From: Erodium maritimum
Taxonomy: Eukaryota; Streptophyta; Magnoliopsida; Geraniales; Geraniaceae
Direction of reading: 5' to 3'
DNA length: 64,000 bases
Assembly (NCBI GenBank): GCA_963921825.1
Contig: OY997594.1
Coordinates: 69,040,221-69,104,220, forward strand
Shown here: positions 1-64,000 of the stretch, piece after piece
Numbering within the stretch: position 1 is the stretch's first letter
Layout: each line of letters starts with the position of its first letter
The notes under the pieces: model-generated
Seen by the model: the letters and a program-made list of their open reading frames with translations, nothing else
What the model was told of the DNA's origin: nothing
The model's database searches: none
Program-made: the position numbers and the translations under genes

Positions 1-2277
1 GAAGAAGAAGAAGAAAGTTCATCCAAGCTTCATTTCTCCATCGAAATTCCATTTTTCTTCCATATTCCTTCTCCTCTCTTCATTCCCTATGGTGAGAACT
101 CTTTTATTTTCGTTTTTGATCAACTAAAACCCATGACTCTTGGAAGAAGCAACTTGTTTTGGAGTGTGTGTAGTTGGAAACAAGAAAACAAGGTTGGAAT
201 TGCGAGGAGATGCAAAGAAAACTTTGGATTGAAGATTCGAGTTGAAACCGTAACTTGGAGATTTGGGGAAAATGTAAAAATGGGACTATTGTTAAGGGGC
301 TTTTGATGAAACTTGTTGGATTAAGAACCTAAAACACATATGGACGAATTTGGAGAAAAAGGAAAATTTTCCGGCGACCGGAAGCTCGCCGGAGGTCCGG
401 CCACGGGTGCCGGAATTTGGGGAACATTGTTTGGCACCTCGGGAACCGTGCCTCGGGACCCGTACATGGGAACCCGCGCCTCGGGGGCCGTGCACCGGGA
501 ACCGTGCACTTGGGGCTCGGGTGTTCTAAGCCCGGTTGTTCGTGAATTTCGTGCTTAAAACCGTTTAATTTGCAAAAGGGCGAATTGTTGGTTCAATTTC
601 GGTTTTCGTCACTTTAAATCAATGTTGGACTCCTTATTAATTTATCGTGTTCCTTGTTAATTTAGATTCCGACTTCGTCTACGGAAGAGGAGGAAGCTAG
701 CCAGGACATCAGCTGCTAGGAGTAATTAAGCGTTGAAGAATTCAAGGTAGGGAAGAGTAGTAAACTCCACTCTTAATTTATAGAATGCTAATAGTATGCT
801 TATAGGATAATAATAACCGGAAAGGTCCTAGTTTGCATATAGGATGTGATTCACTAGAATAGCCACTTTCAATTATGATAATAACCGGAAGAGTCTTAGT
901 ATGTATATAGGATGTGATTCACTAGTTTAATCGCTTTCAATTATTGGGAAATTGTCGTACTGGTAGAATGGCCATGGCGAGCCTTAGGATTGATTGTGTT
1001 TGTGTTGAATTTTGATCAATGGTATCAAATGTCGTTGCATGTTTCATTCTTTGGATAATATAAGAGTCATATTAAACTAGACAAATTGTGATGATTGTAA
1101 TGTGAACGGTTGATTCGTGTTATGATTGATCGAGTGAATGTTTGAATGTGATTATGTGATTGTGCCCTGATGGTATGATCGGGTGAGTGATAGACCGATG
1201 GGATATGTTTGGTAAGCCATGCCGGTAAGCTTGGTTGATAATATGAGTTTTATGTGACATGTTGTGGTAAGATTGTTGGGCTTGGTAAGCCGTGTTTGAA
1301 CTATGACATTATGATGTGTGTTATTCTCTTAATGTGTTCCAAGAGGAGTTGTATTCCGGTATGGTACCTACACCGAGGGGGTATGCCGGTGTGGGGTAGT
1401 ACCTAGACCGACGGTTTGTGTTTTGGCACGAGGTGTCGTATTTATGCCCCGAGGGAGTTTCGGGAAGACCGATGTGCATTTCGGTACAGTGTTTACCCCG
1501 ATGTGTGTTCTAGGAAGACCGATTTGCATTCCGGTATATTGTATTATGTGGTTTCCCCGATGATATGTATTCCTGCGGGGACATTTCTGGGAGGACATGT
1601 TGCTTCACCCCGATGATCTGAGTCTCTTTGGAGACATTTCCGAGAGCCCCGATGATATGTGTTCCTTGTGGGGACATTTCCGGGAGCCCCGATGATATGT
1701 GTCCCATCGCGACCGAGGGGCATTCCGGTATGATGTGTTGATTTGTGTGTGGATTGGAGTCTCGTGGTTTCAGTTATCTATATTTAAGTACTCGTGTGTT
1801 CTTTATTTGTTCTATTAGTGGATAAGCTGTCTCCCCGTTGATCTCCTTTGAGAACCGTTTTATCAAGTGTTGCAATTCTTATTGATCTTCAGTTATGTTG
1901 TCTTTTGGATAATCGTATTAATCAGGTTTTTGTTGTCAAAGCGGGGTTCTCTTTACTTTAATAATTTTTCCTACTGAGCGTAAGCTCACCCCCTTTGTAT
2001 TTACTGTTTTACAGGTTTCGTTGATGAGTAAACCTAGAGGTTATCTCAAGGCTCGGGAGCTTGAGGGTCCGGGCATTTATTGTATTAGAGACGTACCTTC
2101 TCAGTTTGTGTCAAACTTGTCGCACTTTATTATATTTTGAGCTTTTGACTCATCGTATTGAGTTGGATTATGATTTTCTCGGAGATTTACTTATTCGAAG
2201 TTTATTTAATTACTATTATTTATCGTCGTTTTAACTCACGTCTCGAGTCCGGTCAAAATCGGATTTGGGGCGTGACA
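1..2277 (+). mobile_element. Gypsy-type long LTR, left end outside window
   Basis: The last 45 bases match the 3' end of the LTR at 26648-29144 and, reversed, the end of the solo LTR at 38615-41464: a block reading CTCGAGTCCGGTCAAAA, then TTTGGGG and a terminal TGACA. Internal landmarks are shared too, such as CCTACTGAGCGTAAGCTCACC near 1970 and GGAGGAAGCTAGCCAGG near 690. Positions 420-540 hold a GC-rich array of CCGTGC/CTCGGGAACC motifs, and 806-945 is an imperfect tandem duplication of about 70 bp. No primer-binding site follows the end, so this is a solo LTR or the 3' LTR of an element lying to the left. No gag or pol is visible, so assignment to gypsy (perhaps Tekay/Del-like) is inference from LTR length and the sister copy's primer site. 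Confidence 0.75.
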
Positions 2278-2282
2278 GAGAC

Positions 2283-2420
2283 TATAAAAGAATGATGCAT
2301 TTTCAATTTGCAATTTTCTCAACAATCAAGTTCAACATGTGATCTTTGAGCTTTAATTTCTCATTCATCTCTTGTCCGTTTAGACCTCATAATATCTCAT
2401 TGGACATGCCTCACTTCCTA
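2283..2420 (-). repeat. Dispersed repeat, inverted copy of 18270-18405
   Basis: The reverse complement of this stretch matches 18270-18405 over about 130 bp, including the shared core ATATTATGAGGTCTAAACGG. It abuts the LTR end on one side and the LINE ORF1 remnant on the other. It is probably a fragment of an unidentified retroelement. Confidence 0.6.
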
Positions 2421-3050
2421 GAACCAACCATGGAAAGGGACACCGTGAATAGCAAGCCACCTGAAATTACCCCCCTTGAAGCAAATATTTTCAAAACCTG
2501 GAGTAAAGGTTAACCAGTCCTATAGCCACAGACCTCCATCTTTCATCAGTTGACTGTCAAAAGCTTCATCTGAGCAATGCACTAGAACAACTTTGTTACC
2601 AAGAGATTTCAGCTGGATCTCGAAGACACCATGCAGGGAAATTTCTTTCATAATATGTTCAACACTAAGATTAAGATGTGATATAGCCAGATGTGCATTT
2701 TTCAGTAAATTTTCATTCTTGATCACAATAGAGCCTTTATGGATAAAATCATCATAAGATATAGTTTGAAGAGTAGAATTTCTAGGAGATGCTAGATTTT
2801 TCTCCCAAGCTTTGTTTACAAAAAGCTTGAAACATTCCACAAGCCTTCCATTGTAGTTGAATATTGCATTTTCTCTATCATCCTCAGAGTGAAAGCAGAT
2901 GAAACCATACCAGTCTCCTTTTGCATTTGGCCTCAATGCTACCAAGGTTTTTTTTTCTAAAACCGGGAGCCTTTCTAAAGATGTTCTCTAGCCATATGGC
3001 ACTGACCTGCGGAGTAATGTTACAAATGAAGGCTGCAAAAGACCTCTTTA
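2400..3050 (-). pseudogene. LINE ORF1 remnant, RRM-like plus DUF4283-like
   Basis: The longest open part is 2520-2945 (141 codons). Its start resembles the second half of an RRM: an aromatic-rich WYGFICF segment similar to RNP-1, then a predicted helix and a KLFVNKAW strand. The C-terminal part, ending in EIQLKSLGNKVVLVH and a terminal LWL, resembles the DUF4283-like fold of plant non-LTR retrotransposon ORF1 proteins. Reading continues with stops toward 2400. There is no reverse transcriptase nearby. The relic at 15690-16200 is a related copy on the same strand. Family assignment rests on motif resemblance only. Confidence 0.5.
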
Positions 3051-3054
3051 GAGA

Positions 3055-3790
3055 AGTAGAGGAGCTTGGGGTTGTTTGATTCTCGGTGGGGTGGTTTTGA
3101 TGGCCGAATCTTTGTCCGGATCTCGTCTTTCTCGCATCTTCTATCTAGAAGTATTGTGGTTTGTCGGTTTAATTAACGGTGCTAATCGTTGACGTCCAAG
3201 AGGGCTCCATCTCCGTTGACTCAGGTATCCCTCCTCCTCGGGTTGTCTCGTTCTATGCTAATCTTCCCATACTCGGTCACGTTTGGTGGATGGGGCCTCA
3301 CGGTCATTGCTGGTTTTGGCCGTCGTGAGGTGTTAGGCCTTGTGGCCATGTTTGAAGAGGTAGTCAGTTGCGAGATAGGGAATGTGGGTGTTCTGCTTAT
3401 CTTTTTTTAGAGTTGAGGTGTTACCGGCGACTCCAGATATGGATGGTGATGCTAGTGCTCTACTGAAGGTTCACTGGGGTTAGGTTGGACAGACTTCCCT
3501 TGGGTTTCAAGTTTTTTGTACCCTTCGTCGGTTCCTTTTTTTCTTAAAGGTTGACAAATCTGGTTTATTAGACATGTTTTAAATTTCGCGCTTCAAGGTG
3601 GATTAATCCGTTTTTTAGACCTATGTTTCTTTTATGTGTTTAGTTTTCTATCTTTTCTTTATTGTCTTCATCACCCCTGCTTGGGTACTGTCACTTGTGT
3701 TTAACTGGTTATAACCTCATTGTGTTGAGGTCTATTGGTTGAGGATACATCATCATATTGCTCCTTAAGTTGTATTTCATCACCTGCTCT
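3055..3790 (+). mobile_element. Non-coding LINE-like repeat, 3' part
   Basis: This T/G-rich, protein-poor stretch shares its 3' block (AAATCTGGTTTATTAGAC near 3558) with the insertions at 7408-9011 and 52662-54098. It lacks their GC-rich 5' end, so it looks 5'-truncated. No poly(A) or target duplication was found at its right edge, where the reverse-strand LINE at 3809-5273 begins. Confidence 0.45.
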
Positions 3791-3808
3791 CTAATTTAAA
3801 AACAGATT

Positions 3809-5273
3809 CGATTTTTGGATAAACTCGAAATTTTTTATTAGAGAAAGATCTGATCCAAGCAAGATAAGACCAAAGGACAACCATTACAGAGGAGCTCTCA
3901 AAAGGAGCCGCGAGAACACAACCTGAAAACAAAAAGCGAGCACTTAACCCTCATCAGTTACCCACTATTCACCTTCCGAAGTCAGATTCGGATAATCAAA
4001 AGCCTTTGCTTGAGCATGTTGTGTTAACTGAGTCGATTGAGCTTGGAAAAATTGCTTCCCACCCACCGAGTTTGGCATTCTCTCACGACTCAAAGAGCGA
4101 GCTGGTTTAATGTCAATAGTGAAGTAGTCCCATAAGAACTTGGGGGCGACTCTGTCGATTCGAAGCCTTAGGCGGCTCATGCTTCGAATGACGACCCTTA
4201 TTTAGAGGTTTAACTTCCGGAGGTTGGAGAAGAACCTCCTTCCACAGACTACTCTATTGATTCCCGGATGGATCACTCAAAGCCATTTGTTGGGATGACT
4301 GACCAGTTGAACGGTCATCACCCTTAACACGATCTGAAGGATCACCTGAGTGAAGAGGCTTGAACGAACCATTTCCGACATAAGTCTTCATAGGACCGAT
4401 GAATTCGGTACCCAAATTAGAAACTGGTACTAAATTTTGATATGGGCTTGTACTCGTCCAGGCCATATCAGCCAGCCCAGACCCAACAACAACACCCGAC
4501 CTTGTCTGCGTAATCAAAATCACGTCAGCCACTAGACTGGACCGCATTCGACTCAATCCAGCCCCAAACACAGGCTCAGCCGACTCCAACCCAACATACG
4601 AAGGGTCGTCTTCTTCCTCACACGATTCGCGTTCAACAAGATCTGTAGTTACATTTATTTCGCGATAGATTGAAACTTGCGCTCCCCGATCATCTAGAAT
4701 AACCAAATCATAGCTAGGATTTGAAAACACGTGATTAACGGGATCACATATTGTTAACGTATCATGTGGAGCATCACCAGTCCGGGGAGAACCCTCCGGC
4801 GAGACTTGCAGACCAATATTACTCTGAGGAGAAAACTCCTTCGAGTCACTGATACAGGTTCCCCTATCTATGAGAACAATAGCATCACCCATGATGATTT
4901 GTCGACTACTCTGCATAACCTCGATGTTGCTCTGTTGCAGGTAATTTGTGACAGACGAGATTTTCCCACGCCGAGCAATGGCTACCAGCAAGATAAATCC
5001 ATTGATTCAGAAGCGGTTCAGGCTAACGACGGCCTGATTCGCCTCACCTTGTGAACTGTAACGGTCAAACCCAAAAAGTTTCCTTTTACGTTTAGGCCGG
5101 AGCAGAACAGAGGATGCCCTTATTGTACCAAATTCTCCGAATACGTTACGCACCCACTCAATTTTGGTATCGTATGAAAATTACAGACGAAAACCCCGTC
5201 CTCCTGCAAGTGAAACTCTCTGAATTTCGTCCGACGATTTTTTCCACTAGAAACAGGGGCCTCTTCAACCTGG
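3809..5273 (-). mobile_element. ORF1-only LINE insertion (RRM type)
   Basis: The element is flanked by AAACAGATT at 3800-3808 and 5274-5282, a likely target-site duplication. On the minus strand it begins near 5273 with an RRM-containing reading frame and ends at a short A-run at 3809-3815 in a tail of the form TAATAAAAAATTTCGAG. The whole insertion is 1465 bp. It contains one degraded ORF1 and a 3' tail, with no endonuclease or reverse-transcriptase motifs. The tail resembles those at 25501, 33935 and 23105, so these belong together. Confidence 0.6.
4180..5250 (-). pseudogene. LINE ORF1 pseudogene with N-terminal RRM
   Basis: The minus strand shows an RNP-2-like VFVCNF near 5175, then FGEFGTIRASSVLL and an RNP-1-like KLFGFDRY near 5070. 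A helix and INGFILLVAIARRG complete the RRM. This is the layout of the BNR-type plant L1 ORF1, known for an RRM rather than a zinc knuckle. A frameshift near 5150 and a stop near 5000 break the RRM. The frame is then open for 245 codons (4254-4991) through a low-complexity Ser/Gly/Asp region. It stops at 4254, but codons beyond it still read SLWKEVLLQPPEVKP, matching the SPWKEAL block of the copies at 25.7-26.0 kb and 34.4 kb. Confidence 0.55.
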
Positions 5274-5329
5274 AAACAGATTTTTTATAATATGTCTTGA
5301 GAATAGAAGTTTGATTATTTTGTGTGGAT

Positions 5330-5483
5330 ATAATCTTGAATTTGTTATAGCCAAGGGTAGCTTTATCTTGTAATTTGTATTTCTGGTGTTTTGTGTAAAT
5401 AATCTTGAAATTGTTATATAATCTTGAATTTGTTATAGCCAAAGATAGCTTTATCTTGTAATTTGTACTTTTGGTGTTTTGTG
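5330..5483. repeat. 66-bp direct duplication upstream of CYP82 gene 1
   Basis: Positions 5330-5395 and 5418-5483 are near-identical copies beginning ATAATCTTGAATTTGTTATA and ending GTGTTTTGTG. A 22-bp spacer repeats part of the start. They lie 140-290 bp upstream of the P450 start codon, so they may fall in the promoter or 5' leader. Confidence 0.85.
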
Positions 5484-5622
5484 GCCACACAAAATGCCAT
5501 TTGTTTGTATCTTTGAAGCTGTTTTGTACGACCTTTCCTCGTCCTCAAGTTTGGAGATTAGGACTGGAATCCGATGTTTGCCTACATATATGTTATTTCA
5601 TAGAAAACTTGGATATCATACA

Positions 5623-7261
5623 ATGGATATCACTTTTTCCTTGGCAAAATCACAACGCTTTTCAACCCCGGAACTCGCCGGAACATTAATATTATGCGTT
5701 TCGGTGATCTTGGTTGGCCTCTATTTCCTTGTAGGCAAGAATACCAAACGCATGCCCCCAGAACTAAAGGGTGCCCTCCCAATTATAGGACACCTCCACC
5801 TCCTCCCAACCAAAGTCCCTCTTTACCGAACCCTCCAAGACATAGCCGACCAAATCGGACCCGTTTTCACAATCAAGCTCGGCACAAAACGAACCCTCGT
5901 GGTCAGCAGCTTCGAAGCCGCAAAGGAGATCTTCGGCACGCACGACCGGATCTTCCTGACCCGACCCGAATCCGCAGCCGCAAAGTACATGGGCTACAAC
6001 TACGCCGTCCTCAACCTCGCCCCGTACGGACCGTACTGGCAAGCAATGCGCAAGTTCACTATCACCCACCTCTTCTCGAGCTCCCGCCTCGAGCTGCTCA
6101 AGCCACTGCGCAGCGCCGAGCTGAGCACTTCAATTAAACACTTGTTCTCGCTTTCACGAGCTCGTTCAGTGGACATGACCGAGTGGCTCTCGCAGTTGTC
6201 TATGAACAACATGACGCTCATGCTCGCGGGTAAGAGGTACGGGAACGTGGACTCGAGCAACGACGAGGCTCGTAGGTTCGTTAAGGCGATGGAGGAGTTC
6301 TTTTATCTCTGGGGCATGTTCGTGCTCTCCGATAGCGTTCCGTTCACAGAGTGGTTGGACTTTAAGGGTCATATAAAGGCCATGAAGCGCGTGGCCAAGG
6401 AGTTGGACTCTTTGATGAATAGCTGGGTTGAAGAGCATGTTGGAGAAAGGAAGGAGAAGAAAGAATGTGACTTTATCGGCGTAATGTTCTCTGAGTTGGG
6501 TGAAGAAGATTCTTTTCAATACCAATATAAAGATGTCATCAAAGCAACCGCCTTGGTACGTGAATTTTTACCTACTAGGATAAGAAATGGTTATTTGAGT
6601 AATAAAACTTGTATATGTACATTAATTGTAGGGTCTTATATTGGCCGGAGCGGAAACAACATACATTACCTTGATATGGACATTATCACTACTATTAAAC
6701 CATCCCAAAACCATGGAAAAAGCACAAGAAGAACTCGATGTTCAAGTTGGGAGGACACGATGGGTGGATTATTCAGATATAACGAACATGACCTATCTCG
6801 TAGCTGTTGTTAAGGAAACATTGAGGATGTATCCCGCAGGACCTCTTAGTGCGCCGCGGGAAGCCCTTGATGATTGCACTGTAGCTGGATATCACGTTCC
6901 TAAAGGTACTCGTTTGTTACTTAACATATGGAAGCTACATCATGATCCGAAAATTTGGTCGGATCCTGACGAGTTTCAACCAGAAAGGTTTCTCACAACT
7001 CATGCAGAATACGATGTGAGGGGTAAAAATATCGAGTTCATACCGTTCAGTGTAGGGAGGAGAGGTTGCCCGGGGATTTCCCTTGCCATGCAAACCTTAA
7101 TCTTGACTATAGCTAGGGTCCTACAAGGGTTCAATATACGAACTCCGAGGAACCAAAAGGTGGACATGAGTGAAGGTTTTGGAATTTCATTGCCTAAGAC
7201 TACGCGACTTGAGGTCGTGCTCACCCCTCGCCTTTCATTCGAGCTTTATGATCTAAACTAA
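5623..7261 (+). CDS. Cytochrome P450, CYP82 family (gene 1)
   Basis: A complete 520-residue P450. Exon 1 is 5623-6555 and exon 2 is 6632-7261; a 76-bp phase-0 intron opens GTACGT and closes TTGTAG. Visible signatures are an N-terminal membrane anchor (about 16-38), a proline hinge PPELKGALPIIGHL, C-helix YWQAMRKF, I-helix AGAETT (316-321), KETLR (ExxR, Glu373-Arg376), FQPERF, and the heme loop PFSVGRRGCPG with ligand Cys457. Length and AAKYMGYNYA-type sequence fit CYP82, whose members oxidise terpenoids, flavonoids, coumarins or alkaloids at the ER; the substrate here cannot be told. The frame is open upstream to 5479, but 5623 was chosen because the paralogue starts at the equivalent Met and the extension lacks a membrane anchor. 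It appears functional. Confidence 0.92.
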
Positions 7262-7407
7262 TTGTATCGGGTTTTATAGTCATCTTGAGATAAACAAAAA
7301 TGTGGATCAAGTATCAAATATGACCATATTGTAATAGTGTTGAACTATAAGAAATTAAATCATTGTGTAAATCTATTATTGAGATTGCCTTTCACAAGGT
7401 TTAGATC
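7262..7407. other. 3' flank of CYP82 gene 1, conserved with gene 2
   Basis: The sequence after the stop, continuing at 9012-9130 beyond an insertion, aligns with 33006-33095 plus 33918-36065 downstream of CYP82 gene 2. Shared words include AAATCTATTATTG, GGTACAAGACATCAGA and CCTCTTCATATTATATTAA. The duplication therefore carried at least 250 bp of 3' flank. Confidence 0.75.
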
Positions 7408-9011
7408 AACCTGTCCTTCTTATATCTCTAGAAATTTCCTTTCGCTTCTCTCTAACTTTCACAACCCTAGTCTTTTCTACGTCGGCGTTGAATCCGGCCT
7501 CCTCTGAAGCGGGTGACGACGCCGGTGGCTACCATTCCCCCTTATCCTCTTTCCCCTTTCACCCTTCCCCGTTTGCCTCAGATCTGCCCTCAAAATTTCA
7601 GATGCTACCCACTCCTTTCTCTCTTCCGATGGAGGTTATTCTGGCGTTGTCCGGTCGTTTGGTGTCGTGTTGACACCATGGAAGGAGCCCTTTGGCTGGA
7701 TCTGGTCTTTTGGGGGGTAAATCTGTTGCTTTGGGGGGTTTTGGGGCTTGGTTGCTTTCACCTGACCGTCTTCTTCCTTCCTCCCCCTTTTTCTTCGCCT
7801 CGGCCCTTCTCAATACTTCCCTCAGTTCTTCTTCCTCCTTGGCGACCTCTTCACCGGTGGTTGGGTCAGATCTGCTTGTGGGAGACCTTTCCTCACAGAT
7901 CTGATGAAGTGGGTCGTGGATCTTCCCTCCATCCCTGTTTTCCTTCTCCTGGGGTTCGGGTTTCCTTCGATTCTTCTCCTTCCCTTTTTGTTTCCGTTGT
8001 TTTGGCGTTGTCAGGCCTTGTTGAAGCCCCGTTGAGGGTTTTGTTTATATCTTCTAGTTTCGAAACAATTGGGTTGGAGGGGAGGTCTTGGGGTGCTTTG
8101 GATCTCAGTTCTGAGGTCGACTCATCGGCGCTCGGGTCCGTGCTCGCCCTGTCGTCCCTGCTTCTGCAAGCTTGTCTCTCCTCTTGTGGCCGTCGTCTGG
8201 GTGCTGGCTCGGGTCGGGATCTGACTCTTCAGATCGGAGATAAGGGACGCCGATGGCTTCTTGCGTGGGTCGTGAAGGACAGTTTGGTAAGAACCTTTTC
8301 TCCTTGCTTCTCCGACTACACCCTTTCCCTTCCTTTTGATTTGGTAAATTTGTTACGGTGTTGGCCGGATTTTCCTATCATTGGGAAGATCGGGTTGTAC
8401 TAGGCCTGCTGGTTTTAGTCTTCGCCTGTTTGGTAATCCCCGTCTTTTTCTCGGTACCCTTTGGGTTACTGGCACATCGCCTTCTGAGGATTCTCTCTCA
8501 ATGTTGGTTGGGGAATCAGACTTCGGTCTCGGTGAGTTGAGGATAAGTCGGGTTCAACATGCTGGGTTCTATAGCCGGTTTTGGGGTTGCTTTGGTGTAT
8601 TGGGTTCTCTGGTTGCGACTTTGTGGGGTTCATCTCTCTTCTCCCTCTTTGCTCGGTGATTGTTTGGTGGTGGTTTCTTTCCTGTGTTGTGTTTTTTGTT
8701 GGACTTCAAGGCTGGAAATAAGAGTATCTAGACTCAGTTGTATTGTTCTTCATTTTGAGTTATCTGGGTAGACTAGACCTTTTTTTTATGTTGTTTTGTT
8801 GTTATTCACCCCTTGTTGGGTTGTGTTAGGTTTTCTTCATGGTAGAAAAATCTGGTTATTAGACTTGTTGTACCCATTGTATTGGGTTGTTTGTTTCTGT
8901 TTTGAGGTGCTACATGCATGCTCTGGTTTCTACTTTGAGGGGTCTCCCTTTGCCCGAGTTTTCGTTTTGAAAACATGTTTTTATAAAACAAAAAACTCGC
9001 TGATAAAAAAA
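7408..9011 (+). mobile_element. Non-coding LINE-like insertion with 14-bp TSD
   Basis: The 1604-bp insertion is flanked by ACAAGGTTTAGATC at 7394-7407 and 9012-9025. It ends GCTGATAAAAAAAA, a poly(A)-like tail, and interrupts the conserved P450 3' flank. Its 5' half is C/T- and GC-rich, with CCCTAG near the start and repeated AGATCTG words; the 3' half is T/G-rich. Reading frames of up to 296 codons exist, but their composition is biased and no LINE protein motif appears. It shares its 3' block with 52662-54098 and 3055-3790. Confidence 0.75.
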
Positions 9012-9185
9012 ACAAGGTTTAGATCCTCCAAAACCATATACCTCCTTATCATTTCTATCATTAAGGTACAAGACATCAGAGGAATGTGGTAATTATAACC
9101 TCTTCATATTATATTAATGAGTATCCTTGAAACAGTTGCAAAGCCTACATACATGTCTTTTTCCTTGGCAATGAATATGGTGTAG

Positions 9186-9590
9186 TTTTTTTTATCAGCG
9201 AAAACAAATTGAATTAAACTTCTTCTGAGGTAGAAAAGATACACACTCGTGAAGCACAAGCTAGCTACAATTGAGACAAACTAGCAAGGGAAACAAACAC
9301 AAAAGCAGTCCAGAGAATAACCCAAAACTAAGAGAAATGAGCTATCTAAAATGACCATCTTTTCCCAAGAAGTAGTTTGAGCTAAGTGCTGTGAGAAGAA
9401 GATGGACGGACCTTGAGGCTTTGAATCTGATTTTTTTCCAGAGAGTATGGGTTGTGATTATTATTGTGAGTCTCGAAAGTATGTGTGTGTGGAGATTATG
9501 AATTGAGAGATGGCTTTGTTGGGTCTCGATAGAGGGTATGAACACATACTTACAGCAGAAATAACTCGAGACCATGCCATAGAACACTAC
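9186..9590 (-). other. Probable 5'-truncated LINE tail, otherwise unassigned
   Basis: The left edge is a T-run followed by ATCAGCG, on the minus strand an A-tail after TTCGCTGAT like the LINE tails elsewhere in the window. No target duplication or protein was found. The rest up to 9590 shows nothing I can name. Confidence 0.35.
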
Positions 9591-9599
9591 CAAATATTA

Positions 9600-11088
9600 G
9601 ATACACAAGAGAATAAACAATATGGATGTCTCCTTACCAATTCGTTCAAGAACACAAAAGAAACGATGATCGGCTTGAGTCTCCAAGACGCTACGTATCC
9701 AATTGGAATCAAAGCCACGTAGTTCTTCTTTAGATGACTCAAGAACACAACAAGAGGGAGGGAAAATGCCAAACCCGAAATTGTAGGGTGAGAGGGAGAG
9801 AAGTTGTGTTTTTCTTCTTGTCTTGTGATTTGTTGTAGGAAAAAGATGACTTAAACCATCAACAACCATCGAGGACAAGTAAGGTGTGAAGCATGGTGTG
9901 AAGTAAGACAAGTATGGTGCTAAGTATGGCAAGACAAGATGGGTTAGGTGGTGAATCACCAACACCTTAATCCTTGTCTTGCTTACTTAGTACTAATTAA
10001 TCAAGACTTGATTAATTAGTTCCATGGGTCTTGGTTGCATGAGCCTTTCATGGGCCTCTTGGAACATGGCCCATGGCCATTACCAACGAGGTCCCGTGAC
10101 GTGCTCATCGCCTCCAAGCCTTCCATACCGGAAATGTCCAACATTATCCGACGCGATCAATCCCAAGACTCCAAGCCTTATCTTGATCCGTAATGTCCTA
10201 TTCACTTACGGGCACATGACCCAAAACCCAGTTTTGGTCATGTCCCGAGACAACTCTCTTTTGGCCATTCTCCATAAATGTGTCAATGAGTTTCATCCTT
10301 CGGTGTGACCCTTAGGTTTATGCATGTCGATAGATCAACGTAAAATCCCATTTTACTTGATCCTATGTAAGTAGCAGCTAACGAGACTTTAGTATTGCCT
10401 GACACTACATAGCGAATCGAACCAATCGATTCTAACCTTTCCGTCGTCCCTGTCATTATCCTTTTATCTCCGATATCCTGATTGAGATAAGGCATAGAGT
10501 CGCCATCCTTATTATTCTCAATCATTGCTCCTTGATATGTGAGATGACTGAATATATGATACCCAGTATCATGTGCATGGCCATGCTATTCTTTCAGTCA
10601 CTCTCGAACAAGCGGTCGAGAACCGATATCTTTCTCATACCTCAGTATGAGGGATATATCTCTTAGCCGTCTTTCGTGTCACTCATGCAGCCCGTCCCCA
10701 AGGCAATCATGGTCGTTATGGAAGCCCTGCTACGGACAACGTTAGGCTCAGGTCAAACTTAGTTGTTGACTGCATAGTGATCACAAAGACTCCTTGGTCT
10801 AAGGATACATGACAAGCTACGACACTGAATATGTTCATGACTCAATCTATGGCACATATTCAGGGCGGGTCGTCCAATATCCTGTCCCACATGATATCTA
10901 TGATCAGACTCCGGAATCCCATTCCAATGACTAACAGAACGTAAGCCATGAAGAGCCATTTTTCATACTAGTCGCTTCTAGTGAAGCTTTATTGACTAGG
11001 GACCCATCGAGTGTGATCCATCTCGATCTATGGTTCTATTCGCATGGTGGGCATAGATCAGAAATCACATCGATATATTACTCCAACA
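9600..11088 (-). mobile_element. Possible Copia-type LTR remnant
   Basis: On the minus strand the segment starts TGTTGGAGTAATATATCGAT at 11088, a typical LTR start. It continues for about 1.5 kb with no gene-like frame and ends near 9600 in a CT-rich leader-like region. No partner LTR, primer site or target duplication was found, so boundaries and class are tentative. Confidence 0.35.
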
Positions 11089-11093
11089 CATAA

Positions 11094-11498
11094 GTAATAT
11101 AAAGCCGCTTTAATCTTATTGCTAATGATGATATATACATTTGGACATTTATGATTGAACTACGAGCACTAAGACTAACAGGCTTATGCTCCAAGTAACC
11201 CCGGAATCTGCAAGTGTTGAAGTGAGAATGTAGCCTCCAAAAGTATGTACTAAATTAATCTTGTGATTGATCTTCATGATAGTTGAATCTGGGAGAGTGG
11301 CTTGTGTGATTAGAGTGAGTGATGTTGGGTTTCTTCCAAAAAAAATTGTAAGTGTTGTTGTGATATTGTAGCCTCTAGTGCTATGTCCTGTGATAACCTT
11401 ATGCATGTGGTTGGCTTGTGGATGACTGATGCAGGAGTATTGAATGGAGTGACTAAGTATTTGAGCTCGAACAAGGAAGAAGAAGATTTTTCCTCCAA
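11094..11498. other. Intergenic, nothing recognised
   Basis: No gene-like frame, terminal repeat or RNA gene is visible. The start of the following 76-bp repeat (CTCCAAGTAACC) also occurs near 11190, so it may be an older part of the same tandem structure. Confidence 0.4.
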
Positions 11499-11653
11499 GT
11501 AACCTTGAGTAGGATTATAGCTGTGGATTGTTCTGCTTTCTGAAGATGCAAAAGGTTAATGTAGTGTTGATCTGAGTAACCCTTGAGTAGGATTAGATCT
11601 GTGAGTTGTATTGCTTTCTAAAGATGCAAAAGGTTGATGCAGTGTTGACCTGA
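11499..11653. repeat. Two-copy tandem duplication of about 76-79 bp
   Basis: Copy one (11499-11574) and copy two (11575-11653) both start GTAACC and contain CTTGAGTAGGATTA and AAGATGCAAAAGGTT. They differ at about a dozen positions. Confidence 0.8.
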
Positions 11654-11689
11654 AGGTGACTGAAGTGGAGTTGTTGAATTGGTAGTAAG

Positions 11690-13060
11690 CAGAACTCAAT
11701 ACCTAAAGAGACAGAGCAGAGAACAAACAAAGAAAAGAAAAAGAAGAAAGAAACACTCAAAGGTCTAAAGATGAGTTACCCACACACAAAAGAACATGTA
11801 AAAAAGAGACTAAAGAAAAACTACCCACACATAGGAAGAGAAGGCCAGAGGCAGGCCAGGCCAGAAAACCCCTAAGACACTCCTAACCTTACCAATAACC
11901 TAAGAACTCACCACCAAACCACCCCAAACACATCCCAAAACCCCCAGCAACAGTTAGGCGAGTAAGAGCCGATCCAATTCCGAAACGACAGGACACCAAG
12001 GCCAGCAGAGGACCCCCGGACCCGAGAAACTCAAACTCCCTCAAAACCACTACGATCAACGGCAAGAACGAAGAAACGCGTCCCACAAAAGCTTTGAGAC
12101 GAGTCGGCAAAAGTCCCGAGCACTACGAGACACCAAAAAAGCTCCGAGCATCCGATCAGCACAAGACAACAACCAAAGTTCGGGAACTAGAGCTCTCAAC
12201 CCAACAATCGACTAAGGAAAGGAAATGTTGGGGGCCAACACCCTAGAATCCAGCAGAACCCAAACCTCCACTAAGCTAGTAGTCGACTTAACTAATTTGT
12301 GACGATCAAATTCCCGAAAGGATAAGAAACGCCTCTCACTCCAGAGCAGAAAGACGAATGACAAAGCTTGACGAAAGCAGACAGAAAAACTAGCAAACCA
12401 GCCAAAACTGACCCAAACCCATGGATGACCCGGCCCACTCATGAACCTTCCCTAACTCGGCCCAAGCCCGAACACGGCCCAAGCCCAAAACCGGTACAGT
12501 TCCAGGCCCAAACACTGCCCAGGCTCGACCTTGGACACGTCCTTTTTCGGCCAGCTTCTGACCAACATCTGAGGCTGAGAAAGTCCGACAAACCTGAAGG
12601 CGGACCTGGCTGCACCACATGGACGACACCACACGGACGGGGTCAGCAACACGACCCTGCCACGAAACCAAGAACACGACTACGGTCCAGATCTGGCGAA
12701 CTTCCGACAGGCAGAGAAGCAGTCGCTCCTCCGTCATCCTCAAGTCCAGCGGTCCGGTGAGAGTTCGTGCAACTTCACACACCACCTTGCCGACATGTGG
12801 AGGACCAGATCTGACACAGCCAGGAACGAGAGCAGCTCCGACGAGCTTTCAAGGCGTGAGGAGGAAAGGGGAAGAAACTGTCGGCGAGCTTATAGGCATG
12901 AGGAAAGGGAAGGGGAATAAACTGTAGAGGGAGGGAGAGGGGTAAGGAGCCCGTCGCCGAAAAAAACCGAGGCCAGAGCCCATGTCGTCATCGGCGATGG
13001 GGGGAAGAAGGGTGGCGGCGGATTATAGAGGAGTAGGGTTTTTTTTTCGACTCACTAGCA
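11690..13060 (-). mobile_element. Non-coding LINE-like repeat, reverse orientation
   Basis: The minus strand starts with an A-run and ACCCTACTCC near 13050. It continues GC-rich with CCAGATCTG words (12690, 12804), as in the insertions at 7408, 21490 and 52662. GC content falls toward 11690. Long frames on both strands (about 130 codons) are biased and unlike any protein I know. No target duplication was located, so ends are approximate. Confidence 0.5.
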
Positions 13061-14140
13061 ACGTCTCATTGACAAACCAAAAAGATTATGAAAATGAAAG
13101 TCAATTTTCATTTTTTTTCTTCTGATTTTTAGGTATTAACTAGATTGAAGATTGTAAACGTTGTGATAACTTTTGGAAACATATGTAAATTGACGTATTT
13201 TCTTTGCTAATGAGACCTACTGTTTTTGTTGTTCCGAATGAATTAGGTCTAAATGCTATACAGAGTCAAATTCATATCTCGGGAAGAGATTGGAAAGATA
13301 ACTTATACCAATCATATTTGATTGATTATTTTATTTTTCTTTGTATTAGTAAATTTTGTTGGTGTTTTACTGATTTGGTTATTGGAAATTAGAGAGGAAT
13401 GAGAAAACAGGAAGTAGTAGGAAGGAAAGTGAAATCAAGTTGTAGATTGGTCAAGTTAAGCAATTAACAATAGTAAGTATTTTGAATCTTAGATGAACAT
13501 GTTTTAAGCAATTATGGTGTGCACCTTACATTTGATACCTTCTTAGTTTTGTAATATTATGCTTAAGAATTAGGGAATATGTCAAATAATTCTAATTGTA
13601 ATGTAGGAGGATGTGGGGAAGTTTTTCAATGGGCCAAGAAAAACAAATGTTTGATTTTGCAATTTATATGCTTGTGATGGTAATTCATGTTTCTACAGGG
13701 ATTAGGGAAAAAGGAGCTCAAAATTATGGGTAAATTTTTGCCTTTGATTTTATTTTTTTAGGAAATTTCGAACCTTCATTTAGGTTGGTAAAATAGAAAG
13801 GTGTTTAAGAGTTTTTTTTTTCCTTTTCATATTTTCTCTCATTAATTTGTATCATTTTATTTGCAATAGACACATGTAAAGGCGGCTCACGGCAGTTTGC
13901 AACAGTTGTTTGTGTGTTCGATTTTAGAGAGAAACAAAGATAAATACCTTTCAATTGCCTGAATTATGATTTTGAGTTGTTTCTACTTCTCGACTCTGGC
14001 CTGTATGACTATATATTGTGTATAAAGGATTGCTTCATGTCATTGAAGTCTTTTATTTTGCACCACAAAAAGGAGTGGAAGAAGGAAGAGTCACCACCGG
14101 CGACGTACATAACCGGAGGGCATGACATCGCCGATGGGAA
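13061..14140. other. AT-rich spacer, nothing recognised
   Basis: A/T-rich sequence with only short frames, and no repeat ends, RNA gene or protein similarity that I can see. Confidence 0.5.
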
Positions 14141-14141
14141 G

Positions 14142-14192
14142 GCGAAGAAGAAGAAGAAGAAGAAGAAGAAGAAGAAGAAGAAGAAGAAGAAG

Positions 14193-14222
<30 letters not shown>
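14142..14222. repeat. (AAG)n microsatellite
   Basis: An uninterrupted run of about 27 GAA/AAG units. It produces spurious poly-Lys and poly-Phe frames on opposite strands. It sits about 110 bp upstream of the CYP82 relic. Confidence 0.97.
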
Positions 14223-14223
<1 letters not shown>

Positions 14224-14334
14224 GACTTGTGTACATCTAAGAATGAGGTGGCAAAAATATAATTACACGTGATCAGAATTCACGACAGTAAGTATTATAT
14301 AAGTAAGTTAAAAAAAATCCAATAACATGAGAGA

Positions 14335-14632
14335 TGGTTTCCCCGGAACTTGCCAGAGCTTTAACATTATGTGTTTCGTCTATCTTACTTGCTCTATATT
14401 TCCTTGTAGGCAAGCATAACAAATGCATGCCCCCATAACTTAAGGGGGCCTTCCCAATTATAGGACACCCCCAACGCCTCCCGATTAATGTTCCTCTTTA
14501 ACGAACCCTCCACCACATAGCCGATCAAATCGGACCCAATTTCTCCATAAGTTCGCCACAAAGCGAACCCTCGTGGTCAACAGGTTGGCGGCCGCAAAGA
14601 AGACCTTCGTCACTCACGACTGGATTAGCAAT
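14335..14632 (+). pseudogene. CYP82 exon-1 relic
   Basis: The stretch aligns base by base with the start of exon 1 of both CYP82-type genes. It covers the Pro-Glu-Leu after the N-terminus, the membrane anchor, the proline hinge and the region up to ACTCACGACTGGATT. In-frame stops and indels (for example CCCATAACTTAAGG where the genes encode Pro-Glu-Leu-Lys) destroy the frame. It ends abruptly, with no heme-domain sequence in the next 700 bp. It is a truncated third copy of the cluster. Confidence 0.88.
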
Positions 14633-15338
14633 AACTAGGTTAGTAGACTATAATACGGTCTTCATTCGATCGTGAGATGTTTAGGACTAGTTAAGAAAAC
14701 TTATACTAACCTTTTTTGCACATGTAAACACGAATCCCTACGAATTACTAGTTATATTGTAATCCCGTTAAAACCCTAAATCGTCGTTTCTTCCGAATTT
14801 CATAACACCTGTTAGTTTTGCCTCGCACTTGCTTTCAATTGCTTTTACCTTAGATTTCAAACTGTTATTTACATTTTTAAAACCAAAACCAATCTTTTCA
14901 GAACCGGCTTAAGTAACGGATTTTAAATCGACTGACTATTTTACTGCTCCCTTGGGTAGGATAATCGGACTTGAACCGAAATACTACTTGACGATCGGTG
15001 CACTTGTCACGCCTTTTTTGTGGGTTAATTCTCAGGACGTCAACTATTTACTGTCTATTGATGTTAACTGAATGAGAAAACTCTTATCGCCCAATATAAG
15101 CTTAAACTCTCTTATCCCAATAAAAGATTTTAAGGAATGAATCAAAACATAAGCTATTTGTGGATCCTCTCTCTTTTTTGTCTTTTGATGGATGAAAATA
15201 ATCTCTCCCAAACACGTAAGAGTTTCTTGACACCAAGTTTGAAAAAGCAAGCTCTTGGTAGCTATCCAATAACAAAAGGCCCCCTGAAGGCTAAGATTTT
15301 GTTTGAGAGGGAGTATAAAAAATTAAGGATAACGCCGG
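14633..15338. other. Intergenic, nothing recognised
   Basis: Mixed composition with no gene-like frame, terminal repeats or P450 continuation. Confidence 0.5.
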
Positions 15339-15667
15339 ATCCTAACTATGTTGGAAAAATGTCATATACCAAAGGTCACCTTTAGTCACATGTCTCATAC
15401 AAAAGGTGGTTTTTTTTATACAAAACATGAAAAATGACAAAAAAAAAATGTTTTTTTTGGTAAATTTATATCACCTACCTCTTGTAGTGCACTGATAAAC
15501 GCAAATTATACAAAAATTAAAAAGAAAAACCATCGAATGCGAACGTTATCCCACTTTTTGGTGTCATTTTTCATGTCTTGTAAAAAAATCACTTTTGGTA
15601 TAGGACATGTAACAAAAGGTGACGCTCAGATAGAACGTGAAAAACACATTTCCAACACAGTTAGGAT
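15339..15667. mobile_element. MITE with long terminal inverted repeats
   Basis: A 329-bp element. The left end reads ATCCTAACTATGTTGGAAA, and the right end is its inverse (TTTCCAACACAGTTAGGAT). With gaps, similarity extends inward about 90 bp per arm, including ACATGAAAAATGACA. No coding capacity. A target duplication is not obvious, so the superfamily is undetermined. Confidence 0.7.
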
Positions 15668-15689
15668 TTAGGGTTTTCCCAAAAAACTA

Positions 15690-16200
15690 TTGTTGTAGTC
15701 ACACCCCTTGATCTTTTTCCAGTTCTGCTTCAAAAGCTTCATCTTCACAATATAACAAAGTGAATCTGTTGCCCAAAGGTGTTAGTTTGATGTCACAAAC
15801 CTCATCCAATGCAGTCTCCCTTCTAACTGCCTCTACACCGAAATTGTTATGTAAAACGACAAGTTTTCTTTTAGAAAATTCCTGCAACTTCGGACTCATC
15901 TCTCTGTTTGCATATCTTGCTGAACTTCAAGATGTTTGTCTCCCGAAGAAGTCTTCCAACTATGATTCAAGAAGGTAAGATTTTTAAAACCTGGATGTAA
16001 ATTTCTCCAAGCTTTAACCACAAAAAGCTTATATATGCTCACTTTGTAGCCATTGGGATGAGAAATGGCTCTATTAAATGTAGCAACTTCATTGAAACAG
16101 ATAAATCGAAACCACTTGCCATTATAGTTTGGAGCATTAGACACTTCTGAGGAGAAAATTTCTCCACTTTTAGAAAACAAATATCTAACCAAAGATTTGT
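15690..16200 (-). pseudogene. LINE ORF1 remnant, RRM/DUF4283-like
   Basis: Two minus-strand frames (15896-16192 and 15699-15899) together parallel the remnant at 2400-3050. The first has KWFRFICF and a KLFVVKAWR strand; the second has DIKLTPLGNRFTLLYCEDEA. The frames overlap by four bases, so a frameshift separates them. There is no reverse transcriptase alongside. Confidence 0.5.
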
Positions 16201-16683
16201 GGAATGTGCAGAAATATTAGAAATAAAAATCCACTTCCCTTGACTAAAGTTGTGTTTGTTCTAAGAAGACGAGGGAAAGGTATTGATCCTCTTCAACCTG
16301 CCTTTTTCCATTGGAAGATAATTTTGCTTCTGTTGAACCTCAAAGCTAGGAGGAGTGTAACCTAACTTTGCTTCTGTTGATCCCAATACAATTCCAATTG
16401 TAGGAACAACGACGAGAACGGCTAATTGAGAAATCGGATGATTCTCATAAATATTAATGTGTTGCTATAATTTTTCCTTATGCATGTTTTATGTTATAAG
16501 TTATGTGTTGTTGTGCATGTTGTTAGCAAAACATCATGGACCACAATTTTTAAAATACGACGGTCAATTATTTGCGTTGTTATAGTTTTTGAGCTATATA
16601 TTGTTGTTGCCCGATCTTGTTGCATCCATCTTGACTCCATTTATATTTCATGTTCCCCTTAATGAATATAATCAATTTTTCAC
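16201..16683. other. Intergenic, nothing recognised
   Basis: AT-rich sequence between the LINE remnant and the TRIM. Only short frames; no repeat structure identified. Confidence 0.45.
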
Positions 16684-16688
16684 CATTG

Positions 16689-17474
16689 TATTAACAGTTA
16701 TATTTAGTAGTTATATTTGTATTATGTAACTTCTTGTAACCATTCATAACCACTTATGTATCATGTATATATAGGCGATGATATCACCTACTCATGTAAG
16801 GAATTCATTATCTAACATGGTATCAGAGCAGAGTCTGATCCTGTAGTTCCTTCATTTATTTTTTTTCATTTTTCTTTTTCTTTATGTTCCTCAACTTCTT
16901 GCTACACCGGCAATGAATTACCACCCATCTCATCTATATTTTGTTTTTCCATTTTCCTTTATTAAGTTTTACTCACAATAAATTTACACCATGATTAAAT
17001 TAAATCATGTCCATCCACCACCACCCTCATACTTTTCACCTCCATTCTCGTCCTTTGATGGATACATCCCTATGTTACCGCCTCGCTACAAGCAACACGG
17101 TTGCTTCCCGCATCTTCTCAACTTAATGTATTCGTCGTTTAGCAATGCTCCAAGAGATCGATTGCTCGGTAATCCTTCATGTCGACGACACGACACCGCT
17201 GAAGAATGGACTACGAGTCCCAGTGTCCAATCCGAAAATCGGATCCTCTGCCTACGATGCATGAACTTGGCTCGAGAAGCCCTTTACACAACTCCATCAC
17301 TCCAGTCAAAGCGTTCGTCTTTCTCCCGCTCCGACTGTGGGGGAGTATTAACAATTATATTTAGTAGTTATATTTGTATTATGTAACTTCCTGTAACCAT
17401 TCATAACCACTTATGTATCATGTATATATAGGTGATGATATCACATATTCATGTAAGGAATTCACTATCTAACA
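16689..17474 (+). mobile_element. TRIM/SMART-like miniature LTR retrotransposon (786 bp)
   Basis: Two 129-bp LTRs (16689-16817 and 17346-17474) start TATTAACA, end ATCTAACA and differ at six positions. The 5' LTR is followed at once by TGGTATCAGAGC (16818-16829), the primer site for plant initiator tRNA-Met. A purine-rich TGTGGGGGAG directly precedes the 3' LTR. CATTG flanks both ends (16684-16688, 17475-17479), a 5-bp target duplication. The 528-bp interior has one 131-codon frame without gag or pol similarity. Size and structure fit a non-autonomous TRIM. Confidence 0.93.
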
Positions 17475-17477
17475 CAT

Positions 17478-17660
17478 TGTTATTTCTATTGATACGTCGA
17501 ATCAAAGTCAGACAACAGATATATTTGATGTTTGGCCACTATTATTCCCGCTGAGATGTCAAATCAAAGTCATACAATGATTATATTTAATGTCTGATCG
17601 ATATTGCTCCTATTGATACGTCGAATCAAATTCAAGACGAATATATTCTGCATTTCTCTT
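17478..17660. repeat. Three imperfect tandem units of about 62 bp
   Basis: Units begin near 17478, 17540 and 17601. Each contains a GATACGTCGAATCAAA-like word (the second reads GAGATGTCAAATCAAA) followed by an AT-rich half. The array starts right at the TRIM's right target duplication. Confidence 0.7.
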
Positions 17661-18269
17661 TATAATTCCTATCGAGATATGTCATTTTCAAGTATCCTCT
17701 ACTCCTACATTTTTACAAAGCCAATTTCTAAAATGTCTTCCGCAAGGAACACTTTTGACTTCACGAATTGGAAGGATAAATCGTCCCTCTCTTCATATAA
17801 AAGAAACGATTAGTGTTATGACTTATTTGGAAACCCCTTCTCTCCTACTTCTTCTTCTTCATCTAGTTCTTCGCCTATTTGGAGACCAGGACAATCATGA
17901 CCTCCGACTCATCTTGACAACGAAGACGAACCACAAATAAGTGTAGATGATCCATCCCTTCCTGAAGAAGTTCTACCACCTAGCAACGACCGACCTTTGA
18001 CTCCACCATAGTTCTTCGTCAGTCGAACAAGGAGAAAGGACCAATGAAAAAACAGAAAAGCTATCGTCCGAATACAAAAGATATTGATTCAGATACAAAT
18101 TAGAATATTTCAGATGAAGCTTAATAATCTCAATCTTGTTGAAAGATTTTTTTAGACATGGGTTGGTCTATGAGATGATGGACCATAGAAAGTGTTGGAC
18201 AAAAGTGAAGACGCTCAACTATCTATCAGATTGGCTCATCCTAGATTTATGGAAAGATTAATTTCGTGT
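17661..18269. other. Unassigned repeat-like sequence
   Basis: Broken short frames with Ser/Pro/Asp-rich stretches (for example SVDDPSLPEEVLPP near 17950) suggest a decayed retroelement protein, but nothing decisive. The block near 18155-18185 (GGTTGGTCTAT) recurs near 19113 and 23505. Confidence 0.35.
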
Positions 18270-18405
18270 TCTAGGAAGTGAGGCGTTTCCAACGAGATAT
18301 TATGAGGTCTAAACGGACAAGATGTGAATGAGAAATAAAAGCTCAAATATCACGCATTGAACTTGATTATTGAGAAAATTGCAAATGGAAAATGAACCAT
18401 TCTTA
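18270..18405 (+). repeat. Dispersed repeat, inverted copy of 2283-2420
   Basis: See the entry at 2283. This copy is in the opposite orientation, about 16 kb away, with roughly 85-90% matching bases by eye. Confidence 0.6.
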
Positions 18406-19213
18406 TGAAGTCCCACGTGGAAAGATTACAAACCTTTCCTTGGGTTTATATACCATAGCTTCCTGGCATATTTGAATTGTTTGGATGTAAGACTCTCTCT
18501 CGTGCGCAGGCATAGGGAGGGTGTAAATTCAGGATGTGCCCAACCTGAACAGGCTTGAACTCATGTGCACACACACGACGTGTGGCTTGCTAAGGCTACA
18601 GCGGATTCGGGCTTGTAGTGTCAGGTTCTTTTTGCTTCGGCCCGTATTAAAATCTCAACAAAACCAGAAAGTTATTTGTTTCAAAATTAATATTTCCGAA
18701 ATTATCTCTCTAAAATTTGATATTTCCAAAAAATGTTGTTTCCAAAAACATGCTCTCAACTCTCTCCCCTTTTCCCTATTTAAGCTCTGCTCTAGTCATT
18801 ATTCGTAGACACGAAATTGACTAGAAATATTCCTCTCCTTCTCTAAGATCATACCTATCGTTTTCTTCTTATTATGTGCTACTTCTCATACACGGTTTCG
18901 ATTTCGTCGACGTTTTCGTTATATCTTTGGAGACTTGTTCAGGCAGGACAATAAAGAGTCTTAAGGAAACCGGTTCGCGAGCCTCAACAAACTAGTTCCC
19001 TCTCCGATCATTGCATGGGGTTACTGTATCTATTATATGTTAAATTTATGATTTTGTTACTTTATGTACTTCGATTTTAATAATAACTCGTCTAACAGAA
19101 AGATTATGGTTTTTGGACAGTGGTTGGTCTATTAGATGATGACCCATTATAACACGTGATAGATTGTAGGTCACTTTAATGTTGGTCTGTTTTTGTCTTG
19201 AAAGATGGTGTTG
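18406..19213. other. Intergenic repeat-like sequence
   Basis: No gene recognised. Positions 19113-19180 (GGTTGGTCTATTAGATGATG, then ACACGTGATAGA) match 23490-23570, so a dispersed repeat flanks the nested LINE cluster. Confidence 0.4.
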
Positions 19214-21480
19214 GTTTTTTTTTTGTTAAGGAGTAGGTATTCATTAATCAAAGTACCAAATTAAAAATACCCACTATTAAGGGTGGACCCAAAATATACC
19301 AGGAATAAACCGAGAGTCCCCTCTTAAAAAATAAGCAGGTACTCCTGAAATCATGGCTAGGAAAAACAGGTACTCTACAGGATAGAGTAGAAACATCTAA
19401 ACACGAGATATTCGAGCGATAAAATCAATCCAAGGAGCTAGATCCAATTCTGGAGGTTGCCTTGGGCGGTAGGAGTAGACATGAAGGCTCACAAGCTAAC
19501 CCAATCCCCTTGGTAAGAGCCAAATGGGTCTTGAGAGGCCAAAAGTGTCGGCGTCCTAAGAATCTAAAGGCCTATCATAAATCCCGACGAGGTTGTTTAG
19601 CATCCTTCGTCAAGTTTTGGAGGATAAGGTCCTGCGATGTTGCATGCACATTCTAATCTATGTCCATGAGCGTGAAAGTCCTCTTCCTTTATATAGTTAC
19701 GATCTCCTTGTTTTTGGACCCCTTCTCTCTGGTCAACGTCTTGATGTTATTTATTTTCCTATGTACTCTTTTAGCTTGTTGTTTTATCCATGTTTCGTGT
19801 GCAATCTGATATCGGGGGGTAGAGGTCTTCTCCTACTCGGACCCAGGTAAGATCTCATGTTGGATACTCTACCGAGCAAGTTGAGGTCTAGATACCAATC
19901 CTTAGTTGGCATAGGTGTATCCTGGTAAGGACGAGCTGGGAACTTAATGGGATGCGGGGATAGGGAAGGTACTACCGATCCCTTACCAAGTGTGCAATTC
20001 TTCAACGTTACCTCAGAAGTGGGGGTTTCGGAGATTTGGTCTTTAGGTAGAGCTAGGAACTCAATCACAAAATTGGGTTGGCTCCTGCTAATTGTGATCA
20101 GTACATTATGCATGGCCAGGTGGCTGGGTTGTTGTTGTTCACGTACGCTTGTTACATTAACCTGGTAACCAGTATGAGAGAAAACAGGTTTTTCCCCGAC
20201 CGGAGATGGCACCTTAGGGGTTAGGGTAGGAATAGCATTCCATTTCAAGAGGAAGAAGGCTTCCGCGTTGACTGGTGGAGGAGTCCGAAGCGAATCCGTG
20301 TATCTGTGTGCAAATTTGTCGACCTCTAGGAGGGTAGCAATACAATAGTGTAATTGCATAGCCAATACGGTCACACCGGTAACAAAATTCCGATAGCTTC
20401 TCATACTCTACTCCGACTTTGAGCGGTTTGGCACCCACATACACTTGCATCATGAGATGGCGACGGAGTGGTCTTGTAGCGTCCAGCTCCACCCGTAACC
20501 ATAGGAAAGTATCCCATCCTCGGAGAGTATTAGGAGCTCCCATTGGATTTACCCGACCAATTTTGACCTCCCGCCCAAGATTTGAGACGATGAATGCTCG
20601 TATCTGAGAGGTCCTAGCTTCTACTGGAATATCAAAAGCTCTTTCCCAAATTTGGATTGAGCTAAATTCCAAAGACTCTAGTTGGGTCCTTGGTGAAAAA
20701 GGTGTTAGGAGCAGGGTCGTACCGTAGAAAGCCCACGGTTCCCTTGCTCTAATACCATCCATGTCTTCCTATGAACTAAAAAAGAACGTCATAATATTTT
20801 TCGTTAAAGGTTGGATCGCGATGCCTTCCATGTTCCAGACGTTTCCAATAACAGAACAAAGGGATTGAGGCCTTACTCGTTTCTCCGTTAGGAGATTTTT
20901 GGCGAGCGCAAAATGGTAGCTGGAGTCGTCGATCGACGGCACGATATTTTCGGAGACATCGATCACCTCGTCATCATCCTTAAAGAATTTGTCCACTTAG
21001 GATGGAACCAATGAGACTTTTGTTAGCTTAGCTTGGAGCTTCTCTAGACTTGCATGGGCAGAATCCATGGTCAGGTGGGTAGGAGTATCAAGAGAGAAGG
21101 TCCAGAAAATTCTCGGCCACGATCCCTTTTCATGTTGGTTTTGTGCTTCGGCATGGTCCAGATGGGGGTTCATTGTGGTGGTGGGTGACGCATCTGGTGG
21201 GGTTTGTGCCAGATGTGTTGGTGGTTGGGCTATCTGGCGCCGGTGTAAAGAGGAGGGGATTGCTGGGTTACCGACGGCGGTGTTTTCAGATGGGTTTTTT
21301 TACACCGTAGATATCGTCGACAGCAAAGCTTGGGGAGGGGAAAAGGAAAAGATAAAGGAGGAAGATGAAATTCAACTGAGCTACGGAGGGTGGAAGAAGA
21401 AGAAAAGGAAAAGAAGGATGATATCATCATTATCGATCTCAAGAAGAAGACGGCGTGGTGCAATGAGACAGAAAGAAGGG
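19214..21480 (-). mobile_element. LINE with ORF1 but no ORF2
   Basis: The left edge is a T-run and TTAAGGAGTAGGTATTC, on the minus strand a poly(A) tail after GAATACCTACTCCTTAA. ORF1 occupies 21068-19784, preceded by a GC-rich leader up to about 21480. Only about 570 bp lie between the end of ORF1 similarity and the tail, far too little for an endonuclease-reverse transcriptase. A target duplication was not found, so the outer limits are approximate. Confidence 0.6.
19784..21068 (-). pseudogene. LINE ORF1 pseudogene, DUF4283 plus zinc knuckle
   Basis: It starts MDSAHASLEKLQAKLTKV at 21068, a short amphipathic helix. A stop near 20999 and a frameshift near 20765 follow. The DUF4283-like domain is seen as LLTEKRVRPQSL, then WAFYGTTLLLTPFSP and AFDIPVEARTSQIRAF. 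Next comes the family hallmark LDATRPLRRHLMMQ and a CCHC_4-type knuckle start, SEFCYRCDRIGYA. The C-terminal 200 codons (20404-19784) are Pro/Ser-rich. This is the standard architecture of plant L1 ORF1 nucleic-acid-binding protein. It differs from the RRM-type ORF1s at 4.2 and 34.2 kb. Confidence 0.75.
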
Positions 21481-21489
21481 ACAGAAAAT

Positions 21490-23442
21490 CTCTCCTAAAA
21501 CCCCTACTCTAAAGCTTCTTCGATGTCACCCTCTGTCTTCTCCATCGGCGATGGGCGGCCGCTCCGGATAAGGCTCTCGTCGGTGGAGTTCATCTTCTTC
21601 TTTCCCCTCCCTCCCTTCCTCGCCTTTTTTTGCTCCTTCGTGCTTCTGAGCCTACAGATCTGAAGTTTTCCTTAGCCGTCATTTTGTCTCGACCGCAGCT
21701 CGTCCGTCATCTCTTCTTGCCGGAAGGGTGATCCTCGTCTCTCCAGCTCTGGCGTGGTCGCCTCCCTGGACGGAGCTTCAGCCCCGGTCCGGTTTGTTTT
21801 CCCTCGTCTTTGCTCTGCTGCATTTCTCAAATCTGGACTAGTTTGTTTTGGTGGACTGACGATTGGTATTGATTATGGGGGTTATGAGCTTCGGCTTCCC
21901 TATGTCAACAACTAGTGGAGTGGGAAGTCTCTCATACCACTCTCTCGTCTTCAGATCTGAACCGGCCTGTCGTGCTCATTTTCATCAGAGACAAGTCTGA
22001 TCTGAGTGGGATAGGTTCTCCTCGTCTCTGGCTAAATCTAAGCTCAGACAGGCTGAAGTTTGTCAGTTGCGTGGATTGGGTGCTCGCCTTCACCAGCCCC
22101 GGGTCAACGATATTGTCCCAGGTAGCTCTACCACTCACTCTGTTTTCTCCTTGTATGGAGCGTTGTTTTGGTTTTAGTATGGTAGTTCAGTTGGTACGGG
22201 CCGACGTCTGGTGGCTTGAGGTTTGGGGGTGAGTTGTCTGGGTGCTTAGATCCTGATTTTGGGACTCGTTGGATGTGTGTGATGGGGCTCGGCAGCGCGT
22301 GACAGCGGGTGGTCTTGGGTAATCACTTAGTCGGTGGTGGTCTACGACAAGCTCGGATCTTGTTGTTTGCTGGTTTCTTGGGTGTTGGCCCCCAACTCTT
22401 CATTTTCTCTGTCCGCAGCTGGTTTAGGGTGGCGTGATCAGAGTTCGGTGATGTTTGCCGGGTGTTCAGGTGCAACGGGATTGTGTTGATTGTTTCAGGA
22501 TCAGTGCTTTTTGGTTGATTGTGGGTTTCTTTGCTCCCTCTTCGGCGACTCGATTCAAGTCTTCCGTGGGAACAGCATTTGGACTTCCGATTCTTTGATA
22601 CGCTGTGGGTTTGATTTCGATCCTCGTCGTTGTGGTTGGTAAGGTTCGCGCTCCTCATTATGCTTTATTTGTTGTTTGTGGAGAACTACTTTTTCCCTAA
22701 ATGTAGGCTCGATCGTTTGCCTTTGTTTCCCCACCTTGTGTTGGTGGGGGGGGGGCGTCAGTAATTTTAGGTGTTGGCCTCTGACGGGTTGTTTATTGGC
22801 CTTTGTGTCATTATTGGCAATCAGTTGATCTCTATTCCTTGGGTTTTTGAGTATCCAGGACTTTGATCTCTGGATTTTCTTTGTCGTTCTACGGTTCTGA
22901 CCGTCGGCGTGTCGGGGACCTTAAATTATCATAATTGGGGCTCCGATGAGATTTTGGTTCTCTACTAGCACAGATAAGGTTTGGTGACTCCTGTTTGTTT
23001 GACGGCTGTTTTTTTTTAGCTTCAAGGTTGGAAAAACAGGGTTATAGACCTTCTTGTTAGAGCTTCATGGTTGTAAAATCAAGGTTATAGACCTTCTGTT
23101 ATGTTTTTTTTTATAAGCTCGAAAAGTTTATTAAGATAAGCCCTGATTCAAGAAGAAGCAAGGTAAAAAGTCAGAAGACCAGTACAACGCTTACATAGGA
23201 ATTCCGCTATGGGGAGAACTATAAGGAAGACCTTCTACTATGTTGATGTTTTGTGTTGCTGGTTGGGGTATGTTTTTTTCCCCTTTGTTAGGGTTTGGTT
23301 GTTGTTTGATGGTTAAGGACGAGGTGTGTCTCGGTTCGATTCCTGGTTTGAGGCTGCGCTTTGATTGCCAGTGCTCTAGTCCTCTCTTTCCGATTTTTTT
23401 AAAAAAAAAAATTATAATACTGCTTTGTTGATAAAAAAAAAA
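21490..23442 (+). mobile_element. Non-coding LINE-like insertion with nested copy
   Basis: Flanked by GACAGAAAAT at 21480-21489 and 23443-23452. The 5' end carries AAAACCCCTACTC, the body has CAGATCTG words (21653, 21950), and the 3' end is GTTGATAAAAAAAAAA. The minus-strand fragment at 23105-23229 is nested inside. No LINE protein motifs are present. It sits next to the 5' side of the reverse-oriented LINE ORF1. Confidence 0.7.
23105..23229 (-). mobile_element. Nested 5'-truncated LINE tail
   Basis: The minus strand ends TTAATAAACTTTTCGAG then CTTATAAAAAAAAA. That tail matches 25501-25640, including ACAACGCTTACA and TTCTGCTA-like words. It is bounded by GACCTTCTGTTATG and GACCTTCTACTATG, an imperfect 14-bp target duplication. 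It dates after the host insertion. Confidence 0.7.
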
Positions 23443-23452
23443 GACAGAAAAT

Positions 23453-24180
23453 GAGACATAAGCACGGGTGAAGGAAGGGGCTCGAGACGTATGTTTATGG
23501 ATGAAAAGATGTGTTGGTCTATTGGACCATTACAATACGTGATAGAGTAGGTCACACTTTCTAGTGGGACATTGTATGTGACTCGACGTCGATCAGAAGT
23601 AACTTATCGCCTAGTGGTGTAGATGGGAGCACCAGAGAGATCAATTATACACCGATATGATCTGTGACTCGATAATAATGGAGAAAATTATTGCCTCGTG
23701 TTGTAAATGGGTTGCCTCGTGCTGTAAATGGGAGACCCGGGAGAACATTTCCACCATTCAATTGTATGATACACTATCAGCCATATACATGAACACGACA
23801 AAGGTACATTAGCAACATGACACACATGTTTCTTTTTTTTTAAGTGATGGGTCCCTCTCTAATAAGAAAAAAACTAAAATTAAATTGTACTTTTGATATT
23901 TTATCTTTATACACAAATAAATCATACGTTTTTTTTTTCGAGTGGAAGAAACAATTTTATTGAAAAATAATGGTAGACAAAAGAAGAAAAGTAGGAGAAA
24001 AGACTATCGGTAGATAATCTTACACCTAATATTTTAACCATAATCGAAATACCGATAGTTATTTTGAAATACCTACATGTGAATCGAAAAGTAACAAAAT
24101 TAAAAAAACAGTTAAATCATTCGACCTGAGACCTGTCATAGGGGCCTAGAAATAGTATGAGTGAAAAGTAGGATTAAAAA
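23453..24180. other. Intergenic repeat-like sequence
   Basis: Contains the repeat shared with 19113-19180 and, near 23690-23740, a short duplication (TTGCCTCGTG, then TGTAAATGGG, twice). No gene recognised. Confidence 0.4.
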
Positions 24181-25400
24181 GCATGGCTTGGACGGGGAAC
24201 AAAGTAATTAGAGGAGGGACCCTACATAGGGTCCGGTTTTCATTCCTTCCTAACAAACTTAGGCCGAGAGTAGGCCTCATGGGTCCCGACGAGGTTGTTT
24301 CTCAGCACTCACCTAAACTCCCTCGTGGTCCGTTGATTCTTTGCCCTATTATTTGATAAGGTTTTCTTCGGCTCAATACCTGTAGGTAGGGCTTGTGACA
24401 CCCCCTTTATAGATGGTCTGAAGGCGGGAGATATCAGGGAGAACCCTCTCGGAGAATCGGTTGGTCTTGTCTTAGTTATCGAGAGGTTAAGTAATATAGT
24501 GTTTGTCACAACCAGCCACACATCCAGGGCCAAACGGAAACAGAGCTCGCCTTGTACACGGATTTCTTGGGCAGAATATTGGATGTCATATTTGGTCCAT
24601 GTTCACCTGAAAGTGAAACCTCATGGACCATCGTTGGTGGAGACTTATGCATCAGAAATTTGTTCATCCTTTGTTTAGGAGACTCCTTACCCCTTAAAAG
24701 CAGGAGGTCGCGAGCGAGGGTATCCGGGATCTATTGAGGCTAAGGTTGACCCCTGCCTCCCCAGTTGGTCTCCCACCCAAGTTTAGGTGGCGGTGGGTGA
24801 GGACCTTGCCGGATGTCTGGCTCCCATGGTCGCCTATGACAGCACGTAGGTTAAACCGAAAGAGCAAGCGGCAGCCCTGCATGGACCTTAGTCGTGGTTA
24901 GAAGTGGTATCCTTAGTAGGTTGTGCGACGATCAGCATGAGCCCGTACAGAACGACATTTGGTAAGGCCACAAGGCTATACCTTTTCCATCGATGGCGGT
25001 AGAGTTAGTGGATGTAGGTACAGTAGTAGTGGCCTATACCTTCACCTTGCGAGGGGCTAGCTTCGGACGTATTAACTCATGGAAGGCCGTGGTGGGGGAA
25101 CCAAAGCCTCATCGTTCGTTAGAAGCGGTAGAGGCATTGGAGACGATGGAAAATGAGAAGCCCTAAGGGCCTTTCTTATCCCTTTAGAGACATGACAACG
25201 TCAAACAAACTTTGAGGGTGGGGCACGAGAGGATCACCAACAGGGTAGATGTAGTATGCAGAGTCATAGAGATGGTGGTAGAAAAAATCCAAGCGTGGTT
25301 GGGAAATAATAACGATTGGGTCGATCATACAAAGAGTGGCGTCATGTGACATAGAAGAGACAAGCAAGAGCTTCTAGTGCTTTTTTGAGTCAGTATTCCT
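24180..25400 (-). pseudogene. Degraded LINE ORF1 C-terminal region
   Basis: The word TCCCGACGAGGTTGTTT near 24280 matches 19580 within the LINE at 19214-21480. Composition and Pro/Arg-rich broken frames continue similarly to about 25200. Frames are short and stop-ridden. It is a second, older copy of the same ORF1 lineage on the same strand. Confidence 0.4.
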
Positions 25401-25500
25401 TGTAAAGGGTGAGTTGTCAAATATAAGTAATTAACTGTTTCAACAATAACAACAAGTTATAAGTTACCTGTATCTATTAAGTCATTAAGACTACAAACAT

Positions 25501-26383
25501 TTTTTTTATAACCTCGAAAATTTTATTAAAGACCGATTCCAAGAGAGGGAATCAGAAGACCCTGATTTAAGAAGAACCAGGGTAAAAGAGGCCAAAAGAC
25601 CCGAACAACGCTTACAGAGGAGTTCTGCTAAGGGGGGACTATAAGAAAAACCTTAACCCAAAAACTGAAAAAACCAGAAAACATAACAAGAATACAAAAA
25701 AAAAACTATTTGGCCGAACTCTGACGGGCCTTATGAGATGCTTTCCATAAGGTCGAGACACGGGGCGCTGCCTTGAAGGCTCGTTCCCGAGAACTGGCTC
25801 TCGATCGAGTAACGACAGTATAAGTAGGAAGTCGACTCTGACGAGGTTGGAGGAGGGCTTCCTTCCAAGGACTGCTCTCCTTCTTCTCCGCTTCCTTCGA
25901 GACCTCTGGAACATGAGTTTCAATCAAGTCCTGTTGCTCAGAACACTCAACCCAACCCACAACCGATACCCCGGTACTCGCACCCAAACCCTTCCTCACC
26001 CTCACTTATCGTCTTCGTAACAGAAGTGGGCCCACGACCCAGACGAGCCACTAGACCAAACGAGCCATCAACCGAAGGCTCAAAACCAATTAAAGGAACA
26101 AAGTCCTTGCAAGAATGGGCTTCCACCGGGTTCAATAAAGGGACTCCTGATCCCGAACATTTGTTAGACGGATTCGCAACACCCTGCGTTGCTTGTGTAT
26201 CAACCACTTCATCAATCCTGCTGAATATAACGCACCAAAATCAGACTTGAATTTCGAAAACTGTTGAGAAACACGAAACATCCGGTGATTTGCAATCTGC
26301 GCCTGAATCTCCTACGCCAACCACTCGACAACCAACGTCAATTTTCGATCACCGGCGAGCAGGAGCTTCAGCAAATTCTAGTC
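25501..26383 (-). mobile_element. 5'-truncated ORF1-only LINE with TSD
   Basis: Flanked by GACTACAAACAT(TT) at 25489-25502 and 26384-26397. The minus-strand tail reads TTTAATAAAATTTTCGAGG, then an A-run. The interior (26005-25706) encodes SSPWKEALLQPRQSR, then VVTRSRASS, the same C-terminal ORF1 block as at 34.4 kb (SPWKEALQKPISVVE, then VVYQTRARTS). The element passes from ORF1 C-terminus straight to the tail with no ORF2. Confidence 0.7.
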
Positions 26384-26647
26384 GACTACAAACATTTTAA
26401 TGTTCCGAATTTTTTGTACTAAGCGAAACTTCTTAATAAAAGAAATAACAAGACATTTTGAGAAAAAGAAACCGACAAAAATGAGATGCATAAATATCAA
26501 GGATAATATCATAAAAGTTTATAATGTTGTAATATGATTGTATGAACTTTGAACAAAAGCTCTGTGGAGTGATATGGGTACGAGAACGTGAACATGATCT
26601 AATGTGCTTTGTAAATAGAAATGAGATTGTAAAATGAACATGAACCA

Positions 26648-29144
26648 TGTAAGAACCGCCCCCGGTCGATCCCGGTCGAACCGGAGGTTTTCGGCGAAAG
26701 TTGACTTTTTGCTGGAAAAGTCAACTGATGACTCCGGGAGTCATTCGGGACCTTTCCGGAGCCCAAAAATATTAGCCGTCGTTACGGTTAGTTTAGTTGG
26801 GCCGTTTCCTTTCAAATGACTGTAATTGTGAAAAAGTCAACCCGGGATCATTTTCGGTCAAACCAAAGGTCTTAAGGAATTAATTATTTGTATGCTGAAA
26901 TATTTTGGTAAAGGTGGTCCCTATTATGGACACATGTCCATAGTGGCTTGGGTTAGAAGAAACAAGAGCAAAAGGGCCCTTTTACCCTTGAATTTGGGTT
27001 TGTGAGGCCTTTAGGCAAAGAGGGCAAAAATGGTTTTTCTCACTTAGGTTTAAAGCAACACTAGGGGACCAATTTCAGCACAATTGCACTACTTGGCCGA
27101 AAATAGAGAGAAAAGAAGAGTGAAGAAAAGCTTTGAAAGCTTGAGGAGGAAGAAAGGAGGAAAATGATTGATTTTGGGCTTAGTTTCTACTCACACCTCA
27201 TCAAAAACACTAGATTCTTCATCTCCTTCCTATTTCCAAGATAATCATCTAATCCTTTTTTGTTTTTGTTGATTTTGGTTCATGGGTATTGAGGAAAATG
27301 GATGAAGAATGGTTGGGTTTTTGATTTGGATGTTTGGATGTTGATTTTTGGAGAAAAAGGAAGTTAGATGATGGTTTTAATTGGATTTTGTGGAGTTTTG
27401 ATGAAGACCCATGATGGGTTTTGAAGTAGAGACGTTTTAGGGACTGTTTTGAAGCTTTGGAAGGTCATCAATGGAGGTTTTGGGGGTAATTTCGTGAAAA
27501 ACCAAAGCTGGAGGAAGAAGAAGGTGAATAGTGTCAGACCCGTCACAGATCCGTGACGGGCACCGTGACGGGAGACGTCACGGCTCCGTGAGGGAGACCG
27601 TGACGGCGTCAGTCACGGCTCCGTGAGGAGAATCGTGACAGACTTGAGTTGGGCCTTTTGGGCCCATTTTGTTGGATTTTGAGTAATTGGGACGGTTAGC
27701 TATAACCGAGTCCTTTTGGGGTTAATTGAGAATGTTTTCCTCTTTAAACCTTTGTGAATTACTCTTAATTCGAGTATTTATTTGTGATCCAAGACTTTGG
27801 ACCCGAGCTCGACGGAGGAGGAGACCCTTGGACATCGTGAAGTGACGGGGAGGAAGCTAGCTAGGTCATCCGCAGCTAGGAGTGGATTGCTTTTGGGGTA
27901 GGGAAAGTAGCGAATACCAGTTTAATTGCGGAAAGTTACTAGTATGCATATAGGTTGCAATTACTTGATTTAATTATTAGAATTGCATGAATAGGATGTG
28001 AGGAACGAGTGAAATGAGGGATAGCTTACAATGCATGCGAGCCATGTCGAGCCCTTAGGTTGCGTGTTGATTGAAATGCCATGATCTTTTGTTTGAGATG
28101 CATGATGTGTGATTTAGCCGTTATTAGATTGAGAATCATGTTATGATATGCTCGGTGTAGTGTATTGATATGATTTGGGCATGTGTTCCATGTTTGTTGC
28201 GACGTGAACCGTTGGTTGTGATATGATCGGGTGAGTGATAGACCGATGTGATATGTTACGGTGAGTTGGCTCGGTTGGTATACCGTGGCCGAACTATGGC
28301 TTTGTGATGCGTGTTATTCTCTTGATGTGTGTTCCAAGAGGAGGTGTGTCCGGTATGACGCCTACACCGAGGGAGTATGCCGGTGTGGGGTATCGAGGCC
28401 AAGGATGGCGTGATTTTTACCCCGATGTTGTGTGGTCCGGGAAGACGTACGATCGAGGTATGTGCCGGTCCGGTACGTGTTGTGAGTGATGCCCCGAGTC
28501 TGTGTGATGGGAAGACGTCCGACCGATGGATATGTCGGTCAAGGATGTGCCCCGAGTCTAAGTGACGGGAAGATATCAGGACCGATGATGTGTGGTCCGG
28601 TACGATATAAGTGGGACGGTTGTGTGCATTCGGTGATGTTGGAGACTGTTGTACGGGACATGTGTCTGTTCTGCCTTGTGTTGTATACTTGATGATTGGT
28701 TGTGTGCGATGACTAAGTGTGATTATGGTCTTGTGAGAGTGATTAGTGATTGGTAAAATTCCGTGGACGTTATTAGTTGTTACGCCTTACTAGCATGCCC
28801 TAATTGGACGGTTACTCGTGGTGGTGAGTGAATAGCTTAACCCTTAACTACTTTTCCTATTGAGCAAAAGCTCACCCCTTTATCTTGTGGTTTATAGGTC
28901 TTGAGCGGGACTTGTGCTTGCGGGATGCTCGATGCTTGGGAGCTACCGAGGGTCCTAGGCTAGCTTGTCTAGAGACGTACTATTATTTGAACTAAACATT
29001 TTATTACCGGAATTATGAGCTGTTGACTCACTTTTATCGAATTATTAATATTGTTGGAACTTAATTCTTTCAAAATTGTCTTTTATTATTGTTACTTTAA
29101 GTTCACGTCTCGAGTCCGGTCAAAACCGGATTTGGGGAGTGACA
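26648..29144 (+). mobile_element. Gypsy-type 5' LTR of a truncated element
   Basis: A 2497-bp LTR starting TGTAAGAACCG and ending GGGGAGTGACA. It shares its 3' half with the LTRs at 1-2277 and 38615-41464 (GAGCAAAAGCTCACCCC near 28860). The position that in LTR 1 holds CCGTGC arrays here holds CGTGACGG arrays (27536-27640). It is followed by a primer-binding site, so it is a 5' LTR. No gag or pol follows; the element is cut off before CYP82 gene 2. Confidence 0.85.
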
Positions 29145-29147
29145 ATT

Positions 29148-29159
29148 TGGTATCAAAGC
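29148..29159 (+). other. Retrotransposon primer-binding site
   Basis: TGGTATCAAAGC lies three bases after the LTR end. It differs at one base from the plant initiator tRNA-Met primer site TGGTATCAGAGC. About 270 bp of presumed 5' leader follow without a gag frame. Confidence 0.8.
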
Positions 29160-29525
29160 CTGGTTTTTCAAAAACTTCGGACCGTACGTCAATTAGGTGA
29201 GTAGAGTTGGGTCGTTAGGTTGCCGTGTGTCGGTTACGCAAGTCGGAGATGTCCTACGCATGGAAACGAGACGGAGAGAGTCTCGGGTTGGTGAAATGTC
29301 CGGTCTAGGTACCGTGTACTTGTGGTTGATGTCATTGATTGAAGTAACTGTCTTCTGAGTGTTGACGTGGCCAGGTGGTAATGGTGTAATTACCGGTAGC
29401 CCAACATTTTTCAAAAGTTAGCTAGAGTAAAGGAAAAAAATGCTCTTATAAAAAAGGAAGAAGAATTATAAATGTAACTATGTAAGTTCCAAATGAAACT
29501 TGGATATCATACCACCATAGAAGAG

Positions 29526-32500
29526 ATGGACATCGTTTCTTCTTTGCCAAAACCCCAACATTTTTCTTCCCCGGAACTTGCCGGAATATTAACATTATGC
29601 GTTTTGGCAATCTTGGTTGGCCTATATTTCCTTGTAGGCAAGAATACCAAACTCATGCCCCCAGAACTAAAGGGTGCCCTCCCAATCATAGGGCACCTCC
29701 ACCTCCTCCCGACCCAAGTCCCTCTTTACCGAACCCTCAATGACTTAGCCGACCAAATCGGACCCGTTTTCACCATCAAGCTCGGCACAAAACGAACCCT
29801 CGTGGTCAGCAGCTGGGAAGCCGCTAAGGAGATCTTCGGCACCCACGACCGGATCTTCCTGACCCGCCCCAAATCCGCAGCCGCAAAGTACTTGGGCTAC
29901 AACTACGCCCTCTTCCCTCTCGCCCCATACGGACCATACTGGCAAGCCATGCGCAAGTTCACCATGACCCATCTCTTGTCGACCTCCCGGCTCGAGCTGC
30001 TCAAGCCACTGCGCAGCGCCGAGCTGAGCGCTTCGATCAAACACTTGTTCTCGCTGTCACGAGCCGGGTCTCCGGTGGACATGAGCGAGTGGTTCTCGCA
30101 GCTGGCTATGAACTATATGACCCTGCTGATCGCGGGTAAGAGGTATGGGAACGAGGATCCGAGCAACGACGAGGCTCGGAGGTTCGTGAGGACGATGGAG
30201 GAGTACTTCTATCTGCTGGGGATGTTCGTGTTGTCCGATAGCGTTCCGTTCACGGAGTGGTTGGACTTTCAGGGTCGGATAAAGGCCATGAAGCGCGTGG
30301 CCAAGGAGTTGGACTCTTTGATGAATAGCTGGGTTGAAGAGCATGTTGGAGAAAGGAAGGTGAAGAAAGAATGTGACTTTATCGACGTAATGTTGTCTCA
30401 GCTGGGTGGTGAAGATGACTCTATTCAGTATCAAAATCAAGATGTCATCAAAGCAACCGCCTTGGTACGTAAATTTTTATGTACTCGAATGTTGTTGAAT
30501 GTGTATCTCATGTTTTTGAGTTAGCGCTGACTTGTTGGTATTGTTTCTATTTTAGTAGTTCTTGCATATAAGCTATTTTTTTAAAGGATGTGTTCCTACT
30601 TAGGAACATTGTGTTCAGAATGTTGACATAAATAGCATCCGTCGTCTTACCCCGAGTGATGATTTCTGCTTTCAATCGGGTGAGACGGTTTGGAGAAGAA
30701 GATAACATTTAATTTTTCTAGTAATATACTAGTATAATATTAGGTTAAAAAATTAATTGAGCTTGAAACTAAATTGGGCGTAAGAAAATCCCTACTTACA
30801 ATTATTTTAAAACATCACAAGTAATAACTTGATGATACAACATGGTCACAAGTGGCATCTTTTATGGTTATATCAGTAATATGGTGTAGAGAGAATGTCA
30901 CATAGCCTTCGCTAATTATTACCGTTTTTTCACATAACCCCTTCTAACTATTTTTTGTGACATTTAACTCCTCTAACTTCATTTTTTTTCACTTTAGTCT
31001 AACGGTGTTAAATTTTGGATGGAAACAACCATGTGCAAAGCACATGATGTTTTATTGTTATTAAATGACATAACTACCATTTCATATATATTAACTTAAC
31101 CTAACTAAACTCAAACCCTTATCTCTCCCACTCTTTCCCTTTCTCATTTCCTCTCAGCCGCACAAACCTTCCAACTCCAAATTTTCACCTCCAATTATCT
31201 CATCTACTTTTCTCTCATCTCAAACACTTATTCTTGCTCTCACCTTTCTTCTCTCTCGCCCGGAAGTTGAAATCAAAATCAAACCCATTGACCCAACCAA
31301 ACCCAATTCGATTTTGTGAGTCTCTGTTTCTGAAATTTGGGGGGGGGGGGGGGGGGGGGGAATTCAAAACGGGTCTGGGGTCTGATGGTGGCCGGATCTG
31401 TGGAGAACGGGTCATTATTTTTTTTCGTTTTTTGTTTAGTTTCAACTAATCTGGAATTAACAATAAAATTAAATTAAATATGGGAGATTAGCGAAGAGAA
31501 TTAACAAAAATAGAATTAAGGAAAATAATGAATAGAAGTAGTAAATATTTAAATAGTAATGAAAATAAAGGAAAAGAATAAAAACACATTAATGAAAACA
31601 AAAAATAGTAAAGAAAAAACATTTTTTAATATAAAAGTAATAATATTTAATTAAAAAAAATACCAATATTAAAAAAAGAATTAGTAAAATAAAGGAAAAG
31701 AATAAAAAAAATTAACAAATTTTTTAAAAAAATTAAAGAAAATAATAGAAATAGAAAACTATTATTTTTATGGTAAATTTTAAAATTTTGAGAGTTAGAG
31801 AAGGGTATTATTGACATTTCAACTTTGTAGGACTCAATGGTAAGGTTTTGAAAATTTGATGGTCAATGAGGTGTATTTTAGACATTTGACTTTCACTGGA
31901 TGGAAAGTTAACATCGTTTGACTAAAGTGAAGAAAAAAAATGAAGTTAGAGGAGTTAAATGTCACAAAAAATAGTTAGGGGGTGATGTGAAAAACGGTTA
32001 TAGTTAACGAGAGTTATGTGTCATTTTCCCTATGGTGTATGTTTTGTTTGATTTAAGCTTGATTTTAGGGTTATATCAGTAATATGGTGTATGTTTTGTT
32101 TGATTTAAGCTTGATTGTGCTGGATAAATTCCTAGGCATGGAATAGGTTCTAATGTCGTATGTTTAGTTACTTTTTTAGGTGAAGATTGTCAATTAGGGC
32201 ATTTTTTTTTTCTCTTTACAAGTTAACTGTGTTTTTTGGGGGATATTGGATGGTTTGTAGCTAGATCATAGTGTAACTTATCTTTTATCTCAAAAGAGAT
32301 CTTTGTCGATGAATAAAAACAACATGGCCATAAGTGATGGGTGTTATTTGACTAACACGTCTTGTATGTACATTGTAGGGTCTTATATTAGCAGGTGTGG
32401 ATACAACATATAATACCTCGACATGGACATTATCATTACTATTAAACCATCCCAAAGTTATGGAGAAAGCACAAGAAGAACTCGACATTCGCGTTGGAAG

Positions 32501-33005
32501 GAATCGATGGGTGGATTATTCAGATATAACGAACTTGACATATCTCATGGCTATTATCAAGGAAACGTTGCGAATTTATCCAGCGGGACCACTTAACGTA
32601 CCACGGGAAGCCATTGAAGATTGCACTATAGCTGGATATCATGTCCCTAAAGGTACTCGTTTATTAGTTAACATATGGAAGATGCATCATGATCCAAAAA
32701 TTTGGTCGGATCCTTATGAGTTTCAACCAGAAAGATTTCTCACAACTCATGCAGAATATGATATGAGGGGTAAGAATACCGAGTTCATACCATTCAGTGT
32801 AGGGAGGAGAAGTTGTCCAGGGATTGCACTTGCAACACAAATTTTACACTTGACTATAGCGAGGGTTTTGCAAGGGTTCAATATGCATATCCCAGGTAAC
32901 CAAAAGGTGGACATGAGTGAAGGCTTAGGAATTACATTACCTAAGGCTATGCATTTACAGGTCGCGCTCACCCCTCGCCTTTCATCCGAGCTCTACGATA
33001 TATAA
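29526..33005 (+). CDS. Cytochrome P450, CYP82 family (gene 2)
   Basis: A complete 521-residue P450. Exon 1 is 29526-30464, exon 2 is 32379-33005; a 1914-bp phase-0 intron with GTACGT donor and TTGTAG acceptor sits where gene 1's does. Signatures: proline hinge, YWQAMRKF, I-helix AGVDTT, KETLR, FQPERF, and heme loop PFSVGRRSCPG with Cys459. It is colinear with gene 1. The I-helix (AGVDTT against AGAETT) and the residue before the heme Cys (Ser against Gly) differ and could affect activity. The frame is open to an upstream Met at 29493; 29526 matches gene 1. The intron carries a MULE but keeps good splice sites. CYP82 enzymes are ER-bound specialised-metabolism oxidases; the substrate is unknown. 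Confidence 0.9.
30889..32030. mobile_element. Non-autonomous Mutator-like element (1142 bp)
   Basis: Terminal inverted repeats of about 130 bp share the block TAACTATTTTTTGTGACATT, then TAACTCCTCTAACTTCATT. The element starts GAGAGAATGTCACAT and ends ATGTGTCATTTTCCC. Both sides carry TATGGTGTA (30880-30888, 32031-32039), and 9-bp duplications are the MULE hallmark. The interior has a pyrimidine-rich, then GC-richer stretch (31130-31410) and an A-rich stretch (31450-31790), but no transposase. It lies wholly in the intron of CYP82 gene 2. The GC-richer part could be a captured gene piece (Pack-MULE); unproven. Confidence 0.93.
31339..31360. repeat. Poly-G tract of 22 bases
   Basis: A pure G run inside the MULE. 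It gives an artificial poly-Gly/poly-Pro frame, could form a G-quadruplex, and its length may be misassembled. Confidence 0.95.
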
Positions 33006-33920
33006 ATTAATTGTTTTATGGTTTATACTTATCTCGGAATAAACATCGATGTGAACACTCATGATTAATTCTCAAATATGATATGTTGTAAAAGTGTTTT
33101 TTTAAATAAATGTAGTATTAATAAAGATAAACTTTCCCGGTGGATACACGAACCATAACTGGAAGGCTATGTAAGTAGTCTGAAATAGGAAAAATGGAGC
33201 ATAGCTAACATAAGTGAAAACCCTAACGAAACGAGTGTCAATAGAGTTGCTAATAATCATCCACTTGTCGAATAGTGCGAGTGAGTGACAAACAATATGG
33301 GACTATTCGATGGATGACCGAGTAGGAGGCTTGACTTTCTCGTCCTTGATGATCAAGTTAGGCACAATTGGACTACTTTCCCTCCTTGTAGGTTAACAGC
33401 CTCTAATGTCCTCTCTCGGATAGATGTGAGGGCACCGTAAATGTAGAGTATGTTGAAAACTGTTCAGCTTGACGAGAGGCATAATGATACCTGGAATAAT
33501 CAGTTGTAACTTGGATATGGTGACTGGAAAGTATCAACCCAGTCAATTGCCCCTAAGGTTATCATCCGGATAGGTGAGGGTGTTTCTTGTCATTCGCCCG
33601 TCGCTTTGTTACATTACCAAAACCCTTGAGCCCTTTGGTGGATCTTCCAGACTCGTGTCTAGGGATATGAGGTCCTTTTCTGGAATGCCTGATCTGGTGA
33701 AGACGCCATGCTCGAAGATGACCTCTGTCGATATGTCGCCAGATGCAATCCTTTAGTCTTGATCACACTCTATCGGTGAACTTTTGCAACCACCAAATTT
33801 TTTCCGAGACCTATATTCTCCTTCCATGTATCCTCAATCTACATAGTTGTTGCAAAAACCAAGAATGGAAATCAAAACACGAAACACCATTGCTAATGTC
33901 GCTCAAAACATTCCATGTTG
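33006..33920. other. 3' flank of CYP82 gene 2 with an extra insertion
   Basis: The first 90 bases and 33918 onward align with gene 1's 3' flank. The roughly 820 bp between (33096-33917) has no counterpart there and is presumably inserted. It starts with a T-run but has no clear target duplication or recognisable protein. Confidence 0.5.
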
Positions 33921-33934
33921 AAGTATAAGAAACT

Positions 33935-35892
33935 TTTTTTTTTTTGATAAGCTAAAGAATTTTATTAAGCAAATGTTCTATAAAGATATAGAACAAAGCA
34001 AGAAAGAGATCCAAACAGACCTTTTCCTTTAAACCAATACAGCTACAAAGAGCAAAAACAGAACCTGAACAAAACAAGACGTAAACAAAACACCTTGCCT
34101 AGTTCCTAATCGGGTTCAAACAAGTAAACCGGTTAGATACCGGAACAGGGGTTAGGACTTGAGCAGAACTGGGTTCTCTTCCCTAGGAATCCTGATCGAG
34201 AGCTAAGGAACAAAAATCAACAGCCTTTCTACCAACCTTCGAGTTGTAACTCCAGTTGCCCGAACTATCTTTTTTGGCTACATTCACCAAGAAACAGCCC
34301 GAATTATCCCCTTTATCAGTAGAAGTCCTGGCTCTCGTCTGATACACTACCATTGGTTGTGCAATCACCTTCGCTTGGCCCTTCTTAGGGCGACCACGTC
34401 GTTTTGGCTCAACCACCGAGATCGGTTTTTGCAAGGCTTCCTTCCACGGGCTTCCTTGAGAACCAATCTCCACAACCGCGTGAACGCCCCGAAACGGATC
34501 GTCTTGACCCGAACCTATCGCTGATGGATCCAAATCATTCTCCAGTCGATTAAAAATTGAAGCCAAATTTGGATCCTTTTGGAACAAAACTGAGCAAACT
34601 GGGACATGCCCAGTAGATAGACCCGAATCTGATGTGCCAAGCCCAAGAGATAGGCCCGGTTCAGAAGTGTCAACTGGGGCAGACCCAGGAAAAAGGCCCG
34701 CTTGGCCCAACACCTCCCGAAGCCCACCAACATGTCCAGATTTGACGCAATCCCGTAACGCAGACGGAGACGATCTCTCTTCCAGGAATCGCGGCTCAAT
34801 CAATTCAGAATCAACAGAGTTTCCTTTGTTCAAATTCGAAAATCCTTGATCCAACGAAATCCCTGTGATCAAGGGATCGACTTCTGAAACAGATCGTGAA
34901 AACCCGCCGGATTTCTGCACCGACGTCGCCGGGACTGTCGCCGGGATTGTTGCCGGAGAGGGTGTGGCCAGAAGAGGCTTGACCACACCTCTAGAATGCT
35001 CCAGACCTTCTCCTTCTGTCCGACCGAGTTCGCCGGGGCTGGAAAACGCAACTGCACGCGGAACAGAGCATGTGCTCTGTTTCGCGTTTCCGACTAGTTC
35101 AGTCACCTGGGAGTCCGCCAGGATTGTCTCCGGAGAGGGTGTGGCCAGAAGAGGCTTGACCACACCTCTAGAATGCTCTCCTTCTGTCCGACCGAGTTCG
35201 CCGGGGCTGGAAAACGCAGCTGCACGCGGAACAGAGCATGTGCTCTGTTTCGCGTTTCCGACTGCTTCAGTCACCTGGGAGTCCAACCGGCGCCGGGAAA
35301 ATGCCACGAACAAGACGTGACCATTCACCTGAGCCCCGTTTAACGTCTCCAAAGCCCGGGACGCAGCCAAAGGCGTCGTAAATCGGACGAAACCGAAAAA
35401 ACGTCATGTACTGTTTGCACGCTTCAGCGAAGATAAAGAATCTATGTCGCCAAAAATGGATAGCTTATCACGAAACCAGTCTTCTGAAGCAGGATAAGGT
35501 AGGTTCCGGACGTAAAGCTCAGTGTCGCTCACTTCAAAAAGTATCGGCGAACGTCGACGGCGAGCACCTGCTCCACCCGTGCGAACTCCGATCGTCTCCC
35601 TTTCCTTTGAGTGCGCAGGAATAGAAGACGAAACAGCAGTAACCTCACCGGGCAACGAACTCTTTCACGCTGCACCCGTGCTAGATTGGTTGCTCCGGCC
35701 ACCTGTTTGTTTGCCCCGGCCACTCTGCACACCACCTCCAACCTTAGAGTGTCTCTTGACTGGCACAGCAATGGCCTGAAACTCCTTGTAAAGCGACAGT
35801 AAACCTGAGCAAAAAACTAAAAACTCATCAAGGGTACCGGGCATGAACCTCCGGCTCCGTCTAGCTTGAGAGAATTTAGACTTCTTCATCTA
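33935..35892 (-). mobile_element. ORF1-only LINE insertion (BNR/RRM type), 14-bp TSD
   Basis: Perfect AAGTATAAGAAACT duplications at 33921-33934 and 35893-35906 bound a 1958-bp insertion. On the minus strand it starts three bases before an ATG at 35889, encodes an RRM-type ORF1 to 34183, and ends in a 3' UTR of about 240 bp with TTAATAAAATTC and a 13-base A-tail. There is no space for ORF2. It interrupts the P450 3' flank within about 50 bp of the site hit in gene 1's flank. Confidence 0.88.
34183..35889 (-). pseudogene. BNR-type LINE ORF1 (RRM), near-intact
   Basis: The start MKKSKFSQARRSRRF at 35889 runs to about 35670, where a frameshift moves to the frame ending at 35404. That frame holds RNP-2 (ELYVRNLPYP) and DKLSIFGDIDSL. 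A single TGA at 35404-35406 is followed in the same frame by RNP-1 (RFFGFVRF) and the rest of the RRM. The frame then stays open for about 400 more codons. Positions 34944-35288 are an in-frame tandem duplication (59 and 56 codons). Near the C-terminus are SPWKEALQKP and a KRRGRPKKGQ AT-hook-like motif. RRM-bearing ORF1 without a zinc knuckle defines the BNR group of plant L1 LINEs. Two lesions suggest it is recent but dead. Confidence 0.8.
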
Positions 35893-35906
35893 AAGTATAA
35901 GAAACT

Positions 35907-36500
35907 ACATCATTGTCTAAATCTATTATTGTGCTTTCTTTTCACAAGATTGTGATTTTCCAAAACTATACTCTTCCTTACTCATCATTTCTGTCTTGAG
36001 GGTACAAGACATCAGAAGAATGTGTTAATTTTATTTTGACTACAGCCTCTTCATATTATATTAAGGAAAACAACAAATGTATACCCTTAACTTGTCACGT
36101 TTTATTGATATCTACCCTCATGTTTTTTTGTATCCAATACTTACCCCAATGTTTCCTTTTATGACAAATAGCCCCTGCCGTCAAATTTTCCATCCATTTT
36201 CTGTATATTTTTTCTAAAGTACCCAAAATGTCCTTAGAACAAATTAATCATTTTTACTTTAGAACAAATAATTTTTATTTTACAAAAAAAAACTATTTTT
36301 ATTTTATTAGAACAGTTTAAATTTTTAATCATTTTTATTTTTAAAATTTCAATTTTTATTTTTTAAAATTCAATATGTATTTTGGAAACTCAGTTTTTAT
36401 TTGAAAAAAAAATCACTTTTTTACAACAAAAAAAAAATTGTTTTATTTATAAAAATACTTTTTTAATAACAAATCAATTTTCATTTCCTACCCTAAATTC
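35907..36500. other. Remaining P450 3' flank, then AT-rich sequence
   Basis: 35907-36065 completes the flank shared with CYP82 gene 1. From 36066 the sequence is T/A-rich with GAAAACAACAAATGTATACC at its start, which may be a transposon end. No gene. Confidence 0.5.
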
Positions 36501-36898
36501 CTATTTTGAGCTTTGTTTTGGCGATTCTAACTAGGCTTGACCTTTTATTGCACTTCCCAACTATGACCTTTTCATTTTTTACACGGACTAACATTTTCCG
36601 TCTGAATAAAACGTTGTCAATAGTTTTGGATGGGAAAAGCCCAAAATGCTCTCAGCAAAAAATGTTAGTCCGTGCAAAAATGGAAATGTCATAATTGGGA
36701 AGTGAAAAAAAAGGTCAAACTCAACTTCATGTTATTGACTTTTGCTGAGGGCATTTTTGGTTTTTCCCATTCAAAACTAACGACAATGTTTATTCAGCCC
36801 GTAAATATTAGTCCGTTAAAAAAATAGAAAGGTCATAGTTGTGAAGTGCAAATAAAGGTCAAGCCCGGTTAGAATCGCCAAAACAAAGCTCAAAATAG
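36501..36898. mobile_element. Fold-back element with 160-bp inverted arms
   Basis: The left arm (36501-36660) starts CTATTTTGAGCTTTG, and the right arm (36740-36898) is its inverse, about 85-90% matched. The 79-bp spacer contains a third, inverted copy of part of the arm (TTAGTCCGTGCAAAAATGG, then GGGAAGTG). The transcript could fold into a long hairpin. No coding capacity; no clear target duplication. Confidence 0.85.
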
Positions 36899-37229
36899 AC
36901 GAGGACCATGGTTTTCCCTATAGAGATTGAACACCTAATACCAAGCCATCTCTATTCCCCAGTACTATCTGTTTGTTGGTTTATATCATTTAGAATGACC
37001 AAATTATTAAACCAAACTAGTCAAAAATGGTAGAAAGAACAACTTTGAAAACAACTCTAGTAGGAAAGATCTAAGGGGTCTCAAATAGACACTAAAGAGT
37101 ATTGGATTTTTTTCCACAACATTCCTCCTCGTAGCTCTATAATTTAGATTGAGAAATCTTTTTCAACTTATGGAAAGGTTCTTAAGGTGGAAGCTCCTTT
37201 GAGACCAAATCCAAGAGGAAAATGATTAA

Positions 37230-38045
37230 ATTATACGAGGAATATGGAGCGTCGAGGTGGACAAGCGTCTTGTTTGTGCATGGACGGTAAATTCATGCGA
37301 TTAAATTATCGGGAATAACAAGACGAACGTGAAGTATTGGGATGATATTAGGAGGGAAGGGAAGTCACTACGCTACGTGGACCAAATGATCCGTTGTGGT
37401 CCGTTAAGAATTGCAAGGACCATTGGAACAACGTGAACTCGCGAGTGATGAAGTTCCAAGGTCACTACAAACGCACTGTCAAGGATCACAAGTGGGGCCG
37501 ATCCGATGAAAAAAATTATGGAGTTGGCCGAGGAAAGATACAAGCCTAAGGAAGGGCACAACTTTGTGTGGAAGCATTGGTGGAAAATCGTCCGAAATGA
37601 ACACAAGTGGATTTCAAGGCACTTTGTCGTACCTAGCGTTGTAGAGCATGCAGATCAGTTCGAACCAACGTCGCCTATACAACCATCTAACGAATCAAGC
37701 AAGCGTAGTCAGGAAGATACACCTAAGGACAACAGTGAGCACACCACGGGGGTGAGATTAGGTTCGGATTACTACCGGCCTATGGTTTAGAAGGCTGCTA
37801 AAGCTGCAAGGCTCAAAAGTAAAGAAAAGTCTCAGAGGCAAAGCAGATTTCCTCAAGTATTACGAAGGCCCAACAAGCGGCCTGCAATGCGCTCGAATTA
37901 AAGCCCAAACTCATCGCCAACCTCCAGCCGTACTTTGATATGTTCAAAGAGGAGAGGTCCAAGGACACTTCGAGCATGACTCCTCATGAGCTTTAGGCCC
38001 ACTATGACACCCTTCCGATGTTGCGTCATGAGCTTGGAATGTGAC
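37230..38045 (+). pseudogene. SANT/NAM-associated ORF relic (PIF/Harbinger type)
   Basis: A degraded protein related to the Myb/SANT-like first ORF of PIF/Harbinger transposons and its host-derived relatives. The SANT-like start is WSVEVDKRLVCAWTVNS near 37245. A DHWNNVNSRVMKFQGHYK block follows near 37410 in another frame. The C-terminal NAM-associated part has FVWKHWWKIVRNEHKW (37562-37610) and AAKAARLKSKEK near 37795. Stops and frameshifts separate these pieces. There is no neighbouring intact transposase. Confidence 0.7.
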
Positions 38046-38307
38046 GTTTCAGTGTTTATCCTATTAGTGATGTCTGTTTTTTTCAATTCCCCATCTCAAT
38101 TCCCGTATTTAATTTCCTAGTTTGAAATTTCGTTATATCTTTCAATTATTTATTTGAAGTTACATTTTATCGTTTTAATTTTCCATTGCATATCATTATT
38201 GTGGGATTGAATTACATCTATAGTTTGAATGTCATTTTGTCAACATTTTACATGAATTTGGTCTGCATTCACTTCTCTTTGGTTTGCGTGACATAATTAC
38301 CTAAGAC

Positions 38308-41300
38308 ATGGAAAAAGAACAAATTTCCCTTGTAGGGCCGACGGTTCGGTGGCATTTGCTCCACCTCCCCACCTATAAATATGTCCTCTTCCATCACCTA
38401 TCATCACCACTTCCGTCACCGACTCCTCTCTTCCCAAATTCATCAAACAATTTTCTATCAAAGCTTCTTTCAACCGAACCACCGATAGATGTTAGGCGTC
38501 GAACTTATTTATGGTCACCAGAAGAAGAAATGGCATTGTGTCTTGTGTGGCTTGAACATGCTCGCCCAGGGCCAAACATTTGTTACTGGCCGGATGTTTA
38601 CAACAACTACGTCGTGTCACGCCCCAAATCCGGTTTGGACCGGACTCGAGACGTGAACTAAAACAATAATAATTTTAAACGAAAATAAAGCCAATAAGTC
38701 TTAAACTCATAATTTTAAAAACTTTAAACACCACACGAGTCACAGCTCGGTAAAAGCCAACGGTAAAACAGTTCAAATAAAACGATACGTCTCTAGACTA
38801 TCTAGCCTAGGACCCTCGTAGCTCCCAACCGTCGAGCATCCGGCTAGTACACTTCCCGCTTAGAACCTGAAAAAACAACAAGGTAAGGGGTGAGCTTTCG
38901 CTCAGTAGGAAAGTAGTTAAGGTTATAAGCAAGCGCTCACCACCACGGGTAACCGTCCAATTAGGGCATACTAGTACAGCACACAACTAATATCCAACGG
39001 GGCTCGTAACCACAATCCTCAACTCAAGACCAACTCGCGCTCACAACCATAACGACAAACAGCACAGATAGCAACCAGCACACCAAATAACACGCCATCA
39101 AACATAAAGTAAATTGTAAAAGCATAACACGTCCTGTACCGCAGTCCCCTACTCGGTCGGCTGTCCATAGCCCGACACCCTCATATCGTACCGGAACACT
39201 CAGCAGAACAAACCCATAACCCGACCGGCAGTTCCCAACACCACTGAATGCACCCAGCCATTTATGTCGTACCGTAACACGAAACCTCAGTCCCAACACC
39301 TACCCGTCACGTAGACTCGGGGTAACATCCTAGACCGAAAATCCCTCAGTCGAACATCTTCCTGTCACGTAGACTCGGGACTATAATCTTCCCGTCACGT
39401 AGACTCGGGTATAATCTTCCCATCACATAGACTCGAGTATCAAACACGCCATCCTTGGCCTCTCGACACACTACCCCAGAACTATCCCACGGTGCAAGTA
39501 TCACTCTAGTTACGTCTTTTCTCGGAACACACAACAAGATAAATATTACAATTGTCATAATTACACACGGCTTATCGAGCCCAACAATCTTACCACAACC
39601 AGTCACGTCGGTCTATCACTCACCCGACCATCACACAACCAAGGGTCCAGATTAACACAACCACGGCACACTCGCCCATACATAACAACAACATGCTCAA
39701 CGGGTATACTAATCTTGTCTATTAAACCTAACGACACCGACTCACACGGCAAGCATCTCAACCAGGCAATTCCAAAACAACACACAACCTACGGCTCGAC
39801 AAGGCCGGTCTACCAGCACATCAAATCCCAAGATAGAAACGTAAAGGTTCACAGTTCAATCGACTACGCTAGTTGTTCTCATCCTACATGTTACTACGAC
39901 TCGTCCGGTTATTATCTTAAATAAACGTCTTTCCAGTTTTATTAATCCTAGCATGCATACTAGTAACTTTCCACAATTAAACCGGCATCCACTACTTCCC
40001 TACCTCAAGACGATACCACATCAGCGTCTCCTAGCTGCTGACGACCGGGCCAACACCGTCTTTTAGGGCGAAGTCCGCGTCTGGGTTTAACTCCGGTCAT
40101 CTCTTCACTCGAAGCCGGACTCTACTTTACACAGAAAGTTACAATTAAAACCGGTTTCACAATCTAATTTAAAAGGTTACGACGGTTTCGGTTTAAGTTT
40201 AAAAGTTTCCTTTTAGACTCGAACGGGATAAAAGCAGGATTACGGCGAATCGGGTTCGAGCACCCAAGCACCAAAACCGGTGCACGTTTCCCGAGGCACG
40301 GTCCCAATGCACAGATCTCGAGGCACTGGGTTCGTGGCACGATTCCCGATGTACGGGCTTCGCGACGCAATTCCCGAAACACCCGTTTCAGCGTTCCACT
40401 TTTATCTCGTTTAAGGTCCAATTTAACGTGGTTCCAAAATCGATCCACTTTCACTCCAACGTTCAACAGTAAACCAAACTTAATTAAAACTGATTTTTCC
40501 TTCCAAAACAATTTCTTTTTCTCATTTAATCAAATCTGAATTGTTTCTAAATCGATCTTTTCATTAAATTTCTGTTTAACCAAAGTTGTGCCCAACTTGT
40601 CCAGATCCAAAGACAACACAGGGCAGCACAGATCAGATACGAGGTAACTCGGGACAGAAATAAGAGGGACGAAGTTGAGGAAACGAAACCGGCCACCGGC
40701 GAAGACATCGTCGGCGACCAAACCCCCGTGGGTGAGATTCTCACCGTGGGGAAAGGATGACGGCGGCGGCGGCGGGAGCGGTGAAGCACCGCGGTGACTC
40801 CGCCTCAGATCCGGACGAGACCGACGAGGGTCTCGGATCTGCAAGTTCGCCGGCGAGCTCAGGCGAGGGAGATGGCGGCGGGTGCTTCAAAGGAGATGAG
40901 GGAAGCGGTGTGCGGCCGGAGAACGGAGCTGGACAACTCGGGGCGAGAACTGGGAGAGAGAGATGGAGAGGGAGCTCGGGTGAGGAACGGCCGGCGAGGT
41001 GGCTGGAGAACGCCGGTGACGATCTGGTTTCGAGGGAGAAGAGAGACGGGTGAAGGTGGTCGGAGATGGTGAGAGGGTGGCCGAGTGCGAGGTGAAGATG
41101 AAGCAGGTGCGATGGAGGAGGGGATTCGGCGGGGGAGAGAACGGCGCTGAAGCGTTAAGGGGAATGGGGTAAAAACCCTAGACTTGGGGTATAAATACCT
41201 AGGCCGGGAACTGGGCCACTGCTGGCTTGGGCTGCACGGCCCGACTGAAGGAGAGGGCCGAGTCTGGACGGGCCCGAGGGTTTGGTCTGGATCAAACCGG

Positions 41301-41708
41301 TCCAGCACCTTTTTTTTTCTTATTTGTTTACTTTTCTTTTTCTCGAGAAGTTATTATTATTATTATTTTTTAAACGGACTAAGAATTAAATCGAATTTCA
41401 ACCTCGTCGTCCCGAACGATTTAAAATTAATTAAATTAACCTTTTTACCGAGCCGGTCTTCACACGTCGCCTCAGGCCCTGATGTCGCGCCACTACGAAC
41501 CGAGAGGCAGTTGAAGGACCACTGGCAAAGGATGTCCATAAAGGTAAAGTGTTTTAATTTAATCTACCATGAAAAACTTCATACTCGATTGTCGGGGCAA
41601 ACCGATGCTCAACTCAGATCCTTGACCGCGGAGACGTATTGGGATCGTTTTCGCCAAGTGTTCACAAAGTTCGTGATCTGGAATATTGTCAAAGACCAAC
41701 CCAAGTGA
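38308..41708 (+). pseudogene. SANT/NAM-associated ORF split by a solo LTR
   Basis: A TATAAATA box (38374-38381) precedes a frame with the SANT-like start YLWSPEEEMALCLVWLEHA (38506-38562) that runs to the LTR at 38615. The frame resumes exactly at 41465 beyond the target duplication, with RTERQLKDHWQRM (41499-41537), then KLHTRLSG, AETYWDRF and FVIWNIVKDQPK, ending at 41708. This is the same family as the relic at 37230-38045 but much better kept. The two halves are in one frame if LTR and one 5-bp repeat are set aside. It may be a domesticated transposon gene or a non-autonomous Harbinger part. Confidence 0.75.
38615..41464 (-). mobile_element. Gypsy-type solo LTR, 2850 bp
   Basis: Flanked by CGTCG at 38610-38614 and 41465-41469. 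Read on the minus strand it starts TGTGAAGACCG and ends GGGGCGTGACA, like the LTR at 26648-29144 (TGTAAGAACCG to GGGGAGTGACA). No internal region or primer site exists, so it formed by LTR-LTR recombination. It contains a GC-rich block (40660-41290) and, at 40250-40390, the variable array seen in the other LTRs. Confidence 0.92.
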
Positions 41709-41855
41709 CTACAATATTGCAACGAAATATATATCGTTGTTACCTATGTTTAGATTCAGTATTGGTAATAATAAATCGTATAATGTGTATTTCTCTTTTT
41801 ATAATAAAAATGTTATATTTATTATTAATTTATTATATCAGTCTATCCTATCAAT

Positions 41856-43430
41856 AAATTATCAAAAAATTAACATGGAATGAGTCTCTTTACAAAGGCT
41901 TAATGAAGAACAATGACAACAAGCAGCGCAGAGCCGGTTCTAAACCCTAGGGTTTTGCGATTGCTTTTTGCGAATTGCTTCTTCATCCCCTTCGGTGCAT
42001 CATTGATCACAGGAGCCATGGATGAAGGAGTGGTGGATCAGGAGGAATCAGGCATCCTCCTTTATCTGAAATCGGTGGGTCGTGAGCCGGAGGAGGGGTG
42101 GTCTCCGCGGCAACCCAACTGCTTCTCATCGGAGCCACCGCCGCAAGCGGAGGGTGTGCGGGTGGGACACGAGGCTATGACGGCGCGGCTGGTGGCATGG
42201 GAACCTTGGCCACCGCCGTGGCTGGAGATAATACCAGACGGGAGGACGCCGGAGACGGGGACGTCGATGCTCGTGTTGACGTTGGAGCTTGAGGCAGATG
42301 GGCAGGCTGCGGGAACAAGGTCGCCGATGGTGGCTTTGCAGCTGAGGGAGAAGGACTTGACACGGCCGGGGAAGCCACCAAAGGTCTCTGTGGCGGGGGC
42401 GACGAGATCGGAGCGGGGGAACGGGTCTTTGGATATGGGCGGGAAACCGGTTGAGTCGCCGGCGGCGGTGGCGGGGAGGAGGAGCAAGAGCAAGGGGAAG
42501 GGTGTGACGCGGGAGAACCCTAGGGATCCTGAGCTGGGCCTGGGCCGGCAATTTGAAGGACCGGGTCGGGATACTGGGCTGTTACTGGATAGGGTTCCGA
42601 GAGACTTATCTTGGGCCGAGATGGGTGGACCGGGACCCGGTTGGGTCGGGACTGGACAGGCCCGAGTCGCAGGCAACCTGTTCCGAGAGACTTATCTTGG
42701 GCCGAGATGGGTGGACCGGGACCCGGTTGGGTCGGGACTGGACAGGCCCGAGTCGCAGGCAACCTGGGTTGCGGAACGGCCAGGGGCAGGGTCCCGGGTC
42801 GGGTTTCAAGGCGAGTTCGGGGACCGGGAAATGGAGGAACACCACAAACGGCGAGGGGCGGAATGCTCCCTCGCCTAGATCAATGAGTCCTTCATGGTCC
42901 AGTGGGGGTTGGCCGGTAATACCGCCTCACTGGACGTAGGGTGGCATCGATTCCACCAAATACCGGCGCGGCATTCTTTAATCAGATCGGGAACCAGCAA
43001 TTATACGTTTTTAAAGGCCCTCATTATCATCCGAGGGGGGACGACGTCTGCTGATTCCTCGGGAGAATGCAAAGTCCATCTGAGCCATTTCAGTTCCTCG
43101 TTACAGGACTGTCCGGGACGTCACTCTAAGGTCTCAGTATTCTCCTGGATCGGACCTCAGATTCGTTTTATGTCCAATCGGAATCCCATTTCACTCGTCT
43201 TGTTTGCCCAGTGTCATTTGGTAGAAGTATGATGTATCGGTATCCATGGCTTCCCTGGATGCTACCGCAGATTTTCCCTTCAATCGTCCCTATGCATCGA
43301 GAAACTATTAGATTTCTGTTATTGTTTTATGTTCTTTAGTTGGATTCTATCTTGTACGGTGAGTACAGTTATGTGCTTATCATCCTATTTCATTTTCCAG
43401 TAATAACAGTACATGTTCTTCTCAAGAAAA
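41856..43430 (+). mobile_element. Retroposon with 16-bp TSD
   Basis: AGTCTATCCTATCAAT occurs at 41840-41855 and 43431-43446. The 1575 bp between starts with AATTATCAAAAAATTAACA, holds AACCCTAGGGTTTTGCG near 41943, a very GC-rich body (42050-42870), and a T-rich 3' end closing CTTCTCAAGAAAA. The longest frame (41913-42878, 321 codons) has Gly/Pro/Arg-rich sequence I cannot place. A long target duplication with an A-rich end means target-primed insertion, either LINE-related or a processed gene copy. Confidence 0.75.
42594..42765. repeat. Exact 86-bp tandem duplication
   Basis: Copies 42594-42679 and 42680-42765 both start GTTCCGAGAGACTTATC and appear identical. Because 86 is not a multiple of three, the second copy shifts any reading frame running through it. 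Confidence 0.95.
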
Positions 43431-43446
43431 AGTCTATCCTATCAAT

Positions 43447-44058
43447 CAGCAGAAAAATATGAATCAAAAATAAAATTCTATCAGTCTAACCAGAAAAAGA
43501 AAAACAATTTAATTACTTTTTATATCTACTTCTTCTATCATCCAATAAATCTGAAGAACAATCCTATCCTATTTTCAGTAGTAGTCAACCCCTTTTCCAA
43601 GCCTAGCAAAAATAAGACTTTCACCTAAAAACATGCCACGTGTTCTTCCTCTCCATTTCGTTTCATTCTCTCCTTCGTCTCTCCCAAGTTTGGAAGAAGC
43701 TCCTATCCCTTGATTCTCTCGCGAGTCACAATCTAATCTATGGGTTCTATCTATCTCTAGACCTGACCTAATTTCTTCTTCAAAGTCGTCGTATTTCCAA
43801 TCTCAACGCTTCTTCCCTTGACTCTCTTTCCTCAGATCTATTTCTTTTCCCCTATTAATTTCTCAACATCAGATCGATTTCTTACGACCCAACTATTCAA
43901 TCTCATCTTTTCGTATCAATCCGAGTACTGGGTTTCGCTCGTTCGAAGATTTTTGACTTGTAATTTGCCTTTGGGGATTGATTGATGGATGTTTGTGGAT
44001 AATAATCATCTGGGTACCCTCAAATTTTGATTTTTTTTTTCAAGCATCAAAAGAGGTG
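43447..44058 (+). promoter_or_regulatory. Upstream region of the ABHD18-like gene
   Basis: Contains a G-box CACGTG at 43637-43642 and a pyrimidine-rich leader (43650-43920) typical of a plant 5' UTR. A T-tract ending TTTCAAG just before 44046 could be a 5'-UTR splice acceptor. The transcription start is not determined. Confidence 0.4.
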
Positions 44059-46877
44059 ATGAATTGGCGGAGTCCTCTGAGGATGGTCTCGGTTAATGTG
44101 GGGATGCTCCATTATGTACTGGACCATGTCTACGGCGCGTTTATGCACCGGAGCAAGCTAAGCCCGCAATTTTTTTCCAGAGGTTGGGGTGGGCAGAAGC
44201 TTGAAATGCTGGAGAGGATAATCAACCAGCTCTTCCCAGAGGCTCAGAGCCAGAACTGGCCTCCAACTCTGGTTCAGCCCATTTGGAAAACAGTTTGGGA
44301 GACGAAGAATGCTTGTTTGAGAGAAGGTGTTTTCAGAACCCCTTGTGATGAGCAGCTCCTTGGTGCTCTGCCTCCTGAAAGCCACAATGCCAGAGTTGCC
44401 TTCCTCACTCCCAAGTCTGTGCCCCCTCAGAATATGGCCTGTGTGGTTCATCTTGCTGGTAATTTGTGGTTTCTATTCCCTCTTTTTAATTTGTTAGTTT
44501 GGTCTCTAGCTCACCTAGTTTTGTTACTGCTTGGTGTTTTAGGTTTGGGCATAATGTAGGTGTGTTTTTGATCCGTATGATTATACACACATGAATACAT
44601 TGTTGTTAATATAATCACAGTTACAATTATCATAAGGTTTTACAAATGTGAATTGGCTTGTAGAAGAGATTGGATAAGTTCTTAGAAGGTTTGAACTCAT
44701 TGTTCTTTCCCGTTGCTTTGAATGAGATGTGGTTGATTAGTTTGTTATATCATTGTTTGCCTGAACAATTCAATTTTGACAGGCAACTTTGCGAATAATT
44801 AGCTCCTACTTAATCGGTTACCTAGGTTCAGACTGCATTCATATTCTATAGTAGGACTTTGTTTTGTAAATCTGCCTTTGTGGCCATAATGAAATGCTGA
44901 CTCTCCTAGAAGATAGCCACTTCTGTCTCCTTGTCATGTATCTCAATACTTGCAACCATACCTATTTTGGAAGGGAAATTGCTTAGATAGTCACCTATTG
45001 TGACAATGTGATCCTTTTCATCCAACAAAGACAACAGACTATGATTTTTGCCATATCCTGAACTCTGATTCAGGCTACTAATGCTGAATCCTACCTTGCA
45101 AATTCTGTATTAGAACTGTTTTGAGCACTCATGCGCCTACTGCCCTCTGAGTGCAGTCTATATGTAGACCTTTTCCCATCTCCAGTTTGAAGTCAAGGTC
45201 CTAAAGTAAGGGTGAGGAATGGCTGTGGCTTCAGTGTTTTGGAATTGCTTAGCCAACCATCATCAGAAGGGCTCATCAGATGAACCGTTAACCGTCTCAA
45301 GCAATAATAATTAAGGATGAAATCTAGAATATGTGTTCTATGCACTGATACATGTTTTTATGACTTCAGGATTGAGAGTAGCTAGTGATCCGGTCTGTGT
45401 GGAGATAACTCTTCAGTATTTTGTAGGTCTAAGAAAACTCATCCTACTGTTAGTTCTTGAGTATCAGCTTTATAGGTCTAAATTGGTTTCAAATTTATGA
45501 ACATAATTACAAACTATCTGCTATAGATACCCTGGAAAGTGTACCCTCCAACTGTTCCCGTACTCTTATAAGTTTTGGTTTGACTGTTAACTGTTTGTAT
45601 TAATTGATGCACCCCCTTCTTACAGGAACTGGAGATCATACATTTGACCGTAGATTGCGTCTTGGAGGACCATTGCTGAAGCAGAATATTGCAACCATGG
45701 TGCTTGAAAGGTAATAAATAGGCCAATTCTTCTATCCTTGCGCAGAACTTCTTTATTATAGTTATTCGTGTACAATATAGGGTTTTGATTCAAGCCTAAT
45801 ATGGAATTTGCAGTCCTTTCTATGGACAGAGGCGTCCTGTACTGCAGCGGGGTGCAAAACTGTTGTGTGTCAGTGACTTGCTCTTGTTAGGAAGAGCTAC
45901 CATTGAAGAAGCACGCAGTCTCTTGCATTGGTTAGATTTTGAGGCAGGGTTTGGCAAGATGGGTGTTTGTGGACTTAGTATGGGTAAGGCGAACAGATCC
46001 TCATTTATAATTAAACTATAAAGAAATCATTGTTCATGTCAACTAGGGCAAAGCTGATCTAAATTAGATACATACACTTACAATTTAGTCCGTTTATTTC
46101 GTAGTTTGATCCTTTGGATGCAATCTAGGTGGAGTACATGCTGCAATGGTTGGATCTCTGCATCCTACACCCGTTGCAACGCTTCCTTTCCTTTCTCCAC
46201 ACTCTGCTGTTGTGGCATTCTGTGAAGGTATATTAAAGCACGGCACTGCATGGGAAGCACTGAGAAAGGACCTTACAGTACAAAAGGCTGGAATGACACT
46301 CGAGGAGGTGAAAGAAAGGATGCGATTTGTATTGTCTCTCACTGATGTCACACGCTTTCCAATTCCCAAAAACCCCAATGCCGTGATATTTGTCAGTGCT
46401 ACTGTAAGTATACAATCTTATTTCACTGTCACCGCGTGAAAGTTAAACAAAAAGTAGGTGATAGTTATGTGGTATTGATTATCTTATTTCACCGTTGCCC
46501 ATCTTTATCATCATGGTAATCTATCAACATGCTTGCATCATGCTCAGCAGCCTAATCTATGATACTGAATTGCAGACAGTCAATATCATCTGAAATGCAT
46601 TTCGTTCATTATGTGCGTCACTTGATTCACTTGTAATAAGAACAACAGAAGTTCTTCAAATATTTCTTTGCTATTTCTTAGAGTGTATCAATGGTTTCAG
46701 GATGACGGATACATCCCACAACACTCAGTGCTAGAGCTTCAGAAAGCTTGGCCAGGTTCAGAAGTCAGATGGGTTACAGGCGGGCATGTCTCATCCTTCA
46801 TTCTTCACAATGATGAGTTCCGCAAGGCAATTGTTGACGGTCTTGACAGAATACAATGGAAAGAACCTCCATTGTGA
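44059..46877 (+). CDS. ABHD18-like alpha/beta hydrolase (DUF2048)
   Basis: Five exons: 44059-44458, 45626-45710, 45814-45983, 46129-46403 and 46701-46877, all with GT-AG introns and compatible phases, giving 368 residues. The nucleophile elbow is GLSMG (Ser217). DDGYIP (Asp311/312) and GGHVSSF (His339) supply likely acid and base. HLAGTGDHTFDRR gives the oxyanion-strand region. Length and sequence match the single-copy plant DUF2048/ABHD18 family; the precise substrate in plants is not established, a lipid or ester being likely. 44059 was chosen because it begins MNWRSPLRMVSVN, with family similarity from the inner Met onward. No damage is visible. Confidence 0.92.
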
Positions 46878-48176
46878 CGGTGACAAATGTAAACCCCGGT
46901 GTTGATAATTAATATGAAAGGTGACTGTTACTGATTACTCCTCGCCTTTAGGCAGTGTTTTTGGTAGTGCAAGCTCAAAGTGGGAATGTAAATGACATTT
47001 TTCCTTTTTTTATACATTTTTTTGGAACTTTCTTGTGATAATGAAACAGAATCCTGTAACAATATTGAGAGAACTAGGCCTTTTGAAACCTTGAAAAGGC
47101 TTGTACATATATATCTCTTTTTTTATGAATTTGGGACTCCCCATAGCAATTGTACAACTCTCAAGGATACAAAGAACAGCCTTAAAAAGATAATCCTGAC
47201 CATCAAATCAATTGTTCAAACATTCAATCAAGTAAACTTTTGTTTGTTGTGTACAAATTTTGACCATTTCACTTGTGTTCAATGTTCTAAGACAAGAAAA
47301 AGAAGGGCCTTATTGGGAGAGAATAATAATACAAACATTAATGTAAGGAAGGAATAAAGATGGAGAAGAATAAAGGGTGATGATGATAAAGGGTCTTTAG
47401 GTGTAATGTACACTTTTATTTATTCGAATTCCAATCTTGCTTTTGCTTTATTCAAATTCACCAAACTACGCCACCATACTCAATTCTCTGCTTTAGCTCA
47501 GCTTCTCTTATCTGCTTATTGGCAACATAAACAAGATGTTAGGAGCCTGATCTTGCTGGTTCAGTGCCACCAAATTGATCTGCATATCTTCAGATGAGAG
47601 AGCAATTTGGATGTCACATTGTCCTCAACAGTTCTTGACCATACTGCAAATTACCTGTAAAAGCTTCATAGAGAATCTATACTGTCAACAAAATCCTGAT
47701 AAAGACTATCTTTGTCTTCTCTCAGGGGTATCATTTTGCAATCATAACCATAAATTAACCCATAAACACAAAGCAAAATGCTACTCCAGAGCATCTACCA
47801 CCTTTTGTTAATTCTGTATATGGCCTTTTGGCTTAAAAGAAACAACACAAAAGAGAAGTAACAGTAAGGGTGGTATCGGAGGGTGTGTGAGGTGAAGCAC
47901 ATTATTTAGTTGACAACCGAAAAAGCTAGAGAAGAGAAGCATCTTTGGAACTGCACTAGAAGCTTCTTTCTGCTCGTCAAATATCCCAAAACTCAGTGAA
48001 ACTTTTGACTTTTTGAGAATTGATAAATGCATCTAGTGATTATGCTGGAGCTGCAACTTTCTTGGGTAAACTAGAATTTATAACTGAATTGCAAGGCAAT
48101 GAAGATGGAGATGGAGCTGATCACTTACCAGTAATCCCAACTACACAGAGAAGAGAAGCTTTCATGTACCTGCCAG
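46878..48176 (+). other. ABHD18 3' flank and FTIP1-like upstream region
   Basis: AT-rich sequence with no convincing gene. The last part (about 47850-48176) is probably the first non-coding exon of the FTIP1-like gene, ending TGCCAG before a GTGAGA donor. The 62-codon frame at 48020-48208 crosses that donor and is probably not translated as such. Confidence 0.5.
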
Positions 48177-48250
48177 GTGAGATAGAGAAATGTTCAGTTA
48201 TGTTGTAGTTCATATTGATACTCATATTTCTATACTCTTTTCTTGCACAG
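48177..48250 (+). other. Probable 5'-UTR intron of the FTIP1-like gene
   Basis: GTGAGATAGAG opens and TTTTCTTGCACAG closes a 74-bp interval 60 bp before the start codon. Both splice sites are near consensus. Leader introns are common in this gene family. Confidence 0.6.
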
Positions 48251-48310
48251 CCAAGGACAAAAGAAGAACCAAGTACCTGCTGTGAAGCTCTAACTTGAAC
48301 CTTTGCACAA

Positions 48311-50674
48311 ATGAACCCTGTTGCTGCCAGTCAGAAAGAGGACTACAAGCTGAAAGACACCAAACCCCAGCTGGGAGAGAGGTGGCCACATGGAGGAGTC
48401 CGCGGTGGAGGAGGATGGATCAGCAGCGAAAGAGCTACAAGCACTTATGACCTCGTTGAGCAGATGTTCTACCTCTATGTTAGAGTTGTGAGAGCCAGAG
48501 ACCTTCCCACAAACACTGTGACCGGAAGTTGCGACCCTTATGTGGAAGTGAAGGTTGGGAATTACAAAGGCAAGACTCAGCACTTCGAGAAGAAGTCAAA
48601 CCCGGAATGGAAACAGGTATTTTCCTTTTCCAAAGACAAGCTTCAATCTTCGGTTGTTGAGGTTTTTGTGAGGGACAGAGAGATGGTGGCCAGAGATGAT
48701 TACATTGGGAAGGTGGTGTTTGACATGAATGAAGTGCCTACAAGGGTTCCTCCCGATAGTCCCTTGGCACCTCAGTGGTATAGATTAGAAGATCGAAAAG
48801 GAGACAATAAGGTGAGAGGAGAGGTTATGCTTGCAGTTTGGATGGGGACACAAGCTGATGAAGCTTTTCCTGAGGCATGGCACTCGGACGCTGCTACAGT
48901 TAGTGGAGAGGGTGTTTTTAGTATCCGATCAAAAGTCTATGTTTCACCAAAACTATGGTACCTCAGAGTCAATATCATTGAAGCTCAAGATGTAGAGCCA
49001 CATGACAAGAGCCAAGTGCCACAGGCTTTTGTGAAGGCTCAAGTTGGAAACCAGATACTCAAGACCAAACCATGCCCAACCAAGACCACAAACCCTTTAT
49101 GGAATGAAGATCTGGTGTTTGTAGCAGCCGAGCCATTTGAAGAGCAACTAGTACTCACTGTTGAAAACAAGGCGGGCTCAAAGGATGAGGTTATTGGGAG
49201 GATAAACTTACCTCTCAACATCTTCGAGAGGCGATTAGATCACAGGCCAGTCCACTCTCGTTGGTTCAACCTGGAGAGGTTTGGGTTTGGTGTTCTAGAG
49301 GGTGACAAGAGGCACGAGCTCAAGTTTTCAAGCAGGATTCATCTGAGAGTCTGTCTTGAGGGAGCTTACCATGTGCTGGATGAATCAACCTTGTATATAA
49401 GCGACCAGCGCCCGACTGCTAGGCAGCTGTGGAAGCAGCCAATTGGGATCCTTGAAGTCGGGTTCTTGAGTGCTCAAGGCCTTCCCTCCATGAAGACAAA
49501 GGAGGGAAAATCAACCACAGATGCTTACTGTGTGGCCAAGTATGGGCAAAAGTGGGTGAGAACCAGAACGATCATGGAGACTTCGAATCCCAAATGGAAT
49601 GAGCAATACACATGGGAGGTTTACGACCCCTGCACAGTCATCACGTTGGGAGTCTTCGACAACTGCCATTTGGGTGGTGGAGGTTCCAAGAACGACTCCA
49701 AGATTGGAAAGGTCAGAATCCGCCTCTCTACCCTCCAGGCCGATAGGATATACACACACTCGTATCCGCTCCTTGTCTTGCAATCCTCTGGAGTGAAGAA
49801 AATGGGAGAGCTCCAACTAGCGGTTCGATTCACTTGCCTCTCTCTAGCAAACATGATCTACCTGTACGGACACCCATTGCTCCCAAAAATGCATTACTTG
49901 CATCCATTCACAGTGAACCAGCTGGACAGTCTGAGATTCCAAGCCATGAGCATCGTTGCAGTGAGGCTTGGAAGAGCGGAGCCGCCACTGAGGAAGGAGG
50001 TGGTGGAGTACATGCTGGATGTGGACTCCCACATGTGGAGCATGAGAAGGAGCAAAGCCAACTTCTTCAGGGTTGTCTCACTCTTCTCAGGCATACTCTC
50101 CATGAGCAAGTGGCTTGGAGAGGTTAGGCACTGGAAGAACCCGGTGACCTCAGTGCTAGTCCATATCCTGTTCTTCATTCTGATATGCTACCCGGAACTG
50201 ATACTCCCAACCATCTTCCTCTACATGTTCCTGATAGGGATATGGAACTTTAGGTTCCGGCCAAGGCACCCACCTCACATGGACACCAAGCTTTCATGGG
50301 CGGAGGCTGCCGCTCCGGATGAGTTGGACGAGGAATTTGACACCTTTCCAACATCTAAGGCTACTGCTGTTGTGAAGATGAGATATGACAGGCTGAGGAG
50401 CGTGGCGGGGAGGATCCAAACCGTTGTGGGAGACATAGCGACACAAGGAGAGAGGCTGCAAGCCGTGCTCAGCTGGAGAGATCCGAGAGCTTCAAGCTTG
50501 TTCGTTGCTTTCTGTCTTGTTGCAGCTATTGCGCTCTACATCACTCCCTTCAGGATCATTGCTTTGGTTTCTGGCATAGTCTGGCTACGCCATCCCAGGT
50601 TCCGGAGCAAGCTACCGTCATATCCCAGCAACTTCTTCAGGAGATTGCCATCTCGGGCTGACAGTATGCTCTGA
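48311..50674 (+). CDS. FTIP1: FT-interacting protein 1-like MCTP
   Basis: A single coding exon of 787 residues. Three C2 domains lie at about 54-155, 215-320 and 377-490; a C-terminal PRT_C region (about 632-787) holds two hydrophobic stretches at about 612-645 and 728-759. Family words include GERWPHGG and GGGGWISSERA near the N-terminus, FEKKSNPEWKQVF, WMGTQADEAFPEAWHSDA, YGQKWVRTRT, YPELILPTIFLY and WRDPRAS. MCTPs anchor in the ER by their C-terminus while C2 domains contact the plasma membrane, often at plasmodesmata. FTIP1 is known to help FT protein pass from companion cells to sieve elements. The GERWPHGG N-terminus marks the FTIP1 branch. It is intact. Confidence 0.93.
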   Translation: MNPVAASQKEDYKLKDTKPQLGERWPHGGVRGGGGWISSERATSTYDLVEQMFYLYVRVVRARDLPTNTVTGSCDPYVEVKVGNYKGKTQHFEKKSNPEWKQVFSFSKDKLQSSVVEVFVRDREMVARDDYIGKVVFDMNEVPTRVPPDSPLAPQWYRLEDRKGDNKVRGEVMLAVWMGTQADEAFPEAWHSDAATVSGEGVFSIRSKVYVSPKLWYLRVNIIEAQDVEPHDKSQVPQAFVKAQVGNQILKTKPCPTKTTNPLWNEDLVFVAAEPFEEQLVLTVENKAGSKDEVIGRINLPLNIFERRLDHRPVHSRWFNLERFGFGVLEGDKRHELKFSSRIHLRVCLEGAYHVLDESTLYISDQRPTARQLWKQPIGILEVGFLSAQGLPSMKTKEGKSTTDAYCVAKYGQKWVRTRTIMETSNPKWNEQYTWEVYDPCTVITLGVFDNCHLGGGGSKNDSKIGKVRIRLSTLQADRIYTHSYPLLVLQSSGVKKMGELQLAVRFTCLSLANMIYLYGHPLLPKMHYLHPFTVNQLDSLRFQAMSIVAVRLGRAEPPLRKEVVEYMLDVDSHMWSMRRSKANFFRVVSLFSGILSMSKWLGEVRHWKNPVTSVLVHILFFILICYPELILPTIFLYMFLIGIWNFRFRPRHPPHMDTKLSWAEAAAPDELDEEFDTFPTSKATAVVKMRYDRLRSVAGRIQTVVGDIATQGERLQAVLSWRDPRASSLFVAFCLVAAIALYITPFRIIALVSGIVWLRHPRFRSKLPSYPSNFFRRLPSRADSML

Positions 50675-50731
50675 AATCAAACAGCTTCAAATATTATTTC
50701 TGCATTTCCTCTGTGCTTTGTAACGCATTTC

Positions 50732-50737
50732 AATAAA
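50732..50737 (+). terminator. Polyadenylation signal of the FTIP1-like gene
   Basis: AATAAA lies 58 bp after the stop codon, followed by T-rich sequence. Confidence 0.6.
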
Positions 50738-50759
50738 TTTCTCTGTTTTACAACTGCTT

Positions 50760-52021
50760 CTATTTCCTAGGTTATATCAGAGTTTCATTACACTTATGTG
50801 AACAAGAAAAGCCATTTTCTATCTTAAACTGAAGTTCATTCACATGTCTTAGAGGAACACCATTATGCTAAGGCATGGGAGTTTCCTTGCGTAGAACACT
50901 TTCAAGAGTAGAAAGATTTCAAAAGCATATGAATCATGAACAACAAAGAAAGGATGCGACCAACTGAGAAAGCAGTGGCTACTCCACAGAATAAGAACAA
51001 TAAGGTTCACAGCTAAGAAGTGGTCACGAAGAAGGTCTTAATAAGTCTGTGATGATGAAGAATATAGACAAATGCATCGTCAAGGTACTGACAACCACCA
51101 TAAACAAGGCTGCTATGGAGGTCAGCAGAATTTGAGTATACGCACAATTTTAATGGTGCAATACAAAGACCAACCCGAGATAAGCATAAAAAATAAAATA
51201 GGCTGCATAAACACGATGTTTAAGCTGTTCAAATATGCTTGAGAGCCACATCACATCTCTTCATGAAATTCTGTAACAAAGTCACTATCTTCAAGATTAA
51301 AAAAAAGTCAAATTCACCCAAAAAAAAAATTGTTCACATAGCATTAGAGCTCGGGTGTCAATCATGTAAATGACCCAATACCCACTAATAATTGCTAAAA
51401 TCAAATCACAACTAAGGCAGGTAACAATCTATATACCATGTGAAAATTCTTGTTTAATCAATACAACTAATCCCAGTGAAGAACACATAACAGAGATCTT
51501 AAAATCACAACAGTATATACATGATCAAATGAAAATCAATACCAACCAACCAAAAATAAAAATCTATAAGAACCCACCAGTGAGCTAGAGCGTGAGGAAG
51601 AACCTGAGCTTGGTGGGTCTGGGTTCACGATTTTTGAGGAGCGGCTTCTTAAATCCGTCGTCAGGTTAGAACTTAAGGGCCTTGATTCCCAGAGACCTCG
51701 CTTGTGATACATTTCGGAGCTCGAGCACTCACCGGCGTCCCGAATCAGACGACGGCGATCCGGGAGGTTCTCGCCTTTCTCGTGTTCGGAGCCATCGCCG
51801 TTTCTCAGTCTCGCCGACCACTGGTCTGTAGGCTTCGAGTCGAGAGGAAGTGAGCTAGACAGATAATTAATTGGGCTTTCAATAATTGGGCCCTTTAATA
51901 TTTATCTAGTATGGGCTCTAGTTGGGTCATGAAGTGGGCTTTGTCTAAGCCCATTTCTCCTATCTTTGGTTTGATTATGTTTTTAATTTTTTTTTTATCT
52001 AGGTTTTGTAAATCTTAGACT
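50760..52021. other. Intergenic with a GC-rich block
   Basis: AT-rich except for 51595-51850, which is GC- and CpG-rich in the manner of a plant 5' exon. On the minus strand it carries ATGGCTCCGAACACGAG and a donor-like GCCGGTGAGTGC. No protein could be followed through it. Confidence 0.4.
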
Positions 52022-52030
52022 TTTAAATAA

Positions 52031-52335
52031 GGGTTAATTACCTTTAGTACCCCTTATGTATTGGTAACACACATTTAGTACCCCTTATGTATTGGTAACA
52101 CACTGGATAAAATTTTGGTCAAGTTTAGGCCATTTTGACGACCTGTGACCAATTGATAAGGCGTGTAATTGTCTCGTTACCAATACATAAGGGGTATTAA
52201 ATGATGTGTGATCAATTCATAAGGGGTACTAAATGTGTGTTACCAAAACGTAGGGGTGGTTTTTGAACGTTACCAAACGTAAGGGTACTAAAGGTACGTT
52301 ACCAATGGAAAAGGGGTACAAAAAGGAATTATCCC
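52031..52335. mobile_element. MULE-type MITE, 305 bp
   Basis: Flanked by TTTAAATAA at 52022-52030 and 52336-52344. The ends are inverted: GGGTTAATTACC at left, GGAATTATCCC at right. The interior repeats AGTACCCCTTATGTATTGG twice directly and again inverted. 9-bp duplications point to Mutator-like transposition. Confidence 0.85.
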
Positions 52336-52661
52336 TTTAAATAAAGTAGAAGGACAAGAAAATGGCATCCCTTCGAGGTAACCGTACAAACCAAAGGATG
52401 AGACAAATTTCAGTTCATCTAAACCAAATATCTAAATTGGAGACCACCAACCGAAGAATCAACCGGATATTGATGATGTAAAAATCGTACGTTTAGATTT
52501 CGATGTCGAGGTTTTGAGTTTATAGGCAAGGAAAAAGATCAATAATTGGTAAAACTAGTACTAAGTCTATACAATCACATGGCGTGATCGTGACCCTTCA
52601 TTTTTATAAATCAATGATAACAGCGATCTTTATACTCATCGGTTAAAAAGTACTAGGTCGA

Positions 52662-54098
52662 AAAAACACCCACCCATACTCTCTTCATTTGAGAGCTTCT
52701 CTCTAAAAAAACCCTACCCTTTCGTTTTATTTTTCGCCCTGGCTCCTTCTCCTGCCGGCGGTGCTCTGGTCATCACGACCATGGAGCTGCTGGCGGAGGC
52801 TCTCTCGTAACCTTTCATCTCTCGTAACCTTTCTTCTCTCGTAACCTTTCCTCTCCGTTTTTTTCTTCACCTCGTCTTTTCTCCTTCTTCTCTCTGGCTT
52901 GGCTCCATATCCGACCGAATAGCTTCAGATCTGTAAGATTGGGGGTCTTTTGACGACCTGTGTCACTCCTCTGATCTCCGGAGGTCGATGGATTTGGTAT
53001 TGGCCACCATCGATTTATGTGAGAAGGTGAGGATTGGGCTGCCGGAAACGGTGCCCCTCTGCCATTGATGACCCATTTTCACTTCATATATGTGGCCGAT
53101 TTCGTAGGATTTGTTTGCTTTCTCCTTTTTCCTTCGCTCCTTTACCATGCCTCCGTCTTTGTTCTTCTCCCCCTTCTGGTTTGTTCCTCCGGAAACTGTC
53201 AGATCTTCTTCTTTTTTGATGTGACGGTCGATGGCGTCTCCTTCCATGCATGGAAGGTTAGGGCAGATACGAACTGGGTGTGGGTCGACTTTCTGTGGTG
53301 GATTGTCGCGGTTTCGGGCTTCTCTTGCTGTTGTGGTGACTCCGACATCTGCTCCTCAATTTTCATGGCGGTCGATTTCTGATTCAGTTGTGGGACACAT
53401 TTCTTCGACTTTCACCGATGAAGATTGTTGTGAATTTGTTTTTGGCTCGTCACTCCCGGGTTCTGCACGTGTGACTCTTCCTTCGGGTGTGTCCTCTCAC
53501 TCTTGTTCTCCTTCCTCTGTTTTCGATTTGAACGGGTCTCCTTCTCCTAACACGTTTGGTGGAGACTCGACATTCGTGTGCTGGCTGACGTCGAGGTTTT
53601 GGCTATGTGCCTGTGTTACAGACTTGTTCAAGTCGGATTTGGAGGTTCTCTACCGTTGTGGTGTTGGCCACCGGTATGTTGGGGTATATCTGACCCCGGT
53701 GAGATTTGAGGTTGACTTGAGTGAGTTGTTCGTGTGTCGGGTTCTTCTGTGTTGGGTTGTTTGTTTGGGTGATCTACTCCTGTGGTTTTTCTATTTGTTT
53801 AGTTTAGTTCTTGTTTTGTTCTGTCTTTGTTGACAGTAATTTGCTTAAAGGTTGTTAAATCTATTTGGGTAAGATGTTTCAACCCCTGTTGGAGTTGTTA
53901 CTGTTAATTTGTGTGCTTAATGTGAGTTAAATCTTGGTAATTAGACCTGTGTTTGCCCATTGTTTGGGTTTGGTGTGTCGATGTTTTGAGGTGCCTAAAT
54001 GGCATGCTCTTGGTTGTATTTGAGGGTTGCCTCTTGACCTTGTTTTCAGTTTTTGAAAACTTGGTTCTTTTATAAAAAAACTACAGGTAAAAAAAAAG
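52662..54098 (+). mobile_element. Non-coding LINE-like insertion
   Basis: Bounded by AGTACTAGGTCGA (52649-52661) and AGTACAAGGTCGA (54099-54111), a 13-bp duplication with one mismatch. It starts with AAAAAACCCTACCC after a short leader, has TCAGATCTG near 52922, and ends in a T/G-rich block homologous to 8850-9011, with A-runs. The 200-codon frame at 53231-53833 is biased and resembles no known protein. Confidence 0.7.
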
Positions 54099-54111
54099 AG
54101 TACAAGGTCGA

Positions 54112-55567
54112 TGATACATTGGTTAAATCTGAAATGTAATCTCATTTCTTTAAAGAGTGCAGGATCGATGATTTACACTGGTTATACATGAAACGTAATC
54201 TCATCGCTTCATTACTAGAGATGAGTATCTCACAACATTCTACCACGTAGACTTCCGGACACCACTCATGTCTTCCCAAATTGCTGAAACTCGAAGAGCA
54301 TCAACGTCCAACTCCAGACCAACAATATAGAAGGTAACATCGGACCAACATTTTATTACGGGTAACGTCCTAGGGTTGAGAGTTAACATGATGGTGCTAG
54401 GTATAGTGGTGTACTATCTATGGGTGTTATTGATTCTTAAATTCTGGAAATGAAATAAATTTAATATTTTCTTATCGATGATGTGGCCAAACCTCCATCT
54501 GTCATGTGTAAGGTTGTAAAAAGCGTTAGACGTTATTCGGACGGTAAGGACTCTAGGCGTCAGGCGGGAACTAGTCGGAGTCTTGGCGGGGACTAATTTT
54601 TTAACATTTTTAATTATTATTAAATATATATTACACAAATATAATCAAAAATTCAAAATATATACAATATTTTTATAATATAAAAAATATCAAGTATCAA
54701 ATTACAAAATACAAAAAAAAAGAAAACCAAATAATGCTCTTATTTTGATTTTAGAAAAAATATAAGTTATAATGATAAACCATTAAAGAGGGACATGTCC
54801 CATATTTTTTTATCAAGAAATTCAAGAGCACTACAAACATATTGTGTCTCTCACCTTTTCGTCTCTGTTTTAAAGGTCTAACTTCACAAATCAGAGTCTC
54901 AAATTTTCGATTAATCGGACTGGACGACGAGTCGGATGATTTTCAGATTTTGGGACCTCGGAGAAAGGCGTTTTTACAGATATTGACGTTTATAATAGTA
55001 GTCATGTGTATTAACCGTTATATCTAATATTTTTATAGGTGATGTGGTGGAACCTCTAGATGCCACATATCTGAGCCGTTGTAATGGCTTGTTGAGATTT
55101 CATTCCCAATTTCATAATATGTAAAAAATATGATTTTTCTTTCTATATACACCTTTTTTTTCATTTCTTTATCTTTCTTCTCGTCTTCATCCAAAATAGT
55201 GTCAAATTTTTATATATCAATGAAGAGATATATATACATTTGATGAACATGTACAAAATAATAACATGTTATAGACTTTAGAGTGGAACAGAAAACGGTA
55301 CAATACACACAAACAATGCAATAAATGCACACATATCTCAAGATCGAACTTAACACTTCTCGTATGAAAAGTTGAATCTTGACTACTATAACATCCTTTC
55401 AGGGACTATATTTATATTTTCTTTTGTTGTTCAACAACTGATTCCTAACGATTTTTACATCACATTTTGGTTCTAAAAAAGCAAAAAATATATATATAGC
55501 TATCCCTTGGTATTATTGAATGTAATAAAATCAAAATAAATATAATTTATTTAATTTGATTACGATG
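54112..55567. other. AT-rich intergenic with decayed repeat
   Basis: 54112-54210 contains two related stretches (GATGATACATTGG and GATGATTTACACTGG). Around 54515-54600 a run such as GCGTCAGGCGGGAAC resembles a common plant hAT-like MITE, but ends were not resolved. No gene. Confidence 0.4.
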
Positions 55568-55572
55568 GTTTT

Positions 55573-55901
55573 TATTAGAGAACCAACTCAACTAAAAGCT
55601 TAAGCTGATAGTTGAAGGCCCAATTATAGTTATATTCTAACACGCGTCCTCACGGACAAGCTCGTTTACGGGTTTGAAGGTGAATTATATAGAAGAGGGG
55701 ATAAGCCCCTCGAGAAGAGAGATATAAGGGCAGCCCATTTGGGACAAATTTGTAAATTGAGAAGAAATTAGAAATTTTTGTAGAGAGTGGGGTTTGAACC
55801 CGGGTCCGTGAGGTTTCAGGCTCTAATACCATATTAGAGAACCAACTCAACTAAAAGCTTAAGCTGATAGTTGAAGGCCCAATTATAGTTATATTCTAAC
55901 A
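55573..55901 (-). mobile_element. TRIM-like element with identical LTRs (329 bp)
   Basis: Two identical 70-bp LTRs (55573-55642 and 55832-55901). On the minus strand they start TGTTAGAATATAAC and end GGTTCTCTAATA. Directly after the 5' LTR (minus strand) is TGGTATTAGAGC (55820-55831), one base from the initiator tRNA-Met primer site. GTTTT flanks both sides (55568-55572, 55902-55906). The interior is only 189 bp and non-coding. It is one of the smallest LTR-retrotransposon layouts and looks recent. Confidence 0.93.
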
Positions 55902-55906
55902 GTTTT

Positions 55907-56909
55907 TTTAACAAAATTTGATTACGATGGTTTTTTTCTTTGAACAAAATTTGATTACGGTGATTAATTACAATACTATGTAACATGTATTTTCTTTTAG
56001 TGATTTGTAGTCTCCTATAGACCGATTCCTTAATAAAATCAATCAAAATTGTTTATTTTTATAATTTATAACTTTTTTCTTATTATTTTTTCTACTACAG
56101 TGATTATTTTCCGTCTATCACTCTGCAGGAGTTCATTTGTTTTGATCTCTATATCTATCTAGGTCACACCAGATAAGCTTTCTAATATCCGATCTTTCGT
56201 ATTTAATGCAGTAATTTTTAATCTTCTTGTCCTCATTTTTTTTAATTGTGGTGAAGGATTTAGGTACATGTAACAATGAGTTGAATGAAATGGAAGAGCA
56301 CTCTTATAACAGACACGACTACGGTCATGTTGTTTCCCAAAATCCATCACTAACGCTACTATCCTTATCGAAGTTAATAGTTTTATTTCTTCTTCGGAGC
56401 TAATAGACAGGTTGAATATGATCGTCTAATGTTAGACAGGTCGTGAGAACGAGAAGAGTTCTCTCACTTAGGTTGATCCTAAGTTACATTCTTTAAAATG
56501 GTTTGTAACTGAGAAAGACGGAGTGATCCTGTAAAGTGTACTTCAACCTTGTTGAGTCAATATTTGTAATCCAAAGGTCCATTGCCCTCCCTAGATGTGT
56601 ATGTTGTCCACCGAACTGTATTAATAGACTCGTTGTGTCCTTGCTTTTTGATTGTTTATTTCTTCTTCTGCAAATGTCACAATCTATGAGCATTTGGGTT
56701 GGCGACGAAAAGCCAACGTTTTGCTATCAATGTTTAGTATATGTCAATAGAATCAACTCAGATGAAGCTGAACAACGACAGAAAGGAGTGATGTCTAAGC
56801 AACAACGGTATGAATATCGCCACCTAGAACCACCAGCGCCATAAGATATATTTGAGTTGACAAATAATTGGCCCTTGTTTAAATCAAAATTGATACAACA
56901 AATAGACAC
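55907..56909. other. AT-rich intergenic, possible transposon 5' part
   Basis: No intact gene. The last few hundred bases precede a Harbinger transposase relic and may be its unrecognisable 5' portion. Short duplications of ACAAAATTTGATTACG occur near 55913 and 55943. Confidence 0.4.
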
Positions 56910-57418
56910 CAGTACAATCTTCCTTATTATTTGGCTGATGGTATTTACTCTTCGTGGCCAGTATTTGTGAAAACAATTCGGTTGGCTCAACTTCCAAAGC
57001 ACAAGAAAATTGCTCAACTCCAAAAAGTCTGTGGGAAGGATGTTGAACGATCATTTGGGATCCTCCAAATTCGATTCACATTAACACTCGTCTGAATCGA
57101 ATGTGGAAGCCCTCATCATTTGGCATAATCATGAATGCATATGTGATCATCCACAATATAGTTGTCAAGACAAAACGTCATACGTATAAAGATTACATTA
57201 CACAAATGAATGAAAATGGGTCAAACGAACTACAATTCAAGCAAAAAACCTTTGTCCACGCCCATGTCATACTAACAAACAAAGAAATAATCCACAAGAA
57301 AAGAATGTTTCATGAGTTGTCGCAACAACTTTTCTATCAACTTCGGTTTTGCTTTAGTTTAGAGCATTCCAAGTCCTTCAATCTGACCGAGTTTGACACA
57401 ATTTCATTTCCAGTCTAA
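56910..57418 (+). pseudogene. PIF/Harbinger transposase relic (DDE_Tnp_4)
   Basis: One frame (56910-57095) reads QYNLPYYLADGIYSSWPVF, FVKTIRLAQLPKHKK and CGKDVERSFGILQIRF, the C-terminal catalytic block of Harbinger/ALP1-like DDE proteins. YYLADGIYP and KDVERxFGxLQ are family hallmarks. A stop at 57093 and a frameshift lead to a second frame (57101-57418) with FGIIMNAYVIIHNIVV, the next conserved helix. The N-terminal two-thirds is missing or unrecognisable. It cannot encode an active transposase. Confidence 0.85.
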
Positions 57419-58194
57419 GAGGTAAGCTGTAAACAGCATAAAGAACCTAAGCATATCATGATTGTTCTTTCAACTACAAATATAATATTCAAGTCAAGTT
57501 CCTTAACGATGCAGAAAGAACCTCTTTCAATGAATCATAGATCTCTTCTTTCCTCTTCCTTTTCATCTCTTTATCTCCCCGTTATGTGTTCTTTATATGA
57601 CTCACCAGAATCAAGACCACCCAAATGCACAAAAAAGCTTACTTTCCCTTTCCTGAGACAACCCCACTAACAAAAGGCATGCCCTTGCTTTTATTGCCTG
57701 GTTTGTGAGAGTTTCATGCATCCAAAACTAAACCATGCTTTTGCCTAAAGTCATCACTAATTAGGCCAACAGAGATTGGTCCACAGAAACCTAACCCCTT
57801 TCACTACCAGTTGAAAACCAGATAAATTTGGTCAGTCAATGTTATATTCACCTAAACTGTTCCAAATGTAACTTATATCTAGTCAACAGAAAAAAAGTTA
57901 TCATGATCCCAAAACAAGGTATCAACAAAAAATAGTTCAGCATAGATTAAAATTCAAAACACAAGCTACAAAATTACAAAATGAAAATGGATAACTTACC
58001 AAGAATTTGAAGCTTAAAAACAGAAATCGATCCTATGATAATACGAGGCTGCAAATCCCCAAAATCTACCACCTTCAGTGGAAGGCTACACATCAGATAG
58101 GAAGAGCAACATCTCCTTTTCGATTCCACATCCAAAACAGCATGATGCGCAAGGGAATATGCAGCCTGTTCACGACAGAGAAAACTGCTCCTGC
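57419..58194. other. Intergenic and 3' side of the minus-strand MCTP gene
   Basis: Nothing gene-like. Some of it is probably the 3' UTR of the MCTP gene ending at 58195. A minus-strand AATAAA equivalent (TTTATT at 57690-57695) is the nearest candidate signal noted, but it is far away. Confidence 0.4.
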
Positions 58195-60528
58195 TCATAA
58201 CATGCAGTCTGTTCTTGCTGGCAACCTTCTGAAGAAATTGAGAGGCACGGAGGGAAGCTTGTGCCGGAACCTGGGGTGTCTCAACACGTAAAACCCAGTC
58301 AGAAGGGCCACAACTTGGAATGGTGTGACATATAGCACTATGGCAGCAACCAGGCAGAAAAGCACGAACAGGGCAGTAGCTCTCGGATCTCGCCAGCTCA
58401 GCAAAGATTGCAGTCTCTCCCCTTGAGTAGCCATGTCACCAACCACAGTCTGAATCCTCCCGGCTATGCTTCGCAACCGATCATATCTCATTCGGACTAT
58501 ATCTGAGGGTCTGGAGGTTGGGAATGTATCGAATTCTTCATCAAGTTCGTCCGGATGTGCATTCTCGGCGTGAGAGAGACGAGTGTCCATGTGAGGAGGA
58601 TGCCTCGGCCTCCATCTGTAATACCATACTCCAATGAGGAATAGGTAAAGGAAAATGGTGGGCAAGATTAGCTCTGGATACATCACCAGTATAATAAACA
58701 AGATGTGAATCAGAACTGTAGTGATTGGATTTTTCCAATTGCAGATCTGATCGAACCATCTTCCAACAGCGATTAAACCACTCAGGACTCCCATGATCCT
58801 GAAAAAATTAGCCTTGCTTCTTCTCATACTCCACATATGGGACCCCACGTCCAGCATATACTCCACTACCTCCTTCCTCAATGGTGGTTCGGCCCGACTT
58901 AGCCTCATTGAGACAATCTGAGTGGCCTGGTGCCTCAAGCTATCGAGCTGGGTAACAGTCAGAGGATGAATATAGTGCATCTTTGGCAACAAGGGATGCG
59001 AGTACATGTGCATCATATTTAACAAAGACGAGCAAGTGAACCTCACAGCCAAATGAATTTCACCCATCTTCTTGACCCCATTGGGATGAAGAACTAAGAG
59101 TGGATAGGAGTGAGTATAAACCCGATCAGTTTCAAGAGTGGACAGGCGAATCCTTACCTTGCCAATCCTTGGATCCTTCGCCCCTCCAGCCTTGTCGCCA
59201 CCATGCAGATGACAATTATCGAACACCCCAATGGTAATGACAGTACAGGGATCAAAAACCTCCCAAGTATATTGTTCATTCCATTTGGGGGCAGGACTGT
59301 CTATAATGGTCCTTGTCCGGACCCACTTCTGCCCGTATTTTGCCACACAATATGCATCAGTTGTTCCACGACCATCTTTTGTCTTCATTGGCATCAACCC
59401 CACAGCACTCAGAATACCCACCTCCAGAACACCAATGCTAGACTTCCATAATTGTTTGGCCGTTGGTCGCAGATCACTACTATGGTGTGTAGATTCATCC
59501 AGAACGTGATAACCACCTTCCAAACAAACCCTCATGTGAATCCTGCTAGCAAACTTGACTTCCTTCTTCTTTTCCCCATCAACAATAACATGTTTCTCTA
59601 GATTAAACCACCTAGTGTTCACAGGTTTATGATCCAACCTTCGGTCCACATACTGCAAAGGAATAGCACACCTACCCAACACCTCATCTTTGTTTGGGGC
59701 AACCCTGTCTTCTACGCTCAGAATTAGAGGTTCCTCGAAAGGTTCTGATGCTACGAACATCAAATCCTCATTCCACATGGGATTGATACCCCTAATCTGA
59801 GAAATTCTAGTTCTCAATGCCTGGTTCCCCAGTATAGCTTTTACATAAACTTCAGGGTACCGGCCCTTATCAGTTGGTATCAAATCCTGAGCTTCAATGA
59901 CATTAACTCTCAGGTACCAGAGCTTGGGAGAGAGATATACCTTGGATCGAATATTCGCAAGGCCATCGCTTCCACTAACAGTTGCTGCATCCGAATGCCA
60001 TGCTTCTGGAAATGCCTCATCTGCTTGTGTACCCATCCACACAGCCAACATTAGCTCACCCTTAACCTTGTCTGATTTCCTATCTTCCAACCTATACCAT
60101 TGTGGTGCCAGAGGACTATCTGGCGGGACCCTTTTGGGGACCTCACTCAGATCAAACATAACCCTTCCCATGAAGTCATCTTTAACAAAATCCTTATCCT
60201 TCACAATAACTTCAAGTACCGAGGCCTGAAGCCGGTCTTTCGAGAAGGCAAAAACCTGGTTCCACTCTGGATTAGATTTCTTCTCAAAATGCCGGGTTGT
60301 GCCCTTGTAGTTTCCAAGCTTAACTTCAACATAAGGATCACAACTGCCTGTAACATCTTTCCCTGGTAAGTCCTTAGCCTTGACCACACGCACATAGAGG
60401 TATTGCATCTGCTCAACCAAGTCATAGGTGCTTGTGTGCTTGTCACTGCCGATCTTTCCTCCTCCCAAGTGAGGATTGGTCTCCTTCAAGGCATAGTCCT
60501 CCTTTGGAGGTGGCCTTGGTGGCATCAT
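58195..60528 (-). CDS. FTIP3: MCTP, FTIP3/4/7-type multi-C2 membrane protein
   Basis: A single coding exon of 777 residues from ATG 60528. The frame is open seven codons upstream, but a splice acceptor (TTTGATTCAG) abuts this ATG, so the shorter start is right. Three C2 domains (about 45-145, 205-310, 365-480) precede two hydrophobic segments (about 600-637 and 717-749) in the PRT_C region. The N-terminus (EDYALKETNPHLGGGKIG, then STYDLVEQMQYLYVRVVKA) marks the FTIP3/4/7 branch rather than FTIP1. Known members act in ER-plasma-membrane contact at plasmodesmata and in trafficking of shoot-meristem and other mobile regulators. It is intact; the exact orthologue (FTIP3, 4 or 7) cannot be fixed here. 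Confidence 0.93.
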   Translation of the reverse strand: MMPPRPPPKEDYALKETNPHLGGGKIGSDKHTSTYDLVEQMQYLYVRVVKAKDLPGKDVTGSCDPYVEVKLGNYKGTTRHFEKKSNPEWNQVFAFSKDRLQASVLEVIVKDKDFVKDDFMGRVMFDLSEVPKRVPPDSPLAPQWYRLEDRKSDKVKGELMLAVWMGTQADEAFPEAWHSDAATVSGSDGLANIRSKVYLSPKLWYLRVNVIEAQDLIPTDKGRYPEVYVKAILGNQALRTRISQIRGINPMWNEDLMFVASEPFEEPLILSVEDRVAPNKDEVLGRCAIPLQYVDRRLDHKPVNTRWFNLEKHVIVDGEKKKEVKFASRIHMRVCLEGGYHVLDESTHHSSDLRPTAKQLWKSSIGVLEVGILSAVGLMPMKTKDGRGTTDAYCVAKYGQKWVRTRTIIDSPAPKWNEQYTWEVFDPCTVITIGVFDNCHLHGGDKAGGAKDPRIGKVRIRLSTLETDRVYTHSYPLLVLHPNGVKKMGEIHLAVRFTCSSLLNMMHMYSHPLLPKMHYIHPLTVTQLDSLRHQATQIVSMRLSRAEPPLRKEVVEYMLDVGSHMWSMRRSKANFFRIMGVLSGLIAVGRWFDQICNWKNPITTVLIHILFIILVMYPELILPTIFLYLFLIGVWYYRWRPRHPPHMDTRLSHAENAHPDELDEEFDTFPTSRPSDIVRMRYDRLRSIAGRIQTVVGDMATQGERLQSLLSWRDPRATALFVLFCLVAAIVLYVTPFQVVALLTGFYVLRHPRFRHKLPSVPLNFFRRLPARTDCML

Positions 60529-60916
60529 CTGAATCAAACATAGATACACAAATCGATTAAAAATTCATGCTTAGGTTGACTTGTTCTTCGTTGTATTGAC
60601 AGATGAAGGGACAGAACATCCAGATTCGAAGGTTCCTAGTAACCAGATAAAATTCTAGCATATATTCAACAAGCACTTACCTGATACAGAAACTAAAATA
60701 TACCTCAATGCTATAAAAGTTGAAGATGGAAAAGGAATCGGAATATTCAAAGCAACAATATATGGATACTGGATACATATAAAAAGGAATGAGATGCATG
60801 GCATTAATTGCTGATATAAAGAACTCAAACCCAAGAATATGGAAACAAAACTCAATTCAATTTAGCTGCTGGAACTCTTAGATCATGTCTATAAAATAAA
60901 TACATTTCATAATTAC
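60529..60916 (-). other. 5'-UTR intron 2 of the minus-strand MCTP gene
   Basis: On the minus strand, donor CAAG|GTAATT at 60917/60916 and acceptor TTTGATTCAG at 60529. It separates a short leader exon (60917-60980) from the coding exon. Confidence 0.65.
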
Positions 60917-61525
60917 CTTGAATGGGTATTACTGAAACTGATGAGTTCCCTCAGAAGCTTCAGATCTGAACACTTACAACCTGCAGAAATCAAAATCACA
61001 AAATGCCTCCGTCAGATAGAAGGAAAGCTGAATCCTTTCGGAAATGTTCAAGATCTATGCAGAGAACGAAAGAATCCCAGAAAGTGGAGCGTGTTTGGTT
61101 ACTCGGAAAATGCAGGAAAAGGAAGTAAAGTGCTAGAAACTTCAGGAAAACCACACTTTTATTTCATCCGTTAACACCGACAGCAAGTAAAAACCACAGA
61201 TCAAACCAGACGAAGAACACCACAGCCCAGTTAAGCTTTTTTCCTTTTCGTTCTCAACAAAATCCCCTCCTCTCCACATTTCCTTGATTTTCTCGGCAAC
61301 CAAACAGACCAAAGATGGTTTTTTTTAAAGCATTTCCGAACGAAACCCAGATTTAATCACTCCCCATGAACAAAACCCAGATGAAAGATGTAGAAATTAC
61401 CTCAACACACCGCCGACTGAAGAATTCGAAGAACACAAAGCCCTAGAGTTCCATCATGACAAAACAGAGCAGTGGCAGGCGGAAGAAGAAGACATGGCTG
61501 AGATGGGTTGTTGAGAGATAAGGGA

Positions 61526-61562
<37 letters not shown>

Positions 61563-61700
61563 CTACAATGTATAGAGAGATAAAATTTGATTTGATGAAT
61601 CCGAGAGGAAACAGAGGGAGAGAGAGAGGAGCAATGGCTTGTTACTCCATTTTCTCTCTCTTTTATGTTTATGGTTTTTAGAGAGAGAAAATAAGTGGGA
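60917..61700 (-). promoter_or_regulatory. Leader exons, intron 1 and promoter of the MCTP gene
   Basis: The minus strand shows acceptor TTTCTGCAG before a leader exon 60917-60980. Upstream, donor TTGAG|GTAATTTC at 61401/61400 gives intron 1 (60981-61400). The first leader exon ends at 61401, and transcription probably starts between 61450 and 61700, where pyrimidine-rich minus-strand sequence lies. Confidence 0.55.
61529..61559. repeat. (GA)n dinucleotide repeat in the MCTP leader
   Basis: About fifteen GA units (CT on the transcribed strand), followed within 100 bp by more GAGAGA. Such tracts in plant leaders are bound by BPC/GAGA factors; use here is inferred. Confidence 0.9.
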
Positions 61701-61749
61701 CCCAGGTCATGCGTGTCTGGGACAATGGTCGGACTCCACTTCACACGTG

Positions 61750-63333
61750 CGGCGACCGTTGCGTTTCGGATTTGTTTATTTATTTATTTGAATTTTCAAA
61801 CTAGAATAAAATATTAGAAAGAAATTAATTACTCTCTCTGTTTTGGTAAAAGAAACGAAAGTTGGTGGAAGATTTGTCTTCTCACATGTCATTGGATTCC
61901 CCGTCGGTTATTTTCTGACTCGTTTTATTCGAGGGTTGATTATATAAATATAGTGTTAACAAGAGATTAATTTTACATGACGTGTATTTAAAAGTAGACG
62001 ATAAGAATAAGGTGGATAAGTTTTTAAGTTAGAAAAAATAATTTTTATTTAACATAAATAGATTTTTTATGACTTACAAAACCGTATAATATAATGTTAA
62101 TGTAGATCCAAACAGTGAACTAAAAAGGATACGATTCAACTTATTGTCGGAATAAACCTAGTATCTTGACTCGATGATGTGATTGTCAGCTCTACAGGCT
62201 CGATTATAGATGGGATAATGAAATAGAAATCAATTCATGTTTCGGCTCAGATTTTACTAACTTGCTTGAGTGTGCAGTGAACTAATTCAGGTGCCTCGCG
62301 TCGTATCAGGATGAGCACACTAGTTGGGCAAGGAATAACTCATGAAGTGGTGGAGGATAACGTCCACCAGGGAGCGGCGTAGTCCACTTCATAAACCCCC
62401 TGACGTCACTGGTCTTGGCGAGACTGCATGCAATGCTCGTTGTATCTTCTGGGGGTCTTCCTCTATTTCGCCCGGGTGGGACATATGTAGAGCACATTTC
62501 TTTCGTTTGGCTCTTGCTTGTTCAGGGGCCAGGAGACAAAGCTTATATTGTAGTAAATCTTGTACCTGAAACGAAAAACGAGACTCACATCGAAAAATCA
62601 ATGGATTCGTAGAAATAAACATACGTGATTGAATTTTTAATGATCACCAATCACTTTATTATCCAACAACAAATCCTAACGCCTAGTCGATAAATATTGG
62701 GTTGGGAAAAATTGGTTGGGGACTTATGTGCAAGATTTGGAAGTGATGTGTGTATCGATCAGGTTCCTGAAGCCATTGATGGAGGTGCTCGCCACAAAGC
62801 AAGACGCCAATGTGCAGATTAGGGGTTCGTGGTCGTGGTGACGGTGATTCTCCTTCTGGTGCTTTAATGGTAAAGTGCACGACGGTAGAGGGAGATTGGG
62901 GTTCTATATGGTATGTGAATGGTCGATTTGGATGCTTCGACCTCTTAGCATCCGATGTGGGTATGTGGCTATCAATGGTGTTGTTACTCCATGACAAATG
63001 ACAAGAATAGGGGTGTCGATAGGTGGCGGGTGGTGGTGAAGGAAACCATTCAAGCCCCTTTGAGATGACGCCTGATGGGGGCTGATGTAGGAGGTAGGAC
63101 TAGGATCGATTGGTCAAGTTCGGATATAGACCAGATCGATGTAATGGGAAGGTAAAACAAAGCTTAGGAAAGGTCTATTAAACAACCTCATCGGACCAAA
63201 TGAGCTCCTAGAACATGTGTAAGATTGTAGGAGAAACCACAACGTACCCAAAAATGCAAATTTGAGTTCCTATTTGAAGAATCGGAGACGGGATCCGAAC
63301 GTTACTAGAGTCGGAGAGCCGAGCGGCTCGAAT
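61750..63333. other. Intergenic, nothing firmly recognised
   Basis: AT-rich to about 62250. 62280-62620 is balanced in composition with 60-77-codon frames on both strands that match nothing I know. 62700-63333 may be the internal leader of the LTR element that follows, but shows no gag. Confidence 0.4.
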
Positions 63334-63346
63334 CCTCTGATAGAAA

Positions 63347-64000
63347 TGTTGGGTTTTATTGCCCAGGACAAGTCACACCTTGTACCATGTCATTTGAGTT
63401 AATAATAGTTGGCAAACATTTTATCATCATTTATCGTAACGTTAATGAAGCTGTGAATATGTTGGTTTCTATAAGGTATTGAAGAACATTTCCTTAATAG
63501 TAGAACACTTATAAATAAAGGAGTTAGTCCATTCACTCATCCCTAGCCTAAACCGATAGTTAGAGCTAATACGACTTTCGGCTTTAGGATCGTGTTTTAC
63601 TAATCATGCATATAGAGATATGAGTCAAAATCACATATGCTAAAGAGTTTGACAATGGACGACTCACCTTGAGAATACTCCGTAGAACAGAGACATGAGT
63701 ATCTCTCAATTACCAAAGTAGTTCTTAGTCCAAAGACTATGACATCACCATATGATCTACATGATGTTAATTCATGCCTTGACATAACTAAACGTTAGTC
63801 CTAAACATATGGAAATAAAAGTTATGCTCATATATGGATATGCTTATGTGAGACATGGGTGATGGTCATTGGAACTTGTCACTTGTATTCATACGAATCA
63901 TGTCTTTAAGAGGCACTCTTGATGAGTAGGAAGATTGTAACAGAAGCATGAACATGTGTGTGATTTGTCACTTACAATCCTCACTCACGGTCAAGAACAC
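63347..64000 (-). mobile_element. Probable LTR, running off the right edge
   Basis: On the minus strand the segment ends GCAATAAAACCCAACA at 63347. Next on that strand comes TTTCTATCAGAGGATTCG, which resembles a degenerate initiator tRNA-Met primer site. That makes 63347-64000 the 3' part of a minus-strand 5' LTR. No coding frame; class (Copia likely) is inference. Confidence 0.45.

Follow-up and report, generated by a model that had tools for sequence, protein, structure and literature searches.

ORF1-only LINE copies in Erodium maritimum point to non-autonomous half-LINEs in a plant genome

The genome of Erodium maritimum (Geraniaceae) carries dispersed LINE copies that run from ORF1 directly into a 3′ tail and have no ORF2 in between. 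These elements are likely non-autonomous half-LINEs, that is, ORF1-only RNAs copied by the ORF2 enzyme of an autonomous RRM-type L1. We analyzed a window of 64,000 nt (GCA_963921825.1, OY997594.1: 69,040,221-69,104,220, forward strand) together with the rest of the genome. An earlier note had described four elements with ORF1 and tail but no ORF2 in the window, and this description holds: all four are minus-strand elements found at the coordinates given there, and ORF2 queries gave zero matches in the 64-kb window at E 1e-3. Both ORF1 types that it named are present, with Pfam RRM_1 in the elements at 33935 and 3809 and DUF4283 in the element at 19214. The RRM-type element at 33935 is full-length and is made up as follows.

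33935..35892, minus strand: putative RRM-type half-LINE, full-length, with a leader of 3 nt, a broken ORF1, the 3′UTR and an A-run
33921..33934, no strand: target duplication (TSD) AAGTATAAGAAACT on its 3′ side, 14 bp
35893..35906, no strand: TSD AAGTATAAGAAACT on its 5′ side, 14 bp
35311..35517, minus strand: RRM_1 domain in ORF1 (Pfam E 1.6e-13, stops taken as X)
34183..35370, minus strand: longest open stretch in ORF1 (395 aa), including the conserved C-terminal block
35009..35284, minus strand: tandem duplication in ORF1 of this copy with a 168-bp step, where family alignments break
33935..34182, minus strand: post-stop sequence, corresponding to the ORF1 end, 3′UTR and A-run of relatives (42 matching places, best 40 candidates scored)
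33974..33995, minus strand: 3′-terminal hairpin GUUCUAUA...UAUAGAAC (z -3.9 on the 59-nt end)

Another frame of this element gives a sub-threshold zinc-ribbon match (E 8.5e-4), which we take as chance. The elements at 3809 and 25501 are putative 5′-truncated members of further ORF1-only families.

3809..5273, minus strand: RRM-type half-LINE of a second family, 5′-truncated (RRM_1 at E 1.4e-11 in its relative L032)
3800..3808 and 5274-5282, no strand: TSD AAACAGATT of this element, 9 bp
4998..5177, minus strand: partial RRM_1 in this element (Pfam E 1.6e-5)
25504..26383, minus strand: third-family copy, 5′-truncated, a C-terminal ORF1-like part plus tail without a Pfam domain
25489..25503 and 26384-26398, no strand: TSD GACTACAAACATTTT of the 25501 element, 15 bp, partly ambiguous with a T-run

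The 25501 element is joined to the group solely via a short SPWKEAL-like motif read by eye; its three forward frames contain no Pfam domain, and a tblastx comparison with the remaining elements of the window found no match. Retention of the 5′ end, as the earlier note had it, is thus a property of 33935 and its full-length relatives and not of 3809 and 25501. Three duplications of 9-14 bp had been reported, and three were found (33935, 25501 and 3809), their sizes being 14, 15 and 9 bp. Elsewhere in the window, the open frame 2520-2945 displays a sub-threshold RRM trace only (E 0.076).

The RRM-type unit is dispersed genome-wide and comprises 1.75-1.96 kb, composed of a leader, an RRM ORF1 of ~535 aa, a short 3′UTR with a hairpin and an A-run. 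In 13 copies, all within this length range, the first ATG lies 3-83 nt from the TSD; such leaders offer scant space for an internal promoter. The RRM was confirmed in ORF1 of three uninterrupted copies. A genome search for copies with a common ORF1-tail junction, as had been proposed, yielded many dispersed copies. At least 43 of the 72 ORF1 loci reaching the C-terminus have a listed tail no more than 274 bp away on the same strand, and 29 have no tail among the matches listed. These listed matches are 100 of the 570 places in the genome that fit the tail pattern with up to 3 mismatches, compared with 54 for the control. All 28 loci that were cut continue into the tail, 26 of them starting in the 5′ half of the query.

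None of 49 RRM-type loci (28 + 9 + 12) contains ORF2 between ORF1 and tail, as judged with ORF2 queries that matched 24 of 24 ORF2 loci, 13 of which were the query sources. A concealed ORF2, an objection that the earlier note itself had foreseen, is therefore rejected for the loci searched. From their coordinates, the ORF2 matches seen near such loci fall outside the ORF1-to-tail span: on the same strand upstream of ORF1 in L011, on the same strand downstream of the tail in L019, and on the opposite strand in L008, L024, L033, L037, L041, L046 and L050. The suggested search for ORF2-bearing relatives with the same tail was run on the genome, and no ORF2 element with the same ~150-nt 3′UTR was found among the best 40 of 1,796 and the best 40 of 1,048 candidates. 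Because only the best 40-150 candidates were scored in each genome search, an ORF2-bearing parent whose tail has diverged might escape.

These data bear on whether each ordinary LINE copy lost its ORF2 independently, by internal deletion or by splicing. In mammals L1 RNA is known to be spliced, which lends this explanation some plausibility, but for the RRM type nothing other than the absence of ORF2 speaks for it. The alternative predicts a unique junction per copy, while the RRM-type copies share a single junction, and their 3′UTR is conserved across subfamilies. In addition, 24 of 24 further tails that we read were again those of half-LINEs and none belonged to a parent LINE, and the half-LINE ORF1s scanned lack a weak middle DUF4283-like match found in the autonomous-type ORF1s of L120 and L112. 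Independent deletions are largely refuted by the shared junction and were rejected for the RRM type; loss of ORF2 copy by copy is highly improbable as an explanation of the elements.

The flanks of the RRM-type copies bear marks of retrotransposition. A TSD of at least 10 bp was found in 8 of 13 copies versus 3 of 156 mismatched pairs, and with a 12-bp minimum the counts are 7 of 13 versus 0 of 156. This test omits L003 and L009, both situated in local repeats (L009 with a second tail copy), and including both gives 10 of 15 versus 3 of 210; L006, L010, L015, L018, L020, L029, L030 and six satellite copies are also left out. The satellite copies L012 and L025 have flank matches of just 8-9 bp, the flank match of L008 does not adjoin the A-run, and L009 has no clean adjacent duplication. 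Taken together, A-tails, TSDs and 5′ truncation in the RRM type may be read as sequence marks of target-primed reverse transcription.

ORF1 of the RRM type evolved under purifying selection on internal branches, which is relaxed on terminal branches. Omega between two RRM-type subfamilies is 0.48 (95% CI 0.37-0.61). In an ORF1 tree that leaves out L018, L020, L029 and L030 and keeps the long-branch and possibly partly misaligned L015, L010 and L006, the omega-like ratio is 0.51 on internal versus 0.80 on terminal branches (Fisher p 4e-8), with 14 nonsense changes on internal and 72 on terminal branches (p 5e-5). The ORF1 of L008 is uninterrupted, yet its RRM half is frame-shifted.

A low omega on internal branches would also be produced by stable, domesticated host genes derived from a LINE ORF1, whose mRNAs were retrocopied by L1 to leave processed pseudogenes. 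The very short leaders fit such source genes, as does the AATAAA that stands close to the A-run in half-LINE ends. However, 17 of 80 scored ORF1 loci are uninterrupted over at least 430 aa and span 100% to 47% protein identity, so that many independent source genes would be required. The uninterrupted 548-aa ORF1 of L028 moreover lies within an insertion bearing an 18-bp TSD, and the excess of tail matches over the control likewise argues against pseudogenes, which we consider unlikely.

The hairpin is present in most of 44 distinct ends, although these ends were chosen by their terminal motif and its conservation is partly circular. In 25501 and 3809 the hairpin z-score is unremarkable (+0.5 and -0.8, respectively). 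Half-LINE and autonomous tails resemble each other in the layout of the hairpin and in the ~7 bases preceding the A-run, and no further. This comparison covers 8 readable ends of 11 sampled autonomous LINEs; of the other three, L103/L114 gave three bases only, L106/L117 is without an A-run and L111 is left out of the count. The half-LINE 3′UTR is short; in L101, L107 and L110 several hundred bases follow ORF2. The 10 top zf-RVT loci and L061 represent a different LINE lineage with a different end. L072 and L077 have irregular ends.

The same genome contains LINEs with long ORF2 frames. Of the two autonomous-type ORF1 stretches read, that of L120 has an RRM and that of L112 does not. In one-against-one comparisons the L120 ORF1 is collinear with the half-LINE ORF1, with E 6e-11 to 3e-9 for the RRM in five of six proteins (0.31 for L008) and E 7e-4 to 0.024 for the C-terminal block. 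The likeness to the half-LINEs in the final bases is found in LINEs of the L120 clade. The DUF4283-like match in the middle of the L120 and L112 ORF1s is absent from three half-LINE ORF1s scanned. L120 also bears on a bipartite LINE, in which ORF1-only and ORF2-only RNAs would depend obligately on each other with no parasitism on complete LINEs. The abundance of ORF1-only units and the selection on them would suit such an arrangement, but the ORF1 of L120 lies directly ahead of its ORF2 start, which leaves at least one complete LINE among the possible donors, and we regard a bipartite element as very unlikely.

The fourth window element represents the DUF4283 type.

19214..21480, minus strand: DUF4283/zinc-knuckle ORF1 plus tail, no ORF2, decayed, 2.3 kb
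20565..20861, minus strand: DUF4283 domain (Pfam E 3.3e-10)
20361..20486, minus strand: zf-CCHC_4 stretch, E 2.1e-4 and below the cut-off (in L121, a relative, it exceeds the cut-off at E 4.4e-8)
19214..19442, minus strand: tail end, last ~229 bp, common to the repeat family L093-L100, which differs upstream

Both DUF4283-type copies read are decayed and frame-broken. The flanks of 19214 have no match longer than 9 bp and those of L121 match over 8-9 bp only. Across 38 ORF1 places, at least 21 have a tail within 882 bp of ORF1, 16 have none among the matches listed, and one (C6:35575768-35580717) has its tail 3,544 bp away. This 3.5-kb gap could hold an ORF2, and the place could be a complete parent, which is the one point in the DUF4283 type that favors loss of ORF2 by deletion or splicing. 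For the L093-L100 repeats, no Pfam ORF2 was found in the three scanned and no match to the L061 ORF2 at E <1 in any of the eight. The 19214 family appears to be built like the RRM-type half-LINEs, the demonstrated part being the shared ORF1-tail junction.

The HAL1-like reading of the earlier note is thus borne out for the RRM type by the junction, the absence of ORF2 from the 49 intervals searched, the TSDs and the selection, and extends to the DUF4283 type as far as the shared junction (21 of 38 places). As half-LINEs, the RRM-type elements would produce a short RNA encoding ORF1p alone, the ~535-aa RRM protein, which would bind its own source RNA. The endonuclease/reverse transcriptase of an autonomous RRM-type L1 would then recognize the 3′ end through the hairpin, the conserved terminal segment and the A-run, nick the target and copy the half-LINE RNA via target-primed reverse transcription. 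The family is probably large and old and probably takes its copying enzyme from other LINEs. From sequence we infer mobilization in trans, and likewise that ORF1p binds in cis, that an autonomous RRM-type L1 donates the ORF2 enzyme and that the elements are active today. More broadly, we lean towards an ancient, diversified plant half-LINE superfamily, a coding parasite of complete L1s that lost the DUF4283-like core of ORF1 while retaining its RRM and C-terminal block, and that captures ORF2p with its own 3′ hairpin. The HAL1-type way of life would then have arisen separately in plants and mammals, in plants at least once with an RRM ORF1 and perhaps again with a DUF4283 ORF1.

The selection indicates that a plant L1 ORF1 protein can be worth keeping for an element without reverse transcriptase. 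What ORF1p does in plant LINEs, and which cis/trans rules they follow, can thus be tested directly, and the half-LINE supplies a natural minimal ORF1 for such tests. Some plant gene models annotated as 'RRM' or 'DUF4283' may be mobile half-LINEs and not LINE fragments or genes. A phrase search of the open-access literature, a scope that excludes subscription papers and Repbase, found no description of a plant ORF1-only LINE among the papers listed.

BNR-type plant L1 LINEs, reportedly described by Heitkam and Schmidt in 2009, have an RRM in ORF1. Half-LINEs share this RRM, and the L120 ORF1 matches theirs there and in the C-terminal block; they differ in having no ORF2 endonuclease/reverse transcriptase, no DUF4283-like match in the three ORF1s scanned, and a short 3′UTR. 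The poplar LINE Celine has DUF4283 in ORF1, and the example described has an ORF2, a 635-bp 5′UTR and a length of 6,114 bp (PMC11288735); 19214 shares the DUF4283 ORF1 but is 2.3 kb long without ORF2. The maize elements ZmSINE2/3 are non-autonomous and carry an L1-end-like 3′ stem-loop that is likely a handle for the enzyme (PMC3747384). The half-LINE is likewise non-autonomous with a 3′ stem-loop, yet at 1.75-1.96 kb it encodes a selected ~535-aa protein and is not short and non-coding. Mammalian HAL1 is a non-autonomous L1 derivative that encodes ORF1p alone and has several independent origins in mammals (PMC5753468). The plant half-LINE resembles it in being non-autonomous and ORF1-only, and descent from mammalian L1 is not expected. 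It differs from HAL1 in its RRM-type ORF1 with a C-terminal block of its own, its short leader and its 3′ hairpin.

The genome that holds the window comprises 763 Mb, with nine chromosome-sized contigs. Four elements running from ORF1 into a 3' tail had been described in the window, and all four were confirmed, as were the target duplications claimed for three of them:

3809-5273, minus strand: ORF1 plus tail with an RRM_1 domain (Pfam), 9-bp duplication
19214-21480, minus strand: ORF1 plus tail with a DUF4283 match and a zinc knuckle below threshold (Pfam)
25501-26383, minus strand: ORF1 plus tail, no Pfam domain found, 15-bp duplication
33935-35892, minus strand: ORF1 plus tail with an RRM_1 domain (Pfam), 14-bp duplication

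No ORF2 query matched the window. The element at 33935 lies immediately downstream of one of two related gene copies (5479-7261 and 29493-33005; blocks 84-90% identical), which by eye we take to be cytochrome P450-like, and that at 3809 immediately upstream of the other. Two related long open frames lie on opposite strands, 48311-50674 (+, 787 aa) and 58195-60549 (-, 784 aa); presumably they resemble plant multi-C2-domain membrane proteins.

Using the 33935 element as query, we obtained at least 74 matching places from the best 40 candidates, which were scored. The 30 loci cut for this family (L001-L030) represent 28 separate loci, and all 28 continue into the tail. Of these, 26 have a match upstream of position 777, in the query's 5' half, and 22 of the 26 reach position 311 or lower; the alignment splits at position 777 because the window copy carries a duplication with a 168-bp step. 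New loci from tail-only searches (nine found with the 248-bp tail, and 12 of the 16 found with the 63-bp end) are half-LINEs, whole or 5'-truncated, in 21 of 21 cases. At 16 additional exact-pattern tail places, the three that were read all contain the ORF1 end and 3'UTR. The exact 22-base tail occurs 43 times in the genome versus 0 for the control, and 570 versus 54 times at up to three mismatches. A search with the uninterrupted L012 ORF1 gave 80 scored loci, 72 of which extend to the C-terminus. The tail lies within -81 to +274 bp of ORF1 in 42 of these, plus a 43rd (C6:39205349), while among the tail matches listed the remaining 29 have none in the vicinity or out to 12 kb. The earlier note had proposed half-LINE families mobilised in trans, and for the RRM type the junction is indeed common to many copies rather than unique to each (28/28 loci cut, 43/72 ORF1 loci).

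Searching by tblastn with the 1373-aa ORF2 of the LINE L061 and then with ORF2 pieces from the RRM-type LINE clade, we found no ORF2 in the ORF1-to-tail interval of 49 loci of the RRM family (L001-L030 minus the duplicates L005 and L014, plus L062-L070 and L081-L092), upholding the proposed absence (0/49). Likewise, 30 loci of the 3809 family contain no same-strand ORF2 in this interval. The queries matched 24 of 24 retrieved ORF2 loci, 13 of which are their own source.

The RRM-type unit measures 1.75-1.96 kb in 13 copies whose 5' end is defined by duplications (two rest on 8-9 bp matches only), the window copy being the longest, with the first ATG 3-83 nt from the unit start. ORF1 (536-557 aa) opens with a RRSIPGDLGEFLAFCSG-like block; the RRM comes next, then a fast linker, and the C-terminal block that closes it is conserved. 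A hairpin lies in the 3'UTR (its z is -3.9 in the window copy), followed before the A-run by a conserved end in 44 distinct ends, chosen by that motif; most copies have GCTTATC or GCTTATA there.

With L003 and L009 left out, 8 of 13 copies had flank matches of at least 10 bp, compared with 3 of 156 mismatched pairings; raising the threshold to 12 bp left 7 of 13 versus 0 of 156. Including the two gives 10 of 15 versus 3 of 210 at 10 bp or more. The truncated copies L062 and L069 have duplications at their own breakpoints. A ~170-bp tandem satellite hosts 6 of the 28 copies, five of them no more than 6 Mb from where a contig begins. L007, L021 and L025, which fall on two branches of the ORF1 tree, share one insertion place inside the palindrome CATACTATAGTATG, with duplications beginning ATAGTATG; L012, from a third branch, is inserted at most about 4 nt away, and L008 and L022 occupy other sites within the satellite. 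Elsewhere, L011 adjoins the reverse-transcriptase part of another LINE on the same strand and L033 is flanked by endonuclease parts of another LINE on the opposite strand.

Pooled pairwise omega of the six least-broken copies was 0.57, with 0.47 for the N-terminal part including the RRM, 0.97 for the linker and 0.33 for the C-terminal part. Pairwise values ranged from 0.5 to 2.6 for the closest pairs and from 0.45 to 0.55 for more distant ones. On a 24-copy tree the normalised nonsynonymous/synonymous ratio was 0.51 on internal versus 0.80 on terminal branches (p 4e-8), and 0.23 versus 0.70 for the C-terminal block (p 1e-4); the linker showed no such difference (p 0.34). Nonsense changes numbered 14 on internal versus 72 on terminal branches (p 5e-5), and some internal counts are probably alignment or parsimony errors. 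Omega between two subfamilies was 0.48 (95% CI 0.37-0.61). These branch ratios and the between-subfamily omega therefore indicate that ORF1 was functional while the family spread and that copies decayed after landing. That the elements are instead pseudogenes of host genes appears improbable to us.

From the reverse-transcriptase fragment next to L011 we reached a LINE clade that has at least 150 scored places and ORF2 frames of up to 1253 aa. Ahead of an ORF2 start, L120 of this clade encodes an ORF1 in which an RRM (E 6e-9) is accompanied by a weak DUF4283-like match below the cut-off (E 0.007). The stretch upstream of L112 gave a DUF4283-like match, also weak (E 0.001), and no RRM was found there; three half-LINE ORF1s scanned gave no DUF4283-like match. 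Half-LINE ORF1s match L120 at the RRM in five of six cases (E 6e-11 to 3e-9; L008, with its RRM half frame-shifted, only E 0.31) and, in the same order, at the C-terminal block (E 7e-4 to 0.024). Ends were readable in 8 of 11 sampled clade members, with GCTGATC before the A-run in five and a one-base variant in three (L107, L113, L118), and a hairpin lies directly upstream in six of six folded members. L061-type ends differ from half-LINE ends. According to a published review (PMC3747384), one lineage of plant L1s has a conserved 3' end with a stem-loop that its enzyme is believed to recognise, and the half-LINE end is of the same style. At the sequence level, the likeness of ends is suggestive of the RRM-type LINE clade as candidate ORF2 donor, short of proof. 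In the window, a 141-aa open frame at 2520-2945 (minus strand) resembles L120 ORF1 (29% over 147 aa, E 4e-22; Pfam RRM trace only, E 0.076) and is the remnant of a LINE of the probable donor type, close to the half-LINE at 3809.

The 3809 query gave at least 40 loci, four nearly whole including the window copy and the others shorter, mostly the last 400-650 bp. RRM-type ORF1 similarity occurs in 18 of 30 loci cut, with a full RRM_1 domain in L032. At least 40 loci were also found for 25501, eight including the window copy across almost the entire query. For the DUF4283-type 19214 family, among the tails listed, 21 of 38 ORF1-part places have a same-strand tail within 882 bp and 16 have none. 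In the remaining place, on the minus strand, the ORF1 part (C6:35579686-35580717) and tail (C6:35575768) are 3,544 bp apart, leaving room for ORF2 or a nested insertion, and this may be a candidate ORF2-bearing parent. The last ~229 bp of 19214 are common to a different repeat family (L093-L100) with unrelated upstream sequence and no Pfam domain in the three members scanned, which is possibly another non-autonomous LINE follower.

Overall, of the two types for which the half-LINE reading was advanced, the RRM type has good support, with a putative donor in trans; for the DUF4283 type support extends to the shared junction only. By mode of working, the closest known system to the plant half-LINE is mammalian HAL1.
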